Assembly (NCBI RefSeq): GCF_021789175.1
Contig: NZ_CP084560.1
Span: 1,426,001 to 1,490,000, forward strand
Reading direction: 5' to 3'
From: Arthrobacter sp. FW306-2-2C-D06B
GTDB taxonomy: Bacteria; Actinomycetota; Actinomycetes; Actinomycetales; Micrococcaceae
Length of the DNA stretch: 64,000 nt
Shown here: piece by piece, positions 1 to 64,000 of the stretch
Layout: every line of letters starts with the position of its first letter
How positions within the stretch are numbered: position 1 is the first letter of the stretch
Translations under genes and position numbers: made by a program
Notes under the pieces: generated by a model
The model's database searches: none
What the model was told of the DNA's origin: nothing
What the model saw: only the letters and a program-made list of their open reading frames with translations

Positions 1-623
1 AGGAGGGTAACGGCGATCGGGACGACGAGCTGCGCGACGGCGGCACCGAGGTTTCCGCCCGCGGCGTTCAGGCCCAGCGCCCAGCCCTTTTCGCGGGCAG
101 GGTAGAAGAAGGTGATGTTTGCCATCGAGCTGGCGAAGTTGCCGCCGCCGAAGCCTGCAAGGCCGGCGACCAGCAGCATGACGCCGAAGGGCGTGCCGGG
201 GTTCGAGACACACAGGGCGAGGCCCGCCGTCGGGATCAGCAGCAGGAGGGCCGAGACGATCGTCCAGTTGCGGCCACCGAACCTTGGAACCATGAAGGTG
301 TAGGGGATGCGCAGCGTGGCACCGACCAGGCTGGGGATCGAGATGAGCCAGAAGATCTGGTTGGTGTCGAACTTGAAGCCTGCCGCCGGGAGCTGGACGA
401 CAACGATCGACCAGAGCTGCCAGACGACGAAGCCGAGGAACTCGGCGAAGATGGACCAGTACAGGTTGCGCTTGGCGATGGAACGGCCGGCAGCTTCCCA
501 CTGGTCTTTGTTCTCTGCATCCCAGTTGGCAATCCAGCGGCCAGGGCGGTGGTCAAGCTCGGGGACGAGGGCGGCGGGCGCCTGCTCGTTGGTGAGGATT
601 TCGGTGCTTCGGTCAACTGTCAC
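1..623 (-). CDS. narK: NarK-family nitrate/nitrite transporter, N-terminal part (runs off the left edge)
   Basis: Major facilitator of the nitrate/nitrite porter (NNP) family in the cytoplasmic membrane, moving nitrate in or nitrite out. About 207 residues are visible. The first transmembrane helix follows an N-terminal cytoplasmic segment of about 55 residues and reads FGFVVWQ-like (EFLGFVVWQLWSIVV). The NNP nitrate signature is clear near the visible end (GGGNFASSMANITFFYP, then KGWALGLNAAGGNLG). The start is GTG at 623, preceded by a good ribosome site (AAAGGAGG). The C-terminal half lies outside the window. It is divergent from the symporter at 915. The family call is firm; the transport direction cannot be read from sequence. 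Confidence 0.9.
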   Translation of the reverse strand, partial: MTVDRSTEILTNEQAPAALVPELDHRPGRWIANWDAENKDQWEAAGRSIAKRNLYWSIFAEFLGFVVWQLWSIVVVQLPAAGFKFDTNQIFWLISIPSLVGATLRIPYTFMVPRFGGRNWTIVSALLLLIPTAGLALCVSNPGTPFGVMLLVAGLAGFGGGNFASSMANITFFYPAREKGWALGLNAAGGNLGAAVAQLVVPIAVTL

Positions 624-804
624 GGAGTGCCTCCTTTGTGGGGACGTTGTACTTCCACGTTAGGGATGGCGCGTTTCGCGGACCGTCGCGGTTTGTAAAC
701 GTGCTGTGACATTCACCTATCGGAGGGCATCACCGGTGCGTGAGGCTTTGGTGAGGTTGTGTGGCGCGGACCACAGAGTGAGACTTTCCAGAGCGTCCGC
801 ATAC

Positions 805-861
805 TGGACTTGATTGTCCATTTGTTGGATGCCGGGAACTATTATTGAACTCTCAAATAAT
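805..861. promoter_or_regulatory. Two inverted repeats upstream of the MHS symporter gene
   Basis: In the 291-base divergent region between narK and the symporter there are two small dyads. TGGAC-6-GTCCA lies at 805-820 and ATTATT-9-AATAAT at 841-861. They lie 55-110 bases before the start codon at 915, where operators usually sit. The regulator is unknown. Nothing else is obvious in the region. Confidence 0.35.
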
Positions 862-914
862 CAGCCGGCAGGCTCAGGAACGCCGGGCCGGCGTGAACGG
901 AAAGCAACCACTAC

Positions 915-2324
915 ATGTCTTCCATCGCTGAATCCAAGGAAAGCGAGTCAGTCAAGCCGGTCAACTCGCGGGGACGGGTGATCTTCGCCAGCCTCATCGG
1001 GACGTCCATCGAGTTCTACGATTTCTACGTTTATGCCACCGCAGCAGTGCTTGTCTTTCCCAAACTCTTCTTCCCGACGGCCGACGAGACCACCCAGCTG
1101 CTGAGTTCCTTCGCGGTGTTCGGCGTCGCCTTCGTTGCCCGGCCGCTCGGCTCCATCATTTTCGGCCACTTCGGTGACAAGTTCGGTCGCAAGGGAACCC
1201 TGGTTGCGTCCCTCCTGACCATGGGCATTGCCACGTTCCTGATCGGTTGCCTGCCCACGGCACAGGTTCCCGGATGGACCTTCCTGGCCCCCACGCTGCT
1301 GGTAGTCCTGCGTTTCGCCCAAGGCCTGGCCCTCGGTGGTGAGTGGAGCGGCGCCGCGCTGCTGGCAACCGAGAACGCGCCGGCGAACAAGCGCGCCATC
1401 TATGGGACATTCCCTCAGATGGGTGCGCCGATCGGTTTCATCCTGGCCAACATCATCTTCCTAGTCTTCAGCTACACCCTGACTCCCGAAGCCTTCGCCG
1501 CCTGGGGCTGGCGCGTGCCGTTCCTGCTCAGCGCCGTCATGGTGATCCTCGGCCTCTATGTGCGCCTCAAGCTCATCGAGACTCCCGCCTTCACCAAGGT
1601 GCTGGAGTCGAACGAAGTAGCCAAGCTGCCCATCGGACGCGTGTTTAAGAAAAGCTGGCGCCCGCTGATCCTCGGTACCTTCATCATGCTGGCCACGTAC
1701 GTGCTGTTCTACCTGATGACCACGTTCACGCTGAAGTACGGAACCCAACCCACTCTGGCGGGCGCTCAAGCTGCAGCGGTGAAGGCCGGAAAGCCCATGA
1801 CCGACGCGGCCGTCGCAGCGTTCGTCCCGGGCTTGGGCTTCAGCAACAGCGATTTCCTCTGGATGCTGATTGCCGGCGTCGTCTTCTTCGGCATTTTCAC
1901 CCTTGTGGCGGGCCCGCTGGCCGAAAAGTACGGCCGCCGCAAGATGCTGCTCGCCGTGACGGCCGGCATCCTGGTGTTCGGCTTGTTGTTCGTTCCCCTG
2001 TTCAGTGGCGGCTTCGTGGGGACCATGGCGTTGCTGATCCTCGGATTCTCGCTCATGGGCCTCACCTTCGGCCCCATGGGTGCGCTGCTTCCGGAACTGT
2101 TCCCCACCAACGTCCGCTACACCGGATCCGCAGTCAGCTACAACATGTCCAGCATCCTCGGCGCGGCTGTGGCTCCGTTCATCGCGGTCTGGCTCTGGGA
2201 ATCGGCCAAGGGAAGCACGGTCCTGGTGGGCGTCTACCTGAGCGCCATGGCAGTCCTGACGCTCGTGGCCCTGTTCCTGTCCAAGGAAACCAAGGACACG
2301 GACTACGAGAACAACGTCGCTTGA
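915..2324 (+). CDS. MFS transporter, metabolite:H+ symporter (MHS) family
   Basis: Twelve-helix proton symporter of 469 residues, like ProP, KgtP and ShiA, for an organic acid or betaine-like substrate that cannot be named from sequence. The first helix has the family pattern SIEFYDFYVYATAAVL. The loop 2-3 motif is FGHFGDKFGRKGTL, and the matching loop 8-9 motif is PLAEKYGRRKML near residue 340. Near residue 155 ALGGEWSGAALLATEN is typical of the family. The ATG at 915 follows a weak GGAAAG ribosome site. The gene stands alone, diverges from narK, and ends in a strong terminator shared with the convergent carboxylase gene. Confidence 0.9.
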   Translation: MSSIAESKESESVKPVNSRGRVIFASLIGTSIEFYDFYVYATAAVLVFPKLFFPTADETTQLLSSFAVFGVAFVARPLGSIIFGHFGDKFGRKGTLVASLLTMGIATFLIGCLPTAQVPGWTFLAPTLLVVLRFAQGLALGGEWSGAALLATENAPANKRAIYGTFPQMGAPIGFILANIIFLVFSYTLTPEAFAAWGWRVPFLLSAVMVILGLYVRLKLIETPAFTKVLESNEVAKLPIGRVFKKSWRPLILGTFIMLATYVLFYLMTTFTLKYGTQPTLAGAQAAAVKAGKPMTDAAVAAFVPGLGFSNSDFLWMLIAGVVFFGIFTLVAGPLAEKYGRRKMLLAVTAGILVFGLLFVPLFSGGFVGTMALLILGFSLMGLTFGPMGALLPELFPTNVRYTGSAVSYNMSSILGAAVAPFIAVWLWESAKGSTVLVGVYLSAMAVLTLVALFLSKETKDTDYENNVA

Positions 2325-2351
2325 TCCTGTATTAACAGACTCGCGTTAAAT

Positions 2352-2388
2352 GGCTCCGGCCCCGCACCCATGGTGCGGGGCCGGAGCC
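2352..2388. terminator. Bidirectional terminator hairpin
   Basis: Perfect 17-bp GC-rich stem (arms 2352-2368 and 2372-2388) with a 3-base CAT loop. It lies between the convergent ends of the symporter (2324) and the carboxylase alpha subunit (2401). There is no long T-run, as often in GC-rich actinobacteria. Confidence 0.85.
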
Positions 2389-2400
2389 GTTTGAGTCTGT

Positions 2401-4209
2401 TTAGTCTTCGATCGTCGCGATGACGGCGCCTGCGGAGACGGTTTCGCCTGCCTTGGCCACCAGCCCGTGGATGGTGCCGGCCTTGTGGGCGGTGAGGGGC
2501 TGTTCCATCTTCATGGCTTCGAGGACCACGATGAGATCGCCCTCCGCAACCACATCGCCGGCGGCGACGGCCACCTTGACGATGGTGCCCTGCATCGGCG
2601 AAGTAAGGGCGTTTCCGCCTGCTACAGCTGCCGTGGCGCCCGCCGAGCGGGAACGCTTCTTGACCTTCGCGCCCTTGGTGCCCGTGCTGGCAACCGAGGA
2701 AACCGAGCCGAGAGTCGCGGGAAGGACAACTTCCAGCCGCTTGCCGCCAACCTCGACGACGACGCGCTGGCGCTCACCGGCGTCGGCGGCTTCCGTTCCG
2801 GTTCCGGTAGGCGTCCACGCGGGGATGTTGTTGACGAACTCGGTCTCGATCCAGCGCGTGTGCACCTTGAACGGGCCTTCGGTCGGAGCGAATGCGGGAT
2901 CGGTCACCACTGCGAGGTCGAAAGGAATGACGGTGGGGATTCCTTCAACCACCATTTCCTCAAGGGCCCGGCGGGAACGCTGGAGGGCCTGTTCGCGGCT
3001 GGCGCCGGTGACGATCAGCTTGGACAGCATGGAATCGAAGTTCCCGCTGATGACGTCGCCCTGTTCGACGCCCGAATCGATGCGGATGCCCGGACCTGTC
3101 GGGTTCTTCAGGGTGCTGATGGTTCCCGGTGCGGGCATGAAGTTGCGGCCCGGGTCTTCGCCGGTGATGCGGAATTCGAAGGAGTGGCCGCGGACCTCGG
3201 GATCGCCATAGCCGAGCTTTTCGCCGCGGGCGATGCGGAATTGCTCACGGACGAGGTCGAGGCCCGTGACTTCCTCTGAGACACAGTGCTCCACCTGAAG
3301 TCGCGTGTTGACCTCAAGGAAGGAGATGATGCCGTCCTGGCCCACCAGGAATTCGCACGTTCCCGCGCCCAGGTAGCCCGCTTCTTTCAGGATGGCCTTC
3401 GAGGACTCGTACAGTCGCTCGTTCTGCTCGGGGCTCAGGAACGGCGCCGGGGCTTCTTCAACAAGTTTCTGGTTGCGGCGCTGGAGGGAACAGTCGCGGG
3501 TAGAGACCACCACAACGTTTCCGTAGGCATCGGCGAGGCACTGGGTCTCGACGTGGCGCGGGGAATCCAGGAAGCGCTCGATGAAGCACTCGCCGCGGCC
3601 GAAGGCGGCAATGGCCTCCCGCACTGCGGACTCGAAAAGCTCGGGGATTTCCTCGATGGTGCGGGCCACTTTGATGCCGCGGCCGCCACCACCGTAGGCG
3701 GCCTTGATGGCGATCGGGAGCCCGAATTCCTGGGCGAAGGCCAGGATTTCGTCGGCGGACTCCACGGGGTCGGCCGTGCCGGGAACCAGGGGAGCGCCGA
3801 CCTTTTCGGCGATGTGGCGGGCCTGAACCTTGTCGCCCAGCGCGGAGATGGCGTCCGGGGACGGGCCGATCCAGGTGAGGCCGGCGTCGATGACTTTGGC
3901 GGCAAACTCGGCGTTCTCGGCGAGGAAGCCATAGCCGGGGTGGATGGCGTCGGCACCCGACTGCTTGGCGACTTCGATCAACTTGTCCATCACGAGGTAC
4001 GACTCAGCAGCGGTGTTGCCGCCCAGCGCGTAGGCCTCATCTGCCAGCCGGACGTGCAGGGCGTCGCGGTCGGGGTCTGCGTAGACGGCCACGGAAGCGA
4101 TGCCTTCGTCCCGGGCTGCGCGGATAATGCGGACCGCGATTTCGCCTCGGTTGGCGATCAAGACCTTGGTGAGAGGGCTGGAAATGGGCTGCGCCGGATT
4201 AGCTGACAA
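2401..4209 (-). CDS. accA3: Acetyl/propionyl-CoA carboxylase alpha subunit (biotin carboxylase plus biotin carrier)
   Basis: Cytoplasmic subunit of 602 residues that carboxylates biotin with ATP and bicarbonate and carries it to the carboxyltransferase, supplying malonyl- or methylmalonyl-CoA for fatty acid synthesis. Biotin carboxylase spans about residues 13-460: [14 protein letters not shown] start, ATP-grasp glycine loop GGGGRGIKV near 175, and [10 protein letters not shown] near 300. The C-terminal biotinyl domain carries EAMKMEQ with the biotin-accepting lysine at about 567. The start is TTG at 4209, chosen for an AAGGAG site five bases upstream. Its partners accD and accE lie at 12.6-14.4 kb and the biotin ligase at 15.6 kb. 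The symbol follows the mycobacterial homologue by synteny. Confidence 0.93.
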
Positions 4210-4358
4210 GTTGACTCCTTCTGTCCTTCAGGGAGCCTAGCGTGATTTTGAGGGTTCCGCCCATATTGATGGGGGATTCCGTGTGTGAGACGGCCTGTCT
4301 TTGTAGGTTTGCTACAAAGTCCGGAAACCGGCTGGCGGACGGGCGCCTCGGACCGCCC

Positions 4359-5033
4359 CTATTCGTTGCTCGCTTCGGAGCCGTTGTGGGTCCAGAGTTC
4401 GGTGATTCCAACGTTCGCCTGCCCGAGCAGGTCGCGGAGGGTCGAGATGGAGAGCCCGACGACGGCGTGCGGGTCGCCGTCGACCTTGCGGATGAAGGCC
4501 CCGCCCAAGCCGTCGATCGTGAACGAACCGGCGCAGTGCAGGGGCTCGCCGGTTGCGATGTATGCGTCGATGTCGTTCTCGCTCATCTCGGCAAAGTGGA
4601 CTTCTGCGCTGGATACGGCACCGACTGTTGCCCCGGTGCCGACGGCCGTCTCGCCGTCGTTCATGTCCGCTGCGGTTTCGCGGCAGTCCACGAGCCAGTG
4701 CCCGGTGTGGAGTACGCCCTTGGAGCCGCTCATGCGCAGCATCCGTTCCTTGGCCACGTCCACCGTGTACGGCTTTCCGTGCGATTCGCCGTCGAACTCG
4801 AACACGGAGTCGCAGCCGATCACGAGGGCCCCCTCGGCGTCCGGAAGGGAGGCGACGGCCTCGGCCTTGGCACGGGCCAGGAGGAGAGCGGTGTCATGCG
4901 CGTCGGTCACACCATACCGGGCTTGCACGGCATCCTCGTCCACGTCCGAGACGAGCACCTCGTGGTGGATGCCGGCCTCCGTGAGGAGCTTGGTGCGGGC
5001 GGGGGACTGGGAAGCCAGGATCAATCGGGTCAC
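4359..5033 (-). CDS. maf: Maf-family nucleoside triphosphate pyrophosphatase
   Basis: Cytoplasmic house-cleaning pyrophosphatase of 224 residues that hydrolyses non-canonical or modified NTPs; Maf was first linked to septum formation. The diagnostic N-terminus LILASQSPARTKLL is present, with the conserved acidic and lysine positions in DVDEDA (about 31-36), ARAKAEAVA and GCDSVFEFDGESHGKP (about 75-90). It lies 149 bases upstream of accA3 on the same strand. In mycobacteria maf also sits between accE and accA3, so this is part of an old gene neighbourhood. Family assignment is secure; the exact nucleotide preference is not visible. Confidence 0.9.
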   Translation of the reverse strand: MTRLILASQSPARTKLLTEAGIHHEVLVSDVDEDAVQARYGVTDAHDTALLLARAKAEAVASLPDAEGALVIGCDSVFEFDGESHGKPYTVDVAKERMLRMSGSKGVLHTGHWLVDCRETAADMNDGETAVGTGATVGAVSSAEVHFAEMSENDIDAYIATGEPLHCAGSFTIDGLGGAFIRKVDGDPHAVVGLSISTLRDLLGQANVGITELWTHNGSEASNE

Positions 5034-5063
5034 GGCTCAAGCGTAGTACGTCCGCCTTCCCCC

Positions 5064-5290
5064 GACGCGCGCTCACGTATGTGGGTGTTTGGCCGGACGC
5101 TCGCTCACGTATGTGGGTGTTTGGTCCGACGCCCGCTCACGTATGCCGCCCAGGTGCACATGCTCTTTGAACATTGGTGAGCGGGCGTTTGGGGAAAGCG
5201 CGGTATTGGTGAGCGGGCGTTTGGGGAAAGCGCGGTATTGGTGAGCGGGCGTTTGGGAAAAGTGCGGTATAGGTGAGCGGGCGTCGGTTC
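5064..5290. repeat. Family C: two inverted arrays of 32-bp tandem repeats
   Basis: First array: copies begin at 5064, 5096 and 5128 (GACGC, CGCTCACGTATG, then GTGGGTGTTTGG), spaced exactly 32 bases. Second array: copies begin at 5174, 5206, 5238 and 5270 (TTGGTGAGCGGGCG, then TTTGGGGAAAGCGCGGTA), again exactly 32 bases apart. The GCCCGCTCAC of the first array is the reverse complement of GTGAGCGGGC in the second, so the arrays face each other across about 30 bases. The block fills the 298-base gap between maf and the MMPL gene. Related pieces occur at 22958 and 24547. There are no unique spacers, so it is not CRISPR. Confidence 0.85.
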
Positions 5291-5331
5291 TGGACCCGGA
5301 TCCGACGCCCGCCGCTAAGACGACCAGGCGC

Positions 5332-7854
5332 TTAGTGGACCAGCTCTTTGGCCCCGCCTGCCGCCGTCGTGCGCTGCAATTTGGCGCCCTCGACGTCGAC
5401 GTCGGGCAGGATCCGGGACAGCCACCGCGGCAGCCACCAGGCCTTCGCCCCCAACAGGTACATCACGGCCGGAACGATGGTCATCCGCACCACGAACGCA
5501 TCCACGAGTACGCCGAACGCCATCGCGAAACCGAGCGGCCGGACCATCGTCAGGTGGCTGAAGATGAAGCCGGCAAACACGCTGACCATGATGATGGCGG
5601 CGGCCGCGACCACAGCTGCGGCATGGCTGAAGCCGCTTCGGACCGCCTGCTTCGCGTTCTCCCCGTGCATGAACGATTCGCGCATGCCGGAGGTGATGAA
5701 CACCTGGTAGTCCATGGCCAGGCCGAAAAGCACACCAATCAGGATGATCGGCAGGAAGCTCAGCACGGCTCCCGGATTGGGCACGTCGAACACGGTACCC
5801 AGCCAGCCCCACTGGTACACGGCCACCACGGCGCCGAACGCTGCCGCGAGCGAGAGCAGGAAGCCGCCGGTGGCGAGCAGCGGGACGACGATCGAGCGGA
5901 ATACCAGCAGGAGCAGGACCAGCGAGAGCCCGACGACGATCGCCAAGTAAGGCGGCAACGCGGCACCGAGCTTCGCGGAGACGTCGATATTGCCGGCTGT
6001 CTGCCCCGTCAACCCAATGGTGGCGCCTGTGGCCTGCTGGATTTCGGAACCCTTCGCGCGCAATTCCGAGACCACCTGGACGGTGCTTGCACTGGCGGGG
6101 CCGTCCTTGGGGATGACCTGGAAAACGGCCGTGCGGTGATCCGGGCTGAGGGCTACGGGAACGGCCGCCACGACGTTGTCCACGCTGCGCAGCTTGTCCG
6201 CGACGTCGAACTGCTTGGTCTTGGCCTGGTCGTCGCTGAGCCCGGAGGGGAACGTACCGACAACCACGATGGGGCCGGTCATGCCCTCGCCGAAGCTCTT
6301 ACGGGTGAGGTCATAGGCCTTGAACGCTTGCGAATCGACCGGTTCCGAACCGCCGTCGGGCAAAGCGAGGCGCAGCTGGGAGGCCGGGAGGGCCAGCACC
6401 CCGAGCAGCACGACGCCGGCAAGGAGCGAGACCACCGGGTGCCGGGTCACGAGCCCGCCCCACCCACGGCTGCTCCGGCGCTGGTCCTCGGCGCGGTCCG
6501 CAGAGGCGTGCTCCGGCTCCGCGTTGTGGCGCTCCGCCTTGGCCCACGCCCGCTTTGAGATCAGTTTGCGGCCCACCAACGAAAGCACCGCCGGGGTCAA
6601 GGTCAAGGAGACGACGACGGCGACTGCCACCGTCGCGGCGGCCGACAGGCCCATGACGGCCAGGAACGGGAGCCCCGGAACCACGAGCGCGGCAAGCGCG
6701 ATCACGACAGTGAGGCCAGCGAAGAGGACGGCGTTGCCCGAGGTTCCGGTGGCGAGGGCCACGGATTCCTCCGCATCCATCCCCGCAAGCAATTGCCCGC
6801 GGTGGCGGTTGACGATGAAGAGCGAGTAATCGATACCGACGGCGAGGCCCAGCATGAGCGCGAGCATCGGGGAGATGGAACTCATGTCAATGACGCCGGT
6901 GAGGGCAAACGTTCCGCCGACGCCCACGGCCACGCCGATGATCGCCATCAGGAGGGGCAGGCCGGCGGCGACGAGCGTTCCCAACATCACGATGAGGGCG
7001 ATGGCCGCCACCGCGATGCCGATGATTTCGGAGACACCGAACAGCTGCGAGACGTCCTCGGTGATTTCCTTGCTGGCCAGGGCTGTGACACCTGCCGAGG
7101 AGACTCCGTGGACAATGTCCTGGACTTGCTGCCGGACGGCGGGGGTCAGTCCGTTGATGGAGGTCTTGAACTGAACCTGCGCGATCGCCGCTTTACCGTC
7201 CTGGGAGACGAAACGCATGCCCTGGGAAGCTGTCACCTGGCGCTTGGCCAGCGCGAGAGCGGCGGCACCGTCAGTGGCTTGCTTCTGGCCTGCATCGAGC
7301 TTTTGGCGCCCGGCAAGGAGTTCGGCCTTCTGCGGGGCAAGTTGGGCCTCGATCTGCGCGGCGGGCATGCCCGCCGCGGTCATTTGCTGCTCGGCGCCCT
7401 TGAGTTGGGCATCACCTGCATCGAGCGTGGCCCGCGCCTTGTCCAGTTCGGCCTGCCCGGCTGCCGCTTTCTGTTCCCCGGCAGCAAGATCGGACGGCGC
7501 CTTGTCCAAGGTGGCTTGGGTCGTGAAGGGATTGACGGTGGACTGCACGTCCGGCAGTCTTTCCAGCTGGGCGAGGGCCGACGCAATGGCGTCCTTGCCG
7601 GCTTGGTTGAATCCGGCGTCGCCGGCTTCGAAGACGATCCCCGCGGAACCGCCCGAAGAAGCCGGAAGGTCCTTCTTGAGCTTGTCCAGCATCTGCTGGG
7701 TCTCGGTACCCGGGATCTGGAAATTGTTGGACATGGTGCCGTGGAAGGCGGCTGCGGAGCCGCCGACGGCCACAAGCACGGCCAGCCAGAGGGAGATCAC
7801 CAGCCAGCGGTGACGGTAGGAGAACTTGCCAAGGCGGTAGAGCAGGAGAGCCAT
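5332..7854 (-). CDS. MMPL/RND-superfamily membrane transporter
   Basis: Proton-driven RND-type transporter (840 residues from this start) of the MMPL group, which exports lipids, drugs or other hydrophobic compounds in actinobacteria. There is one N-terminal helix (about 17-39), then a large extracytoplasmic domain with an Ala/Gln/Lys-rich, probably coiled-coil stretch (about 115-220). A helix bundle with GLAVGIDYSLFIVNRHRG follows. The pattern repeats in the second half with FGLAMDYQVFITSGMRE near 715. I chose ATG 7854 (MALLLYRLGKFSYRHRW) over an upstream start because the extra 40 residues are Pro/His-rich and unlike a transporter. TetR lies 43 bases upstream on the same strand, so efflux repressed by that protein is likely. 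The substrate is unknown. Confidence 0.88.
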   Translation of the reverse strand: MALLLYRLGKFSYRHRWLVISLWLAVLVAVGGSAAAFHGTMSNNFQIPGTETQQMLDKLKKDLPASSGGSAGIVFEAGDAGFNQAGKDAIASALAQLERLPDVQSTVNPFTTQATLDKAPSDLAAGEQKAAAGQAELDKARATLDAGDAQLKGAEQQMTAAGMPAAQIEAQLAPQKAELLAGRQKLDAGQKQATDGAAALALAKRQVTASQGMRFVSQDGKAAIAQVQFKTSINGLTPAVRQQVQDIVHGVSSAGVTALASKEITEDVSQLFGVSEIIGIAVAAIALIVMLGTLVAAGLPLLMAIIGVAVGVGGTFALTGVIDMSSISPMLALMLGLAVGIDYSLFIVNRHRGQLLAGMDAEESVALATGTSGNAVLFAGLTVVIALAALVVPGLPFLAVMGLSAAATVAVAVVVSLTLTPAVLSLVGRKLISKRAWAKAERHNAEPEHASADRAEDQRRSSRGWGGLVTRHPVVSLLAGVVLLGVLALPASQLRLALPDGGSEPVDSQAFKAYDLTRKSFGEGMTGPIVVVGTFPSGLSDDQAKTKQFDVADKLRSVDNVVAAVPVALSPDHRTAVFQVIPKDGPASASTVQVVSELRAKGSEIQQATGATIGLTGQTAGNIDVSAKLGAALPPYLAIVVGLSLVLLLLVFRSIVVPLLATGGFLLSLAAAFGAVVAVYQWGWLGTVFDVPNPGAVLSFLPIILIGVLFGLAMDYQVFITSGMRESFMHGENAKQAVRSGFSHAAAVVAAAAIIMVSVFAGFIFSHLTMVRPLGFAMAFGVLVDAFVVRMTIVPAVMYLLGAKAWWLPRWLSRILPDVDVEGAKLQRTTAAGGAKELVH

Positions 7855-7897
7855 ATCGGAACCGATCTGTCGGTGTGGTGATGCCGAGTGTTGTGGG

Positions 7898-8566
7898 TCA
7901 GTCGCGGGCGGAGTGCCGCGCGACGCCGGGACTTCGAGGGGCGGGTGCCGTGAAGCCTGAACCGAGCAGGCCAATTGCGTCGATCAAGTGCTGCCGCAGG
8001 CTCGCGAGCGATTCAGGGGAAAGATCCGGGCCGTGTTGTTCGAACCAGACGCTCATGGCTGCCTTGCCGCAGGAAATGATCGACCCGGCCAAGGCCCGCA
8101 AATAGAGCTCATCGACATCCGGGCCGAGGCGAAGGCGGGCGGCGTCGATGATCTGCGTGGTGCAGTGGTCCCAGGCTTCCAGTTCGGAACGCACCAGGGC
8201 GCGGTTGTCGTGGGTCAGGCTGAAGAGCTCGGCCATGGGGGAAACCGTCATGGGGTCAGCCAGCGCCGCGAGGGCGGCGCGGGCGGAATCAAGGATGGGT
8301 TCGTCCGAAGGGCGCAGGCGGAATTGTTCGAGGGCATGGTCCAGGAATCCCTCGGTCACTGAGGCCAGGGCCGCTTCGAGGCTCGGGAAGTAATTGAAGA
8401 AGGTGCGCCGGGATACGCCTGCCGCTTCCGCGATATCTTCCACGGTGAAATTGCCGGCGCCCCTGCTGCGCAACATGGCGAGGGCTGCATCCGTGATCGC
8501 TTGGCGGGTGGCCAGCTTGTTCTGTTCCCGACGCGAGGGGACAGCGGCGGTGTCGGAAGTTGTCAC
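7898..8566 (-). CDS. TetR-family transcriptional regulator
   Basis: Repressor of 222 residues. The N-terminal helix-turn-helix is at about residues 25-68 and has the typical TetR recognition segment AGVSRRTFFNYFPSLEAAL; the C-terminal ligand domain is divergent, as usual. It is the first gene of a two-gene unit with the MMPL transporter. A dyad directly before its start codon suggests that it represses itself and the transporter. The start at 8566 gives a normal-length arm before the helix-turn-helix. The ligand is probably a transporter substrate (inference). Confidence 0.9.
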   Translation of the reverse strand: MTTSDTAAVPSRREQNKLATRQAITDAALAMLRSRGAGNFTVEDIAEAAGVSRRTFFNYFPSLEAALASVTEGFLDHALEQFRLRPSDEPILDSARAALAALADPMTVSPMAELFSLTHDNRALVRSELEAWDHCTTQIIDAARLRLGPDVDELYLRALAGSIISCGKAAMSVWFEQHGPDLSPESLASLRQHLIDAIGLLGSGFTAPAPRSPGVARHSARD

Positions 8567-8568
8567 CT

Positions 8569-8594
8569 ACTTACACTAAGTGCAACTTTGCACT
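8569..8594. promoter_or_regulatory. Candidate TetR operator
   Basis: Two overlapping dyads lie within 30 bases of the TetR start codon: ACTTA-CAC-TAAGT (8569-8581) and AGTGCA-ACTT-TGCACT (8579-8594). Size and place fit an autoregulatory TetR operator. No binding data can be inferred beyond that. Confidence 0.5.
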
Positions 8595-8603
8595 CAGGGC
8601 AAG

Positions 8604-9044
8604 TTAAATCTCCGGCGGTGCCGCGTGTTCCTGGGGCGCGGCCGACGTCGTGGGCTGCTCGGACTGCTGGGCAGTGACGCTGGTGAGGTAGATCGACTGG
8701 CCGGTGGCGCCGGGCTCGCCTTCGGCCAGCGGGATGGCGAATACCGCGGTGCCGTAGGCGCACACTTCGGTCCAGTTGCCGCCCATCTCGGACGTGTCAA
8801 AGCGCATGGCGACAATAGCGTTGGCGCCGCGCTGCTGTGCCTCGTTGACCATTCGGGCCATGACCTCCTGGCGGCTTTCATAAAGTGCCTTGGTCATTTC
8901 GGGGAGCTCGCCGCCGCCGAGGGAGCGGAAACCGGCAATCATTTGGGAGCCGAGATCACGCGAGCGGACCGTGAGGCCCATGACTTCGCCGAAGACGGCG
9001 TCGATCCTGTGGCCCGGAATCTTGTTTGAGGTGACGATCAACAT
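8604..9044 (-). CDS. YbjQ/UPF0145 family protein
   Basis: Small cytoplasmic protein (146 residues) of the YbjQ family, once annotated as a heavy-metal-binding domain; its function is not established. The family core covers residues 1-110: N-terminal TSNKIPGHRI, the VRSRDLGSQMIAGFRSLGGG segment and RGANAIVAMRFDTSEMG. After about residue 115 there is a low-complexity Ser/Thr/Gln/Pro tail that is not part of the family. It lies between the divergent TetR promoter and the symporter terminator, so it is probably transcribed alone. Confidence is high for family and nil for role. Confidence 0.82.
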   Translation of the reverse strand: MLIVTSNKIPGHRIDAVFGEVMGLTVRSRDLGSQMIAGFRSLGGGELPEMTKALYESRQEVMARMVNEAQQRGANAIVAMRFDTSEMGGNWTEVCAYGTAVFAIPLAEGEPGATGQSIYLTSVTAQQSEQPTTSAAPQEHAAPPEI

Positions 9045-9080
9045 GGACAGAGCCTATCCAGAATCCACCTCTGTTAATAC

Positions 9081-9114
9081 GACAAATCCCCGGGGCATTC
9101 CCCGGGGATTTGTC
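9081..9114. terminator. Terminator after the dicarboxylate symporter gene
   Basis: Perfect 15-bp stem (9081-9095 with 9100-9114) with a 4-base CATT loop, 21 bases past the end of the minus-strand symporter gene at 9135. It would stop read-through into the YbjQ gene. Confidence 0.85.
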
Positions 9115-9134
9115 CGCGCGACGGTGCGTGGCCG

Positions 9135-10547
9135 CTAGGCCTTGGCGTCAGCGAGTTCGCGGGTGTCCTCGGATGCCTCCGGAGACTCGGTCTCGGCCGC
9201 GAACGCCGTTCCCTTGCGTGGCGCGTTGTAGAGCGATTCGTCGAGGATTCCCTGCCGTTTGGCCACGATGGCCGGAACCAGCGACTGTCCTGCGACGTTG
9301 ACGGCCGTGCGGCCCATGTCCAGGATGGGGTCGATCGCGAGGAGGAGCCCGACGCCGGCAAGCGGCAGCCCCAGCGTGGACAGGGTCAGCGTGAGCATGA
9401 CGACGGCGCCCGTGGTGCCTGCCGTTGCCGCCGAACCAAGGACCGAAACCACCACGATCAACAGATACTGGCTGAAGTCCAGGTTGATGCCGAAGAACTG
9501 GGCAACGAAAATCGCAGCAACGGCCGGGTAGATGGCGGCGCAACCGTCCATCTTGGTGGTGGCGCCGAGCGGCACGGCGAAGGATGCGTAACCCTGGGGA
9601 ACTCCGAGGTTGCGTTCGGTGACGCGCTGCGTGAGCGGCAGCGTGCCGATCGAGGACCGGGAGACAAATGCCAGCTGCACGGCGGGCCACACGCCCGAGA
9701 AGTACTGCTTGACGGACAGCCCATGGGTCTTGACCAGGATAGGGTAGACGACGAAGAGCACCAGGGCCAGGCCCGCGTAGATGGCCACGGTGAACTTGCC
9801 GAGCGAACCGATCGTGTCCCAACCGTAGACGGCCACTGCGTTGCCGATCAGGCCGATGGTGCCCAGCGGGGCGATGCGGATGATCCACCAGAGGACCTTC
9901 TGAATGACCGCCAGGGCGGAAGCATTGAGGTTGAGGAACGGTTCGGCCTGCTTGCCGACCTTCAGGGCGGCGACGCCGACAGCGATGGCGATGACCAGGA
10001 TCTGGAGCACATTGAAGCTGACCGACGTGCTGGCGACGCCGTCCGTGACGCTTGTGCTCGCGCCAATGCCGAGGAAGTTCTTGGGGAAGAGGCCGGTGAG
10101 GAATGCCCACCAGTCGCCGGTCTTTCCGGCGTACTCGGCCTTCTTGGTGATGCCGGTGCCGGAGCCCGGCTGCAGGAGCACGCCAAGTCCGATGCCGATC
10201 ATCACGGCGATGAGCGAGGTGATGGCGAACCAGAGCAAGGTGTTCCACGCCAATTTCGCCGCATTGGACACTTGGCGGAGGTTCGCGATCGAACTCACCA
10301 CTGCGGTGAAGATCAAGGGCACGACGGCGGTCTGCAGCAGCGAGACGTAGCTCGAGCCGATCGTCTGAAGCGTGGCGCCGAGTCCGTTGGGAGCCTTCGT
10401 GGTGCTACCGGTGGCCTTGGCCAGGAGACCGAGTGCCAGGCCGATCACCAGGGCCGCGATGATCTGGACACCGAAGGACGTTGCCCACTTGGGAAGCCGG
10501 GACCCAGTCTTTCCGGCGGAAGTCAAAGTGTTGGATGAATTGCTCAC
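9135..10547 (-). CDS. Dicarboxylate/amino acid:cation symporter (DAACS; GltP/DctA-like)
   Basis: Sodium- or proton-coupled uptake carrier of 470 residues for glutamate, aspartate or C4-dicarboxylates in the cytoplasmic membrane. It has the family hallmarks in order: the serine-rich hairpin SRSSIGTLPLTQRV (about 295-310), the GATTKMDG segment (the family NMDG-like motif) near 335, and DPILDMGRTAVNVAG near 410, which in this family binds the substrate amino and carboxyl groups. Both ends carry short hydrophilic extensions. The gene lies alone between a palindromic repeat (upstream) and a strong hairpin (downstream). Substrate choice between dicarboxylate and glutamate is open. Confidence 0.9.
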   Translation of the reverse strand: MSNSSNTLTSAGKTGSRLPKWATSFGVQIIAALVIGLALGLLAKATGSTTKAPNGLGATLQTIGSSYVSLLQTAVVPLIFTAVVSSIANLRQVSNAAKLAWNTLLWFAITSLIAVMIGIGLGVLLQPGSGTGITKKAEYAGKTGDWWAFLTGLFPKNFLGIGASTSVTDGVASTSVSFNVLQILVIAIAVGVAALKVGKQAEPFLNLNASALAVIQKVLWWIIRIAPLGTIGLIGNAVAVYGWDTIGSLGKFTVAIYAGLALVLFVVYPILVKTHGLSVKQYFSGVWPAVQLAFVSRSSIGTLPLTQRVTERNLGVPQGYASFAVPLGATTKMDGCAAIYPAVAAIFVAQFFGINLDFSQYLLIVVVSVLGSAATAGTTGAVVMLTLTLSTLGLPLAGVGLLLAIDPILDMGRTAVNVAGQSLVPAIVAKRQGILDESLYNAPRKGTAFAAETESPEASEDTRELADAKA

Positions 10548-10711
10548 CGGAACAAACTAGGCCCCGAAAAATACCACCGCGACCCGACGTTGAGAAATGT
10601 TACATTCCCAAATTCGAGCCGCCACCGTACAAGCCCGCGAATTCGCCGCCAATCCACCCATTTATGAAGTTATTCCCGGACGGAATGTGGGGAATGTCTC
10701 GTACGTCTCAG

Positions 10712-10777
10712 CCCATCTGACTCGCATTTGTTGTCGTTCTGAGCCTCCAAAACGACAACAAATGCGAGTCAGTTGGG
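10712..10777. repeat. Family A palindrome, copy A1
   Basis: Arms of 27 bases (10712-10738 and 10751-10777) with one mismatch and a 12-base loop that contains TGAGCC. The variable arm positions read TTTGTT between GCA and GTCGTT. It begins one base beyond the TGA stop of the DUF885 gene (10778-10780) and lies upstream of the symporter gene. The likely role is a transcription terminator for the DUF885 gene. Confidence 0.9.
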
Positions 10778-12463
10778 TCACCCCAGCAGCGCCCGGCGAA
10801 GCGTATCCAGGCCAACAGAGCCAATGTTCAGTGCATCCGTGTGGAAGGATTTCAGGTCGAATCCCTCGCGGCGTTCGAGCTCAGCCCGGATTTCTTCCCA
10901 AAGCCGCTGCCCCACCTTGTACGACGGAGCCTGGCCCGGCCAGCCGAGGTACCGGGTGAATTCGAACTGGAGCTGGCCCGCGCTGATGGGAAGGTTGGCC
11001 TTGAGGAATTCGAAGCCCTTGTCCGAGGTCCACGTCCCGCTGCCCCAACGTTCTGGAACTTCCAGCTCGAGGTGGACGCCGATATCGAACACCACGCGGG
11101 CGGCGCGCATGCGCTGCATGTCCAGCATGCCCATGTGGTCGCCCGGGTCCTTGAGGTAGCCGAGTTCCAGCATGAGCTTTTCGGCATAGAGGGCCCAGCC
11201 TTCGCCGTGCCCGGAGACCCAGCAGACGTTCCGGCGCCAGTTGTTGAGGAGCTCGCGGCGGTAGACGGCGGTGGCCACCTGGAGGTGGTGGCCGGGGACG
11301 CCTTCGTGGAACACCGTGGTGGTTTCGGCCCAGGTGGTGAAGGTGTCTTCGCCGGCGGGAACGGACCACCACATGCGGCCGGGCCGGGAGAAGTCGTCGG
11401 AGGGACCTGTGTAGTAGATGCCGCCTTCGTCCGTGGGCGCAATGCGGCATTCGAGCGTCTTCATGATGTCCGGGATCTCGAAGTGCACGTCGGCCAGTTC
11501 GGCGACTGCGCGGTCCGAGAGTTCCTGCATCCAGGCCTTGAGGGCATCGGTGCCCTTGATTTGCCGCTCGGGATCGTTGTCGAGGATGGCTTTGGCTTCC
11601 TCGATCGACGCGCCGGGCTTGATTTGCCCGGCTACGCGCTCCTGTTCGGCAATGAGCCTGTCGAGTTCCTGCACGCCCCAGGCGTACGTTTCCTCCAGGT
11701 CCACGGTTGCTCCGAGGAACAAACGTGAGGCCAATGCGTAGCGCTCGCGGCCCACGGCGTCCTTTTCCGGAGCAAAGGGCAGAAGCTCCGCTTCGAGGAA
11801 GGCGGCGAGGCGCAAGTAAGCGGAACGCGCGACGGCGGCACCGGCGTCGAGCTTTTCCTGCAGTTCCGCAGGCAGCGGCTGGCCGTCGATGGTCGCTCCG
11901 GCGGCGAGCTTGGCGAAAAAGCCGTCCTCGGCCGCGTATTTGCTGGTCTGTTCGATGACGATCTTGACTTGGCGGGCCGCGGAGACTTTCCCTGCGTCCC
12001 TGGCCGAACGAAGGGAAACGATGTACCCGTCGATCGCTTCAGCGATGTTGGCCGCGCGGCCGGCGATGTGCTCCCAGTGTTCGGCAGTGTCGGTGGGCAT
12101 GAGGTCGAAGATCGCGCGGATGATTTGGGCCGGAGACTCGATGTTGTTCAGGTCCGCGGCGTCCCAACCGGACTCGTGGATTTCGAGGGCCAGGCCAAGC
12201 CGTTCCCGCATCGCGTCAAGGGTGACGACATCGGAGGCGTCCGTCGGTTCGAGCGCGGCCAGCTCGTCCAGGGTGCGGCGCGCTGCCTTGGCGAATGACT
12301 CCGCGCCGGCAGGCGAGAAGTCCTGGTACTCGGTTTCGTGTCCGGGCAGGCCGAGGGTGGTGGCGAGGGTCGGGTTGAGGGCAAGAAGGGTGTCCGTGTA
12401 GGCGTCGGCGACCGCATCGATGGCAGTCTGGAGGCGTGCCGGAGCTGTGTTAGGAGTAGTCAC
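10778..12463 (-). CDS. DUF885 family protein, putative metallopeptidase-like
   Basis: Cytoplasmic protein of 561 residues (no signal peptide or membrane helix) of the DUF885 family, common in actinobacteria and not well characterised. The family's hallmark is present near residue 375: TTVFHEGVPGHHLQ, with a His-Glu and a downstream His pair resembling a zinc-peptidase site. A conserved ERWGSGTW/KGFEF region and a C-terminal LGWPGQAPSYKVGQRLWEEIR block follow. The start is GTG at 12463; its ribosome site (GTGGG) is poor, so the true start could be slightly downstream. Peptidase activity is an inference from the motif. Palindromic family A repeats flank the gene on both sides. Confidence 0.83.
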   Translation of the reverse strand: MTTPNTAPARLQTAIDAVADAYTDTLLALNPTLATTLGLPGHETEYQDFSPAGAESFAKAARRTLDELAALEPTDASDVVTLDAMRERLGLALEIHESGWDAADLNNIESPAQIIRAIFDLMPTDTAEHWEHIAGRAANIAEAIDGYIVSLRSARDAGKVSAARQVKIVIEQTSKYAAEDGFFAKLAAGATIDGQPLPAELQEKLDAGAAVARSAYLRLAAFLEAELLPFAPEKDAVGRERYALASRLFLGATVDLEETYAWGVQELDRLIAEQERVAGQIKPGASIEEAKAILDNDPERQIKGTDALKAWMQELSDRAVAELADVHFEIPDIMKTLECRIAPTDEGGIYYTGPSDDFSRPGRMWWSVPAGEDTFTTWAETTTVFHEGVPGHHLQVATAVYRRELLNNWRRNVCWVSGHGEGWALYAEKLMLELGYLKDPGDHMGMLDMQRMRAARVVFDIGVHLELEVPERWGSGTWTSDKGFEFLKANLPISAGQLQFEFTRYLGWPGQAPSYKVGQRLWEEIRAELERREGFDLKSFHTDALNIGSVGLDTLRRALLG

Positions 12464-12526
12464 CCCACGAGCCTAACCGCGACAACTCTCTTGTGAAAGG
12501 GTTGTTGCAGATATCCCGGAGGCCAA

Positions 12527-12592
12527 CCCAACTGGCTGGCATTTAATGTCGTTCTGAGCCTTCAGAACGACATTAAATGCGAGCTAGTTGGG
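12527..12592. repeat. Family A palindrome, copy A2
   Basis: Arms of 31 bases (12527-12557 and 12562-12592) with two mismatches. Variable positions read TTTAAT in place of TTTGTT, matched in the other arm. It lies 12 bases past the accE stop (12605) and before the DUF885 start, as expected for a terminator between two genes in the same direction. Confidence 0.88.
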
Positions 12593-12604
12593 TCACCATG
12601 GAAC

Positions 12605-12847
12605 TTAGCCCCGGCTTCGCTTCCAGGCGCCTGGCCCCGGCGTGGGGTCCATGCGCAATTGCTGCCGTCGCAGCCAGTGCCGCGTGCTCGGTTTGGGAGC
12701 TTCGGCTTCCTCCGGCGATCCAAGGGAAGCGACGACGGCGGCAAGGGCCGCGAGCTCTTCCGGCGTCGGGTTTCCCTTGACGACTGAAAGCAAGGGCTCG
12801 GCCGGCGCCGCGTCCGTCGGGCTGGGAACGTTCTCTTCGACGCTCAC
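12605..12847 (-). CDS. accE: Acyl-CoA carboxylase epsilon subunit
   Basis: Small actinobacterial subunit (80 residues) that binds the carboxylase beta subunit and stabilises the alpha-beta complex. It has the family signature [19 protein letters not shown] at residues 22-40, followed by a basic Trp-containing tail ([12 protein letters not shown]). GTG at 12847 overlaps the accD stop codon (GTGA), which shows translational coupling and settles the start. The N-terminal 20 residues are acidic and Pro-rich, as in other epsilon subunits. A palindromic repeat follows the gene. Confidence 0.88.
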
Positions 12848-14427
12848 AGGGGGATGTTTCCGTGCTTCTTGGTGGGCAGGCTGGCGCGCTTGTCGCGAAG
12901 GGCACGGAGGCCCTTGATGATCTGGATGCGGGTCTCCGACGGCACGATGACGGCGTCGACGTAGCCAAGCTCGGCTGCCTGGTAGGGGTTGAGGAGTTCT
13001 TCCTCGTACTGGCGGATGATCTCGGCACGCTTGCCTTCGACGTCGCCACCCGCCTCGGCGACGGCCGCAAGGTCGCGGCGGTACAGGATGTTGACGGCAC
13101 CTTGGGCGCCCATGACGCCGATCTGGGCCGTCGGCCACGCGAGGTTGAGGTCGGCTCCAAGCTTCTTTGAACCCATCACGATGTACGCTCCGCCGTAGGC
13201 CTTGCGGGTGATGACCGTCAGCTTGGGCACGGTGGCCTCGGCATACGCGTAAAGCAGCTTGGCTCCGCGGCGGATGATGCCCTGGAATTCCTGGTCCTTG
13301 CCGGGCAGGAAGCCGGGGACGTCCACCAAGGTGATGATGGGAACGTTGAAGGCATCACAGTGGCGGACAAAGCGGGCTGCCTTTTCCGAAGCGGAGATAT
13401 CCAGGGTGCCGGCGAACTGCATCGGCTGGTTGGCCACGATCCCGACCGTGTGGCCTTCAACCCGGCCATAGCCGATGATCACGTTGGGGGCGTAGAGGGA
13501 CTGCATTTCGAGGAAATGGGCGTCATCCACGATCTGCTCGATGACCTTGCGCATGTCGTACGGCTGATTGGCGGAGTCCGGAATGAGCGTGTCCAGGGCG
13601 AGGTCGTCGTCGTCGAGCTCCAGTTCTTGCTCGTGCTCCAGGACGGGGGCCTCGGAGAGGTTGTTGGACGGCAGGAAGTCAAGGAGTTCGCGGACGAACT
13701 CGATCGCGTCGGCTTCGTCGCTGGCGAGGTACGTCGCGGTGCCGGTGGTGGCGTTGTGCTGGCGCGCGCCGCCGAGGGTTTCCATGTCCACGTCTTCGCC
13801 GGTGACGGTCTTGATGACGTCAGGGCCGGTGATGAACATGTGGGAGGTCTTGTCCACCATCACGACGTAGTCGGTGAGGGCGGGGGAGTAGGCGGCGCCG
13901 CCGGCGCACGGGCCCATGATGAGGGAAATCTGGGGGACGACGCCGGAAGCATGGACGTTGTTGCGGAAGATGTCGGCGAACATCGCGAGTGAGGCGACGC
14001 CTTCCTGGATGCGAGCACCGCCGCCGTCGTTGATGCCCACCATCGGGCAGCCGTTGCGGAGGGCGAACTCCTGGACTTTGACGATCTTTTCGCCGTTGAC
14101 CTGGCTCAGGGAGCCGCCGTAGACGCTGAATTCCTGGCTGTAGATGGCGACGAGGCGGCCGTCGACGGTGCCGTAGCCTGAGACGACGCCATCGCCGAGG
14201 GGTTTCTTCTTCTCCATGCCGAACGCGGTGGAGCGGTGGACGGCCAAGGCGTCGAACTCCACGAACGAATCTTCGTCGAGGAGCATGTCGATGCGTTCGC
14301 GCGCGGTGTTCTTGCCGCGGGCATGCTGCTTCTCGATGGCTTCGGGGCCGGAGGGTTGCTCTGCACGGGCCTGGCGGTCGCGGAAGTCGGCAATCTTTCC
14401 CGCTGTCGTTGTCAGATCGTGGCTCAT
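12844..14427 (-). CDS. accD5: Acyl-CoA carboxylase beta subunit (carboxyltransferase)
   Basis: Carboxyltransferase of 527 residues that moves CO2 from carboxybiotin to acetyl- or propionyl-CoA. The crotonase-like fold is duplicated. The N-domain has [33 protein letters not shown] (acyl-CoA oxyanion pocket) and [20 protein letters not shown]. The C-domain has [20 protein letters not shown] and [17 protein letters not shown] 14427 is preferred over TTG 14430 because GGAG lies eight bases upstream. It is the first gene of accD-accE and works with accA3 at 2.4 kb. In the C-domain pocket 'DVPGFLPG' is followed by acidic residues, as in propionyl-type enzymes, but substrate cannot be settled. The symbol follows synteny with the mycobacterial gene. 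Confidence 0.93.
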
Positions 14428-14599
14428 CAAATGTCTCCGGCTCTGTAGCTGATTTACGCTGGCACTGCTTCGTTAGGCATGCGCTCTTAAGTAGCATCCG
14501 TACAAAGTGCGGGCCCTGTTGGCTAGTCTAATGACGCAAAAGCCACAGACCGCTGTAGAAACCCTACAATTTTCCGACTTCAAGTCGAGCATCAAGCAA

Positions 14600-14617
14600 T
14601 GTTACTCGCCAGTAACA
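14600..14617. promoter_or_regulatory. Candidate operator between accD and the SDR gene
   Basis: Perfect dyad TGTTACT-CGCC-AGTAACA (7-base arms, 4-base spacer) 22 bases before the SDR start codon, in the divergent region shared with accD. Its size is typical of TetR-family operators. No TetR gene is adjacent, so the regulator would be encoded elsewhere. Confidence 0.55.
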
Positions 14618-14638
14618 TAGTTGCGTTACAGTGTCCTC

Positions 14639-15535
14639 ATGACCTCAAGCAACGATGCTTCTGCAAACCGTGCCCTTCCCTACCAGGCGCATGCATCACT
14701 GAAGGGCCGCACCATCCTCATGTCCGGCGGCAGCCGCGGCATCGGCTTGGCAATCGCCACCCGCGCGGCCCGCGACGGCGCCAATATCGTCATCATGGCC
14801 AAGACCGGAGAACCCCACCCCAAGCTGGAAGGAACGGTCTTCACGGCCGCCGAGCAACTGGAAGCAGCCGGCGGCCAGGCGCTGCCGCTCGTGGGAGACG
14901 TCCGCAACGACGGCGACGTTGCCGCGGCGGTTGCCGCCGCCGTCGAACGCTTTGGCGGAATCGACGTCGTCATCAACAACGCCTCGGCGATAGATCTCTC
15001 CCGCACTGACGCGATTGACATGAAACGCTATGACCTCATGCAGGACATCAACGTCCGGGGGACGTTCCTGCTGTCCAAGCTCGCGCTTCCGGCCCTGCGG
15101 AGATCGGGCAACGGCCACATCTTGACTCTTTCCCCTCCGTTGAACCTTGACCCGAAATGGGCCGGCATGCATTTGGCCTACACCATGGCCAAGTACGGTA
15201 TGAGCCTCACCACTCTGGGACTGGCCGAAGAACTCAAGAACGACGGCGTGTCGGTCAACTCGCTGTGGCCCTGCACCCTGATCGACACTGCCGCCATCCG
15301 GAATATGCCTGGCGGGGAACAGATCGTCCAAGCCGCCCGAGGCTCGGACATCATGGCCGACGCGGCCCACGCTGTCCTGACCGGGGCGCATCTGACCGCA
15401 GACTCAGCCGGTTCGGCAAGTTCGGGCAACTTCTACACGGACGAACAGGTGTTGCGGGCTGCGGGTGTTTCGGACTTCAGGCCCTACAGTCTGGGGGCCC
15501 CGGAGGAGAAGCTGGTGCCGGATATCTTCCTCTAA
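14639..15535 (+). CDS. Short-chain dehydrogenase/reductase, HSDL2-like
   Basis: Cytoplasmic NAD(P)-dependent oxidoreductase of 298 residues. Cofactor motif GGSRGIGLAIA is near residue 30 and NNASA near 118. The catalytic serine is in ILTLSPP near 162, and the YTMAK tyrosine-lysine pair near 180. The long segment after the cofactor site (MAKTGEPHPKLEGTVFTAAE) is typical of the HSDL2/SDR13C group, which is linked to fatty-acid metabolism. ATG 14639 was chosen over an upstream TTG because that codon lies next to the dyad at 14600-14617. It is divergent from accD, consistent with lipid metabolism (inference). The substrate is unknown. Confidence 0.87.
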   Translation: MTSSNDASANRALPYQAHASLKGRTILMSGGSRGIGLAIATRAARDGANIVIMAKTGEPHPKLEGTVFTAAEQLEAAGGQALPLVGDVRNDGDVAAAVAAAVERFGGIDVVINNASAIDLSRTDAIDMKRYDLMQDINVRGTFLLSKLALPALRRSGNGHILTLSPPLNLDPKWAGMHLAYTMAKYGMSLTTLGLAEELKNDGVSVNSLWPCTLIDTAAIRNMPGGEQIVQAARGSDIMADAAHAVLTGAHLTADSAGSASSGNFYTDEQVLRAAGVSDFRPYSLGAPEEKLVPDIFL

Positions 15536-15582
15536 GCGGACAACTTCTTCCGGGACCAGCCTGGCTGGATAGGATTCTGTCT

Positions 15583-16491
15583 ATGGATGCCGAACAGCCT
15601 GCCAGCACCGAACCACGTGCCCCGCGCCCGGGCCTGGACCGTGATGCCCTGCTTCATCCCGACTTCCTCGCGGCCACCGGTATTTCGCAATTGAAGATCG
15701 TGGAGACCACCGGCTCCACGAACGCCGATCTGCTGCGCGCCGTCACCACCGAGCCCAAGGAATGGTCCGACCTCGCAGTCCTCACCGCCGAGCACCAGAC
15801 GGCGGCGCGGGGCCGGCTCGACCGTCATTGGGAATCTCCCGCACGTTCGGCGATTTCCGTTTCGATCGTCCTGCGCCCCGTGAATTCCGAAGGCCTGCCC
15901 GTCCCGACCCAGAGCTACTCCTGGCTCTCCCTCCTGGGTGCGCTGGCCTTGCGTGAGACGCTCCTGGAAACCGCCGGCCTGCCTGCCGAGATCAAGTGGC
16001 CCAACGACGTCCTCGTCCGGGGCAGGAAGATCGCCGGCATCCTGGCCCAGATGGGGCCGATGGGCGACGGCTCGGTTCCGGCGGTGATCCTGGGTACCGG
16101 CCTCAACGTCACGCTCGGCGAGGATGAATTGCCTGTCCCCACGGCAACCTCCCTTCTGCTTGAAGGTGCCACCACCACGGACCGCACCGTGCTTCTTCGG
16201 AACTATCTCTCCCGCTTCGCGTCGCTGTACCGCAGTTTCTGCAACGCCGACGGCGACCCTACAGCGGGATTGGCCGGCGGCTCCTCCCTGCACAAGCGGG
16301 TAGAAGCTGTCATGGTCACCTTGGGACGCGAAGTTAAAGCTCATCTGCCCGGCGACCACGAATTGGTGGGGCATGCGTCCAGGTTGGATGAATATGGTTC
16401 CCTTTTAGTGGTGGACCATGGTGGCCGCGAGCACGTCGTGACCGCCGGCGACGTTGTCCACCTGAGGGCTACCGAAAGCGGTTATGCGTAA
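15583..16491 (+). CDS. birA: Biotin--[acetyl-CoA-carboxylase] ligase
   Basis: Ligase of 302 residues that activates biotin with ATP and attaches it to the lysine of AccA3. The catalytic domain begins at about residue 30 and has TTGSTNADLL, the biotinyl-AMP loop ARGRLDRHW, IKWPNDVLVRGRKIAGIL and GTGLNV. A small C-terminal SH3-like domain ends in LLVVDHGGREHVVTAGDVVHLR. There is no N-terminal helix-turn-helix, only a Pro-rich leader, so this is a group I enzyme that should not repress biotin genes. The last eight bases overlap the next gene. Its place beside accD/accE matches other actinobacteria. Confidence 0.92.
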   Translation: MDAEQPASTEPRAPRPGLDRDALLHPDFLAATGISQLKIVETTGSTNADLLRAVTTEPKEWSDLAVLTAEHQTAARGRLDRHWESPARSAISVSIVLRPVNSEGLPVPTQSYSWLSLLGALALRETLLETAGLPAEIKWPNDVLVRGRKIAGILAQMGPMGDGSVPAVILGTGLNVTLGEDELPVPTATSLLLEGATTTDRTVLLRNYLSRFASLYRSFCNADGDPTAGLAGGSSLHKRVEAVMVTLGREVKAHLPGDHELVGHASRLDEYGSLLVVDHGGREHVVTAGDVVHLRATESGYA

Positions 16492-17119
16492 AGAGCTCCT
16501 GCGTGGGGAGCAAGTCATCGTGATCACGCGGCAGCAGCCCAGGATGCTTTTTGGTCCCGTCCTGGCGTTCATCCTGGTCCCCGCTGCGGCCGCCTTCGCC
16601 TGTGCCTGGATAGTCAAGGGCGGACCGGGCAAGTTGCTTCCGGTCATCACGAGCGACTGGACCCAATGGTTGGTCACCGCGTGCCTGGCCATCGTGGCGA
16701 TCGTGCTGCTCGGCTACAGCCTCCCGCGATTCATCCGCTGGCGTGGCATACGGTACATCCTGACAAGCGGCCGGATAGTTGCCCGTTTCGGAATGCTTCG
16801 CCGGGGCGACTGGCAGGTTCCGCTGGCCGCGGTGCGAAGCGTGGGTATCAAACAATCGCTGCTCCAACGGATATTGCGCTCCGGGAATATATCCTTGGAT
16901 ACCGGGCACCCCGGCGAGGCCGTCCTCGCGGACGTCCCGGAGGTCGGCAAGTTTCGAAGTTTCATCCTGGATGCCATGGCCGAGCTTCCGACGAATGTCA
17001 GGTTTGGCCCCGGCGCCGTGCCGGAGGCCGGCCATTTTGACAGTTTTGCTGGACCAGTTGACTACCCGGATGCCGCGTTGCCCTGGGATATGAGAGAAGG
17101 TGGAAGAGATGAGCGTTGA
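16484..17119 (+). CDS. Bacterial PH-domain membrane protein
   Basis: Membrane protein of 211 residues with a short cytoplasmic start (MRKELLRGEQVIVITRQQ) and two transmembrane helices at about 22-45 and 65-88. A bacterial PH domain follows, about 90-170: RGIRYILTSGRIVARFGMLRRGDWQVPLAAV split over conserved strands, then SGNISLDTG. The C-terminal 40 residues are hydrophilic. The role of this family is not established. The start overlaps birA by eight bases and the end overlaps the adenylate cyclase gene, so the genes are co-translated. A small membrane protein next to birA is also found in mycobacteria (recollection, not checked). Confidence 0.82.
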   Translation: MRKELLRGEQVIVITRQQPRMLFGPVLAFILVPAAAAFACAWIVKGGPGKLLPVITSDWTQWLVTACLAIVAIVLLGYSLPRFIRWRGIRYILTSGRIVARFGMLRRGDWQVPLAAVRSVGIKQSLLQRILRSGNISLDTGHPGEAVLADVPEVGKFRSFILDAMAELPTNVRFGPGAVPEAGHFDSFAGPVDYPDAALPWDMREGGRDER

Positions 17120-18272
17120 CGAGCAGGAGCCTGAGTACATGGACCACGAGCCCGACGCCGTGCCCGAACCTTCCGTGGACCAAGCACCAACGGGGGTCCT
17201 CCCCGTCGTGTCCCCGCCGACCGGGGCCCTGTCTTCAGAACGGCTTGCCATCAAGGCCCTGGAAACCAGGCTCCTGGGCGGCGAACGCAAACTCCGGCGA
17301 CGCGAAGTTGCGGCCGGAGCAGGTGTCTCGCTGTTGTCTGCCCGCAAGCTGTGGCGAGCCCTGGGTTTTCCCAACTTCGGCGACCAGGACGTCGCGTTCA
17401 CTGAGCGCGACCTCGCTGCGCTTTCCACCATCCTCGACCTTGTCCGCGCAGGAAAGCTCACCGAGGAAGCCGCCATTTCCGTGACGCGCGCGATCGGCCA
17501 GATGACCGACCGGATGGTGGTGTGGCAAGTCGAGGCCCTCATCGAAGACATGGTCATGCAGCAAGGCATTCCCGACGCCGTTGCCCGCAAACAGTTGGTC
17601 AATGAACTGCCCAACCTCGTCGATGCCATGGAAGAGATCCTCCTGTACTCGTGGCGGCGCCAGATGAACGCCGGTGTGCAGCGCCTGGCCGTCCGTGCAG
17701 AGGCAGGTCTTCAGGCCAGCGAAGCCGGCCGCGAAGGGGACGAAGACGATGCCCCTTTGCCCTTGGCGCGCGCCGTGGGCTTTGCCGACCTCGTCTCCTA
17801 CACGAGCCTGTCACGCCGAATGAACGAGAAAACCCTGGCCCAGTTGGTCCAGCGCTTCGAGAACAAGTGCGCGGAAATTATCTCCATCGGCGGCGGACGC
17901 CTCGTCAAGACCGTCGGCGACGAAGTTCTCTACATCGCCGAGACGCCGGCCGCCGGCGCTGAGATTTCCTTGGCCCTCGCCCAGGCCTTCACGGAAGACG
18001 AAATCCTGCCGGAAGCCCGCGTCGCCATGGTCTGGGGACGGATCCTTTCCCGTCTCGGCGATATTTACGGCCCCACTGTCAACCTCGCGGCCCGCCTCAC
18101 GGCCTTGGCTGAACCCGGCACGGTCCTCGTGGATGAGATGACCGCGGCAGCGCTGGTCCAGGACGAACGCTTCGTCCTGGTTCCGCAGACGGCCGAGAAC
18201 GTTCGCGGTTTCGGGGAAATCCTTCCCGTCCGGCTTGCCCGCGGACTCGGCAGGGGACTGGTTCTCGACTGA
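17109..18272 (+). CDS. Class III adenylate cyclase with Rv1264-type N-terminal regulatory domain
   Basis: Soluble cyclase of 387 residues making cAMP from ATP. The helical N-domain (about 45-200) has EVAAGAGVSLLSARKLWRALGFP and a following DVAFTERDL, which match the pH-sensing regulatory domain of mycobacterial Rv1264. The catalytic domain (about 215-380) keeps all key residues: metal aspartates in VGFADLVS (D227) and VGDEVLY (D271), adenine-selecting K267 and D318, and transition-state N325 and R329 in NLAARL. So it should be active, as a homodimer. ATG 17109 is preferred over GTG 17100 because of better spacing from AGAAGG. It overlaps the PH gene and touches the PP2C gene. Confidence 0.88.
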   Translation: MSVDEQEPEYMDHEPDAVPEPSVDQAPTGVLPVVSPPTGALSSERLAIKALETRLLGGERKLRRREVAAGAGVSLLSARKLWRALGFPNFGDQDVAFTERDLAALSTILDLVRAGKLTEEAAISVTRAIGQMTDRMVVWQVEALIEDMVMQQGIPDAVARKQLVNELPNLVDAMEEILLYSWRRQMNAGVQRLAVRAEAGLQASEAGREGDEDDAPLPLARAVGFADLVSYTSLSRRMNEKTLAQLVQRFENKCAEIISIGGGRLVKTVGDEVLYIAETPAAGAEISLALAQAFTEDEILPEARVAMVWGRILSRLGDIYGPTVNLAARLTALAEPGTVLVDEMTAAALVQDERFVLVPQTAENVRGFGEILPVRLARGLGRGLVLD

Positions 18273-19030
18273 TGAATTCACCCTCCGCAGTGACCTCCCC
18301 TGAGCACGGATTCACGTTGAGCTATGGCTACGGGACGGACCGCGGACTCAGCCGGGAACTCAACGAAGATTCGCTCCTCGCGGAGGATCCGGTCTTCGCG
18401 GTGGCCGACGGCATGGGTGGGCATGAGGCGGGCGAGATTGCCAGCGCGCTGTGTGTGCGGACCCTCGGCAGCATGCCGCAATTGGCGCCGGGAGTCCGCT
18501 CGGCGACCGCTGTTGCCCTGCAAGAGTGCATCCTTGCCGCCGACTCCCAGATCCGGAATGCTACGGGTGGCCGCGCCGGAACTACGCTCACCGGCGTCGT
18601 TGTCGCCGAGCACATGGGCGTCCCGTATTGGCTGGTCATGAACATCGGCGATTCGCGCACGTATCGCTTGAGCGGGGGCGATTTCAGGCAGATCAGCGTG
18701 GACCATTCGGAAGTCCAGGAACTCGTCGAGGCCGGAAGCATCACCCGTGATGAAGCCACGGTGCATCCTCGCCGCCATGTCGTGACCCGTGCCCTCGGCA
18801 CAGGCGGCGAAAACGAAGCGGACTTCTGGTTGCTGCCCGTCCAGGACGGGGACCGGATGCTGATCTGCTCGGACGGACTCACCGGGGAGCTGAGCGACGA
18901 GCACATGTTCCGGATCCTGAGCACCGTGGAGAAGCCCCAGGACGCGGTGGATGCCCTCATCCACGAGGCGTTGCTGAGTGGCGGACGGGACAATGTCAGC
19001 GCGATTGTGGTGGATGCCCGGATCGAGTAG
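18272..19030 (+). CDS. PP2C-family serine/threonine protein phosphatase
   Basis: Metal-dependent phosphatase of 252 residues that removes phosphate from Ser/Thr, opposing actinobacterial Pkn kinases. All PP2C motifs are in order: RELNEDSL (30s), VADGMGGHEAGE (about 48-59), AGTTLTGVVV, NIGDSRTYRL (about 125-134), DHSEVQELVEAG, ICSDGLTGEL (about 200-209) and GGRDNVSAIVVDA near the end. It lacks the C-terminal membrane anchor of PstP, so it is cytosolic. The ATG shares one base with the cyclase stop (TGATG). No Ser/Thr kinase gene is in the window, so its partner is elsewhere. Confidence 0.92.
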   Translation: MNSPSAVTSPEHGFTLSYGYGTDRGLSRELNEDSLLAEDPVFAVADGMGGHEAGEIASALCVRTLGSMPQLAPGVRSATAVALQECILAADSQIRNATGGRAGTTLTGVVVAEHMGVPYWLVMNIGDSRTYRLSGGDFRQISVDHSEVQELVEAGSITRDEATVHPRRHVVTRALGTGGENEADFWLLPVQDGDRMLICSDGLTGELSDEHMFRILSTVEKPQDAVDALIHEALLSGGRDNVSAIVVDARIE

Positions 19031-19174
19031 AACGACGCCGAAGGGCACCGGCACGGGGTCCTGCCGTCGACGATCTTAGGGAACGCGATTTGCGACACGC
19101 CCGGACTTTGTAGGAAGATTCCGGTCAATACCACCCCAACTCCGGGCGGCCTGTGCCGTCCTGCAGAGGTAAAC

Positions 19175-22949
<3,775 letters not shown>

Positions 22950-22957
22950 GGTCGCGC

Positions 22958-23025
22958 GACGCTCGCTCACTTATGTTGGGTTTTCGGCGGACGCTCGCTC
23001 GCTTGTGTTGGCTTTTTGGGCGACG
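22958..23025. repeat. Family C 32-bp repeats, second cluster
   Basis: Two full units begin at 22958 and 22990 (GACGCTCGCTCAC then TATGTTGGGTTTTC, and GACGCTCGCTCGC then TTGTGTTGGC), and a third fragment at 23022. Spacing is exactly 32 bases, the same period and start motif as the arrays at 5064. It occupies the whole gap between the inositol-phosphatase gene and the convergent monooxygenase gene. Confidence 0.8.
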
Positions 23026-23040
23026 GGGGTCCGAGTCCCG

Positions 23041-24390
23041 TCAGGCGCCGGCGAGCGGCCCCACCGCTGAGAACCGGTTGGCAGGGCGTTCCAAACCGTA
23101 GTGTTCCCGCAGCGTTCTGCCGGTGTATTCAGTGCGGAACAGACCTCGTTGGCGCAGCACCGGCACCACCTGGTCAACAAACGTCTCGAGACCTGACGGT
23201 AGAACAGCCGGCATGATGTTGAAGCCGTCGGCCGCGCCGTTTTCGAACCACAGCTGGATCGCGTCGGCAACTTGCTCCGGGGTTCCCGCGAAGGTCAGGT
23301 GGCCGCGGCCGCCTCCCAGCCTGCCGATCAGCTGGCGCACCGTAAGTTTCTCGCGGCGGGCCAGCTCCACAATGAGGGTATAGCGGCTCTTGGCTCCTTG
23401 GATCGAGTCCTCGTCCGGGAGATCCGCGGGAAGCTGACGGTCCAGGGGAAGGTCTTCAGGCTTCACGCGGAGCGTCTTGGCCAGCTCGGCCCTCGCATAT
23501 TCGGGGCGGATCAGCTCATCCAGTTCACGTTCCAGGCGCAGCGCTTCGGCTTGCGTGGAAGCGATCACCGGGACAATTCCCGGCAGGATCTTGATGCTCT
23601 CAGCCGCCCGGCCGAGTGCGACGGTCCGAGCCTTGAGGTCGGCGTAGAACGCCTGGGCATCTTCCAGGGTTTGTTGGGCGGTGAACACGGCCTCGGCATA
23701 CCTCGCCGCCAGGCCCTTGCCGTTCTCGGAGGAGCCTGCCTGGACGATCAGGGGATGGCCCTGGGGCGAGCGCGGCACATTGAGCGGCCCTTGGACGCGG
23801 AAGTGCTTGCCTGCGTGGTTGATGGGCCGGACCTTGGCGGAGTCTGCCCAGACGCCTGCCTCCTTGTCCGCAAGCACGGCGTCATCCTCCCAGCTGTCCC
23901 AGAGCTTCGCGGCCACTTCCAGGAACTCGGCTGCCCGTTCATAGCGGGTCGCATGGGCAGGCTGATCGTCTATGCCGAAGTTCCGCGCAGCTTCCGGTCC
24001 GGCTGTGGTCACCACGTTCCAGCCGGCCCTCCCGCCGCTCACGAAGTCAACCGAAGCGAAGCGACGGGCCAAGTTGAAAGGGTCGTTGTACGTGGTGGAC
24101 GCCGTGGCGATGAGGCCGATCTTTTCGGTGGCGGCCGCAATCGCGGTGAGCAGCACCGTCGGTTCCAGCTTCCCCGCGGGACGGCGTCCGACGTCGCCGA
24201 AGATCACGGGGGAGTCGGCGAAGAAGATGGAGTCGAATGTGCCGCGCTCGGCGATTTGTGCGAGGTTTTGATAGTGCCGGATGTCGGTGCTGGCGCGCGG
24301 GTTGCTTTCCGGCAGCCGCCACGACGCCTCGTGGTGGCCGGTGCTCATGAGGAATGCGTTGAGGTGGAGTGTGCGTTGCTGCGGGCTCAT
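23041..24390 (-). CDS. LLM-class flavin-dependent monooxygenase (NtaA/SnaA/DszA family)
   Basis: FMN-dependent, luciferase-like monooxygenase of 449 residues, usually paired with a separate flavin reductase. The family includes nitrilotriacetate, desulfurisation and pristinamycin enzymes. Typical blocks are LHLNAFLMSTGHHEASWR at the N-terminus, TTYNDPFNLARRFASVDFVSGGR (near 95-115), WNVVTTAG and HPLIVQAGSSENGK (near 215). ATG 24390 was chosen for AAAGGA seven bases upstream; a start 12 codons earlier has no such site. No reductase gene is adjacent. The substrate (organosulfur, aminocarboxylate or other) cannot be told. It is convergent with the inositol-phosphatase gene. Confidence 0.87.
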   Translation of the reverse strand: MSPQQRTLHLNAFLMSTGHHEASWRLPESNPRASTDIRHYQNLAQIAERGTFDSIFFADSPVIFGDVGRRPAGKLEPTVLLTAIAAATEKIGLIATASTTYNDPFNLARRFASVDFVSGGRAGWNVVTTAGPEAARNFGIDDQPAHATRYERAAEFLEVAAKLWDSWEDDAVLADKEAGVWADSAKVRPINHAGKHFRVQGPLNVPRSPQGHPLIVQAGSSENGKGLAARYAEAVFTAQQTLEDAQAFYADLKARTVALGRAAESIKILPGIVPVIASTQAEALRLERELDELIRPEYARAELAKTLRVKPEDLPLDRQLPADLPDEDSIQGAKSRYTLIVELARREKLTVRQLIGRLGGGRGHLTFAGTPEQVADAIQLWFENGAADGFNIMPAVLPSGLETFVDQVVPVLRQRGLFRTEYTGRTLREHYGLERPANRFSAVGPLAGA

Positions 24391-24546
24391 GGGAAGTCCT
24401 TTCGTTGTGTCCTGGCTGCCAATCAACCACGCGGCACCGGCCCTGCGCCAGCATCGCGAAACCTTCCCGCAACAACCCGAAACCGGGCTTCACAACCCGA
24501 AACCGGACTCAATCCGGCGCCACGCGAAGCAATGTTGAGGCGCCCC

Positions 24547-24612
24547 GATGCTCGCTCACCAATGTGGGGTGTTCCTCCGACGCTCGCTCACTGATATCTG
24601 AGCGAGCGCCGG
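24547..24612. repeat. Family C 32-bp repeats, third cluster ending in a palindrome
   Basis: Units start at 24547 (GATGCTCGCTCACC) and 24579 (GACGCTCGCTCACTG), 32 bases apart. The second runs into its own reverse complement: GCTCGCTCA at 24582-24590 pairs with TGAGCGAGC near 24599-24607 around a GATATC centre. It lies in the 297-base gap before the acetyltransferase gene. Earlier in the same gap (about 24473-24510) is an imperfect duplication of AACCCGAAACCGG. Confidence 0.75.
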
Positions 24613-24687
24613 GTCCCGGGTGATAGTTCGGTCACGGAAACGCCGCTTTTGCACCCCGGCCCCTGCGGACCCGACTACCATGGATCA

Positions 24688-25200
24688 GTGCATTCGCAGA
24701 TTACCGTCCGTCCCGCCCTGCCCGAAGACTACGACGCCGTCGCCCGAGTCACGATGGCGTCTTACGTGACCGCTGGCTACTACGGCAGCCCGGATCACCC
24801 GTACTTGGAGAAGCTGCGCGATGTGGCCGGCCGCGCCCGGTATGCCGACGTTTTCGTCGCTGAGCGCGATGGCCGGGTTATCGGCTCCGTCACGTCGGCC
24901 AGGGCCGGGGGCGACTTTTCGGACATTGGCCTTCCTGACGAACTCGAAATGCGCACCTTGGTGGTTGATCCGGAGGTTCAGCGCTCGGGCGCAGGCCGCG
25001 CCCTCGTCCAGGCAGTAGTCGACCAAGCCCGTTCCATGGATGGCATCAACGCCGTTTCCCTCACCACAGGCGCCACGTGGGAAAGCGCCAATGCCCTCTA
25101 CGCCAAGACCGGATTCGAGCGGGAGCCCGAGCGCGACTGGTTCGTACCCGGGACCGACATAAAGCTGTTCGTTTACCGGCAGGATGTCCGCCAGCCATAA
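24688..25200 (+). CDS. GNAT-family N-acetyltransferase
   Basis: Acetyl-CoA-dependent acetyltransferase of about 170 residues; the acceptor is unknown. The GNAT fold runs through most of the protein. The acetyl-CoA site is LEMRTLVVDPEVQRSGAGRA (about 79-98, with the Q/R-x-x-G-x-G/A signature), and the late ANALYAKTGFERE strand (about 139-151) is typical. I chose GTG 24688 (VHSQITVRPAL), since the family starts directly with a first beta strand. A TTG 13 codons upstream would add an unlikely Pro/Gly-rich leader. It is followed 57 bases later by a Rid gene on the same strand and may be co-transcribed with it. Confidence 0.8.
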   Translation: MHSQITVRPALPEDYDAVARVTMASYVTAGYYGSPDHPYLEKLRDVAGRARYADVFVAERDGRVIGSVTSARAGGDFSDIGLPDELEMRTLVVDPEVQRSGAGRALVQAVVDQARSMDGINAVSLTTGATWESANALYAKTGFEREPERDWFVPGTDIKLFVYRQDVRQP

Positions 25201-25257
25201 AGTTTCCTCGTAAACCCCGGCTATCGGGCCGGGTGCGGAAACTGAGAAAGGCGCGGC

Positions 25258-25638
25258 ATGCGCAAGACATTCGGCACGGGTTCGGTCTGGGAACAGACAC
25301 TTGGATACTCCCGGGCGGTCCAGGTGGACAACACGCTCTTCATTTCGGCCACGGCGGCCAGCGGCCCCGATGGCATCGTCGGCGATGACTTCTACTCGCA
25401 GACCAAATACATCCTCGAAAAGCTCGAAGCGGTCCTGGCTGACGCCGGGTTCTCTTACGAGGACGTCGTGCAGTCCAAGCTCTACCTGACCGACATCAGC
25501 AAGTGGGAAGACGCCGGCCGCGCACACGGCGAGGTCTTCGGCGAGATCCGTCCCACCCTTTCCCTGGTCCACGTCCTGCCGTTCCTCGACCCGGAAATGC
25601 TGGTCGAAATCGAACTGGTAGCCCAGAAGAGCGCCTAA
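25258..25638 (+). CDS. RidA/YjgF-family protein without the usual catalytic arginine
   Basis: Small cytoplasmic protein of the Rid superfamily (126 residues), normally a trimer. Family core: GYSRAVQVDNTLFISATAA near 16-34, YTKYILEKLEAVLADAGFS-like helix region, VVQSKLYLTDIS, and the end PEMLVEIELVAQ. In E. coli RidA an arginine before LP in the C-terminal strand binds the carboxylate of the imine substrate. Here the matching stretch is LVHVLPF, with Val at that place. It therefore probably belongs to a Rid subgroup that is not an imine deaminase. ATG 25258 follows a GAAAGG site. It ends next to palindrome A3. Confidence 0.82.
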   Translation: MRKTFGTGSVWEQTLGYSRAVQVDNTLFISATAASGPDGIVGDDFYSQTKYILEKLEAVLADAGFSYEDVVQSKLYLTDISKWEDAGRAHGEVFGEIRPTLSLVHVLPFLDPEMLVEIELVAQKSA

Positions 25639-25642
25639 GCAG

Positions 25643-25708
25643 CCCAACTGACTCGCAGTAGATGTCGTTTTGACGCCTCATAACGACATCTACTGCGAGT
25701 CAGTTGGG
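25643..25708. repeat. Family A palindrome, copy A3
   Basis: Perfect 27-base arms (25643-25669 and 25682-25708) around a 12-base loop. Variable arm positions are GTAGAT, mirrored exactly in the opposite arm. A further AGCAG/CTGCT match flanks it. It sits between the convergent ends of the Rid gene (25638) and the response regulator gene (25716), so it can serve both strands as a terminator. Confidence 0.92.
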
Positions 25709-25715
25709 TGGGCTG

Positions 25716-26390
25716 CTACTTGGGGGAGAGCCGCGCGGGGACGCCGTAGCGGTGCTCGGGGCGGCCGGTGCTGCCGTAACGCAGCTGGATCTCGACGGCG
25801 CCATCATCGGCGAGCGAGGACAGGTACCGTTGCGCCGTGGCGCGCGAGACGCCCACCCGTTCGGCCACTTCCGTGGCCGAGTATTGTTCCCCCGGTGCCA
25901 AGGAATCCAGTACGGACGCTTCGGTCGCCGAACGGGGCTTTCCCGACGGCGCCACGTCACCGGCGACGAGCGCCCGCTTGGCCCGTTCGATCGTGTCCTG
26001 GTCCACGGCATGTTGGCGGCCAAGGATCCGCCGGTATCTGGCATATGAACGCAGTTGCTGCGACAGAGATTCAGCTGTGAACGGTTTCAGCAGATACGCC
26101 AAAGCCCCGCGGCGCAGGGCTGTCCTGATGGACACGGCGTCGGACGCTGCCGTCAGCATCATGGCATCCACATCGAGTTGGCCCAGAAGATCCAGGCCCG
26201 AACCGTCCGGCAGATAAACGTCCAGCAACACGAGGTCCGGCCGAAGGCTATGCACGGACTGTAGCGCCTGCGCCGTGGATCCCACCGGCGCCAAGGCAAG
26301 GAAACCGGCCACAGATTCCACGTAGGCGGCATGGAGCTTGGCGACGTGGAAATCGTCATCCACGATCAACACCCTGAAGTCTTCGCTCAC
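25716..26390 (-). CDS. Response regulator, CitB/DcuR type
   Basis: DNA-binding response regulator of 224 residues, partner of the kinase upstream. The receiver domain (about 5-120) has acidic DDD near 11-13, phosphoacceptor Asp in VLLDVYLPDGSG (about 56), the Thr/Ser site MMLTAASD and lysine in YLLKPF. The C-terminal domain has a helix-turn-helix, SATEVAERVGVSRATAQRYL (about 170-190), as in CitB/DcuR proteins. The start is GTG, overlapping the kinase stop by one base (TAGTG). Given its neighbour, it likely activates the citrate transporter gene at 28431. Confidence 0.9.
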   Translation of the reverse strand: MSEDFRVLIVDDDFHVAKLHAAYVESVAGFLALAPVGSTAQALQSVHSLRPDLVLLDVYLPDGSGLDLLGQLDVDAMMLTAASDAVSIRTALRRGALAYLLKPFTAESLSQQLRSYARYRRILGRQHAVDQDTIERAKRALVAGDVAPSGKPRSATEASVLDSLAPGEQYSATEVAERVGVSRATAQRYLSSLADDGAVEIQLRYGSTGRPEHRYGVPARLSPK

Positions 26391-28204
26391 TAGTGTCCTT
26401 CCTTGCGTTCGGCTGCGGGTGGTTTGGCCTGTGGGGACGGTTCTGCCAGTGCGGCATCGCCCGGCGTGCCCGTCACGCCCGGCATCGTGGCCATGAAGAC
26501 GGCGCCAGGGCCGCCGGGCGAGCCCGGTTCCAGGACACGCACGTCGCCACCGCGACGCCGGGCGAGTTGCCGGACCAGCGCGAGGCCGAGCCCCTGCCCG
26601 CCGGCCCTGGCGATCCCGCCGTCGGCGGCCTCCGCCGTCGTGAATCCTTCCACGAAAACCCTTTCGGGCTCGATGCCGCCGAGGCCGTCGCCGGAGTCCG
26701 CGACGACGATGTGCAGCGTGCCGCCGTCGGGCCCCGGTTCATCGAGCAGCTCAAGTTCCACCCAGCGTTGCGTCGAAGAGCCGGCGACGGCGGCGTTGAC
26801 GGCGTTGTCGATCAGGTTGCCGAGCACCGTGGTGACGTCCTGCGGCTCGGTGACGTGCTCCCGCACCAAGGTCTCGGGGCCGATCCGCAACGCCACCCCC
26901 CGTTCGTCCGCTTCCACGCTCTTCGCGCCGACGAAGGCCTGCAAATACGGATCCTGGAGGAGCTCGGCTTGCTGGACGGGAAACTTCAGGGGGCCCGTGG
27001 CGGAGATCCTGGCGAGGTAGTCCTTGGCCTGGCCGTGCTGGCCGATGCTCATGAAGCCGGCGATCGTATGGAGCTGGTTCGCGAATTCGTGGCGTTGGGC
27101 CCGGAGCGCGGCGGACATGGTGCCTACGGCGTCGAGCTGGCGCGTCAGCTCCTGGAGCTCGGTGCGGTCCCTGAGCATGACCACCCAGCCGAGATCCTCC
27201 TTGCGGTGCAGCGCCTTGCGGGCGTTGGCAACCAAGACCCGGCCACCTGCCACGATTTCCACGGCCTCGGCGTCGTGCGCGGAGGGTTGAGTGAGGGCCT
27301 TGAGCTGCGCTGGGACGGCAGCGTCGGCCCAGTCGGTGCCGGTCAGGACATGTCCATCGGTGGAGCCGGAGGTGGCGGGGGAGCCAGGAGTTCCTGAGCC
27401 TTCCGGCATGCCGAGCAGCCGCCTCGCCGCGGCATTGAAGACGGTGATGCGGCCATCGGCGGAAATGCCGATCACGCCGTCGTCCACGCCTTGAAGCACG
27501 GCTACCTGGTCATGCACCAGGGTACTGATTTCTTCGGGTTCGAGGCCCAAGGTCAGGCGTTGCAATCGACGACGCAGGAGGAACGACGCCAGGACGCCTG
27601 CAATCAGGGAGCCCGCCGCGGTCAGGGCAATCGGGACGATGTCCTCGGCAAGGCTTTGGCCGAGCGACTCCATGGAGTAGCCGACGCTGATTTCGCCCAC
27701 CACCGTCGCTGCGGTACCTGGAGTCGCTGCGGAACCTGGTGCGTACACCGGAACTTTGGCACCCGCGGACGGCCCCAAGGTTCCGGTGTTCCGGGTGGTG
27801 ACTTCCTTCCCGGAGAGGGCATCCGAGGGGTCGGTGCTGACCCGTTCGCCGAGCCGGGCCTGGTCCGGGTGCGCCAGCCGCAGGCCGGTCTCGTCCGTGA
27901 CCACCACGAACAAAGCACCAGTGCGGCTCCGGGCAGACTCGGCGGCGGCTTGGATGGGGCCGCCCGCGAGAACGGCAGCGGGCGGGGTTCCCGATTCTTT
28001 GCTGATGGCTTCGACCTGGGAACGGATCACCGGATCCGAGGCCACCGTTCGAGCCAAAGTCAGCGCCTGGTTCTCCGCCTCTGTGCCGATCCGCCCATAG
28101 ACGAGCCACGCATGGACGGTACCGCTGAGCAGCACCACCAGGAGGACGACGCCGAGCTGGAGGAGCAGGGTCTGGGTCGAGAACCGCAGGGCAAGCCTGG
28201 GCAT
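26390..28204 (-). CDS. Sensor histidine kinase, CitA/DcuS type
   Basis: Membrane sensor of 604 residues for citrate or a C4-dicarboxylate (inferred from family and neighbour). Helix 1 is at about 12-33, an extracytoplasmic sensing domain at about 34-190, and helix 2 at about 193-215. A cytoplasmic PAS domain (GVIGISADGRITVFNAAARRLLGM near 240) follows. The phosphoacceptor His is in QRHEFANQLHTIAGF (about 368), the SpoB-like HxxxNxL type of CitA/DcuS. The HATPase has DNAVNAAV, ADSGDGLGG and GGQGLGLALVRQL. The ATG is preceded by a very strong AAGGAGG. Two Gly/Ser/Thr/Pro-rich linkers (near 155-170 and 272-285) look expanded. Confidence 0.92.
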   Translation of the reverse strand: MPRLALRFSTQTLLLQLGVVLLVVLLSGTVHAWLVYGRIGTEAENQALTLARTVASDPVIRSQVEAISKESGTPPAAVLAGGPIQAAAESARSRTGALFVVVTDETGLRLAHPDQARLGERVSTDPSDALSGKEVTTRNTGTLGPSAGAKVPVYAPGSAATPGTAATVVGEISVGYSMESLGQSLAEDIVPIALTAAGSLIAGVLASFLLRRRLQRLTLGLEPEEISTLVHDQVAVLQGVDDGVIGISADGRITVFNAAARRLLGMPEGSGTPGSPATSGSTDGHVLTGTDWADAAVPAQLKALTQPSAHDAEAVEIVAGGRVLVANARKALHRKEDLGWVVMLRDRTELQELTRQLDAVGTMSAALRAQRHEFANQLHTIAGFMSIGQHGQAKDYLARISATGPLKFPVQQAELLQDPYLQAFVGAKSVEADERGVALRIGPETLVREHVTEPQDVTTVLGNLIDNAVNAAVAGSSTQRWVELELLDEPGPDGGTLHIVVADSGDGLGGIEPERVFVEGFTTAEAADGGIARAGGQGLGLALVRQLARRRGGDVRVLEPGSPGGPGAVFMATMPGVTGTPGDAALAEPSPQAKPPAAERKEGH

Positions 28205-28287
28205 CCTGCCTCCTTCCGGCTGGGATTGGCCGGCTGGAGCGGGGCAGCAGCGGCGCTGTGTTTCTACTTCTACCTCTCCATTGAAGC

Positions 28288-28404
28288 ATTGAGCACAATG
28301 AGCAAAATGCTCTCAATCAGCACTATGTCCATCAAATCCCACAAACGCCCCGCCGGGAGCGTCGCCACTATACGTTCTGTATCGCGCATCACATCGACGT
28401 GATG
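28288..28404. promoter_or_regulatory. Divergent control region with inverted repeats (kinase / citrate transporter)
   Basis: The 226-base gap between the kinase and the transporter holds a nested dyad: GAGCA-AAA-TGCTC (28300-28312) inside ATTGAG...CTCAAT (28288-28317). A second dyad is CATCAC-ATCGAC-GTGATG (28387-28404), just before the transporter's AAGGAG site. They are plausible sites for the response regulator or a catabolite regulator; assignment is inference. Confidence 0.45.
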
Positions 28405-28430
28405 CCGTTCACTGTAGTAAGGAGCCGGCT

Positions 28431-29849
28431 GTGCTGGTATTGCTTGGATTCGCAATGATTGCGGTGTTCATGGTCCTGATCATGACAAAGAAGTTGACGC
28501 CCGTTCTGGCGCTGATCATCGTTCCCACCATCTTCGGCCTGTTTGCCGGCGCCGGCCTCGGCATCGGAAGCATGGTGATGGACTCGATGAAGTCCATGAC
28601 GTCCACGGCCGCCCTCCTGATGTTCGCGATCGTGTACTTCGGACTCATGATCGACGTCGGCCTATTCGACCCACTGGTGAAGTTCATCCTCCGCAAGCTG
28701 GGCAACGACCCCGCCAAAGTCGTCCTGGGCACCGCCATCCTCGCTGCTGCGGTATCGCTCGACGGCGACGGCTCCACCACCTTCATCCTCACCACCGCGG
28801 CGATGCTGCCCGTGTACCTCCGTTTGAAGATGAGCCCCGTGGTCCTGACCTGCGTGGCCGGCCTGGCCAACGGCACCATGAACATCCTGCCGTGGGGTGG
28901 CCCCACAGCCCGCGCCGCCACCGCCCTCAAGGTCGATGTCAACGACGTGTTTGTTCCCATGGTGCCGTCCCTCATTGCGGGCCTCGTCGTCGTGTTCGTG
29001 TTCTCCTGGCTCTTGGGCCTGCAGGAACGCAACCGCCTCCGCGCGACGGCTCCCGAGATCTGGGGCGACGTCGCCGACGCCGGTGACGTGTTCGACGGCG
29101 GGACGCACCGCGGCGGTACTGGCACCCGCGGAGGCTCCGGCGTCGTGGTCCTGGAACGCACTGAAACCCTTGTTGACCTCGCCGACACCGGCTTGACCGC
29201 CACCGCGCTCGATCCCCACCGCAAGACCCTGCGCCCGAAGCTCTTCTGGTTCAACCTCGGATTGACGGTCGCTGTCATGGTGATGCTCGTGGCCAACCTG
29301 GTGCCGCTGCCGTACGTCTTCATGGTGGGTTCCGCGATTGCCCTGTTGGTGAACTTCCCCAAGGTCAGGGAACAGGGCGCGCAGCTGGTGGCCCACGCAC
29401 CGTCCATCGTGGCCGTGGTCAGCATGGTCATGGCTGCAGCTGTCCTCACGGGTGTCCTCAACGGCACCGGCATGGTCAAAGAGATGTCGGCGTGGCTGGT
29501 CCACATCATCCCCGCCGAGATGGGTCCGTTCATGGCCGTCATCACCGGCCTGCTCAGCATCCCGATGACGTTCTTCATGAGCAACGACGCCTTCTACTTC
29601 GGCGTCCTGCCGGTCCTGAGCGAAACCGCCGCGCACTACGGCATCAGCGGCGCGGAAATGGCGCGCGCTTCCATCACCGGCCAGCCCTTCCACCTCCAGA
29701 GCCCCCTGGTCCCGGCGATCCTGCTGCTGGTGTCCCTGGCGAAGGTTGAACTGGGAGACCACCACAAGAAGGTCCTGTGGCGCACGGCGGTCATCTCCGT
29801 CGTCATGCTCGCAGTCGGCATGCTGACAGGAGCCATCGGCATCGGGTGA
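28431..29849 (+). CDS. citM: CitMHS-family citrate-metal:H+ symporter
   Basis: Membrane carrier of 472 residues for citrate complexed with a divalent metal. Family blocks are LTPVLALIIVPTIFGL at the N-terminus, FAIVYFGLMIDVGLFDPLV (about 65-83), SLDGDGSTTFILTTAAMLP (about 105-123), NILPWGGPTARAA (about 150) and the C-terminal MTFFMSNDAFYFGVLPVL. The central loop (about 205-255) is hydrophilic and Gly-rich, as usual. The start is GTG 28431 with AAGGAG eight bases upstream. It is divergent from a CitA/CitB-like pair, matching the usual gene order for citrate-induced uptake. Which metal is preferred cannot be read. Confidence 0.92.
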   Translation: MLVLLGFAMIAVFMVLIMTKKLTPVLALIIVPTIFGLFAGAGLGIGSMVMDSMKSMTSTAALLMFAIVYFGLMIDVGLFDPLVKFILRKLGNDPAKVVLGTAILAAAVSLDGDGSTTFILTTAAMLPVYLRLKMSPVVLTCVAGLANGTMNILPWGGPTARAATALKVDVNDVFVPMVPSLIAGLVVVFVFSWLLGLQERNRLRATAPEIWGDVADAGDVFDGGTHRGGTGTRGGSGVVVLERTETLVDLADTGLTATALDPHRKTLRPKLFWFNLGLTVAVMVMLVANLVPLPYVFMVGSAIALLVNFPKVREQGAQLVAHAPSIVAVVSMVMAAAVLTGVLNGTGMVKEMSAWLVHIIPAEMGPFMAVITGLLSIPMTFFMSNDAFYFGVLPVLSETAAHYGISGAEMARASITGQPFHLQSPLVPAILLLVSLAKVELGDHHKKVLWRTAVISVVMLAVGMLTGAIGIG

Positions 29850-29862
29850 CAAACCAATCAAG

Positions 29863-29925
29863 CAACGCGGGGTCACTTACGGCCCATTCCGGACCTCCGG
29901 ATGGGCCGTAAGTGACCCCGCGTTG
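29863..29925. repeat. Family B palindrome, copy B1
   Basis: Perfect 25-base arms (29863-29887 and 29901-29925; CAACGCGGGGTCACTTAC and so on) with an inner TCCGG/CCGGA stem in the loop. It lies 13 bases after the citrate transporter stop and before gatC, as a terminator would. The arms are identical to copy B2 at 61603. Confidence 0.92.
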
Positions 29926-29986
29926 TTCGTCGTCCAAGCCACGTAGACTAGTCCGGAAAACCATTTGAACTTTGCAGGGGAGATCC

Positions 29987-30283
29987 ATGGCTGCGATCAA
30001 CCGTGACGACGTCGCGCATCTTGCGCGTCTGGCTCACATTGAAATGAGTGCCGAAGAGCTGGACAGGATGGCCGGCGAGCTTGCCGTCATCGTGGACTCG
30101 GTGAAGTCCGTCAGCGAAGCTGCCGGGGACGATGTCCCGGCTACGTCCCACCCGATTCCTTTGAGCAACGTGTTCCGTGAGGACGTCGTGGGCCACACCT
30201 TCACGGCCGAGCAGGCGTTGTCCGGGGCTCCGGATTCCTTCGAGGGCCGCTTCAAGGTTCCGGCAATCCTGGATGAGGACTAA
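29987..30283 (+). CDS. gatC: Asp-tRNA(Asn)/Glu-tRNA(Gln) amidotransferase subunit C
   Basis: Small subunit (98 residues) that clamps GatA to GatB in the enzyme that converts Glu-tRNA(Gln) (and Asp-tRNA(Asn)) to the amidated form. It has the family start [22 protein letters not shown] and the end [25 protein letters not shown] 29987 follows AGGGGAGATCC; the TTG five codons earlier is upstream of that site and was rejected. It is the first gene of gatC-gatA-gatB, five bases before gatA. Its presence suggests there is no glutaminyl-tRNA synthetase in this organism, as in most actinobacteria. Confidence 0.95.
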
Positions 30284-30287
30284 GCGA

Positions 30288-31859
30288 ATGACTGAATTGA
30301 ACAACTCCGAACTCATCCGCCTGTCTGCCGCACAGTTGGCCGCCAAGCTGGCCGCGCGCGAGGTCACGTCCGTCGAGGTCACCCAGGCGTACTTGGACCG
30401 GATTGCCGACGTTGACGGGCAAGTCAACGCGTTCCTGCACGTCAACGCCGAAGAGGCGCTCGCCGTCGCCGCCGAGGTGGACGCGATCCGCGCCGCCGGC
30501 GGTGCCGAAGCCGAAGCGCTGCACGAACTGGCCGGCGTGCCCATCGCCGTCAAGGACCTCATCGTCACGATTGGCCAGCCCACTACGGCCGGCTCCAAGA
30601 TCCTCGAGGGCTGGCACAGCCCCTATGACGCCACCGTCATCAAGAAGCTACGCGCAGCGAAGATGCCCATCCTTGGCAAGACCAACCTGGACGAATTCGC
30701 CATGGGGTCCTCCACGGAACACTCGGCGTACGGCCCCACCCGCAACCCGTGGGACCTGGACCGCATTCCTGGCGGCTCGGGCGGTGGCTCCGCGGCCGCC
30801 GTCGCAGCTTTCGAAGCTCCGCTGGCCCTCGGCACGGACACCGGCGGATCCATCCGCCAGCCCGGCGCCGTCACTGGAACTGTCGGCATGAAGCCCACCT
30901 ACGGTGCGGTTTCCCGCTACGGCGCCATCGCCATGGCGTCTTCGCTGGACCAGATCGGCCCGGTTTCGCGGACCGTGCTGGACTCGGCCCTGCTGCAGGA
31001 AGTCATCGGCGGACACGACCCCTTCGACTCCACCTCGCTGACGGACCCCTTCGACACCCTCGTTGCCGCAGCCAAGACGGGCAACGTCACGGGCATGAAG
31101 ATCGGCATCATCAAGGAACTCCACGGCGAGGGCTACCAGGCCGGCGTCGAGAACCGTTTCAACGAGTCCCTTGAGCTGCTCAAGGAGGCCGGCGCGGAAA
31201 TCGTCGAGGTTTCCTGCCCCAACTTCAAGTACGCGCTAGGCGCCTACTACCTGATCATGCCGTCCGAGGTTTCCAGCAACCTGGCCAAGTTCGACGGCGT
31301 GCGCTACGGTTTGCGGGTCCTGCCCGAGGACGGCCCCATGACGATCGAACGCGTCATGGCAGCTACCCGCGCCGCCGGTTTCGGCGATGAGGTCAAGCGC
31401 CGCATCATCCTGGGCACCTACGCCCTGAGCGCCGGCTACTACGACGCCTACTACGGTTCGGCGCAGAAGGTCCGCACGCTCATCCAGCGTGACTTCGAGG
31501 CCGCGTTCGCGCAGGCCGATGTCCTGATCTCGCCGACGGCTCCCACCACGGCCTTCAAGCTGGGGGAGAAGCTCGACGACCCGCTGGCCATGTACCTCAA
31601 TGACGTCGCCACCATCCCGGCGAACATGGCCGGTATCCCGGGCTTGTCCCTGCCTGGCGGCCTGGCCGACGAAGACGGCTTGCCCGTCGGTATCCAGCTG
31701 CTGGCGCCTGCCCGCGAGGACGCCCGACTGTACCGCGTGGGCGCTGTCCTTGAATCCTTGCTCGAAGAGAAATGGGGCGGCCCCTTGCTGGACCGTGCGC
31801 CTGTACTGAAGGCCCCTGTTCTCCGTTCCAGCTCCACCATCGCCGGAGGTTCCAACTGA
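30288..31859 (+). CDS. gatA: Asp-tRNA(Asn)/Glu-tRNA(Gln) amidotransferase subunit A
   Basis: Glutaminase subunit of 523 residues of the amidase-signature family. It releases ammonia from glutamine or asparagine. The catalytic triad is visible: Lys in [10 protein letters not shown] (about 87), the cis-Ser in the Gly-rich [14 protein letters not shown] (about 165), and the acylated Ser in [12 protein letters not shown] (about 190). GLKPTYG-like segment ([13 protein letters not shown]) follows. ATG 30288 starts four bases after the gatC stop; its stop shares one base with the gatB start. Length is normal for the family. Confidence 0.96.
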
Positions 31860-33367
31860 TGTCTACCGACGCCATCCTCAGCTTCGAAGAGGCCATGGAG
31901 AAGTACGATCCGGTCCTTGGCTTCGAGGTCCACGTGGAGCTCAACACCAAGACCAAGATGTTCTCCTCCGCCCCGAACGTCTTCGGCGACGAGCCGAACA
32001 CCAACGTCAACGAGGTGGACCTCGGCATGCCCGGCGTCCTGCCCGTGGTGAACAAGACGGCGGTGGAGTCCTCCATCAAGATCGGCCTTGCACTGAACTG
32101 CAAGATCGCCGAGTACTGCCGCTTCGCCCGGAAGAACTACTTCTACCCGGACACCCCGAAGAACTTCCAGACGTCCCAGTACGACGAACCCATCGCGTAC
32201 GACGGATACCTGGACATCGAACTCTCGGACGGCACCGTGTTCCGCGTCGAGATCGAACGTGCACACATGGAAGAAGACGCTGGCAAGCTGACCCACATGG
32301 GTGGCGCTACGGGCCGCATCCAGGGTGCCGACTACTCGTTGGTGGACTACAACCGTTCCGGTGTTCCGCTCGTGGAAATCGTCACCAAGCCGATCGAGGG
32401 CGCAGGCAGCCGGGCACCCGAGCTCGCCAAGGCCTACGTTGCCGCGGTGCGCGAAATCGTCAAGAACCTCGGCGTTTCCGACGCCAAGATGGAACGCGGC
32501 AACGTCCGCTGCGATGCCAACGTCTCCCTGCGCCCGCACGGTCGCGAACGTTTCGGCATTCGATCCGAGACGAAGAACGTGAACTCGCTGCGCGCCGTCG
32601 AGCACGCCGTCCGTTACGAAATCCAGCGCCACGCCGCCGTTTTGGATTCCGGCGAGCCGGTCATCCAGGAAACGCGCCACTGGCACGAGGACACGCGCAC
32701 GACGACGTCGGGCCGGGCCAAGTCGGACGCCGACGACTACCGCTACTTCCCGGAGCCGGACCTCGTTCCGGTCCTGGCGTCCCGTGAATGGGTTGAAGAG
32801 CTCCGCGCGACGCTGCCCGAACCGCCCGCGGCCCGCCGCAAGCGGCTCCAGGCCGACTGGGGCTATTCGGACCTCGAGTTCCGCGACGTCGTGAACGCCG
32901 GCGTCATGGACTCCATCGAGGAAACCATCGCCGCCGGTGCAAGCGCCTCCGTGGCCCGCAAGTGGTGGATGGGCGAGATCGTTGGACGCGCCAAGACGGC
33001 CGACGTCGATCCTTCCGAACTCGGCGTCACGCCGGCAACCATCGTGGAGCTCAACAAGCTCGTCGAGGGCGGCAAGATCAACAACAAGATGGCTTCCCAG
33101 GTGCTCGACGGCGTCCTCGCCGGCGAGGGCACCCCGGCGGAGATCGTCGAGAAGCGCGGCCTCGCCGTTGTGTCCGACGACGGCCCCCTGCTGGAAGCGA
33201 TCGACGCCGCACTTGCGGCCCAGCCCGACGTTGCGGAGAAGATCCGCAGCGGCAAGCTTCAGGCCATCGGAGCGATCGTCGGCGGAGTCATGAAGGCCAC
33301 CCGTGGGCAGGCCGACGCCGGCCGCGTCAAGGAGCTGATCCTGGAGAGGCTCGGCGTCGAAGGCTAG
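31859..33367 (+). CDS. gatB: Asp-tRNA(Asn)/Glu-tRNA(Gln) amidotransferase subunit B
   Basis: tRNA-binding kinase subunit of 502 residues. It phosphorylates the mischarged glutamyl (or aspartyl) group and passes it to ammonia from GatA. Family blocks are [19 protein letters not shown] (about 20-38), [19 protein letters not shown] (about 95), [14 protein letters not shown] (about 163), [13 protein letters not shown] (about 208) and [13 protein letters not shown]. The helical YqeY-like tail ends at residue 502. ATG 31859 shares one base with the gatA stop (TGATG). A disrupted family A palindrome starts inside its stop codon. Confidence 0.96.
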
Positions 33368-33508
33368 TCCCCACCGACTCCAAACCCAACTAGGTCGCAG
33401 TTGTTGTCGTTATGAGCCGTCAAAACGACAACAACTGCGGGGCCCACGCCGCCCGGGTTCCCTGGCCGAGCGAAGCGAGGTTAGGGAGGCGGTGGGGACT
33501 AGTTGGGT
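33366..33508. repeat. Family A palindrome, copy A4, split by an extra segment
   Basis: The core stem is intact: CGCAG plus TTGTTGTCGTT (33396-33411) pairs with 33424-33439 around a TGAGCC loop. The outer left half ACCCAACTAG (33384-33393) finds its partner CTAGTTGGGT only at 33499-33508, about 60 bases late. The added stretch contains GAGCGAAGCGAG. A second 11-base pair, AGTCCCCACCG (33366-33376, starting in the gatB stop) with CGGTGGGGACT (33490-33500), crosses the first. Confidence 0.8.
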
Positions 33509-33613
33509 CTGGATCCACAGCCGTCACACAGCTTCGACGATCATTATGGAGTCATCAGTTCTTTGCTGCCCGCCCCTTACCGGACCGGGGAGGAGCGGAG
33601 AGAGGATTCGGCC

Positions 33614-34231
33614 ATGTCCACGATGACTCCGGGGCTTCGCAAGGCCCTCATCGCCGGCGGTATCGCCGTCGTATTGACCGGCGGTGGTGTGGCCGCAGTC
33701 TGGGCCGCCGGCCAGATCGTCCCCGCGTACGTAGTGAGCGCGACGCCGACGAGTACAACTTCGCCTGCCTCGCCGTCGCCCGGGGCTACTTCGCCCGCTA
33801 CCCCGTCGCCCGGCAAGGGCCGGCCGTTCCCGGTACTTCCCCGCGGCCTCGGAGGCCCGGGGATCCACGGTGAGTTCACGGTCAAGAACAACGACGGCAG
33901 CTACACGACCCTGGTGACGCAGCGGGGCACCGTGCAGTCCGTCAGCGATTCGAGCATTTCGGTGAAGAGCGATGACGGTTTCACGCAGAGCTACGCGATC
34001 ACATCGTCTACCACCATCGTCAAGCTCCCCGCCTCCGGAACTGGTACGCAAGGCCGGCGGCCATCGCCACAAACCATCAAGGCCACCGACCTGAAGGCGG
34101 GCGACACCGTCGCAGTCTCCGGTACGAAGAGCGGCACCACGGTCACGGCCACACGCATTGTCGGCGGTACGTTGCCCGCAGCGTCCAATGATGGCGGACG
34201 ACGGCTTGGCTACGGGAGCGTCTCTTCCTGA
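33614..34231 (+). CDS. Secreted/anchored DUF5666-like protein (unknown function)
   Basis: Protein of 205 residues with a basic start and one hydrophobic segment (about 12-33), a signal peptide or anchor. A Ser/Thr/Pro-rich linker (about 42-70) follows, with repeated SPSPG/TPSPG pieces. Then comes a small beta-rich domain resembling the DUF5666 group: GTVQSVSDSSISVKSDDGF (about 104-122) and ATDLKAGDTVAVSGTKSG (about 158-175), two halves of an OB-like fold. ATG 33614 is the first methionine before the hydrophobic segment; an upstream GTG/ATG in frame would overlap the split palindrome. The role is unknown; such proteins are often extracytoplasmic. It is followed by a dyad at 34271. Confidence 0.7.
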   Translation: MSTMTPGLRKALIAGGIAVVLTGGGVAAVWAAGQIVPAYVVSATPTSTTSPASPSPGATSPATPSPGKGRPFPVLPRGLGGPGIHGEFTVKNNDGSYTTLVTQRGTVQSVSDSSISVKSDDGFTQSYAITSSTTIVKLPASGTGTQGRRPSPQTIKATDLKAGDTVAVSGTKSGTTVTATRIVGGTLPAASNDGGRRLGYGSVSS

Positions 34232-34270
34232 CCCTGCGCCCGCTCGTCTGGCTATGATGCTACTACCGCC

Positions 34271-34288
34271 GAACCACGCCCGTGGTTC
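34271..34288. promoter_or_regulatory. Inverted repeat upstream of the LacI regulator gene
   Basis: GAACCAC-GCCC-GTGGTTC, perfect 7-base arms, lies 25 bases before the LacI start and 39 bases after the preceding stop. It could be an operator for self-control or a short terminator; the missing T-run and closeness to the AAGGAG site make an operator somewhat more likely. Confidence 0.4.
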
Positions 34289-34313
34289 CGCGGCTTAGCC
34301 AAGAAGGAGACGA

Positions 34314-35318
34314 ATGCGCCCCACGATCAAGTCCGTGGCGGCGGCAGCCGGAGTTTCGACGGCGACTGTGTCTTACGTGCTGTCTGGCAGGAGTGGCAAA
34401 GACGGCAGCAGGAGCGGGTCCGGGGTGGCCCCCGCTACCGTGCTGCGGGTTCAAGAGGCGGCCCTGGCCCTCGGGTATCGCCCCAACCAGTCGGCAAGGG
34501 CCATCCGCACTGGCCGAACGAACCTGCTCATGTTGTCGCTCACCATGATCTCTGATCCGTGGGCATTGGATGTCAGCCGCGCTGTTGGTACGGCCGCCGC
34601 CCAACGGGGCATTACGCCCATGATCCTGGCCGATACCGACTGGCGGGTGGCACTCAAACGCCAAAACGCGGACGTGACATTCATCGACGGCGCCGAAGAG
34701 CCCGGGGATGCCGAACTGCTGGCGCAGGCGGCGAGGCTGCAGCGCTTGGTGGTCTTCAGCGACACCATGGAACCCGAAGGGTTCGACGTCGTGCGGCCCA
34801 TGGCCGGTTCGTCGTGCGATCAGGCAGTGGATCACCTCGCCGGACGGCACCGCCGGGTGGGTTGCCTGATCTCCTCGACGCATTCGACGAGCACCCTCGA
34901 CATCCGCTTGGGCGCATACACGCGTGGACTCGCGAAGGCTGGTTTGGAATACCGGGAGGACTACGTCGAGGCGTACGACCGCGACGGACTCAGTGCGTTC
35001 GATGCGGCATTGCGGCTCCTGCAGCGTCCGGACCGTCCGACGGCGATCTACGCGACGACGGACTTCGCGGCGATAGCCGCCATCCACGCGGCCCAGCGGC
35101 TGCAACTCCGGATTCCCGAGGACGTTGAAGTGCTCGGTATCGGAAACACCACCGAAGGCGAGCGCATGACGCCGTCGTTGACCACCGTTGGTCCTGAGGG
35201 CTTTTTCGACGGCCTGGCCGCGTTCCTGCTCGACCGGGCAGAGAATCCCGATGGACCCGCCGGCATTCTGGAATTCCCCTGGAAGCTCATCGTGAGGGAC
35301 TCAGCGCCCTCGGTGTGA
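34314..35318 (+). CDS. LacI-family transcriptional regulator
   Basis: Repressor of 334 residues. The N-terminal helix-turn-helix is typical: TIKSVAAAAGVSTATVSYVLSG (about 4-25), then a hinge helix near NQSARAIRTGRTN. The sugar-binding periplasmic-protein-like domain (about 62-330) ends with TTVGPEGFFDGLAAFLLDRAE. A Gly/Ser-rich insertion (KDGSRSGSGVAP, about 30-41) sits between the helix-turn-helix and hinge helix, longer than usual. A strong AAGGAG is six bases before the ATG. It lies just upstream of a sugar ABC operon, which it most likely controls, with an oligosaccharide or sugar as inducer. Confidence 0.9.
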   Translation: MRPTIKSVAAAAGVSTATVSYVLSGRSGKDGSRSGSGVAPATVLRVQEAALALGYRPNQSARAIRTGRTNLLMLSLTMISDPWALDVSRAVGTAAAQRGITPMILADTDWRVALKRQNADVTFIDGAEEPGDAELLAQAARLQRLVVFSDTMEPEGFDVVRPMAGSSCDQAVDHLAGRHRRVGCLISSTHSTSTLDIRLGAYTRGLAKAGLEYREDYVEAYDRDGLSAFDAALRLLQRPDRPTAIYATTDFAAIAAIHAAQRLQLRIPEDVEVLGIGNTTEGERMTPSLTTVGPEGFFDGLAAFLLDRAENPDGPAGILEFPWKLIVRDSAPSV

Positions 35319-35483
35319 ACCACGTCGCCCCGCCGGTGTGAACCCTGAGCCCGCGGGCTGGGCCCGAGAATATCCCCGCAGCGTGTCGAGGGATGTGCCC
35401 GATGATCGCGCAACCGCCCTTCGTGCACTTTGATGACGTTTTCTAGCCATAAAAGTTAAGAAAAGATCACTCAGAATCTTGCC

Positions 35484-35497
35484 TTTAAACGATTAAC
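35484..35497. promoter_or_regulatory. Candidate LacI-type operator before the sugar ABC operon
   Basis: TTTAAACGATTAAC is a CG-centred near-palindrome (TTAA-n-CG-n-TTAA), the common form of LacI-family operators. It lies in an AT-rich island about 105 bases before the binding-protein start. The rest of this 284-base gap shows no gene. Confidence 0.45.
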
Positions 35498-35602
35498 ATG
35501 ATGTGATCAACTGCACAACACCAGTTGGGTTGGCTGTTCGCCGAATGCGGGCCCGCCCCCGAAGGACCGTCGGTCTTCTGTCCAAGACATCGGAGAATTC
35601 TT

Positions 35603-36925
35603 ATGAACCACAACGTGACCCGCAGGTCATTCCTTTCCTTTGCGGCTGCCGGTGCCGCCGTCGTTTCGCTCGCCGCCTGCGGCGGGAACAGTGCCGCCGG
35701 GGGTAGCGCAGCCAAGGCCGCCTACGCTGCTCCCGCCAAGGACCTGAGCGCCGAGCTGAGTTACGCCATCTGGGACGCGGCGCAAAAGCCCGCGATGCAG
35801 AAGATCGTGACCGAATTCAACAAGCAATACCCGAACATCAAAGTCACCATCGACGTCACGCCGTCGAAGGGTTCGGCCTACTGGACGAAGATCCAGACCC
35901 AGGCAAGCAGCAACACCCTGCCGGACGTTTTCTGGATGAATGGCCCGCATATCAAGCTTTATGCGCAAAACAACCAGCTGATGCCCTTGGACGGCCTGGT
36001 GTCCGGCAAGGCGGTGGATACAGCCAATTACCCCAAGGCGTTGGTCGATCTATACACCGTCAACGGTGCGTTCTACGGGGTTCCCAAGGACTTCGATACC
36101 AGCGCACTCTTCTACAACAAGGCCCTCTTCAAGGAAGCCGGGGTGTCCGAGCCGACGTCCTACTGGACGTGGGACGACGTGAAATCCGCCGGTGCCAAGC
36201 TGTCCAAGTTCTATCAGGGCAAGGGCGTCTACGGGTATGCCGGTGACCTCACAGGCGGCCAGACCAGCTACTACAACACCATGATCGAAGCCGGCGGGAC
36301 CATCATCTCGACTGACGGCAAGAAGTCCGGATACGACTCCGCCGGCTCAATCGCCGGCCTCCAGTTCTGGCGGGACCTCATCGAATCCGGCGTATCTCCC
36401 TCGATGCAGCAGTTGACGGATACCTCTTCGAGCGACATGTTTACGTCCAGGAAATTGGCTATGACCATGGACGGCTCCTGGACCGTCGGGCCCGCCCAAA
36501 AGGCCCTCGGTGACGATCTGGGCATTGCCAACCTCCCGAAGGGGCCGAAGAGCAACCAGAGCGTGATCCACGGACTCGCCAACGTGATTCCCGCCAATGC
36601 GAAGAACCCGGCCGCTGCGCAGGCCTTCGTGGCCTTCCTGGGAACCCAGGATGCCGCCAGGATCCAGGCAGAAACCGGAACCGTCATTCCGGCCTTCAAC
36701 GGCACGCAGGATGCCTGGGTCAAGTCTGTTCCCTCTGTTGACCTCAGCGTTTTCCTTGAGCTGGCCAAGGATGCTTCGCCCTACCCGGCGTCGGCAAACA
36801 CGGCCGCCTGGAACGAACTCGAGAACACCTTGCTGCCGCAGGCGTTCGCCGGGACCAAGCCGGTTGCGGATGTTGCCAAGGACCTTGCCAGCCAGATGAA
36901 TGCCGCGCTGGCCAAAGAATCATGA
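35603..36925 (+). CDS. Sugar ABC transporter substrate-binding lipoprotein
   Basis: Extracytoplasmic sugar receptor of 440 residues (type 1 solute-binding family) for a CUT1 importer. The N-terminus has a twin-arginine signal (TRRSFLSFAAAGA) and a lipobox ending in LAAC at about residue 31, so it is Tat-exported and lipid-anchored. The body has IWDAAQKPAMQKIVTEFNKQ and PDVFWMNGPH, then YGVPKDFDTSALFYNKALF, the usual hinge segments. ATG 35603 follows GGAG and starts at the signal peptide; the longer frame begins in unrelated sequence. Its stop overlaps the next start (ATGA). The ligand is unknown. Confidence 0.92.
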   Translation: MNHNVTRRSFLSFAAAGAAVVSLAACGGNSAAGGSAAKAAYAAPAKDLSAELSYAIWDAAQKPAMQKIVTEFNKQYPNIKVTIDVTPSKGSAYWTKIQTQASSNTLPDVFWMNGPHIKLYAQNNQLMPLDGLVSGKAVDTANYPKALVDLYTVNGAFYGVPKDFDTSALFYNKALFKEAGVSEPTSYWTWDDVKSAGAKLSKFYQGKGVYGYAGDLTGGQTSYYNTMIEAGGTIISTDGKKSGYDSAGSIAGLQFWRDLIESGVSPSMQQLTDTSSSDMFTSRKLAMTMDGSWTVGPAQKALGDDLGIANLPKGPKSNQSVIHGLANVIPANAKNPAAAQAFVAFLGTQDAARIQAETGTVIPAFNGTQDAWVKSVPSVDLSVFLELAKDASPYPASANTAAWNELENTLLPQAFAGTKPVADVAKDLASQMNAALAKES

Positions 36926-37872
36926 AAGCCCGGACCCTGACGCCGGCTTCCAAGAGCGGCCGTGCCGCCGAAGCAACAGGGGATCGCCGCAAAGGAAAAT
37001 CCAAGTCGGATGGCTGGTGGCCATGGTTGTTCGTGGTGCCTACCGTTGCGGGCATCGGCGTTTTCTACCTTTGGCCGATCGTCCAGACGTTCTACTACAG
37101 CTTCACAAAGTGGGGAGTCTTCGGCGGAACCAAGTTCATCGGCCTGGACAACTACGTTCGGATGTTCGCGGATTCCACTATTCCGCAGTCGATCTTCAAC
37201 ACGCTGATCTATACGGTCGTCGTGCTGCTGGGGATTCCCATCGCGGTCGTTCTCGCGTCCTTGATCGAGCGTCCCGGCCTGCGCTTCGCAGCCCTGTACC
37301 GGACGCTGTACTTCATTCCCTACATCACCATGCCGGCCGCCGTCGGGATCGTGTGGAGGCTGATCTACAACGGTGACTTCGGACCCATCAACTGGTTCCT
37401 GGGCTTGTTCGGGATCCAGGGGCCTTACTGGACATCGACTCCGGGGTTTGCACTCCTTGCCGTGGCTACCGTGGGGCTTTGGATGTCGCTGGGATTCAAC
37501 CTCATCATCATCAGCGCGGGACTGCGCGAGATCCCCAGGGAGCTCTTCGAAGCCGCGGAAATGGACGGGGCCAGCCGGGTCCGCCAATTCTTCAGTATTA
37601 CCGTTCCGCTGCTGACTCCCAGCATCTTCTTTGTCACGATCGTCACCGTGATCAGCGGCTTCCAGCTGTTCGATTTGCTGTACGTGATGATGGGGAAAGC
37701 GAACCTGGCCATGCCGCAGACGCAAAGCCTCGTGTACATCTTCTACAACCAGGCCTTCCTGCAGAACGACAAGGGCTATGCGGCAGCCATCGGCATCCTG
37801 ATCCTGGTCATCATCGCTCTTCTGACCGCTTTCCAATTCCGTATCCAGAAGAGGTGGGTCAACTATGTCTGA
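36922..37872 (+). CDS. Sugar ABC transporter permease (MalF/UgpA-like)
   Basis: Inner-membrane permease of 316 residues with a basic hydrophilic N-terminus (about 1-30) and six predicted helices. The EAA loop that docks the ATPase is ELFEAAEMDGASRVRQFFSI near residue 210 (EAA, then Gly three residues later). N-terminal PWLFVVPTVAGIGVFYLWPI is typical of CUT1 permeases. ATG overlaps the stop of the binding-protein gene by four bases, and its end overlaps the second permease by eight. No ATPase gene lies in the operon. Confidence 0.92.
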   Translation: MKARTLTPASKSGRAAEATGDRRKGKSKSDGWWPWLFVVPTVAGIGVFYLWPIVQTFYYSFTKWGVFGGTKFIGLDNYVRMFADSTIPQSIFNTLIYTVVVLLGIPIAVVLASLIERPGLRFAALYRTLYFIPYITMPAAVGIVWRLIYNGDFGPINWFLGLFGIQGPYWTSTPGFALLAVATVGLWMSLGFNLIIISAGLREIPRELFEAAEMDGASRVRQFFSITVPLLTPSIFFVTIVTVISGFQLFDLLYVMMGKANLAMPQTQSLVYIFYNQAFLQNDKGYAAAIGILILVIIALLTAFQFRIQKRWVNYV

Positions 37873-38827
37873 ATCGATGCTCTCCACAAAAAGCGGTGTC
37901 GAATCGCGACGGATCGGAGCGGCTGAAACCAGCCCATCTCACGCTGGAGGCAAACCCTCGGGACCCTCGGTCCGGGAGGGCACAGGCCGCGGCACCAAAG
38001 GCACCAAAGGAGGCAAGCAAGGCTCGAACGTCCTGGCACATTGTGTGCTGAGCATTGGCGGGTTGGCCATGATCTCGCCCCTCCTGTACCAGATCGTCAT
38101 GTCGCTTTCGACGAACGCCGAAGTCCAGAGCACGCCACCCACCCTGTGGCCCGGCATTGTCCAGTGGCATAACTTCGCGGATGTCTTCACGTCCATGAAC
38201 TTCGGTTCACAGCTTTGGGTGACGGTCGCGATCACCGTCATCAGGGTGATCGGCCAGGTGCTCCTCTGCTCCATGGCGGGCTATGCCTTCGCGCGGATGC
38301 AGTTCCGGTTCAAAGGGCCAATACTGGCCATTGTCTTGTCGATCATCATGGTGCCGTCGCAGTTGTTCCTGATCCCGCAGTACCAGATCATCCAGAACCT
38401 GGGTTGGCTGAACAGCATCGCCGGCATCGTGGCTCCGGGCATCTTCAGCGCCTTCGGCCTGTTCCTGATGCGCCAGTTCTTCATGGGGCTCCCGGACGAA
38501 CTCGAAGACGCGGCACGGCTCGATGGTGCCAATCCGTTCCAGATCTTCTTCCGGGTCATGCTGCCCCTCGCGGCAAACGGCTTGTGGGCACTGGTCATCA
38601 TTACCGTGCTGTGGTCCTGGAATGACCTCTTGTGGCCTTTGGTGGTGACGTCGACGGCGAACGCCGCACCGTTGAGCGTCGGGCTTTCGAACCTCCAGGG
38701 TGAACACGCCAACAATTACCCGATCCTCATGGCGGCATCGCTCATGGCCATGGCGCCAATCCTGATCATGTTCCTGCTCATGCAGAAGCGTGTCATGGCA
38801 GGCATCGGCCGCTCCGGACTCAAGTAA
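37865..38827 (+). CDS. Sugar ABC transporter permease (MalG-like)
   Basis: Second permease subunit, 320 residues. The N-terminal 50 residues are hydrophilic, Gly/Lys-rich and likely disordered (SVREGTGRGTKGTKGGKQG), longer than usual. Six helices follow, with the EAA-type loop at ELEDAARLDGANPFQIFFRV near 217. NFGSQLWVTVAITV and WSWNDLLWPLVV are standard for MalG-type proteins. It overlaps the upstream permease by eight bases. A later ATG (near 38068) would shorten the tail but lacks a better ribosome site, so I kept this start. Confidence 0.9.
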   Translation: MSESMLSTKSGVESRRIGAAETSPSHAGGKPSGPSVREGTGRGTKGTKGGKQGSNVLAHCVLSIGGLAMISPLLYQIVMSLSTNAEVQSTPPTLWPGIVQWHNFADVFTSMNFGSQLWVTVAITVIRVIGQVLLCSMAGYAFARMQFRFKGPILAIVLSIIMVPSQLFLIPQYQIIQNLGWLNSIAGIVAPGIFSAFGLFLMRQFFMGLPDELEDAARLDGANPFQIFFRVMLPLAANGLWALVIITVLWSWNDLLWPLVVTSTANAAPLSVGLSNLQGEHANNYPILMAASLMAMAPILIMFLLMQKRVMAGIGRSGLK

Positions 38828-38866
38828 GAACCAAGTGGACACCCACGTAGGAAAGGATCGCAGCCC

Positions 38867-40588
38867 TTGACGGAACAGAACCCGGTCCAGCAGGACGGCT
38901 GGTCGTTCGTGCTGGCGGACTCCCTGGAAAAGGTCTACCCGGACGCTCCACCAAGGCCGTTCGACAGGACCATCCCGATGTCCGTTTTCCCCGGTGAGAC
39001 CGCGTCGATCCAGGTGGCTCTCCGGCCGCCCATGAAACACGACTTTCGGCTGTCGGGGCCGTTGGAAGTTGCAATCGATGGTCCGGCGGCAGCGTTTGCC
39101 TCCATTTCACAGGTTGAGCTGGTGCCTTGTTCCTTGGCGGCATTCCCGCAGCATGACGATGGCTATGACCGGGACGCTCCCGGTTTGTATCCCGACCTTC
39201 TGCGGCCTGCCCCGGATGGTCTGATCCAGCCCCTCTACGGGCAATGGACGGCTGCATGGATCGACCTCGTGGTGCCATCCGCCGAGAATGCGGGCGATCA
39301 CGAATTCGGGATCTCGGTACGGGACGCGGAGGGCCGCGTGATCTTCGGCACCACTATCGACGTCACGGTCCTCGCGGCTCAAGCCCCGGAACTGGACATC
39401 GTGAACGCCCACTGGTTCCACTGCGACGGCTTGGCGAGCCATTACGGCGTCGGCGTGTTCAGCGAGGAGCATTGGTCGATCATCGACGCCTTCATGGGGT
39501 CTGCGGCAAGGATGGGAGCCAACTCGCTCCTGACACCGACGTGGACGCCTCCGTTGGACACAGCCGTCGGGGGAACGCGGCTGCCCACCCAACTGATCGG
39601 GATCCGCGAAGACTCCGGCTACCGCTTTGATTTCAGCAAGCTGCGGCGCTGGGTGGGACTTTGTGTCAAACACGGCATCCAGTACGTGGAAATCGCCCAC
39701 TTGTTTACGCAATGGGGTGCCAAGGCGACGCCGGCGATCTATGTCGAAACCGCGGAAGGCCTGGAACGGCGCTTTGGCTGGGACGTGCCGTCGACGTCGC
39801 CGTCTTACCGGGAGCTGATGGCCGAACTGCTGCCCGCACTGCGTTCCTTCCTGGCAGAGCACTGGTCTCTTGACCGGGTCATTTTCCATATTTCCGATGA
39901 ACCCGAGGGTGCCGAAGCCCTGGCGGGGTACCAGCAGGCAAAGGACGTCGTCGCGGATCTCCTGCACGGGCTGACGGTGGTTGACGCCCTGAGCGACTTT
40001 GAGTTCTACCGCAGCGGAGCAGTGCCGACACCGGTGGTGGCAAGCGATGCCCTGGCGCCGTTCCTGGCGGCGGGCGTGAAGGATCTGTGGGTCTATTACT
40101 GCGTCGCGCAGGACACCGGCGTCGCCAACAGGTTCATTTCCATGCCTTCAGTGCGGAACCGGGTGTTGGGCCACCAGCTCTTCGCCCTGGCATGTGCGGG
40201 CTTCCTGCATTGGGGATTCAACTTCTACAACACAGCCCACTCGCTGGCGCCCGTCGACCCGTTCAAGGACACCTGTGCCGGAGGGGCTTTTCCGGGCGGC
40301 GACGCCTTCATGGTCTACCCGGGACCGGATGGGGTGCCGTGGGAGTCGATCCGTTACAAGGTGTTCGCCCAGGCCATGTGGGACCATCGGGCACTCTCGC
40401 TCCTGGCCACGCTGGCCGGTCGCGAGGAGGTACTGGCCCTCATCGATTCGAACGGCTCGGGCGGGAGCCTCGCCATGGATAGCTTCAGCTACGACCCCCT
40501 TCATTACCGAAGGGTCCGCGAGCTGGTCAACCAGGGAATCGCGCAGCGCGTGGGTCAAACGCGCCAGCGCATCAACGTATCAAGTTAG
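38867..40588 (+). CDS. DUF4091-containing putative glycoside hydrolase-like protein
   Basis: Protein of 573 residues; the family is poorly characterised. A beta-rich N-terminal part (about 1-165) and a TIM-barrel-like middle (about 170-430) with FHISDEPEGAEALAGYQQAK (near 342, plausible catalytic acid D/E) are followed by DUF4091 (about 440-550), which reads DPFKDTCAGGAFPGGDAFMV and PGPDGVPWESIRYKVFAQ. There is no signal peptide, so it should act in the cytoplasm on the imported sugar, unlike many secreted glycosidases. The start is TTG 38867, with AAAGGA twelve bases upstream; a downstream start is possible. It lies 39 bases after the permease and before the Gfo/Idh gene. Confidence 0.82.
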   Translation: MTEQNPVQQDGWSFVLADSLEKVYPDAPPRPFDRTIPMSVFPGETASIQVALRPPMKHDFRLSGPLEVAIDGPAAAFASISQVELVPCSLAAFPQHDDGYDRDAPGLYPDLLRPAPDGLIQPLYGQWTAAWIDLVVPSAENAGDHEFGISVRDAEGRVIFGTTIDVTVLAAQAPELDIVNAHWFHCDGLASHYGVGVFSEEHWSIIDAFMGSAARMGANSLLTPTWTPPLDTAVGGTRLPTQLIGIREDSGYRFDFSKLRRWVGLCVKHGIQYVEIAHLFTQWGAKATPAIYVETAEGLERRFGWDVPSTSPSYRELMAELLPALRSFLAEHWSLDRVIFHISDEPEGAEALAGYQQAKDVVADLLHGLTVVDALSDFEFYRSGAVPTPVVASDALAPFLAAGVKDLWVYYCVAQDTGVANRFISMPSVRNRVLGHQLFALACAGFLHWGFNFYNTAHSLAPVDPFKDTCAGGAFPGGDAFMVYPGPDGVPWESIRYKVFAQAMWDHRALSLLATLAGREEVLALIDSNGSGGSLAMDSFSYDPLHYRRVRELVNQGIAQRVGQTRQRINVSS

Positions 40589-40598
40589 GAAAGTACTC

Positions 40599-41783
40599 AT
40601 GGACCTCAAAGTAGGCATCGTCGGATTCGGCTTGCGGTCGTCGCTGTGGCGCCACGCGCACAAGCCCGGCCACGGTTCGGAAGTCACGGTCGTGTGCGAC
40701 CTGGGCGAGCGCGGCAGGGCGGATGCGGCCGAGAAGATCCCGACGGCGGTCATCACCGACGATCTGGACGTCCTGTTGGACTCCGGCCTGGACGCGGTCC
40801 TGGTCCTGACTCCCGACAGCCAGCACGCCGCCGTCGCCGTCCGGACTCTGAAAGCGGGCATCCCGACTTTCTGCGAGAAACCGCTTGACGTCACGCTGGA
40901 GGCGGCCGACCTTATCCTCCAGACGGCCTTCGACACCGGAACGCGCCTCTACGTGGGCCACAACATGCGGCATATGCCGGTGGTGGTGCAGATGCGCGAG
41001 ATCATCCAGGCCGGGACCATCGGAGACGTCAAGGCAGTCTGGTGCAGGCACTTCGTGGGGAACGGCGGCGACTACTATTTCAAGGACTGGCACGCCCAGC
41101 GTGCCAACACCACGGGGCTGCTGCTGCAAAAGGGCGCGCACGATATCGACGTCATCCACTGGCTCGCCGGCGGGTACAGCGCCAAGGTGCAGGCGATCGG
41201 CGAGTTGGCCGTTTATGGGGGCGTCGCTTCCCGCCGGGACAACACGGCGCGCCGGATGGGTGATTGGTTCTCCGTGGACAATTGGCCCCCCACCGAACAG
41301 ACGGACCTCGCCGAGACGATCGACGTCGAGGACATCTCGATGATGAACATGGTCCTGGACAACGGGGTGCTCGCCTCGTACCAGCAGTGCCATTTCACCC
41401 CGGACTATTGGCGGAACTACACGGTGATCGGCACCAAGGGCAGGATCGAGAACTTCGGTGACGGGGCCGGCGACCAGATCTATGTATGGACCACCCGGAC
41501 AACCTCCGGCTTCGCCGAGCCCGACCAGAAGGTGGAGATCCGCGACGGAGAAGGCGGCCATGGCGGTGCGGACCCCTTGCTCATAGCTGAGTTCCTGCGC
41601 TTCGCCAAGGACGGGGGAACCACGGCGACTTCGCCGATCGCGGCCCGGGAGGCCGTGGCCGCCGGAGTGCTTGCCACCGAGTCCCTCCGCGGCGACGGTT
41701 GCGCCCGCGAAGTTCCGGCGTTGCCAGAAGACCTCGTGGAGTACTTCAACGCAGGCCAGCCGGCCCGGGTCCGGGAACTCTAG
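40599..41783 (+). CDS. Gfo/Idh/MocA-family NAD(P)-dependent oxidoreductase
   Basis: Dehydrogenase of 394 residues for a sugar or sugar derivative. The Rossmann fold is at the N-terminus (KVGIVGFGLRSSLWRHAHKP, about 3-22), with the family motif GIPTFCEKPLDVTLEAADLI near 85-104, whose EKP lysine is catalytic. The C-terminal half has GGLLLQKGAHDIDVIHWLAGG-type segments (TTGLLLQKGAHDIDVIHW near 172), with the paired Asp/His of the active site. ATG 40599 has AGGAAA upstream and lies ten bases after the DUF4091 gene, so it closes the operon. It ends before palindrome A5. The likely role is oxidation or epimerisation of the freed sugar (inference). Confidence 0.9.
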   Translation: MDLKVGIVGFGLRSSLWRHAHKPGHGSEVTVVCDLGERGRADAAEKIPTAVITDDLDVLLDSGLDAVLVLTPDSQHAAVAVRTLKAGIPTFCEKPLDVTLEAADLILQTAFDTGTRLYVGHNMRHMPVVVQMREIIQAGTIGDVKAVWCRHFVGNGGDYYFKDWHAQRANTTGLLLQKGAHDIDVIHWLAGGYSAKVQAIGELAVYGGVASRRDNTARRMGDWFSVDNWPPTEQTDLAETIDVEDISMMNMVLDNGVLASYQQCHFTPDYWRNYTVIGTKGRIENFGDGAGDQIYVWTTRTTSGFAEPDQKVEIRDGEGGHGGADPLLIAEFLRFAKDGGTTATSPIAAREAVAAGVLATESLRGDGCAREVPALPEDLVEYFNAGQPARVREL

Positions 41784-41791
41784 AGGCCGCG

Positions 41792-41857
41792 CCCAACTGA
41801 CTCGCATTTGTTGTCGTTTTGAGGCCCCATAACGACAACAAATGCGAGTCAGTTGGG
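41792..41857. repeat. Family A palindrome, copy A5
   Basis: Perfect 27-base arms (41792-41818 and 41831-41857); loop TTGAGGCCCCAT. Variable positions are TTTGTT, as in A1. It lies between the convergent ends of the oxidoreductase and LysR genes. The last codons and TGA stop of the LysR gene (stop 41849-41851) are inside its right arm. Confidence 0.92.
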
Positions 41858-42805
41858 TTGGGAGGCGCCAGGTGAGGTGCCCCCGGCGAGTTCGGTCATG
41901 ACGGTCTGCAGCGCTTCGCAGACCGTCATGACCGATTTCCGTTTCAGGGTTTCCGGCCGCGCCAGGATGTCGATCTTGCGCACGGAATTCACCCCTGCCA
42001 GCGGTCGCAGCACCACGCCCGCGTCCAGTACCCGCTGGGCGGTGAAACGTGGGAGCAGGCCGATCGCGCCGCCGTCGGCCACGAGGGAGGCCACGGTGGA
42101 GTAGTCGTTGATGCGGTGCAGGACATCCGCCGGGCGCCCGCTGACGGCGACGACGGCGGCCAGCACGTCCGCGGGGGAGTAGCCGGCGCGGCTGGTCACC
42201 CAGGGCTGCCCGACGACGTCGGCCGGCCTGAGTTCGCGTCGCGCCGCGAGCGGGTGCCCGGCGGGCAACGCAACGTCGAGCGGTTCGTCGGCGAGCGGGA
42301 TCACGGCGACCTTGTCGGTGGGCCAGCCGGGGCTGTGCTCCATCCGGTGCGCCAGCACAAGGTCATAGCGCGCGGCCAGGCCCGGAAAGTCTTCCTGGGC
42401 AACGTCTTCGTCGGCGAGCTTCACGCGGGGAACGCTGTTTTCCGGACCCGCGTTGCGCGCGGAGGTCAGCAAGGCCGCGAGCGGAGCGAACAAAGCCTGA
42501 CCCGCGCTGTGGAAGGCGCTCACGGTCACGGTGGAGCCCGGTGAGTCGTGGTACGCGCCGATGGCGGCCCGGGCGTCGGCGAGCGCATTCACGACGGCGG
42601 CTCCGGCGTCGGCGAGGACCCGGCCCGCGTCGGTGAGCACCAGGGCGCGGCCTTCCTTGCGGGTCAACGGCACGTCCACCGACTTCTGGAGGAGGGCGAG
42701 CTGCTGGGAGACAGCCGAGGGAGTGACCATGAGGGTCTCGGCCACGGCCTTGACACTGCCGAGATCTCCTAGTTCCCTGAGCATTTGGAGCTGATGTACT
42801 TCCAT
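41849..42805 (-). CDS. LysR-family transcriptional regulator
   Basis: Regulator of 318 residues. The N-terminal winged helix-turn-helix is HQLQMLRELGDLGSVKAVAETLMVTPSAVSQQLALLQ (shown in two parts of the first 41 residues). The inducer domain (about 88-300) is typical, with LVLAHRMEHS and GGAIGLLPRF. It diverges from the threonine dehydrogenase gene 115 bases away and probably controls tdh-kbl. A perfect dyad covers its start codon. The C-terminal residues QPN and the stop come from palindrome A5, so the natural C-terminus seems to have been set by the repeat. Confidence 0.9.
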   Translation of the reverse strand: MEVHQLQMLRELGDLGSVKAVAETLMVTPSAVSQQLALLQKSVDVPLTRKEGRALVLTDAGRVLADAGAAVVNALADARAAIGAYHDSPGSTVTVSAFHSAGQALFAPLAALLTSARNAGPENSVPRVKLADEDVAQEDFPGLAARYDLVLAHRMEHSPGWPTDKVAVIPLADEPLDVALPAGHPLAARRELRPADVVGQPWVTSRAGYSPADVLAAVVAVSGRPADVLHRINDYSTVASLVADGGAIGLLPRFTAQRVLDAGVVLRPLAGVNSVRKIDILARPETLKRKSVMTVCEALQTVMTELAGGTSPGASQPN

Positions 42806-42821
42806 TTAGCAAATGCTAAAT
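42804..42821. promoter_or_regulatory. Candidate LysR operator
   Basis: Perfect dyad ATTTAGCA-AA-TGCTAAAT (8-base arms, 2-base spacer) overlaps the LysR start codon and lies in the divergent LysR/tdh promoter region. A further half site TGCTAAA occurs near 42846. Place and form fit a LysR autoregulatory site that also governs tdh. Confidence 0.6.
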
Positions 42822-42920
42822 CGTTGATTGAGAAAAACCTAGTTGTGCTAAACCGTCCGTGGGGTTTCAATGAAGTGAAACGGCACACAAACGGCCCAGT
42901 CCCTTGAGTTAGGAAGACCC

Positions 42921-43967
42921 ATGAAGGCTCTCTACAAGTCCGGTCCCCACGCTGGTTTTGAACTCGTCGAACGGCCCGAGCCGGAGGCAGGTCCCAGCGA
43001 CGTCAAGATCCGCGTCATGACCACCGGTATCTGCGGAACGGACCTGCACATCCAGTCCTGGGACGCGTGGGCGCAGGGCATCATCGAGACTCCGTTGATC
43101 GCGGGGCACGAGTTCTACGGGGAAGTTGTCTCCGTCGGCGAGGATGTCCGGGACGTCAAGGTCGGCGACCGTGTCTCCGGCGAGGGCCACGTGGTCTGCG
43201 GAATCTGCCGCAATTGCCGTGCAGGCCGCCGCCAGATGTGCATCCACACGGTATCCGTGGGCGTGCAGCGCGATGGTGCTTTCGCGGAATATGTTGTCAT
43301 CCCGGAGACCAACGTCTGGGTCCACCAGGATCCTTCCATCACTCCTGAGCTCGGCGCCATCTTCGACCCCTTCGGCAACGCCGTCCACACCGCACTGAGC
43401 TTCCCCCTCGTCGGTGAGGATGTGCTCATCACAGGTGCCGGCCCCATCGGACTCATGGCAATCGCCGTCGCGCGCCATGCCGGTGCCCGCAAGATCGCCA
43501 TCACGGACGTCTCCGCGCCCCGCCTTGAACTCGCCCGGAAGATGGGCGTGGACCTCGCCGTTGATGTCTCGAAGATGCGCGTCAAGGATGCCCAGCTCGA
43601 GCTCGGCATGCGCGAAGGATTCGACATCGGCCTGGAAATGTCCGGGCATCCCACGGCACTGCCTGAGATGATCAACAACATGAACCACGGCGGACGCATC
43701 GCCATGCTTGGCTTGCCCAGCCAGTCCATTGACATCGACTGGGGCAAAGTGGTCACACACATGCTGACCCTCAAGGGCATCTACGGCCGCGAGATGTACG
43801 AAACCTGGTACGCCATGAGCGCCATGCTGTCCTCAAACCCCGTACTGCACGGCCACATTTCCGCCGTCGTCACGGATAAGCTGTCCGCCACCGACTGGGA
43901 AAAGGGCTTCGAAATCGCCCGCGCCGGCACCGGCGGCAAGGTTGTCCTCGACTGGACCGAAATCTAA
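42921..43967 (+). CDS. tdh: L-threonine 3-dehydrogenase
   Basis: Zinc-dependent medium-chain dehydrogenase of 348 residues that oxidises threonine to 2-amino-3-ketobutyrate with NAD+. Catalytic zinc ligands are in [13 protein letters not shown] (Cys about 37) and GHEFYGEV (His/Glu about 62). The structural zinc Cys cluster is [15 protein letters not shown] (about 94-108). The NAD site is [20 protein letters not shown] (about 171-190). [11 protein letters not shown] near 295 is typical of Tdh. It is followed 59 bases later by kbl, the next pathway step. Start and length fit the family. Confidence 0.94.
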
Positions 43968-44026
43968 GACACCGTAAAGTCCTCCCCAAGACCCCAGTAC
44001 CAGAGACCCCAGCACCAGGAGCCACC

Positions 44027-45235
44027 ATGTACTCAAGCATCAAAGACCAGCTGCAGGGCGAACTTGAAGAGATCCGAACCGCGGGCCTCTTCAAAACCGA
44101 ACGCCACATTGACTCGCCGCAGGCCAGCCACATCGCCGCGGGCCAGCTCGGCCAGCCGGCGAACACCGTCCTGAACTTCTGCGCCAACAACTACCTTGGC
44201 CTGGCAGACCACCCGGACATCATCGCCGCAGCCAAGTCCGCCATGGACGAGCGCGGCTTCGGCATGGCATCCGTCCGCTTCATCTGCGGCACCCAGGACC
44301 TGCACCTCGAACTCGAGGCGCGTGTCTCACAGTTCCTCGGAACCGAAGACACCATCCTCTTCTCCAGCTGCTTCGACGCCAACGGCGGTGTCTTCGAGTC
44401 CCTGTTCGGGGCCGAGGACGCCATCATCTCCGATTCCCTGAACCACGCCTCCATCATCGATGGCATCCGGCTCAGCAAGGCCAAGCGCTTCCGCTACGCC
44501 AACCAGGACATGGCTGACCTCGAAGCCAAGCTGATCGAGGCCTCGACCGGCGAGGCGCCGGCCCGGCGCAAGATCATCGTGACGGACGGCGTCTTCTCCA
44601 TGGACGGCTACCTTGCTCCGCTCGAGGCGATCTGCGATCTCGCGGAAAAGCACGACGCGCTGGTCATGGTGGACGATTCCCACGCCGTCGGCTTCATGGG
44701 AGCCACCGGCGCCGGAACCCCGGAACACGCGGGTGTTTCCGACAGGATCGACATCTACACGGGTACGTTCGGCAAGGCCCTTGGAGGCGCCTCCGGCGGC
44801 TACGTCTCCGGCCGCAGCGAAATCGTCGCCATGCTGCGTCAGAAGGCGCGCCCGTACCTGTTCTCCAACTCCCTGGCTCCGGCAATAGTCGCAGCCACCA
44901 TCAAGGCCATTGAGCTGGTCCAGGGTTCGGGCGAGCTCCGTTCCAGGCTCTTCGAGAACGCCGCCTTGTTCCGCCGCCGCATGAGTGAGGAAGGCTTCGA
45001 ACTGCTCGACGGCGAGCACGCCATCATTCCAGTGATGTTCGGCGACGCCGTGGCGGCCGCGAAGGTCGCCGACGAAATGCTCCACCACGGAGTGTTCGTC
45101 ACGGCATTCAGCTACCCCGTGGTGCCCAAGGGAGCTGCCCGGATCCGCGTGCAGCTCTCGGCCGCACACAGCTCCGAGGACGTCGAGGCGTGTGTCGAGG
45201 CCTTCGTGAAGAGCCGCGCCGCCGCGGGGCTCTGA
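44027..45235 (+). CDS. kbl: Glycine C-acetyltransferase (2-amino-3-ketobutyrate CoA ligase)
   Basis: PLP enzyme of 402 residues of the alpha-oxoamine synthase family. It cleaves 2-amino-3-ketobutyrate with CoA to glycine and acetyl-CoA, completing threonine breakdown. Blocks: [14 protein letters not shown] (about 50-63), [24 protein letters not shown] (about 134-146), [12 protein letters not shown] (about 216) and PLP-lysine in [15 protein letters not shown] (about 246-260). Upstream is a short direct repeat (AGACCCCAGTACC/AGCACC). It forms tdh-kbl and is followed after six bases by a GH4 gene, which is unusual for this pathway. Confidence 0.95.
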
Positions 45236-45241
45236 GTTCCC

Positions 45242-46642
45242 ATGATCCTCACCATCCTGGGCGGCGGGGGATTCCGGGTACCCCTGGTCTATTCAGCACT
45301 GCTGTCTGACCACGGGCCCGGCCGGGTCACCGAACTCAGGCTGTTCGACGCCGACCCCGCGCGCCTGGGCGTGGTGGCGAGGGTCCTCGCCGACATGGCC
45401 GAAGGGGTGCCCGGCGCACCCTCAGTGGGGATGTTCACGGAGCTCTCCGAGGCCTTGCCCGGCACCGACTTCATCTTCTCTGCGATCAGGGTGGGCGGAC
45501 TCGACGGGCGCGCCGCCGATGAACGCATTGCCCTGGAGCATGGGGTTATCGGGCAGGAGACCGTTGGCGCCGGCGGGATTTCCTATGCCCTGCGGACCAT
45601 TCCCGTGGTCCTAGACATCGCCGAAGCCGTGAAGAAACATGCTCCGCACGCCTGGTTCATCAACTTCACCAACCCGGCCGGGGTCATCACCGAGGTCATG
45701 ACGCGGGTCCTCGGCAACAAGGTGGTGGGGATCTGCGATTCGCCGGTGGGACTGGCCAGGAGATGCCTGCTCGCAGCCGGAATCCACCGCGGAGCGGCAG
45801 CCTTTCGGGACGGTACCGTGCAGATCGACTACATCGGCCTGAACCACCTGGGCTGGCTACGCGGGCTGGTCGTCGACGGTGAAGACGTCCTGCCGCGGCT
45901 CCTCGCCGACGACGGCGCCATCGAATCGTTTGAAGAGGGCCGGCTGTTCGGCGCTTCGTGGATCAAAGCCCTCGCCGCGGTTCCCAACGAGTATCTGCAT
46001 TACTACTACTTCAGGCGGGAAGCGCTCGACGCCGACCGGCGCGCCGAAACCACCCGCGGCGCCTATTTGGCGAGGCAGCAGTCGTCCTTCTACAGCGGGC
46101 TGGCGGAAGCGAACGACGGCGGTGCGTGGCCCGCCCAGGGTGTCCCGTCGTCGAAATCGGCCCTCAGGCTCTGGGAAAAGACCAAGCTCGATCGCGAAGA
46201 GACGTACATGCAAAGCAACAGGGACGCAGCCGGTACGTTCGAACGCCAAGCCGAGGATCTGGTATCCGGCGGCTACGAGGCCGTAGCCTTGGCGATCATG
46301 CGTGCCATCAGCCAGGGCGAAACGGCCGGACTCATCCTGAACCTCCCCAATAACGGCACCCTGGCAGAACTCGACGCCGACGCCGTCATCGAGGCGCCCT
46401 GCCTCGTGGACGCAGGCGGAGCCCGCTTGCTCCCGGCCAAGGCCCTTCCGGACTACGCGCGCGGGCTCGTCGTCAACGCCAAAGCGGTGGAACGCGCCAC
46501 GATTGACGCTGCGCTCACGGGTTCCCGGCGCTCTGCCTACAAGGCGATGGCCATGAACCCGCTCGTGGACTCGGTCAGGGTGGCAGAAGCGCTCCTGGAT
46601 GACTACATCGGCCATTTCAAGGAGCTCCAGTACCTGCGCTAG
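45242..46642 (+). CDS. Glycoside hydrolase family 4 (6-phospho-beta-glucosidase type)
   Basis: NAD+- and metal-dependent glycosidase of 466 residues; GH4 enzymes cleave through a redox-elimination route, usually on sugar 6-phosphates. The NAD loop is ILGGGGFRVPLVYSAL (about 4-19). FINFTNPAGVI near 137-147 and ICDSPVG (Cys metal ligand, about 164-170) follow. GLNHLGW (His ligand, about 199) and VPNEYLHYYYFRREAL near 248 are also present, and NLPNNGTLAELDADAVIEAPC closes the family core. It belongs to the 6-phospho-beta-glucosidase branch. It starts seven bases after kbl, so it is co-transcribed with threonine catabolism. Why is unclear; a shared need for another amino or sugar compound is possible. 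Confidence 0.88.
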   Translation: MILTILGGGGFRVPLVYSALLSDHGPGRVTELRLFDADPARLGVVARVLADMAEGVPGAPSVGMFTELSEALPGTDFIFSAIRVGGLDGRAADERIALEHGVIGQETVGAGGISYALRTIPVVLDIAEAVKKHAPHAWFINFTNPAGVITEVMTRVLGNKVVGICDSPVGLARRCLLAAGIHRGAAAFRDGTVQIDYIGLNHLGWLRGLVVDGEDVLPRLLADDGAIESFEEGRLFGASWIKALAAVPNEYLHYYYFRREALDADRRAETTRGAYLARQQSSFYSGLAEANDGGAWPAQGVPSSKSALRLWEKTKLDREETYMQSNRDAAGTFERQAEDLVSGGYEAVALAIMRAISQGETAGLILNLPNNGTLAELDADAVIEAPCLVDAGGARLLPAKALPDYARGLVVNAKAVERATIDAALTGSRRSAYKAMAMNPLVDSVRVAEALLDDYIGHFKELQYLR

Positions 46643-46697
46643 GTCCCCTTCACGGGAGCCCTGTCCCAAGGGGGATCGGAGGCCTAGTATCTGCAGC

Positions 46698-47168
46698 ATG
46701 GACAAAGATGCAGCACAACGTGTAACCGAGGTGTTGGATTCGCAGCAATGCTGGAATCTCCTGAGGGGCGTGTCCGTCGGAAGGCTGGCCGTGTGGCTTG
46801 GAGACCACCCTGACATTTTTCCGATCAACTACACCGTCGACCAGGGGACAGTTGTCTTCAGGACGGGAGCGGGCACAAAGCTCGCCGCGGCTCTGGGCGA
46901 GTTCCCGGTGGCCATGGAGGTGGACGGCGTCGACCCGGACACCGGCGTCGCATGGAGCGTCGTGCTCCATGGCAAAGCGGCGCCCATCAAACAGCTCGAC
47001 GACGTCATCACCTCGTTCTCGCTGCCCCTGTTTCCTTGGGAATCCGGCAAGAAGGACCATTTCGTGCGGGTTCCCGCGGATTCGATCTCCGGGCGGCGCT
47101 TCACCGTCACGGAACCGCTCACATGGTGGACCCCCTACAGCGGCATCAAGCCGTCCGCGTCGGAATAG
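46698..47168 (+). CDS. Pyridoxamine 5'-phosphate oxidase-like (PPOX) family protein
   Basis: Flavin- or F420-binding split-barrel protein of 156 residues; the real substrate is unknown. The barrel runs over most of the protein: SVGRLAVWLGDHPDIFPINY (about 27-46), IVFRTGAGTKL-type segment (VVFRTGAGTKLAAAL near 54-68) and VVLHGKAAPI (about 95). Near the end, VPADSISGRRFT. ATG 46698 was chosen: the upstream part of the frame encodes low-complexity Ser/Arg sequence. Many such small proteins in actinobacteria use F420 or bind a flavin, so 'oxidase' should not be taken literally. It is separated from the GH4 gene by 55 bases. Confidence 0.78.
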   Translation: MDKDAAQRVTEVLDSQQCWNLLRGVSVGRLAVWLGDHPDIFPINYTVDQGTVVFRTGAGTKLAAALGEFPVAMEVDGVDPDTGVAWSVVLHGKAAPIKQLDDVITSFSLPLFPWESGKKDHFVRVPADSISGRRFTVTEPLTWWTPYSGIKPSASE

Positions 47169-47236
47169 GCGGCGCCGGCCCCGGTCGGCGCCGAGCGCCA
47201 CTCGCATCTGGGCGTATGCGCTGACAGGATGGGGGC

Positions 47237-48349
47237 ATGGCTGCGAATTATGATGTGGTAATTGTCGGTGGAGGCATCGCCGGGTTGTCCCTGGCGTCAG
47301 CGCTGGCAGGCCAGTGTGCGGTAGCCCTTGTGGAAGCCGAACAGACACTCGCCTACCACACGTCCTCCCGCTCAGCCCGGCAGCTTATCCCAAGCTACGG
47401 ACCCGCCGTCGTACAGGAACTCACCGTCCGCACGCTGGAGCTGATGGCAGCCCGCGATGCAGCGTTGCCGGTACCGGTGCTGGAACCGCGCTCGTTCATG
47501 TTGGTGGGCGACGAAGCCACGGTCAAAGCAGAAGCCAGCGGGCACATGCACCCCATCACGCACGCCGAAGCCCTTGAGCTGTGCCCGGCGCTGAATCCCG
47601 GATCCTTCACGGCCGCAGGCCTGGACACGGGCTCGTTCGCCTGTAATGCGCCCGTGCTGTTGGAAGACCACCGCCGACGCGCCGAGGCCGGGGGAGTGGA
47701 TATCATCACCGGAGCCCGGGTCCATTCTGCCCAACGGCTCGGTTCCGGCTGGCAATTGGGCGCCGGGCTGGAAGGTTTCCAGTCCGCCGTCGTCGTCAAC
47801 GCAGCAGGTGCCTGGGCGGACGAACTCGCGGTCCTCAGCGGCGTGGAAAAGCTGGGCTTGCAGCCGTTCCGGCGCACGGCGGCAATCGTCGACGTCGAAC
47901 GCCCGCTTGCGCCAGGCACCCCGATGGTCGCGGCAGCGGATGATTCCTTCTACTTCAGGCGCGAGGGGGAGCAAGTGCTCATTTCGCCTTCGGAGACGGT
48001 GCCGAGCGGACCTGAAGACTCACAGCCGCGGCCCGGCGACGTGGAAGAGCTTGTGGCCCGGCTGAATTCAATAACGTCCCTGGGCATCCGTTCCGTGGCC
48101 AAAGCCTGGACCGGGCTGCGCACTGAAGCTGCCGACGGGGTTCCGGTGGTGGGTTTCGACGCCGAGGCTCCCGGCTTCTTCTGGCTTGCGGGCCAGGGCG
48201 GTTACGGTTTCCAGACCTCGTCCGCCATCGCCGAACTTGCGGCCGCGGAGATCCTGGGTTCGGGGATCGCAGCCTCCGCACCGGGCATCAGTCCGGCATC
48301 CCGGACACCGAGGGAGCTGGCAGCGGCCCGTTGGTCGATCCGCCGATGA
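47237..48349 (+). CDS. FAD-dependent amino acid oxidase/dehydrogenase (DAO family)
   Basis: Flavoprotein of 370 residues of the D-amino-acid oxidase/glycine oxidase/sarcosine oxidase family. The N-terminal dinucleotide-binding motif is VVIVGGGIAGLSLASALA (about 7-24). SSRSARQLIPSYGP (about 44-57) is a typical substrate-side loop, and VVVNAAGAWADELA (about 180) is the usual second FAD contact. C-terminal GFFWLAGQGGYGFQTSSA closes the FAD fold. The substrate may be an amine or amino acid. Its stop overlaps the hutI start (ATGA), which suggests a shared amino acid catabolism role, perhaps with histidine. The tail after about 340 is Ala/Ser-rich. Confidence 0.86.
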   Translation: MAANYDVVIVGGGIAGLSLASALAGQCAVALVEAEQTLAYHTSSRSARQLIPSYGPAVVQELTVRTLELMAARDAALPVPVLEPRSFMLVGDEATVKAEASGHMHPITHAEALELCPALNPGSFTAAGLDTGSFACNAPVLLEDHRRRAEAGGVDIITGARVHSAQRLGSGWQLGAGLEGFQSAVVVNAAGAWADELAVLSGVEKLGLQPFRRTAAIVDVERPLAPGTPMVAAADDSFYFRREGEQVLISPSETVPSGPEDSQPRPGDVEELVARLNSITSLGIRSVAKAWTGLRTEAADGVPVVGFDAEAPGFFWLAGQGGYGFQTSSAIAELAAAEILGSGIAASAPGISPASRTPRELAAARWSIRR

Positions 48350-49584
48350 ACAATAGGTTCATGAGCGGGCAGACGAGCACACTGATCAGCAACATCGGCG
48401 AACTGATGACCCAGGACGCGGAGCATCGCGTTCTCACGGACGCCGCCGTGGTGATCGAAGGTGAGCGGATTTCCTGGATCGGTCCGGCGTCGGAGGCTCC
48501 CGCGGCTGACGAGCACGTGGACGCGGAAGGCCGCGCGGTGCTCCCGGGATGGGTGGACTCGCACTCGCACCTGATTTTCGCCGGTGACCGCACCGCCGAA
48601 TTCGAGGCCAGGATGGCCGGCCAGAGCTACAGCGCCGGCGGGATCGCTGTCACCACGGGCGCCACCCGGGCCGCGAGCGACGAGGAACTGACCCGGCTTG
48701 CTGCCGGGCGCGTGGCCGAAGCCGTCTCCCAGGGCACCACCTATCTCGAGAGCAAGACAGGCTACGGACTGGACCTCGAGAACGAAGCGCGCAGTGCACG
48801 CATCGCGGCAGCGACCGTGGATGAAGTCACATACCTCGGCGCGCACTTGGTTCCGGCCGGAGCAGACGCCGAGGCATACACGGACCTTGTCTGCGGTCCG
48901 ATGCTCGACGCCGTCCGCCCGTTCGTCAAGTGGGCCGATGTTTTCTGCGAGCGCGGCGCTTTCACCGAAGAACAGTCGCGCCGCGTCCTGACCGCGTGCC
49001 GCGATGCGGGCCTGGGCCTGCGTGTCCACGGCAACCAATTGGGCGAGGGGCCTGGTGTGCGGCTGGCCGTGGAGTTCGGCGCGGCCAGCGTCGACCACGT
49101 CAACTACCTTTCAGCGGCTGACATCGAAGCGCTCGCCGGAACCTGGAGCGGTTGGGATGCCTCTACCGGAACGGGCACGCGCGGCACGGTTGCCACCTGC
49201 CTGCCCGCTTGCGATCTTTCCACCCGCCAGCCGCTCGCCCCGGGCCGTGCATTGATCGACGCCGGGGTGCAGGTCGCCTTGGCCGCGAACTGCAATCCCG
49301 GCACCTCCTACACGAGCTCCATCGCCTTCTGCGTCACCACGGCAGTGCTGCAGATGCGCCTGAGCGTCCACGAGGCCGTCCGGGCAGCCACGTATGGCGG
49401 TGCACTGGCGCTGGGCAGGGAGTCAGGCGACGACGTCGACGGCGAGCGGGCGGTGGGTTCGATCGCCGTCGGGCACCGCGCCGACCTGCACATGCTCAAG
49501 GCGCCGTCGGCGACGCACCTCGCGTACCGGCCGGGTATCCCGCTGACTTTCGCGGTGTGGCGGGCGGGCGTCCGCGCGGTCTAG
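48346..49584 (+). CDS. hutI: Imidazolonepropionase
   Basis: Amidohydrolase (412 residues) that opens imidazolonepropionate to formiminoglutamate in histidine breakdown. The metal-binding HxH is in VDSHSHLIFAGDR (about 75-87). KTGYGLDLENE (about 140) is the substrate site, GNQLGEGPGVRLAVEF and VDHVNYLS give two further His. The late loop reads ALAANCNPGTSYTSS (about 312-326), with Asn at the place of the usual catalytic Asp. ATG 48346 overlaps the upstream stop; ATG 48361 (MSGQTS) is an equally possible start. No hutH, hutU or hutF is in the window, so the pathway genes are elsewhere. A strong terminator follows. Confidence 0.88.
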   Translation: MNNRFMSGQTSTLISNIGELMTQDAEHRVLTDAAVVIEGERISWIGPASEAPAADEHVDAEGRAVLPGWVDSHSHLIFAGDRTAEFEARMAGQSYSAGGIAVTTGATRAASDEELTRLAAGRVAEAVSQGTTYLESKTGYGLDLENEARSARIAAATVDEVTYLGAHLVPAGADAEAYTDLVCGPMLDAVRPFVKWADVFCERGAFTEEQSRRVLTACRDAGLGLRVHGNQLGEGPGVRLAVEFGAASVDHVNYLSAADIEALAGTWSGWDASTGTGTRGTVATCLPACDLSTRQPLAPGRALIDAGVQVALAANCNPGTSYTSSIAFCVTTAVLQMRLSVHEAVRAATYGGALALGRESGDDVDGERAVGSIAVGHRADLHMLKAPSATHLAYRPGIPLTFAVWRAGVRAV

Positions 49585-49605
49585 CGGCACTCTCGAGTCA
49601 ACAAG

Positions 49606-49640
49606 GCAGGGCCTCTCCAGATGGAGGGGCCCTGCTTTTT
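49606..49640 (+). terminator. Rho-independent terminator after hutI
   Basis: 13-base stem (49606-49618 with 49623-49635, one mismatch), AGAT loop, then TTTTT (49636-49640). It is the only classical T-run terminator seen in the window, 22 bases past hutI. Confidence 0.9.
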
Positions 49641-49684
49641 CTTTGGGCGCGTCGAGGCGCCGCCGCGATCCTTGTGCGATTGAA

Positions 49685-49714
49685 TATGATCGTTTAGTGT
49701 TTATATGGATCATA
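49685..49714. promoter_or_regulatory. Candidate operator of the amino-sugar operon
   Basis: TATGATC...GATCATA inverted repeat (7-base arms, 16-base gap) within an AT-rich promoter-like segment 65-95 bases before the first gene (49779). The DeoR-family gene that closes the operon is the natural candidate for the regulator. Confidence 0.45.
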
Positions 49715-49778
49715 AAACGTCAAATGGTTGAGCGTTGAAGAGTGCGTCGAAGAAGCGCGGACAGGAATGGTAAGTGCG

Positions 49779-50711
49779 ATGAGTAACAACACCCTCGGGG
49801 CCTTCATGGAAGAAGAGCTTGTTTCGCAGCCCGAGGTCTGGAAGCGGGCCATCGGGCAATGCGAACTTGAGCAAGCCAAGGAATGGCACCTGCTTCCCGC
49901 CGACGGTGAGCGGATCGCCGTCGTCGGCTGCGGTACCTCGTGGTTCATGGCGCAGAGCTATGCAGCTGCCCGCGAAGCCGCGGGCAAGGGCGTCACCGAT
50001 GCATTCGCGGCGTCAGAAGCCTTCCTCAATCACAACAGCGCGGGCCGCGATTACGACGCCGTCATCGCCATCACCCGTTCCGGCACCACCACCGAGGTAC
50101 TTGAGCTCCTCGAAGCGCTTCGTGGAAAAGTCCGCACTATCGCCGTGATCGGCGACGTGAATTCACCCATCACCACCCTGGCCGACGCCGTGATCGGCCT
50201 TCCCTACGCCGATGAGAAATCGGTGGTCCAGACCCGCTTCGCCACGACGGCCCTGGTGTACCTCCTGACGAGCCTCGGCATCGAACTCGGCTCGGCGATC
50301 GAGGATGCCCGTACGGCCGTGACCGAAGCTGTTTCCCAGGAGTTGCTCGACGCCGAACAGTTCACCTTCCTCGGTACCGGCTGGACCGTCGGCCTGGCCC
50401 ACGAAGCCGGACTCAAGATGCGCGAAGCAGTGCAGGGCTGGACCGAATCCTATCCGGCGATGGAGTACCGGCACGGTCCCATTTCCATTGCCGCCCCGGG
50501 CCGGGTGACGTGGATCTTTGGCCCGCAGCCCGAAGGCCTCGACGCCGACATGGGCCGCACAGGCGCCCTCTACGTCAACACCGGCAAGCATCCGCTCGCC
50601 GAGCTGGCCCGGGTCCATAAGGTCACCCTGGAGCGGGCGCGCGTGCGCGGCCTCAACCCCGATCTGCCGCGCAATCTCACGCGCTCTGTTGTCCTGAACG
50701 CCACGGCCTAG
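49779..50711 (+). CDS. agaS: SIS-domain sugar isomerase/deaminase (AgaS-like)
   Basis: Tandem SIS-domain protein of 310 residues, like GlmS's isomerase half and AgaS, which deaminates/isomerises a hexosamine 6-phosphate (galactosamine-6-P to tagatose-6-P). SIS 1: VVGCGTSWFMAQSYAAAREA (about 47-66) and AITRSGTTTEVLELLEAL (about 87-104). SIS 2 begins near 200 with FLGTGWTVGLAHEAGLKM and ends in AMEYRHGPIS (about 232-241), the substrate-binding loop. ATG 49779 gives the family start MSNNTLGAFMEEEL; ATG 49767 is an alternative. First gene of a five-gene operon. Galactosamine is inferred from neighbours; glucosamine is possible. Confidence 0.8.
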   Translation: MSNNTLGAFMEEELVSQPEVWKRAIGQCELEQAKEWHLLPADGERIAVVGCGTSWFMAQSYAAAREAAGKGVTDAFAASEAFLNHNSAGRDYDAVIAITRSGTTTEVLELLEALRGKVRTIAVIGDVNSPITTLADAVIGLPYADEKSVVQTRFATTALVYLLTSLGIELGSAIEDARTAVTEAVSQELLDAEQFTFLGTGWTVGLAHEAGLKMREAVQGWTESYPAMEYRHGPISIAAPGRVTWIFGPQPEGLDADMGRTGALYVNTGKHPLAELARVHKVTLERARVRGLNPDLPRNLTRSVVLNATA

Positions 50712-50719
50712 GCAATCCC

Positions 50720-51670
50720 ATGGTTCTCGGAGCCGCTGAATCCGCAGTCCTGGCCTTCGATGTCGGGGGGACGGATCTGAAGGCAGGCCTTGTCGACACG
50801 GCCGGGAATGTCCTGGGCCTGCGCCGCACGGCTACGCCGCATGATCCCTTGCGGCCGGGCGAGGCGATCCTTGACGCCGTTGAAGCGTTGGCCGCTGAGT
50901 TTGCCGCTGAATTCCCGGGCCACCCGGCGAAGGCCGCGTGCATTGTGGTTCCGGGAATCGTTGATTCCGACAGCGGAGTGGGGATCTATTCGGCGAACCT
51001 GGGCTGGCGGAACTTTCCCTTTGGGGAAAAGGCCGCGCGACGCCTCGGGCTGCCGGTCTCCTTCGGCCACGATGTCAGCACGGCCGCCGAAGCCGAATTC
51101 CGGTTCGGAGCGGCCCGCGATTTTCGCAACGTCGTGGTGATGGTGGTGGGCACCGGGATCGCCGCAGCCGTCATCTCCGACGGGTACCCGGTGCGCGCAG
51201 GCGGCTTCGCGGGAGAACTGGGCCACGCCCTCGTTCCGGACCCCGACGGTCCGGGCCACACGATCCTCGAGGCCGTCGGCTCCGCCGGAGCGATCGCCCG
51301 GCGTTACAGCGACAAGGCCGGAACACCGCGCGCCGGTGCCCGTGAAGTCCTCGAACGGGCCACAGCGGGCGATGCACTTGCGGCCAGGATCTGGGCCGAC
51401 GCGGTGGACGCCCTCGCTTTCAGCCTCAGCCAATGCGTCAGCATCATCGGCACCGAAGCAGTGGTGGTGGGCGGCGGGCTTGCCGAAGCGGGTGAAGGAC
51501 TCCTGCAGCCACTGCGTTCGCGCCTCGATGAGCTGCTCGATTTCCAGCGCCGGCCCATCATCATGCGCGCCCAGCTCGGCCAGGATGCAGGTTTGCTCGG
51601 CGCCGCCATGAGGGCACGGGCCCTGCTCCCGGCCGCGAAGGCCGCCTCCGGCACGGGGGCGGGGAGGTGA
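50720..51670 (+). CDS. ROK-family sugar kinase lacking the zinc motif
   Basis: Sugar or amino-sugar kinase of 316 residues using ATP. The phosphate-1 loop is LAFDVGGTDLKAGLVD (about 11-26). The catalytic Asp is in FGHDVSTAAEAEF (about 116), GTGIAAAVISDG gives phosphate-2, and the GELGH histidine is near 170. After it, the zinc-binding CxCGxxGC stretch of normal ROK kinases is missing (ALVPDPDGPGHTILEAVGSAG). It begins nine bases after the SIS gene and its stop overlaps the next start (GTGA). In Shewanella a ROK protein acts as GalNAc kinase in the Aga pathway, so an amino sugar is the best guess. Confidence 0.85.
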   Translation: MVLGAAESAVLAFDVGGTDLKAGLVDTAGNVLGLRRTATPHDPLRPGEAILDAVEALAAEFAAEFPGHPAKAACIVVPGIVDSDSGVGIYSANLGWRNFPFGEKAARRLGLPVSFGHDVSTAAEAEFRFGAARDFRNVVVMVVGTGIAAAVISDGYPVRAGGFAGELGHALVPDPDGPGHTILEAVGSAGAIARRYSDKAGTPRAGAREVLERATAGDALAARIWADAVDALAFSLSQCVSIIGTEAVVVGGGLAEAGEGLLQPLRSRLDELLDFQRRPIIMRAQLGQDAGLLGAAMRARALLPAAKAASGTGAGR

Positions 51671-52638
51671 ACCAGGCCATGAAACAGGTCATCACCGTCA
51701 CGCCTAATCCGGCCATCGACCTCAGTTACCACGTCGCAGGGATCACCCCCGGAGCAAGCCATCGCGTTACCGCACCCCTCAGCCGGGCAGGCGGAAAGGG
51801 CCTCAACGTGGCTCGCGTGGCCCACCAGCTGGGCCATCCCGTGCTGGCGCTCGCGCCCTCGGGCGGCACGTCCGGTGCCGAATTCGCGGCCGAACTGCTC
51901 AGCAGCGGCGTACCGCATCGCTTGATTCCTGTCGCCGCGGAAACCCGGCGCAGCATTGCGCTCGTGGATACGGTGGGCGGCGAAACGTCCATCTTCAATG
52001 AGGAGGGGAGCGCCCTCCAACCGCGCGAATGGCAGGCGCTGGCCGCCGCCGTCGTCGACGCCCTGCACATCGACAACCCGGACGGGCAAAGCGCGGGAGT
52101 GCTTGTCGGTTCCGGCAGCCTGCCACCCGGGGCGCCGGCCGACTTCTACCCGGCGCTGGTGCGCCTGGCGCACGACGCCGGGATTCCCGCCGTCGTCGAT
52201 ACTTCCGGTCCCGGGATCATCGCCGCCGCGCGGGCCGGGGCGGACCTCCTCAAGCCCAACAACCACGAACTCCTTGAAGCAACAGGGGAAAGCAGCCTTG
52301 ACGTGGCCGCAGAGCGATTGATCGCCCTCGGGGCCAAGACGGTCCTGGTCAGTGCCGGTGCTGAAGGCATGCTCGCGTTCCACCATGCGTCCCCCGGAGG
52401 CTACTGGAGCGCCCGGCTCCCGGAACCGCTCAGCGGCAACCCCACGGGAGCCGGCGACGCCGGAGTGGCGGCGGCCGCCGTCGCGCTCGCCGACGGGATC
52501 ACCGACATCCCCACGATCCTCCGCCGGGCAACCGCCTGGTCCGCCGCCGCGGTGCTCATGCCAGCCGCCGGTGAGATCTCACCGCTCTACGCGGACCTCG
52601 AAGACCAACTCATTCTCAGCTGGAAGGAGACCCTGTGA
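51667..52638 (+). CDS. PfkB-family hexose-phosphate kinase (tagatose-6-P/fructose-1-P kinase type)
   Basis: Kinase of 323 residues of the 1-phosphofructokinase/LacC group, which adds phosphate to tagatose-6-phosphate or fructose-1-phosphate. N-terminal TVTPNPAIDLSYHV (about 9-22) and GGKGLNVARVAHQLGHP (about 42-58) are the substrate signatures. LKPNNHELLEATG (about 197) precedes the catalytic NPTGAGDAGVAA (about 263), whose GAGD Asp is the base. GTG start overlaps the ROK stop and its own stop overlaps the aldolase start, both as GTGA. In this setting tagatose-6-phosphate is the probable substrate. Confidence 0.87.
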   Translation: MNQAMKQVITVTPNPAIDLSYHVAGITPGASHRVTAPLSRAGGKGLNVARVAHQLGHPVLALAPSGGTSGAEFAAELLSSGVPHRLIPVAAETRRSIALVDTVGGETSIFNEEGSALQPREWQALAAAVVDALHIDNPDGQSAGVLVGSGSLPPGAPADFYPALVRLAHDAGIPAVVDTSGPGIIAAARAGADLLKPNNHELLEATGESSLDVAAERLIALGAKTVLVSAGAEGMLAFHHASPGGYWSARLPEPLSGNPTGAGDAGVAAAAVALADGITDIPTILRRATAWSAAAVLMPAAGEISPLYADLEDQLILSWKETL

Positions 52639-53474
52639 CGCTCGTCAGTACACGGGAACTCATGGATACCGCCGCCGCCAACGGAATCGGACAGGGTGCC
52701 TTCAACGTCATCCACCTCGAAACCGCGGAAGGCCTTGTGGCCGGGGCGGAGACAGCGGGTGTCCCGTTGATTTTGCAAATCTCGGAGAACTGCGTCCGGT
52801 TCCACGGCGGACTCGTCCCGATTGCCCGGGGTGCCATGTCCATCGCCCGGGACTCTTCGGTGCCTGTGGCCCTGCACCTGGACCACGCCGAATCCGAAGA
52901 GCTGGCCTTGCAGGCCGTCGACCTCGGGTTCGGGTCTGTCATGTACGACGGCGCACACTTGCCCTATGACTCGAACGTTGAAGTCACGCGTCGGGTTGCC
53001 ACATACGCCCAGGACCACGGCGTCTACGTCGAAGCCGAACTCGGGAAAGTGGGAGGCAAGGACGGTGCCCATGCCCCGGGAGTCCGGACGGATCCGGCCG
53101 AAGCCCGAGCCTTCGTGGAAGCCACCGGCGTCGACGCCCTCGCCGTCGCCGTCGGTTCCTCGCACGCGATGACCGAACGCAGCGCAGCCTTGGACCTGGC
53201 CCTCATCACCCGGCTCAAAGAGGCCGTCCAGCTGCCGCTTGTCCTTCACGGGTCCTCCGGCGTGGCGGACGAAAGGCTGGTGGCGGCAATCCGGGCCGGT
53301 ATGACTAAGATCAACGTATCCACACACTTGAACGGGTTTTTCACCCGCGCCGTCCGTGAGTACCTGGATGCCAACCCTTCCGTGGTGGACTCCCGCAAGT
53401 ACATCAAGGCCGGACGGGACGCCTTGGTGTTGGAAACCGCACGTCTGCTGACGCTGTTCGCGAAAGTGAACTAG
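52635..53474 (+). CDS. Class II ketose-bisphosphate aldolase (tagatose-bisphosphate aldolase-like)
   Basis: Zinc aldolase of 279 residues that splits a ketose 1,6-bisphosphate into dihydroxyacetone phosphate and glyceraldehyde-3-phosphate. N-terminal GIGQGAFNVIHLETAEGL (about 17-34). Zinc His in ALHLDHAE (about 80-87) and the nearby DGAHLPYDSNV (about 104). Further zinc His in GSSHAM (about 180) and LVLHGSSGV (about 205-213), and phosphate contacts at KINVSTHLN (about 232). The GatY/KbaY versus fructose-bisphosphate choice is not certain by sequence, but the operon points to tagatose. GTG overlaps the kinase stop. Confidence 0.88.
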   Translation: MTLVSTRELMDTAAANGIGQGAFNVIHLETAEGLVAGAETAGVPLILQISENCVRFHGGLVPIARGAMSIARDSSVPVALHLDHAESEELALQAVDLGFGSVMYDGAHLPYDSNVEVTRRVATYAQDHGVYVEAELGKVGGKDGAHAPGVRTDPAEARAFVEATGVDALAVAVGSSHAMTERSAALDLALITRLKEAVQLPLVLHGSSGVADERLVAAIRAGMTKINVSTHLNGFFTRAVREYLDANPSVVDSRKYIKAGRDALVLETARLLTLFAKVN

Positions 53475-53497
53475 TCCTAATTTCCGGAAGGTTCGTG

Positions 53498-54289
53498 ATG
53501 ACCCGCAACGATCGACTGACAGCCATCCTTGATCTCCTCGCCGAGTCAGGGCATGTTGAGGTCGAGGATATCGTGTCCCGGCTGGCCGTCTCGCCGGCTA
53601 CTGCGCGCCGTGACCTGGACAGCCTCGCCAAGCAGCGGCTCCTGAGCCGTACCCGCGGCGGTGCAACCACGGGATCAGTGGCCTACGAACTTCCGGGGCG
53701 CTACAACAGGGATGATCACGCCGAGGCCAAGCAGCAGATAGCCTTGGCAGCGTCGGAGCTCATCATGCCCGGGGCCGTGATAGGACTCAGCGGCGGCACC
53801 ACCAACACGGCCCTGGCCCAGGTGCTGTCCACCCGCGAAGACCTCAACGCGCCCTCCAACCGGCCCATGCTGACCGTGGTCACCAACGCCATCAACATCG
53901 CCGCCCAGCTTGCCGTGCGCCCCAACATCAAGATCATGGTCACCGGCGGCATCCTGAACCCGCGTTCCTACGAACTTGTCGGGCCCTACACCGATGTCAT
54001 CATGCAGAAGGTTGCCTTGGACATCGCCTTCATCGGCGTCAACGGAGTGGATCCGAAGATCGGCCCCACCATCACCGACGAGGGAGAAGCCATGGTGAAT
54101 ACCGTCATGGCCCGGCGCGCCACCGATTCCTATGTCCTCGCCGACTCCACGAAGATCGGCAAGCGTGCCTTCGCGGCGATGGCCGGGTACGATTTCCGCC
54201 GGCTCATCACGGATTCGGGCATCACGGCAGAGGACAAGGCTGCATTTGAAGCCGGCGGCACCGAAGTAATCGTGGCCAAGGACGCCTAG
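53498..54289 (+). CDS. DeoR/AgaR-family transcriptional regulator
   Basis: Repressor of 263 residues. The N-terminal helix-turn-helix is VEVEDIVSRLAVSPATARRDL (about 20-40), with the DeoR signature RTRGGATT near 52. The C-terminal sugar-phosphate isomerase-like sensor domain (about 75-255) has GGTTNTAL, VVTNAINIAAQL, GVNGVDPKIG and YVLADSTKIGKRAF, and binds a phosphorylated sugar. ATG 53498 is better spaced from GGAAGG than GTG 53495. Last gene of the operon, 23 bases after the aldolase; it likely represses it through the dyad at 49685. Confidence 0.9.
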   Translation: MTRNDRLTAILDLLAESGHVEVEDIVSRLAVSPATARRDLDSLAKQRLLSRTRGGATTGSVAYELPGRYNRDDHAEAKQQIALAASELIMPGAVIGLSGGTTNTALAQVLSTREDLNAPSNRPMLTVVTNAINIAAQLAVRPNIKIMVTGGILNPRSYELVGPYTDVIMQKVALDIAFIGVNGVDPKIGPTITDEGEAMVNTVMARRATDSYVLADSTKIGKRAFAAMAGYDFRRLITDSGITAEDKAAFEAGGTEVIVAKDA

Positions 54290-54301
54290 CCGCGTTGCGC
54301 G

Positions 54302-54982
54302 TCAGAAGACCATCGGGGGAGCGTTCAGCACGGTTTCGTCCGTGCTGCGCTGCACCCACTGGCTGAACGGCGTGTCGAGATCGTATTTGTCCTGGTCGTT
54401 GCGGATAAGCGTCCGCAGCTCCGCGTTGCCCGGGTTGTTGAGGGACTCGAAGTACTCCACCGACCAGTGGAACCACCGCATGCAGAAGAGCCGCATGGTG
54501 AGGCCATGCGTTACCAGCAAGGTGTTGGGCGCGTAGTCGGGTTTCTCCCAATGCCGGTACAGGGTTTCCATGAAGGACGAAATCCGGTCGTAGACATCAG
54601 AGCCTGATTCGCCCTCGCGGAACCGGTAGAAGAAATGCCCGTAGAGGTTGCGCAGCTCCTTTTGGTCCCCGATGTCTCCCGCAATCTGGAAGTTGGCCCA
54701 GTCCTGTTCACGCAGCCGGGGCTCCTCGATGACCCTCTCCGTGAGGCTGCCCAGATTCAGTGCCTCGAGGGTCTGGTATGCCCGAAGGTAAGGCGAGACA
54801 TAAACGCACACAGGTTCGCCGTCGAGCTTCCTGCGCAGCGCCTCACCCGCGGCCCGTGCCTGCTCGATGCCGAGCTCCGTCAACGGGATACGGTAATCGG
54901 GCACACGGTTGTAGATGGAAGTGTCGGCGTTGGCGGCGGACTGGCCGTGCCGGATCATGAAGATTCGTGCTGGCGCGCTCAT
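54302..54982 (-). CDS. Histidine phosphatase (phosphoglycerate mutase-like) family protein
   Basis: Phosphatase of about 226 residues with the phospho-His catalytic site at the N-terminus: IFMIRHGQSAANAD (RHG near residue 10). Arg and acid follow in VSPYLRAYQTLEAL and EEPRLREQDWANFQ, and the second catalytic His is in LLVTHGLTMRLF (about 158-169). ATG 54982 (MSAPARIFMIRHG) places the catalytic strand at the usual distance; the longer frame adds 39 residues over the promoter of the divergent gene. ATG 54994 is an alternative. Substrate unknown. It is convergent with the DeoR operon, with only 12 bases between the stops. Confidence 0.85.
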   Translation of the reverse strand: MSAPARIFMIRHGQSAANADTSIYNRVPDYRIPLTELGIEQARAAGEALRRKLDGEPVCVYVSPYLRAYQTLEALNLGSLTERVIEEPRLREQDWANFQIAGDIGDQKELRNLYGHFFYRFREGESGSDVYDRISSFMETLYRHWEKPDYAPNTLLVTHGLTMRLFCMRWFHWSVEYFESLNNPGNAELRTLIRNDQDKYDLDTPFSQWVQRSTDETVLNAPPMVF

Positions 54983-55083
54983 CCCACCAAGCATAGGGTC
55001 AGGAGCCGCCCGGCCCATGCAAGCGGACAACCGTGGACCCAGCTCGGAGGGAAACATCAGGCAAATGCAGGCAAGATAGGAGC

Positions 55084-55848
55084 ATGCTCCTAGCCTCAAC
55101 GCGCCGGTTGCGCGCCGAAGTGCTGATTGTCCTTGGCCTGTCCCTCGGCCAATCGGCCGTGTACTCCGTGGTGCAGTTGCTGGACAAGATGACCCAGGGG
55201 CCCTTGGCCCATGCGACGTCCACCCTCAACCGCTCGCAGAGCACGCGCGAGTACTTCGACCTCACCTACCAGCTGCTGGACATCGCGTTCGCGTTGGTCC
55301 CGGTGGTGTTGGTGTTCTACTTCCTGTCTTTGCACCGCCAAACGGCGGAGAGTCCCTCGGGCTTCACCCGGCTGGGCTTCAACTTCGCCCGTCCGGGCCG
55401 CGACGCGTTGCAAGGACTTGGCCTCGCCGCGCTGATCGGGATCCCGTCGCTCGGCCTTTACGCAGCCGGCCGTGCCCTCGGGATCACGACGGCGATCATC
55501 CCCAGCGGCCTGGACTCCTACTGGTGGACCGTGCCGGTGCTGGTCCTCTCCGCGGTGCGGCACGCCGTCGTCGAAGAAGTCATCGTGGTGGGCTACCTCC
55601 TGGACCGGTTCGGGAAGTTCGGGTGGAGCACCCCGCTGGCGATCGTGCTCAGCGCGCTCCTTCGCGGCAGCTACCACCTGTACCAAGGCTTCGGACCTTT
55701 CATCGGCAACGCCGTCATGGGCCTCGTTTTCGGCTGGATTTACACGAAGACCAAACGGGTCATGCCGCTCGTCGTGGCCCATGCGCTCCTGGACATCGTG
55801 GCGTTCGTCGGCTTCAGTGTCTTCGGCAAGGCCATCGGGCTGGGCTAG
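55084..55848 (+). CDS. CPBP-family intramembrane glutamic protease
   Basis: Membrane protease of 254 residues of the CPBP/Abi (Rce1-like) family, with about six to eight helices. Catalytic-type motifs: the paired glutamates in RHAVVEEVIVVGYLLDRFG (about 162-180), a second segment RGSYHLYQGFGPFIGN (about 203-218, His near 207), and the final AHALLDIVAFVGF (about 240). These are the four motifs of the family. ATG 55084 starts 14 residues before the first helix. Some members act in bacteriocin immunity or protein maturation; nothing nearby tells which, as the gene is isolated. A strong hairpin follows. Confidence 0.87.
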   Translation: MLLASTRRLRAEVLIVLGLSLGQSAVYSVVQLLDKMTQGPLAHATSTLNRSQSTREYFDLTYQLLDIAFALVPVVLVFYFLSLHRQTAESPSGFTRLGFNFARPGRDALQGLGLAALIGIPSLGLYAAGRALGITTAIIPSGLDSYWWTVPVLVLSAVRHAVVEEVIVVGYLLDRFGKFGWSTPLAIVLSALLRGSYHLYQGFGPFIGNAVMGLVFGWIYTKTKRVMPLVVAHALLDIVAFVGFSVFGKAIGLG

Positions 55849-55865
55849 GGTTCGAGTTAAAAGGT

Positions 55866-55917
55866 TTCGGCCGCCATTGCGGGGTGACGTCATTGGCACC
55901 CGCATATGGCGGCCGAA
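55866..55917. terminator. Bidirectional hairpin between CPBP and VOC genes
   Basis: Imperfect dyad: TTCGGCCGCCA at 55866-55876 pairs with TGGCGGCCGAA ending at 55917, with further pairing inside. It lies between the convergent ends at 55848 and 55972. It is unrelated in sequence to families A-C. Confidence 0.7.
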
Positions 55918-55971
55918 GTTTTCCGGGCCTTCCCGGCCCGTTGGTCCGTCAGATCGTGACGGGATGGTCCG

Positions 55972-56610
55972 TCAGATGGTGACGGCTCCGTTGGCGGTTT
56001 CGAACGTTACCGACATGATTCCCGGGGTTCCGTGCGGAGCCATCCATTGGACTGCAACGTCCTCAAGCGGCTTCTCCACTGGTTCCCCGAGCCACTGGGT
56101 GACGCGCTCGGCGGAGCCGGCAATGGTGAGGCTGGACATCTTGACGTCGCTTGGGTACACGAGGGATGGGTGAAGCGCAGGATCGCCCTCCCAACGGAGC
56201 AAGTAGGGAACCTGGGGATCGGCGATGAGTCCCAGGATGCCGATCTGCGACCAGACGAGTTCGCGGCCGTCCGGAAACTTGCGGTTGCCGGGGACAGCGG
56301 CGCGTCCGAGCCGCTGTTCGAACGGGCTCAGGTCGTCAACAGCGACGCACCAGCCCATCCACCCACCTCCTGCGGCGGAGCGTGCACGGACGGCTTGTCC
56401 AAAAGGTGCCTTGTCGGATGCCGGGTGGTCTAGGACCTCGACGACTTCCAGGTATTTGTGGTCAGCAAGGGGGATGATCATGTTCCGGGTACCGAAGCGC
56501 GGATGCACTCCGCCCCGGACTGCGTCCACTCCCAATGCTGCGGAAATTCGCTCGGTGGTGGCCAAGAGGCCATCTCGTTCACAAGCGTAAGAGACGTGAT
56601 CCATGCGCAT
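55972..56610 (-). CDS. VOC-superfamily (glyoxalase-like) protein
   Basis: Cytoplasmic protein of 212 residues with a glyoxalase-like fold: MDHVSYACERDGLLATTERI (about 3-22), FGTRNMIIPLADHKYLEVVEVL (near 40-60) with a possible metal-binding His and Glu, and WMGWCVAVDDL. The Pfam-type 'glyoxalase-like' group of this size is often annotated without function. ATG 56610 or 56604 are both possible; the family begins at MDHVSY. It has a TTG/ATG extension further upstream that lacks a ribosome site. It is likely single-gene. Enzymatic activity is unknown. Confidence 0.78.
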   Translation of the reverse strand: MRMDHVSYACERDGLLATTERISAALGVDAVRGGVHPRFGTRNMIIPLADHKYLEVVEVLDHPASDKAPFGQAVRARSAAGGGWMGWCVAVDDLSPFEQRLGRAAVPGNRKFPDGRELVWSQIGILGLIADPQVPYLLRWEGDPALHPSLVYPSDVKMSSLTIAGSAERVTQWLGEPVEKPLEDVAVQWMAPHGTPGIMSVTFETANGAVTI

Positions 56611-56856
56611 GGCTTCATCTTGGCACTTTGTGATGGAGCTCTCAGCTAAGTCAAGCCTAACCAAGGTGGGATGTATCGAAAAGGCAGCTCGGAGTCACTT
56701 CAGGACGCGCCGCGACCGAAAACTACCGTGTTCGTCACAAAGCTTCCGGAGCCCGCAATACCGTCCCTAGACTGGCGGCAACCGAACGCCGGCTGGCGGA
56801 ATACTTCAGCCCGGCAGGCTGAAGCACGGCGAGAGCCCAGACAACCAGGAGTCCGC

Positions 56857-58173
56857 ATGTCCCAAGGATGGTCATTCGAAACGCGCCAGATCCACGCCGG
56901 CCAGGAGCCGGACGCTGCCACCGGCGCCCGGGCACTTCCCATCTACCAGACCACTTCGTTCGTCTTTCCCAGCGCGGAAAGCGCGGCCAACCGCTTTGCG
57001 CTGGCCGAGCTGGCACCCATCTACACCCGGATCGGCAACCCCACGCAGAATGCGGTGGAACAGCGCATAGCGAGCCTGGAGGGTGGACTCGCGGCACTCC
57101 TGCTGAGCTCCGGCCAGGCCGCGGAAACGTTCGCCATCCTCAACGTCGCCGAGGCGGGCGACCACCTGGTCGCCAGCCCAAGCCTCTACGGCGGCACGTA
57201 CAACCTGCTGGCGCACACACTGAAGAAATTCGGAATCTCGGTCACCTTTGTCGAAGACCCTGACAACCTCGACCACTGGCGCGACGCCGTGCAGCCAAAT
57301 ACCAAGCTTTTCTTCGCCGAAGTGGTCTCCAACCCCCGCCAGGACGTTTTGGACATCGAGGGCGTCTCCCGCATCGCGCACGAAGCCGGAGTCCCGCTCG
57401 TTGTGGACAACACCCTCGCCACGCCGTACCTGATCCGGCCCATCGAGTGGGGCGCGGACATCGTGGTGCATTCGGCCACCAAATACCTGGGCGGGCACGG
57501 ATCTGCCATAGCCGGCGTCATCGTGGACTCCGGCAACTTCGATTTCGGCAAGGACCCTGAGCGCTTCCCCAACTTCAACACTCCGGACCCCAGCTACAAC
57601 GGACTGGTCTATGCCCGCGACCTCGGCAAGGACGGTGCCCTCGGCGCGAACCTCTCCTACATCCTCAAGGCCCGGGTCCAGCTCCTGCGCGACCTCGGCT
57701 CGGCAGTTTCACCGTTCAACGCTTTCCTGATCTCCCAAGGAATCGAAACCCTCAGCCTGCGGGTGGAACGTCACGTGGACAATGCCACCAAAGTGGCGCA
57801 ATGGCTCGAAGGGCGCGACGACGTCGAATCGGTCGCCTACGCGGGGCTGCCTTCCAGTCCGTGGTTCGAACGCGGGCGGAAATACGGACCCCGGGGCACG
57901 GGCGCCGTAGTGTCCTTCACCATCCGCGGCGGGATCGACGCCGGCAGACGCTTCGTGGACGCCCTGGAACTACATTCGCACGTGGCAAACATCGGGGACG
58001 TCCGTTCCTTGGTCATCCACCCCGCGTCCACGACACACAGCCAGCTGACCCCCGAACAGCAGGCCGTGGCCGGAGTGACCCCGGGCCTGGTGCGGCTGTC
58101 CGTGGGGATCGAGCACATCGACGACATCATCGCGGACCTTGAGTCAGGATTCCGGGCGGCGAAGGGCAGCTAG
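56857..58173 (+). CDS. metY: O-acetylhomoserine sulfhydrylase (homocysteine synthase)
   Basis: PLP enzyme of 438 residues that makes homocysteine from O-acetylhomoserine and sulfide. N-terminal SFETRQIHAGQEPDAATGAR (about 5-24), then PIYQTTSFVFPSAESAA. IYTRIGNPTQNAVEQRIASLEGG (near 58-80) and the PLP-lysine site in VHSATKYLGGHGSAIAGV (about 205-222) are typical; PSTTHSQL-like HPASTTHSQLTPEQQ (near 387) binds the substrate carboxylate. ATG 56857 follows AGGAG and begins the standard MSQGWSFETRQ. It works with metX, 289 bases downstream, whose product makes O-acetylhomoserine. A terminator hairpin separates the two. Confidence 0.95.
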   Translation: MSQGWSFETRQIHAGQEPDAATGARALPIYQTTSFVFPSAESAANRFALAELAPIYTRIGNPTQNAVEQRIASLEGGLAALLLSSGQAAETFAILNVAEAGDHLVASPSLYGGTYNLLAHTLKKFGISVTFVEDPDNLDHWRDAVQPNTKLFFAEVVSNPRQDVLDIEGVSRIAHEAGVPLVVDNTLATPYLIRPIEWGADIVVHSATKYLGGHGSAIAGVIVDSGNFDFGKDPERFPNFNTPDPSYNGLVYARDLGKDGALGANLSYILKARVQLLRDLGSAVSPFNAFLISQGIETLSLRVERHVDNATKVAQWLEGRDDVESVAYAGLPSSPWFERGRKYGPRGTGAVVSFTIRGGIDAGRRFVDALELHSHVANIGDVRSLVIHPASTTHSQLTPEQQAVAGVTPGLVRLSVGIEHIDDIIADLESGFRAAKGS

Positions 58174-58191
58174 TGCCGCTCCGGATGGTGC

Positions 58192-58240
58192 AGGAGGCCG
58201 GCGGGCGACGCAGCATGAATCTTCGCCGGCTGGCCTCCTC
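58192..58240 (+). terminator. Terminator-like hairpin after metY
   Basis: GGAGGCCGGCGGGCGA near 58193 pairs imperfectly with TCGCCGGCTGGCCTCC near 58223-58238 (one or two bulges). It lies about 20 bases after the metY stop and before the riboswitch of metX, so metY and metX are likely separate transcription units. Confidence 0.6.
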
Positions 58241-58332
58241 AGTCCCTGCTTCGTGAACAAAACACGGTCAAGTGTCACAAAGATGTCATAATCTTCGTCA
58301 GAAGGGGTCCGTTTTTCCTAGACTCTTCCTAT

Positions 58333-58412
58333 AGGTCATGAGTGCCAGCGACAGCCCCGGCTTGCTGGCCGGCAACCCTCCATTCGCGGCGGGGTGCCCC
58401 GGGTGAAGACCT
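58333..58412 (+). promoter_or_regulatory. SAM-IV-type riboswitch upstream of metX
   Basis: The RNA leader matches the S-adenosylmethionine riboswitch class found mainly in actinobacteria. The P1 stem AGGTC (58333-58337) closes with GACCT (58408-58412). Inside are GTCATGAGTGCCAGCG, then AGCCCCGGCTTGCTGGCCGG, then CAACCCTCC and GGGTGCCCCGGGTGAAGACC. Its core resembles SAM-I (S-box), but the arrangement after P1 fits SAM-IV. It ends about 50 bases before the metX start, so high SAM likely shuts metX off, perhaps by hiding its weak ribosome site or stopping transcription. Class judged by eye, not by a covariance model. Confidence 0.88.
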
Positions 58413-58462
58413 GGCCCTTCGCTGTGTTGGCGGCGGGCAAGCGCGATGTGAGGTGTCAACGA

Positions 58463-59584
58463 ATGACAATTGCTGCAACAGCCATACCCCTTTCCGGTAC
58501 CCAGGACGGAACCCTCAAATATGTTTCCGTTGGCGGCCTCGAGCTGGAGGCCGGAGGTTTCCTGCCGGACGTCGTCCTTGCGTACGAGACGTGGGGCCGG
58601 CTCAACGCAGACGCTTCCAACGCTGTCCTGGTGGAACACGCCCTGACCGGCAGCACCCATGTGGCCCGTGGCGAGAGCGACGAAGAAGGCTGGTGGGAAC
58701 AACTCGTTGGCCCGGGCGCCACCATCGACACGGATCGCTACTTCGTGGTCTCCGTCAACATCGTGGGAGGCTGCTACGGCAGCACCGGGCCGTCGTCGAG
58801 CGCTCCTGACGGCAGGCCGTGGGGCTCCCGTTTCCCGCTCGTGACCCTGCGGGACAGCACCATAGCCGAAGCCCGGCTGGCCGACGCTTTGGGGATCCGT
58901 AGCTGGCACACCGTCGTGGGCGGATCCATGGGCGGTGCCCGTGCACTCGAATGGGCCGTCGGCTATCCGGACCGCGTTGGACAATGTGCCGTGATTTCGA
59001 TCGGGGCGTACAGCACTGCCGAGCAGATCGCGTTCGCGCAGGCCCAGACGCTCGCCATCCGGCAGGACGCCGACTTCAATGGCGGCGACTACTATGGCCA
59101 GGCCGCGCCCGAGGCGGGGTTGGCCCTTGCCCGGCGGATCGCCCACATCACCTATCGTTCGGCGGATGAACTGGACTTCCGCTTCGGCCGGAACGCCCAA
59201 GGCGGTGAGGCGCCCCTTCAGGCTGCCGCGTTGGGGGACAGGGGCCGTTACCAGGTGGAGAGCTACCTCGACCACCAGGGACGCAAGCTGGTCCAGCGCT
59301 TCGACGCCAACAGCTACATCGCCATCACCGAGGCCCTCATGAGCCACGACATCACCCGCGGCCGCGGCTCATTGGAGGAGGCGCTGTCCGGGGCAACGGC
59401 GAAGTTCTTCATTGCCTCGGTTGACTCGGACCGGCTCTACTTCCCGGAACAATCCCACGAGTTGGCAAAGGCCTTGCCCGGTGAGGTCCCGGTTCACGTC
59501 ATCGAGGCGCCGATCGGGCACGACGGTTTCCTCACCGAGATCGGCCAGCTCGGTCCCCAGCTGCGGGAATCTTTCTTCGGCTGA
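58463..59584 (+). CDS. metX: Homoserine O-acetyltransferase
   Basis: Alpha/beta hydrolase-fold enzyme of 373 residues that acetylates homoserine with acetyl-CoA, the first committed methionine step. The nucleophile elbow is VVGGSMGGARALEWA (catalytic Ser about 152). DVVLAYETWGRLNADASNAV (about 36-55) and HALTGSTHV (near 60) are typical of MetX. The catalytic His is in APIGHDGFLTEIGQL near the end and the Asp in SVDSDRLYF. ATG 58463 was chosen because an upstream in-frame ATG at 58394 lies inside the riboswitch. The ribosome site AGGTG is weak, consistent with riboswitch control. The following bases contain a 12-base direct repeat (59573, 59593). Confidence 0.94.
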   Translation: MTIAATAIPLSGTQDGTLKYVSVGGLELEAGGFLPDVVLAYETWGRLNADASNAVLVEHALTGSTHVARGESDEEGWWEQLVGPGATIDTDRYFVVSVNIVGGCYGSTGPSSSAPDGRPWGSRFPLVTLRDSTIAEARLADALGIRSWHTVVGGSMGGARALEWAVGYPDRVGQCAVISIGAYSTAEQIAFAQAQTLAIRQDADFNGGDYYGQAAPEAGLALARRIAHITYRSADELDFRFGRNAQGGEAPLQAAALGDRGRYQVESYLDHQGRKLVQRFDANSYIAITEALMSHDITRGRGSLEEALSGATAKFFIASVDSDRLYFPEQSHELAKALPGEVPVHVIEAPIGHDGFLTEIGQLGPQLRESFFG

Positions 59585-59597
59585 CGCAGGCCTTCTT

Positions 59598-59612
59598 CGG
59601 CTGAATCAGCCG
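59598..59612. terminator. Small hairpin between convergent metX and SHOCT genes
   Basis: CGGCTGAATCAGCCG forms a 6-base stem with a 3-base loop. It contains the stop codon of the SHOCT gene (59606-59608). It also includes the second copy of a 12-base direct repeat TTCTTCGGCTGA (59573-59584 and 59593-59604). It is a weak terminator at best. Confidence 0.45.
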
Positions 59613-59968
59613 TTCATGATCTCCTGGCGGAGCTTCATGTAATCCTCCATGGCGATTTTCCCGTCGCTGTACTCCTGGTCCAGTTCGGCCAGTTTCCGTG
59701 CCCGGTAGCCTTGGGGCGCGCTGCCCGGCTGGGGCGCGCTGTTCGTTTGCGGAGCAGCCGACGACGGCGGAGCGGCCTGCGGCAGGGGCGTCGCCACCGG
59801 GGGTTGCGGCTCAGCCGGGAAGATTACCGGGGGTTGCTCCGGGTATCCGACGGGGTAATTCTGCGGAGGCAAGTCCCGGAGCCTGCGTTGGCGCGATCGG
59901 TTGTACATGCGGATCCCCATTGGAATCAGCCAAGAGCAGACGATGATCCAGAAGATCAAATTGTTCAC
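59606..59968 (-). CDS. Membrane-anchored SHOCT-domain protein (unknown)
   Basis: Small protein of 120 residues with a single N-terminal helix (about 4-19), a basic patch (RNRSRQRR-like, YNRSRQRRLRDLP), a roughly 50-residue Pro/Ala/Gln-rich linker, and a C-terminal SHOCT domain (about 88-120): KLAELDQEYSDGKIAMEDYMKLRQEI. SHOCT is a short oligomerisation helix pair found at the ends of many bacterial membrane proteins. The function is unknown. It has its own promoter and is convergent with metX. Confidence 0.75.
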   Translation of the reverse strand: MNNLIFWIIVCSWLIPMGIRMYNRSRQRRLRDLPPQNYPVGYPEQPPVIFPAEPQPPVATPLPQAAPPSSAAPQTNSAPQPGSAPQGYRARKLAELDQEYSDGKIAMEDYMKLRQEIMNG

Positions 59969-60035
59969 GGTGGAGGCCTCCTAGGTCTTTCACCAGCTTA
60001 GCCCCGCTCCCTGTGACCCGCCCTGTGGTTCCCGC

Positions 60036-60878
60036 TCAACTCCGGGGCAGGAAGGTGTCGGCAGGACCGAAGACGGGTCCCGGCGTCGGGCGCTTCGGCA
60101 GGATTCCGTCACCGGAGGACCGGTGCCGGATCCGCCGGATGACCCAGGGGACAAAATACTCGCGTGCCCATACGAGGTCGCCCGAGCGGGCTTCGCGCCA
60201 ACTGCGCTGGGGGAGCGGCTTGGGGAACAGCGGCTCGAGGTTGTGCGGCACATTGAGTGAGTCGAGGACCATCGCGGCGATGGTGTGGTGGCCGAGCGGC
60301 GAGAAATGCAGGCGGTCTTCGTCCCACATCTGGGAGTTTGAGAGTTGGCGCAGGGACCACATATCAGCGATCACGGCATCGTGGCGGGCGGCCACCGTGC
60401 GGAGGTTTTCGTTGTAGATGGCCACCTTGCCGCGGATCCGGCCGAGTACCGACGACACGGTGTCCGGGCCGTTGAAGAGAACCACGGTGGCGCCTTCGGA
60501 GCTCAGGGTCTGTACGGCGGCATCGAGTTTCTCGGCCAAGGCGTCGGGGTCGCCGCCGGGACGGATGAGGTCGTTGCCACCTGCGGAGATGCTCACGAGG
60601 TCCGGCTTGAGGTCCGTGCACGGGCCAAGTTGTTCATCGAGGATCTGCTGAAGCAGCCGACCGCGGATGGCGAGGTTGGCGTACGCGAAATCCCGGTGTC
60701 CGCGGCTCAGTTCCTCGGCTACGCGGTCGGCCCAGCCGCGATGTCCCCCTGGATTGTTGGGTTCCGGGTCGCCGATGCCTTCGGTAAAGGAATCACCCAA
60801 TGCCACGTAGCGCGTCCACGGATGAATCCGCTCATCCGGTTTTGCCTCCACCGTGGAATCAGTGTCACTCACGTTCAT
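60036..60878 (-). CDS. SGNH/GDSL-type hydrolase
   Basis: Esterase/lipase-like enzyme of 280 residues. The SGNH blocks are in order: YVALGDSFTEGIGDP (catalytic Ser about 30), NLAIRGRLL (Gly block near 69), SISAGGNDLIRP (Asn block near 97), and the Asp/His pair in WDEDRLHFSPLGHHTIA (about 185-201). It has no signal peptide, so it is cytoplasmic. The last 50 residues (basic, Arg/Pro-rich) extend past the fold. Many actinobacterial proteins of this type are annotated only as hydrolases; the acyl substrate is unknown. It diverges from the esterase gene at 60948. Confidence 0.88.
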   Translation of the reverse strand: MNVSDTDSTVEAKPDERIHPWTRYVALGDSFTEGIGDPEPNNPGGHRGWADRVAEELSRGHRDFAYANLAIRGRLLQQILDEQLGPCTDLKPDLVSISAGGNDLIRPGGDPDALAEKLDAAVQTLSSEGATVVLFNGPDTVSSVLGRIRGKVAIYNENLRTVAARHDAVIADMWSLRQLSNSQMWDEDRLHFSPLGHHTIAAMVLDSLNVPHNLEPLFPKPLPQRSWREARSGDLVWAREYFVPWVIRRIRHRSSGDGILPKRPTPGPVFGPADTFLPRS

Positions 60879-60947
60879 ATCCTGCCTCTTGCTGCAACGC
60901 TACGCGCCCGTAGCTTGTTACTCATGGGTAACTGCAAGAATAGTCCC

Positions 60948-61601
60948 ATGAGTCAAGCTTCTGCCTTTCCCGCCCCGGTCGTTTTGTGGTCCCACGAAGA
61001 GGAAGAACGGGCTGGAAAGCCGTTGTTGGTCCTGTTGCACGGTTACGGATCCAACGAGCAAGACCTTTTTAGCCTTGCCGGGCTGTTGCCCCAGGACTTC
61101 GTCGTCGCTTCGCTCCGGGCGCCGATCGCCACGGGCCCGGGCTTCACGTGGTTCCCGCTCACGGCGTCCATCGACTACTCCCTCGACGCCGTCAAGGACG
61201 CCGCGGAGTACGTGTTTTCCTGGCTGGATTCGTTCAAGTCGAACCACAGCTCGGTGACCCTCCTCGGTTTTTCCATGGGCATGGCCATGGCCACCTCGCT
61301 GCTCCGTCAGCGCCCGGCGGACTTTGCCGCCGTCGTCGGTCTTTCGGGCTTCGCCGTCGACGCCGATGCCGACCCCGCATTCCGCGACGCCGAACTGGAC
61401 GGTTCCGTGCCGCTCTTCTGGGGGCGGGACCAGCAGGACCCCGTCATCACCCCGGACAAGATCGAATACACCATGGAGTGGGTGCGAAAGCACACGGACC
61501 TCACCAAGGTGCTCTACACAGGCATGTGGCACGGCATCAACCAGCAGGAAATCGGACACGTGGCCGAATTCCTGGAGCACAAGGTCCTCGCGTCCGTCTG
61601 A
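60948..61601 (+). CDS. Alpha/beta hydrolase, carboxylesterase/phospholipase type
   Basis: Hydrolase of 217 residues resembling bacterial YpfH/EstB-like carboxylesterases. Oxyanion strand LLVLLHGYGSNEQDLFSL (about 25-42), nucleophile elbow LLGFSMGMAMATSL (Ser about 106), Asp in GRDQQDPVITPDKI (about 162), and catalytic His in MWHGINQQEI (about 202). ATG 60948 fits the family start; an upstream ATG at 60924 is possible. No Shine-Dalgarno is visible, so the mRNA may be leaderless. It ends in palindrome B2. Confidence 0.87.
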   Translation: MSQASAFPAPVVLWSHEEEERAGKPLLVLLHGYGSNEQDLFSLAGLLPQDFVVASLRAPIATGPGFTWFPLTASIDYSLDAVKDAAEYVFSWLDSFKSNHSSVTLLGFSMGMAMATSLLRQRPADFAAVVGLSGFAVDADADPAFRDAELDGSVPLFWGRDQQDPVITPDKIEYTMEWVRKHTDLTKVLYTGMWHGINQQEIGHVAEFLEHKVLASV

Positions 61602-61602
61602 A

Positions 61603-61669
61603 AGCAACGCGGGGTCACTTACGGCCCATTCAGAGGCACCTTATGGGCCGTAAGTGACCCCGCGTTGCT
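61603..61669. repeat. Family B palindrome, copy B2
   Basis: Perfect 27-base arms (61603-61629 and 61643-61669) with a 13-base loop different from B1. It starts two bases after the esterase stop and contains most of the S4 gene's TAG stop (61668-61670). It therefore sits exactly between two converging genes. Confidence 0.92.
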
Positions 61670-61898
61670 AGGACTCTGTAGTGATCCGCACCGTCTGTCC
61701 GTTGACGGTCACGGTGTCGCCTGGATGGAGCTGGCGGCCGCGTCGATCGTCGATCTCGCCGTTCACTTTGACCAGGCCGTTCTTGATGAGTTCCGTGGCT
61801 TCCACGCCGTCCTCCACCAGGTTGGCGAGCTTCAGGAGCTGACCGAGTCGGATCATGTCGTCACGGATGGGGATTTCTTCGATTTCCGGGTTGCTCAT
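61668..61898 (-). CDS. Small S4-domain RNA-binding protein (YbcJ/YaaA-like)
   Basis: Protein of 76 residues that is almost entirely an S4 RNA-binding domain: MIRLGQLLKLANLVEDGVEA (about 15-34), LIKNGLVKVNGEIDDRRGRQ (about 37-56) and a last strand DTVTVNGQTVRI. Such small S4 proteins are related to YbcJ of E. coli and YaaA of Bacillus. They bind structured RNA, perhaps rRNA or tRNA; the target is not known. ATG 61898 begins the conserved MSNPEIEEIPI. Its stop codon comes from palindrome B2. Confidence 0.86.
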   Translation of the reverse strand: MSNPEIEEIPIRDDMIRLGQLLKLANLVEDGVEATELIKNGLVKVNGEIDDRRGRQLHPGDTVTVNGQTVRITTES

Positions 61899-61931
61899 AC
61901 AAGCAATGATGCCTGAAGTAAGGTGGTGAAA

Positions 61932-62981
61932 ATGCCGCAGTCGTCCCGCCCCGCGTCCCCGACATCCCGTCCCTTGCTCACCGGACTGCTCCTTGCCGTG
62001 GCAACCGGACTCGTGATTCCCCTTCAGGGCCGGATCAATGGCGCCCTGGGAGCAAGGCTCGACGACGGCATCGCGGCCGCCGTCGTGAGTTTCACCACCG
62101 GGTTGGTACTGATCGCCGCGATCGGACTGGCGCTGCCGAAAGGCCGCGCCGCGCTGCGAAGGATCCTGCCTGCCCTCAAGGAGCGCAGTTTTCCGCGGTT
62201 CTATGTCCTGGCCGGCGGTATCGGCGCCCTGTTCGTGTTTGCCCAATCGTTCACGGTCGGCTTGCTTGGCGTGGCCTTGTTCACGGTCGCCGCGGTCACG
62301 GGCCAGACCCTGAGCGGACTGCTCGTGGACCGGCTCGGCATCGGTCCCGGGGGCAAACGCTCGATCACCGGGGTCCGCATCCTCGGCAGCGTCCTGACGA
62401 TCGCCGCCGTCGTCTGGGCCGTCTCGCCGCGCCTCGGGGCAGCCGCCGACGTCGGGTCCTTGCTGCTGCCGATCCTGTTGCCGGTCGTGGCGGGTTGCCT
62501 CATGAGTTTCCAGCAGGCGATGAACGGCACAGCGACCGTGCACTATGGCAGCCCCATCGCCGCGACGCTGGTGAATTTCGTGGCCGGAACAGTCATTCTC
62601 TGGATCGCCTGGCTCATCAAGTTGTCGCTGCTTGGTCCAGGACACGCCCTGCCCGCCGAATGGTGGTATTACTTGGGCGGGCCGATGGGCTGCGTCTTCA
62701 TCGGCCTGGCTGCCTTGTTGGTCCGCAGCCTCGGTGTCCTGGTCACGGGCCTGGGAATGATTGCCGGCCAGCTCCTCGGATCGCTCGCGCTTGACCTGGT
62801 CCTGCCGGCTCCCGGAACCGTGGTGGCTTTGCCCACGATTCTTGGCACCTTGCTGACCCTGTTCGCCATCATCGTCGCCACCTTGCCGTGGCCGAAGGGC
62901 GCGCTCTCTTCCCGCCGCCCCGGCAAGGGCCGGCCGGGCCAGTCCCGGAAGCAGGACAGCAACCAAAGGCCGGTAGGCTAG
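61932..62981 (+). CDS. DMT-superfamily transporter (DUF606/YdcZ type)
   Basis: Membrane protein of 349 residues with ten predicted helices in two five-helix DUF606 halves (about 12-150 and 170-310). Each half has the family pattern of a short glycine-rich start and polar residues in the first helix: [23 protein letters not shown] in halves and [20 protein letters not shown] near 180. The C-terminal 40 residues are basic and disordered ([12 protein letters not shown]). The substrate is unknown. ATG 61932 follows AGGTGG; two GTG codons just upstream are less well spaced. It is divergent from the S4 gene. Confidence 0.83.
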
Positions 62982-63064
62982 GACTCGCAGCTTCCTGCAC
63001 AGCATTACCTTCGCGCACAAGCACGGACCGCACCCAGCGGCCCTGTAGAACATTGGAGTTACCC

Positions 63065-64000
<936 letters not shown>

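Follow-up and report, generated by a model that had tools for sequence, protein, structure and literature searches.

The REPIN-RAYT literature describes many short intergenic palindromes together with a gene that is flanked by the same palindromes (PMC8049555, PMC3733652). The RAYT gene usually occupies a single conserved location or a small number of them, and REPIN copies are more numerous where the gene is present (PMC8049555, PMC3733652). One end of the REP palindromes bears a tag, either GTAG or CGTC (PMC3733652). By analogy, the Family A palindromes described here appear to form a system that works like REPIN-RAYT but with an unrelated enzyme. The Y1 transposase (PF01797) has no match in this genome at E 0.001, and the same search was positive in 5 of 14 control genomes; RAYT-driven REP elements are rejected for lack of a match. 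A table of palindromic elements in PMC12306157 covers one Arthrobacter species, so such palindromes have already been counted in print. A search of the open-access literature by title and abstract opening found no DUF559/AbiEi proteins linked to palindromic repeats.

The window, the whole 64,000-nt stretch of DNA that was analysed, holds five Family A copies, and the sequence-only reading had placed every one of them correctly. No strand is assigned to the palindromes. A1 (10712..10777; hexamer TTTGTT in both arms) adjoins the stop codon of a DUF885 gene at 10778-12463(-). A2 (12527..12592; TTTAAT in both arms) is separated by 251 nt from the stop codon before it and by 63 nt from the gene that follows. 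Two copies sit between convergent genes: A3 (25643..25708; GTAGAT), between 25258-25638(+) and 25716-26390(-), and A5 (41792..41857; TTTGTT), between 40599-41783(+) and 41849-42784(-). A4 (33366..33508), previously read as a split copy, is a hybrid site in which Family A sequence (~33385-33439) is followed by a family B palindrome (~33440-33497) and then by the end ACTAGTTGGG. The motif GCA-6N-GTCGTT has 10 matches in the window (5 pairs) against 0.53 expected, and none of 100 shuffles reached 10. The outer arms are not always matched: CCCATCT faces AGTTGGG in A1, and CTGGCTGG faces GAGCTAG in A2. A second palindrome family (CAACGCGGGGTCACTTACGGCCCAT...) has copies at 29863..29925 and 61603..61669 and six exact core copies in the genome; its relatives flank a nuclease paralogue (G000:3554502-3555386) on both sides.

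Across the whole genome we find 114 core dyads of the form GTCGTT-N12-AACGAC, mostly beside stop codons, and none with the reversed control. The full element is a 66-bp palindrome with ends CCCAACT...AGTTGGG. For arm comparison, 113 dyads were read with their flanks, of which six were set aside because at least one side had no Family A arm. The same hexamer occurs in both arms of 56 of the remaining 107 copies, and re-pairing of shuffled arms gives a mean of 23.4 and a maximum of 38 in 10,000 trials. Thus, matching is well above chance, yet the claim that the six variable bases always match is exact for the five window copies and false genome-wide. Most loop positions, judged by eye, show no matching above chance. 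Arm matching above chance is also clear in two other genomes and marginal in a third (tests covering 16 of 18 copies in G285, 20 of 20 in G280, and 20 of 20 in G278).

One gene of this genome, outside the window, is bracketed by Family A palindromes and encodes a protein of ~314 residues. The unit runs from a palindrome through ~62 nt that contain the DnaA-box-like TGTGGATAA to the gene, whose stop codon lies inside or beside the second palindrome. The protein is predicted to combine an N-terminal AbiEi-like part with a C-terminal Vsr/I-Bth0305I-like nuclease part of homing-endonuclease type; a model of a close relative joins these two parts, with Foldseek fold matches drawn from the VIA list alone. 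Modeled fold and residues both fit an I-Bth0305I-type catalytic domain, and the nuclease-type residues are invariant across 39 sequences. In Pfam the nuclease part scores no higher than the curated cut-offs, solved structures searched by sequence with a profile of the protein gave no hit at E 1, and NCBIfam assigned a family to just one of three proteins, with a very weak match. Genes related to the nuclease give seven matches in this genome at E 1e-20.

Bracketing recurs across related loci. At a hairpin threshold of 15, which was our choice, 80 such loci have a palindrome upstream in 61 cases, downstream in 54, and on both sides in 47 (control, 9 of 836 genes), leaving 19 of 80 without one upstream and 26 of 80 without one downstream. 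The 47 both-flank loci have palindromes close to either end of a single gene. Fourteen of 20 distant paralogues have no palindrome near either end. Of the 80 genes, 73 have the DnaA-box-like TGTGGATAA no more than 75 nt upstream, and the motif also lies upstream of 18 of the 20 distant paralogues. Left and right palindromes are alike within a locus and different between species, and they co-vary with the protein, a correlation that may come from shared descent. Solo palindromes carry the arm type of the resident gene in most of the six genomes listed, out of nine with matches; solo arm types are mixed in G285 (16 solos listed), and in G277 the exact-end pattern matches only the two flanks of the nuclease gene itself. 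One orthologous site has the palindrome-gene-palindrome arrangement at 30 of 44 gene-carrying loci and a solo palindrome in this genome and in G075. Among 36 same-genus genomes, those with an intact nuclease gene have a median of 12.5 core copies, versus 0 in those without (P = 2.7e-5), in a test that ignores relatedness and takes as intact a full-length match with E up to ~1e-75, a limit set after the matches were seen. In G011, 15 core copies occur with no more than a truncated relative, which itself lies near such palindromes. An aldo-keto reductase gene (G000:3528700-3529665) likewise lies between two copies, which we read as chance because copies are dense; two copies in G066 have similar spacing. 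Of the nine control genes counted above among 836, four also sit between similar copies.

Since this comparison shows a fixed unit, flank likeness, co-variation with the protein, mostly matching arm types, and solo versus occupied states, we consider it probable that Family A copies belong to a dispersed, two-part repeat system of soil bacteria as its solo members without coding capacity, the coding partner being the palindrome-bracketed gene of ~314 codons, with spread presumably driven by the nuclease. Mobilization of this kind is proposed from sequence comparison. The AbiEi-like N-terminal part would bind the palindrome, and the protein would cut or nick DNA of its own arm type in palindrome or hairpin form. 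The palindromes would then spread, and their arms become matched again, when the break is repaired from another copy or when the fold-back primes synthesis on itself as template. Copies would survive mainly beside stop codons, either because they do least harm there or through use as mRNA 3'-end hairpins. Several results count against this explanation: the age of the copies and the lack of target duplication (both below), the G011, G285, and G277 cases, the loci and distant paralogues that have no palindrome, and the marginal Pfam matches.

Comparison of sites with G066 and G075 shows that Family A copies are old. All 14 comparable sites in G066 have a copy, whereas G075 lacks one at 3 of 15. 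The A5 site has a copy in G066 and none in G075, and A4 corresponds to a plain Family A copy in G066 and to family B inside A-like ends in G075. The A2 orthologue in G066 has TTTGAT in both arms, a compensatory change, and its outer left arm is replaced by family B. Of 29 comparisons starting from this genome, 20 were used to count compensatory changes (13 of 14 for G066 and 7 of 15 for G075), one of them in its inner part only; excluded were the hybrid site in both genomes, the three sites with no copy, and single cases of a long gap, family B in the left arm, a deleted base, and an internal duplication. We find 15 compensatory double changes in these orthologous pairs against 6.4 under a column-preserving shuffle (P = 0.0004), and both members changed in 29 of 647 position pairs, where independence predicts 6.8 and the same shuffle 16.6; these statistics ignore relatedness, and this genome is one member of every pair. 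The 15 double changes, with the above-chance matching in other genomes, support the view that arms tend to stay matched. The paired changes would also be expected if matched arms were a by-product of template-switch arm correction or whole-copy conversion, acting without selection on the fold, and we give this account, which is compatible with nuclease-driven spread, close to an even chance. Several non-Watson-Crick double changes resemble swapped arms, and the site at 33366-33508 takes A, B, and A/B hybrid forms in the three genomes. However, uniform correction should also match positions 8-9, where 42 of 107 copies match against a null of 39.3, not above chance. Because replacement of the whole interior or repair of an arm also yields matched arms, the earlier argument that simple copying would not produce this pattern was too strong.

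Classified with a home-made gene caller, 50 of the 113 copies lie in convergent gaps, 56 in tandem gaps, 5 in divergent gaps, and 2 inside a predicted gene, so the assertion that all copies sit at gene 3' ends is right for the most part. Convergent gaps are enriched (50/111 versus 110/572, P = 2.6e-8) and divergent gaps depleted (5/111 versus 158/572, P = 3.8e-9) relative to background gaps, which were drawn from the window, seven control stretches, and 1.10 Mb selected around copies, with copy-holding gaps included. Moreover, 128 gene 3' ends overlap a copy or lie ≤30 nt from one, and in several other species a different palindrome or hairpin occupies the A3 position (among 18 of 30 loci listed). 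These patterns are consistent with palindromes that act as terminators or mRNA 3'-end hairpins under selection for RNA pairing, the bracketed gene being one of many carriers. This is unlikely, as it leaves the bracketed gene, its spacing, and the protein co-variation unexplained. U-tracts are absent (1 of 128 gene 3' ends has TTTT in the first 10 nt past the hairpin; T fraction, 0.16), mismatches show no RNA-strand bias (G.U 42 versus A.C 39 on the transcribed, sense strand; P = 0.82), and Rfam at gathering scores finds a SAM-IV riboswitch as the window's only match, with no family at the palindrome sites. Given the lack of a U-tract and of G.U bias, a plain terminator is rejected as the cause of arm matching, and the idea that RNA folding at transcript ends caused it is not supported; a terminator function may be a side role. 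Rather less probable still is that the protein is an AbiEi-like DNA-binding regulator or chromosome organiser, with palindromes as immobile binding sites and some further role for the nuclease. The predicted AbiEi-like fold, the widespread upstream DnaA-box-like motif, and the concentration of copies in the chromosome half centred on dnaA (80 of 113, P = 1e-5) would suit such a protein, but the sites favor gene 3' ends over divergent gaps, where they are scarce, core copies vary from 0 to 114 across the genus, some orthologous sites in G075 are empty, and the nuclease-type residues are invariant.

Extending the dispersed-repeat explanation, we tentatively suggest, at somewhat less than even odds, that these palindromes are a previously undescribed class in Micrococcaceae. 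Each lineage of AbiEi-plus-Vsr-type nucleases would own and spread its own family, the N-terminal part would read the variable mid-arm, and expression would be tied to replication via the DnaA box. The solo and occupied sites, together with the natural series of arm types, open specificity to direct tests.

Family A can be set beside several known elements. Integron attC sites have the ends RYYYAAC...GTTRRRY; many Family A copies agree with this in part (purine at -1 in 65 of 90, pyrimidine at +1 in 64 of 90), and sister families end otherwise. Like MITEs, Family A copies are small, repeated inverted repeats at gene ends, but each end of the related coding unit carries an entire palindrome instead of one half, and target duplication is lacking: in the flanks of 90 intact copies, 3-8-nt direct repeats are not above shuffles, and 2-nt repeats (11 versus 6.0) are inside the shuffle range. 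A MITE with target duplication is thus rejected. AbiEi antitoxins belong to type IV toxin-antitoxin systems, whereas here a single-gene unit lies between close palindromes and has a predicted nuclease domain. As with I-Bth0305I-type homing endonucleases, occupied and gene-free (solo palindrome) alleles occur at one site; the differences are the N-terminal AbiEi-like part, the two bracketing palindromes, the >100 solo sites, and an intergenic rather than intragenic location. REPIN-RAYT differs in its TnpA_REP enzyme, where the candidate here is an AbiEi-like protein with a Vsr/I-Bth0305I-type nuclease part, and in its tags, since the 66-bp Family A ends without GTAG or CGTC; this genome also has several related genes. 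The likeness lies in short palindromes between genes, a flanked gene, conserved gene places, and copy numbers that track the gene. If the palindromes are tied to a nuclease unrelated to RAYT, DUF559/MTES_1575-type proteins gain a role and such a lifestyle arose more than once.

Family A palindromes form the scattered component of a system with two parts, the second of which is a gene for a nuclease-like protein. In this genome, copies 3768904 and 3769969 flank a gene for a 314-residue protein, and copy pairs spaced ~1.06 kb apart recur in several genomes. In seven further genomes, relatives (46-96% identity) also lie between palindromes; these share the core, and their arms shift as the bracketed protein diverges. 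Bacterial genomes were scanned for relatives, and bracketing was surveyed in the best 80 of 323; most are named Arthrobacter, Pseudarthrobacter, Paenarthrobacter, or Specibacter (one record is labelled Sporosarcina). A palindrome lies upstream in 61 of these 80 loci, mostly ending 60-63 nt ahead of the start, downstream in 54, often starting 6 bases inside the gene, and at both ends in 47. As a control, 9 of 836 genes of this genome had palindromes on both sides, similar to each other in 4. Left and right palindromes of the same locus are similar (median 0.875, 47 loci), compared with 0.575 between loci (P = 1e-26). In addition, 73 of the 80 loci (L217-L296) have TGTGGATAA, the DnaA-box consensus in reverse complement, in the 75 nt upstream of the gene, and in 70 of these it stands 45-48 nt ahead of the gene start; its background is 6 occurrences in 1.10 Mb of this genome.

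Palindrome and protein distances are correlated (r = 0.58, 30 loci), more strongly for the N-terminal part (0.65) than for the C-terminal part (0.39), and shared descent can contribute to this correlation. Among the genomes listed, counting the gene's own flanks where ends are exact, the resident gene's arm type is carried by 20 of 20 copies in G278, 9 of 9 in G282, 14 of 20 in G280, and 7 of 8 in G283. G285 is an exception, with mixed arm types among the 16 copies listed; G277 has just the gene's own two flanks. Same-genus genomes with an intact relative (n = 26) hold a median of 12.5 core copies versus 0 where it is absent (n = 10; P = 2.7e-5). One exception, G011, has 15 copies; its relative of the gene is truncated, and palindromes of this kind lie nearby.

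Several palindrome-gene pairs coexist in this genome, which encodes seven relatives of the nuclease gene (E 1e-20). Family A brackets one of them. A second palindrome family of the window (29863-29925 and 61603-61669; 63-67 bases, perfect 25-27-base arms) lies on both sides of paralogue 3554502-3555386; the genome contains six exact copies of its core, including one next to this paralogue. Other arms, CATCGATTGCTCC..., lie on both sides of 365000-365929 and were seen on one side of 4148834-4149766; a different palindrome lies just 3' of 1310187-1310990. No palindrome was found at the remaining two. We also retrieved 20 distant paralogues, of which three come from this genome. Four (L299, L305, L314, and L316) have palindromes close to both ends, L301 has one on one side, and truncated L304 has one upstream and another further downstream; 14 have no close palindrome. 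The TGTGGATAA box is found upstream of 18 of the 20, palindrome-less ones included.

One site exists in solo and occupied states. Shared flanks place 71 loci at 12 places, 44 of them at a single one, which has a formyltransferase gene (PF00551) on one side and an MFS transporter gene on the other. In 43 of the 44, both flanking sequences match those of the site in this genome, and 30 of the 44 have both palindromes at the chosen threshold. This genome (copy 1190711) and its close relative G075 have a solo palindrome there. The bracketed gene of this genome occupies a different place, common to eight named relatives.

The five window palindromes are present where the sequence-only reading placed them (left ends 10712, 12527, 25643, 33366, and 41792), and the half-site GCA-6N-GTCGTT has 10 matches in the window versus 0.53 expected. 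The contig, of which the window is bases 1426001-1490000, has 4,564,406 bases and dnaA as its first gene. A genome-wide search yields 114 copies of the core GTCGTT-N12-AACGAC and none of a reversed control pattern. Of 113 copies read with flanks, 80 lie in the chromosome half centred on dnaA. Target duplication was looked for around copies, and none was found.

The earlier claim that the two arms always match proved too strong: hexamers are identical in 56 of 107 copies. Matching above chance did hold (shuffled arms, 10,000 trials: mean 23.4, maximum 38); 6 of the 113 copies, in which at least one arm is not of Family A type, were left out. Arm positions 8-9 match no better than chance in this genome (42 of 107, null 39.3). 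In other genomes, matching at positions 16-23 exceeds the null in G285 (103 of 128 letters versus 77.8) and G280 (139 of 160 versus 117.0); in G278 the excess is marginal (153 of 160 versus 149.0, P = 0.054).

We also compared this genome with two close relatives at orthologous sites, using 20 copy pairs out of 29 comparisons. Both sides changed in 29 of 647 position pairs, versus 6.8 if independent and 16.6 by column-preserving shuffle; 15 of the 29 are Watson-Crick-to-Watson-Crick double changes (6.4 by shuffle, P = 0.0004). Window copy 12527 exemplifies compensatory change, with both arms TTTAAT here and TTTGAT in G066. Several other double changes look as if the two arms had traded positions. 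Among tandem copies, transition mismatches on the transcribed strand number 42 G.U and 39 A.C; therefore, RNA pairing, one proposed reason for keeping the fold, is not visibly what is kept. G066 has a copy at 14 of 14 comparable sites; of the 15 such sites in G075, three lack a copy and one has another palindrome, family B, instead.

With neighbours assigned by a home-made gene caller, 50 of the 113 copies lie in convergent gaps, 56 in tandem gaps, and 5 in divergent gaps; the other 2 fall within a predicted gene. Convergent gaps are overrepresented (P = 2.6e-8) and divergent gaps underrepresented (P = 3.8e-9). For 19 gene ends, the coding sequence runs into the copy and covers its first nine bases, where CCC AAC TRR gives Pro-Asn-stop, except where TRR is TGG. 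Inspection of downstream sequence revealed no U-tract after the hairpin.

Other palindromes share these slots. A DNA match to the convergent site at window 25643 is present in all 61 genus genomes searched; 30 loci were fetched, and many of the 18 intergenic stretches viewed hold a palindrome or hairpin, of differing families. Window 33366-33508 is plain A in G066, B within A-like ends in G075, and an A/B hybrid here. At window 33440-33497 and contig positions 986116, 2355356, 4011971, and 4476670, family B (GGGCCCACGCCGCC...) replaces or joins one arm of the Family A copy next to TGC. Three Family A copies (3768904, 3879316, and 4538856) are abutted on the left by an IS481-type element, whose ends are TGTACTGCCC...GGGCAGTACA; at the first and last it sits within CCCAACTAGC, with a 6-base duplication, ACTAGC. 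The window also contains an inverted arrangement of a 32-base-spaced repeat array at 5058-5285 (GACGCTCGCTCACGTATG.../ATTGGTGAGCGGGCGTTTGG...), with relatives at 22952-23025 and 24541-24614, and a SAM-IV riboswitch at 58334-58449 (109.5 bits).

Comparison between genomes shows a palindrome-gene unit, palindrome-protein co-variation, and solo and occupied site states. The system would further involve cutting, spreading of the palindromes, and a repair step. No report of such a palindrome-nuclease pair was found in the open literature searched. The pair works like REPIN-RAYT, the known system of REP palindromes and TnpA_REP transposases, yet it lies outside that system.
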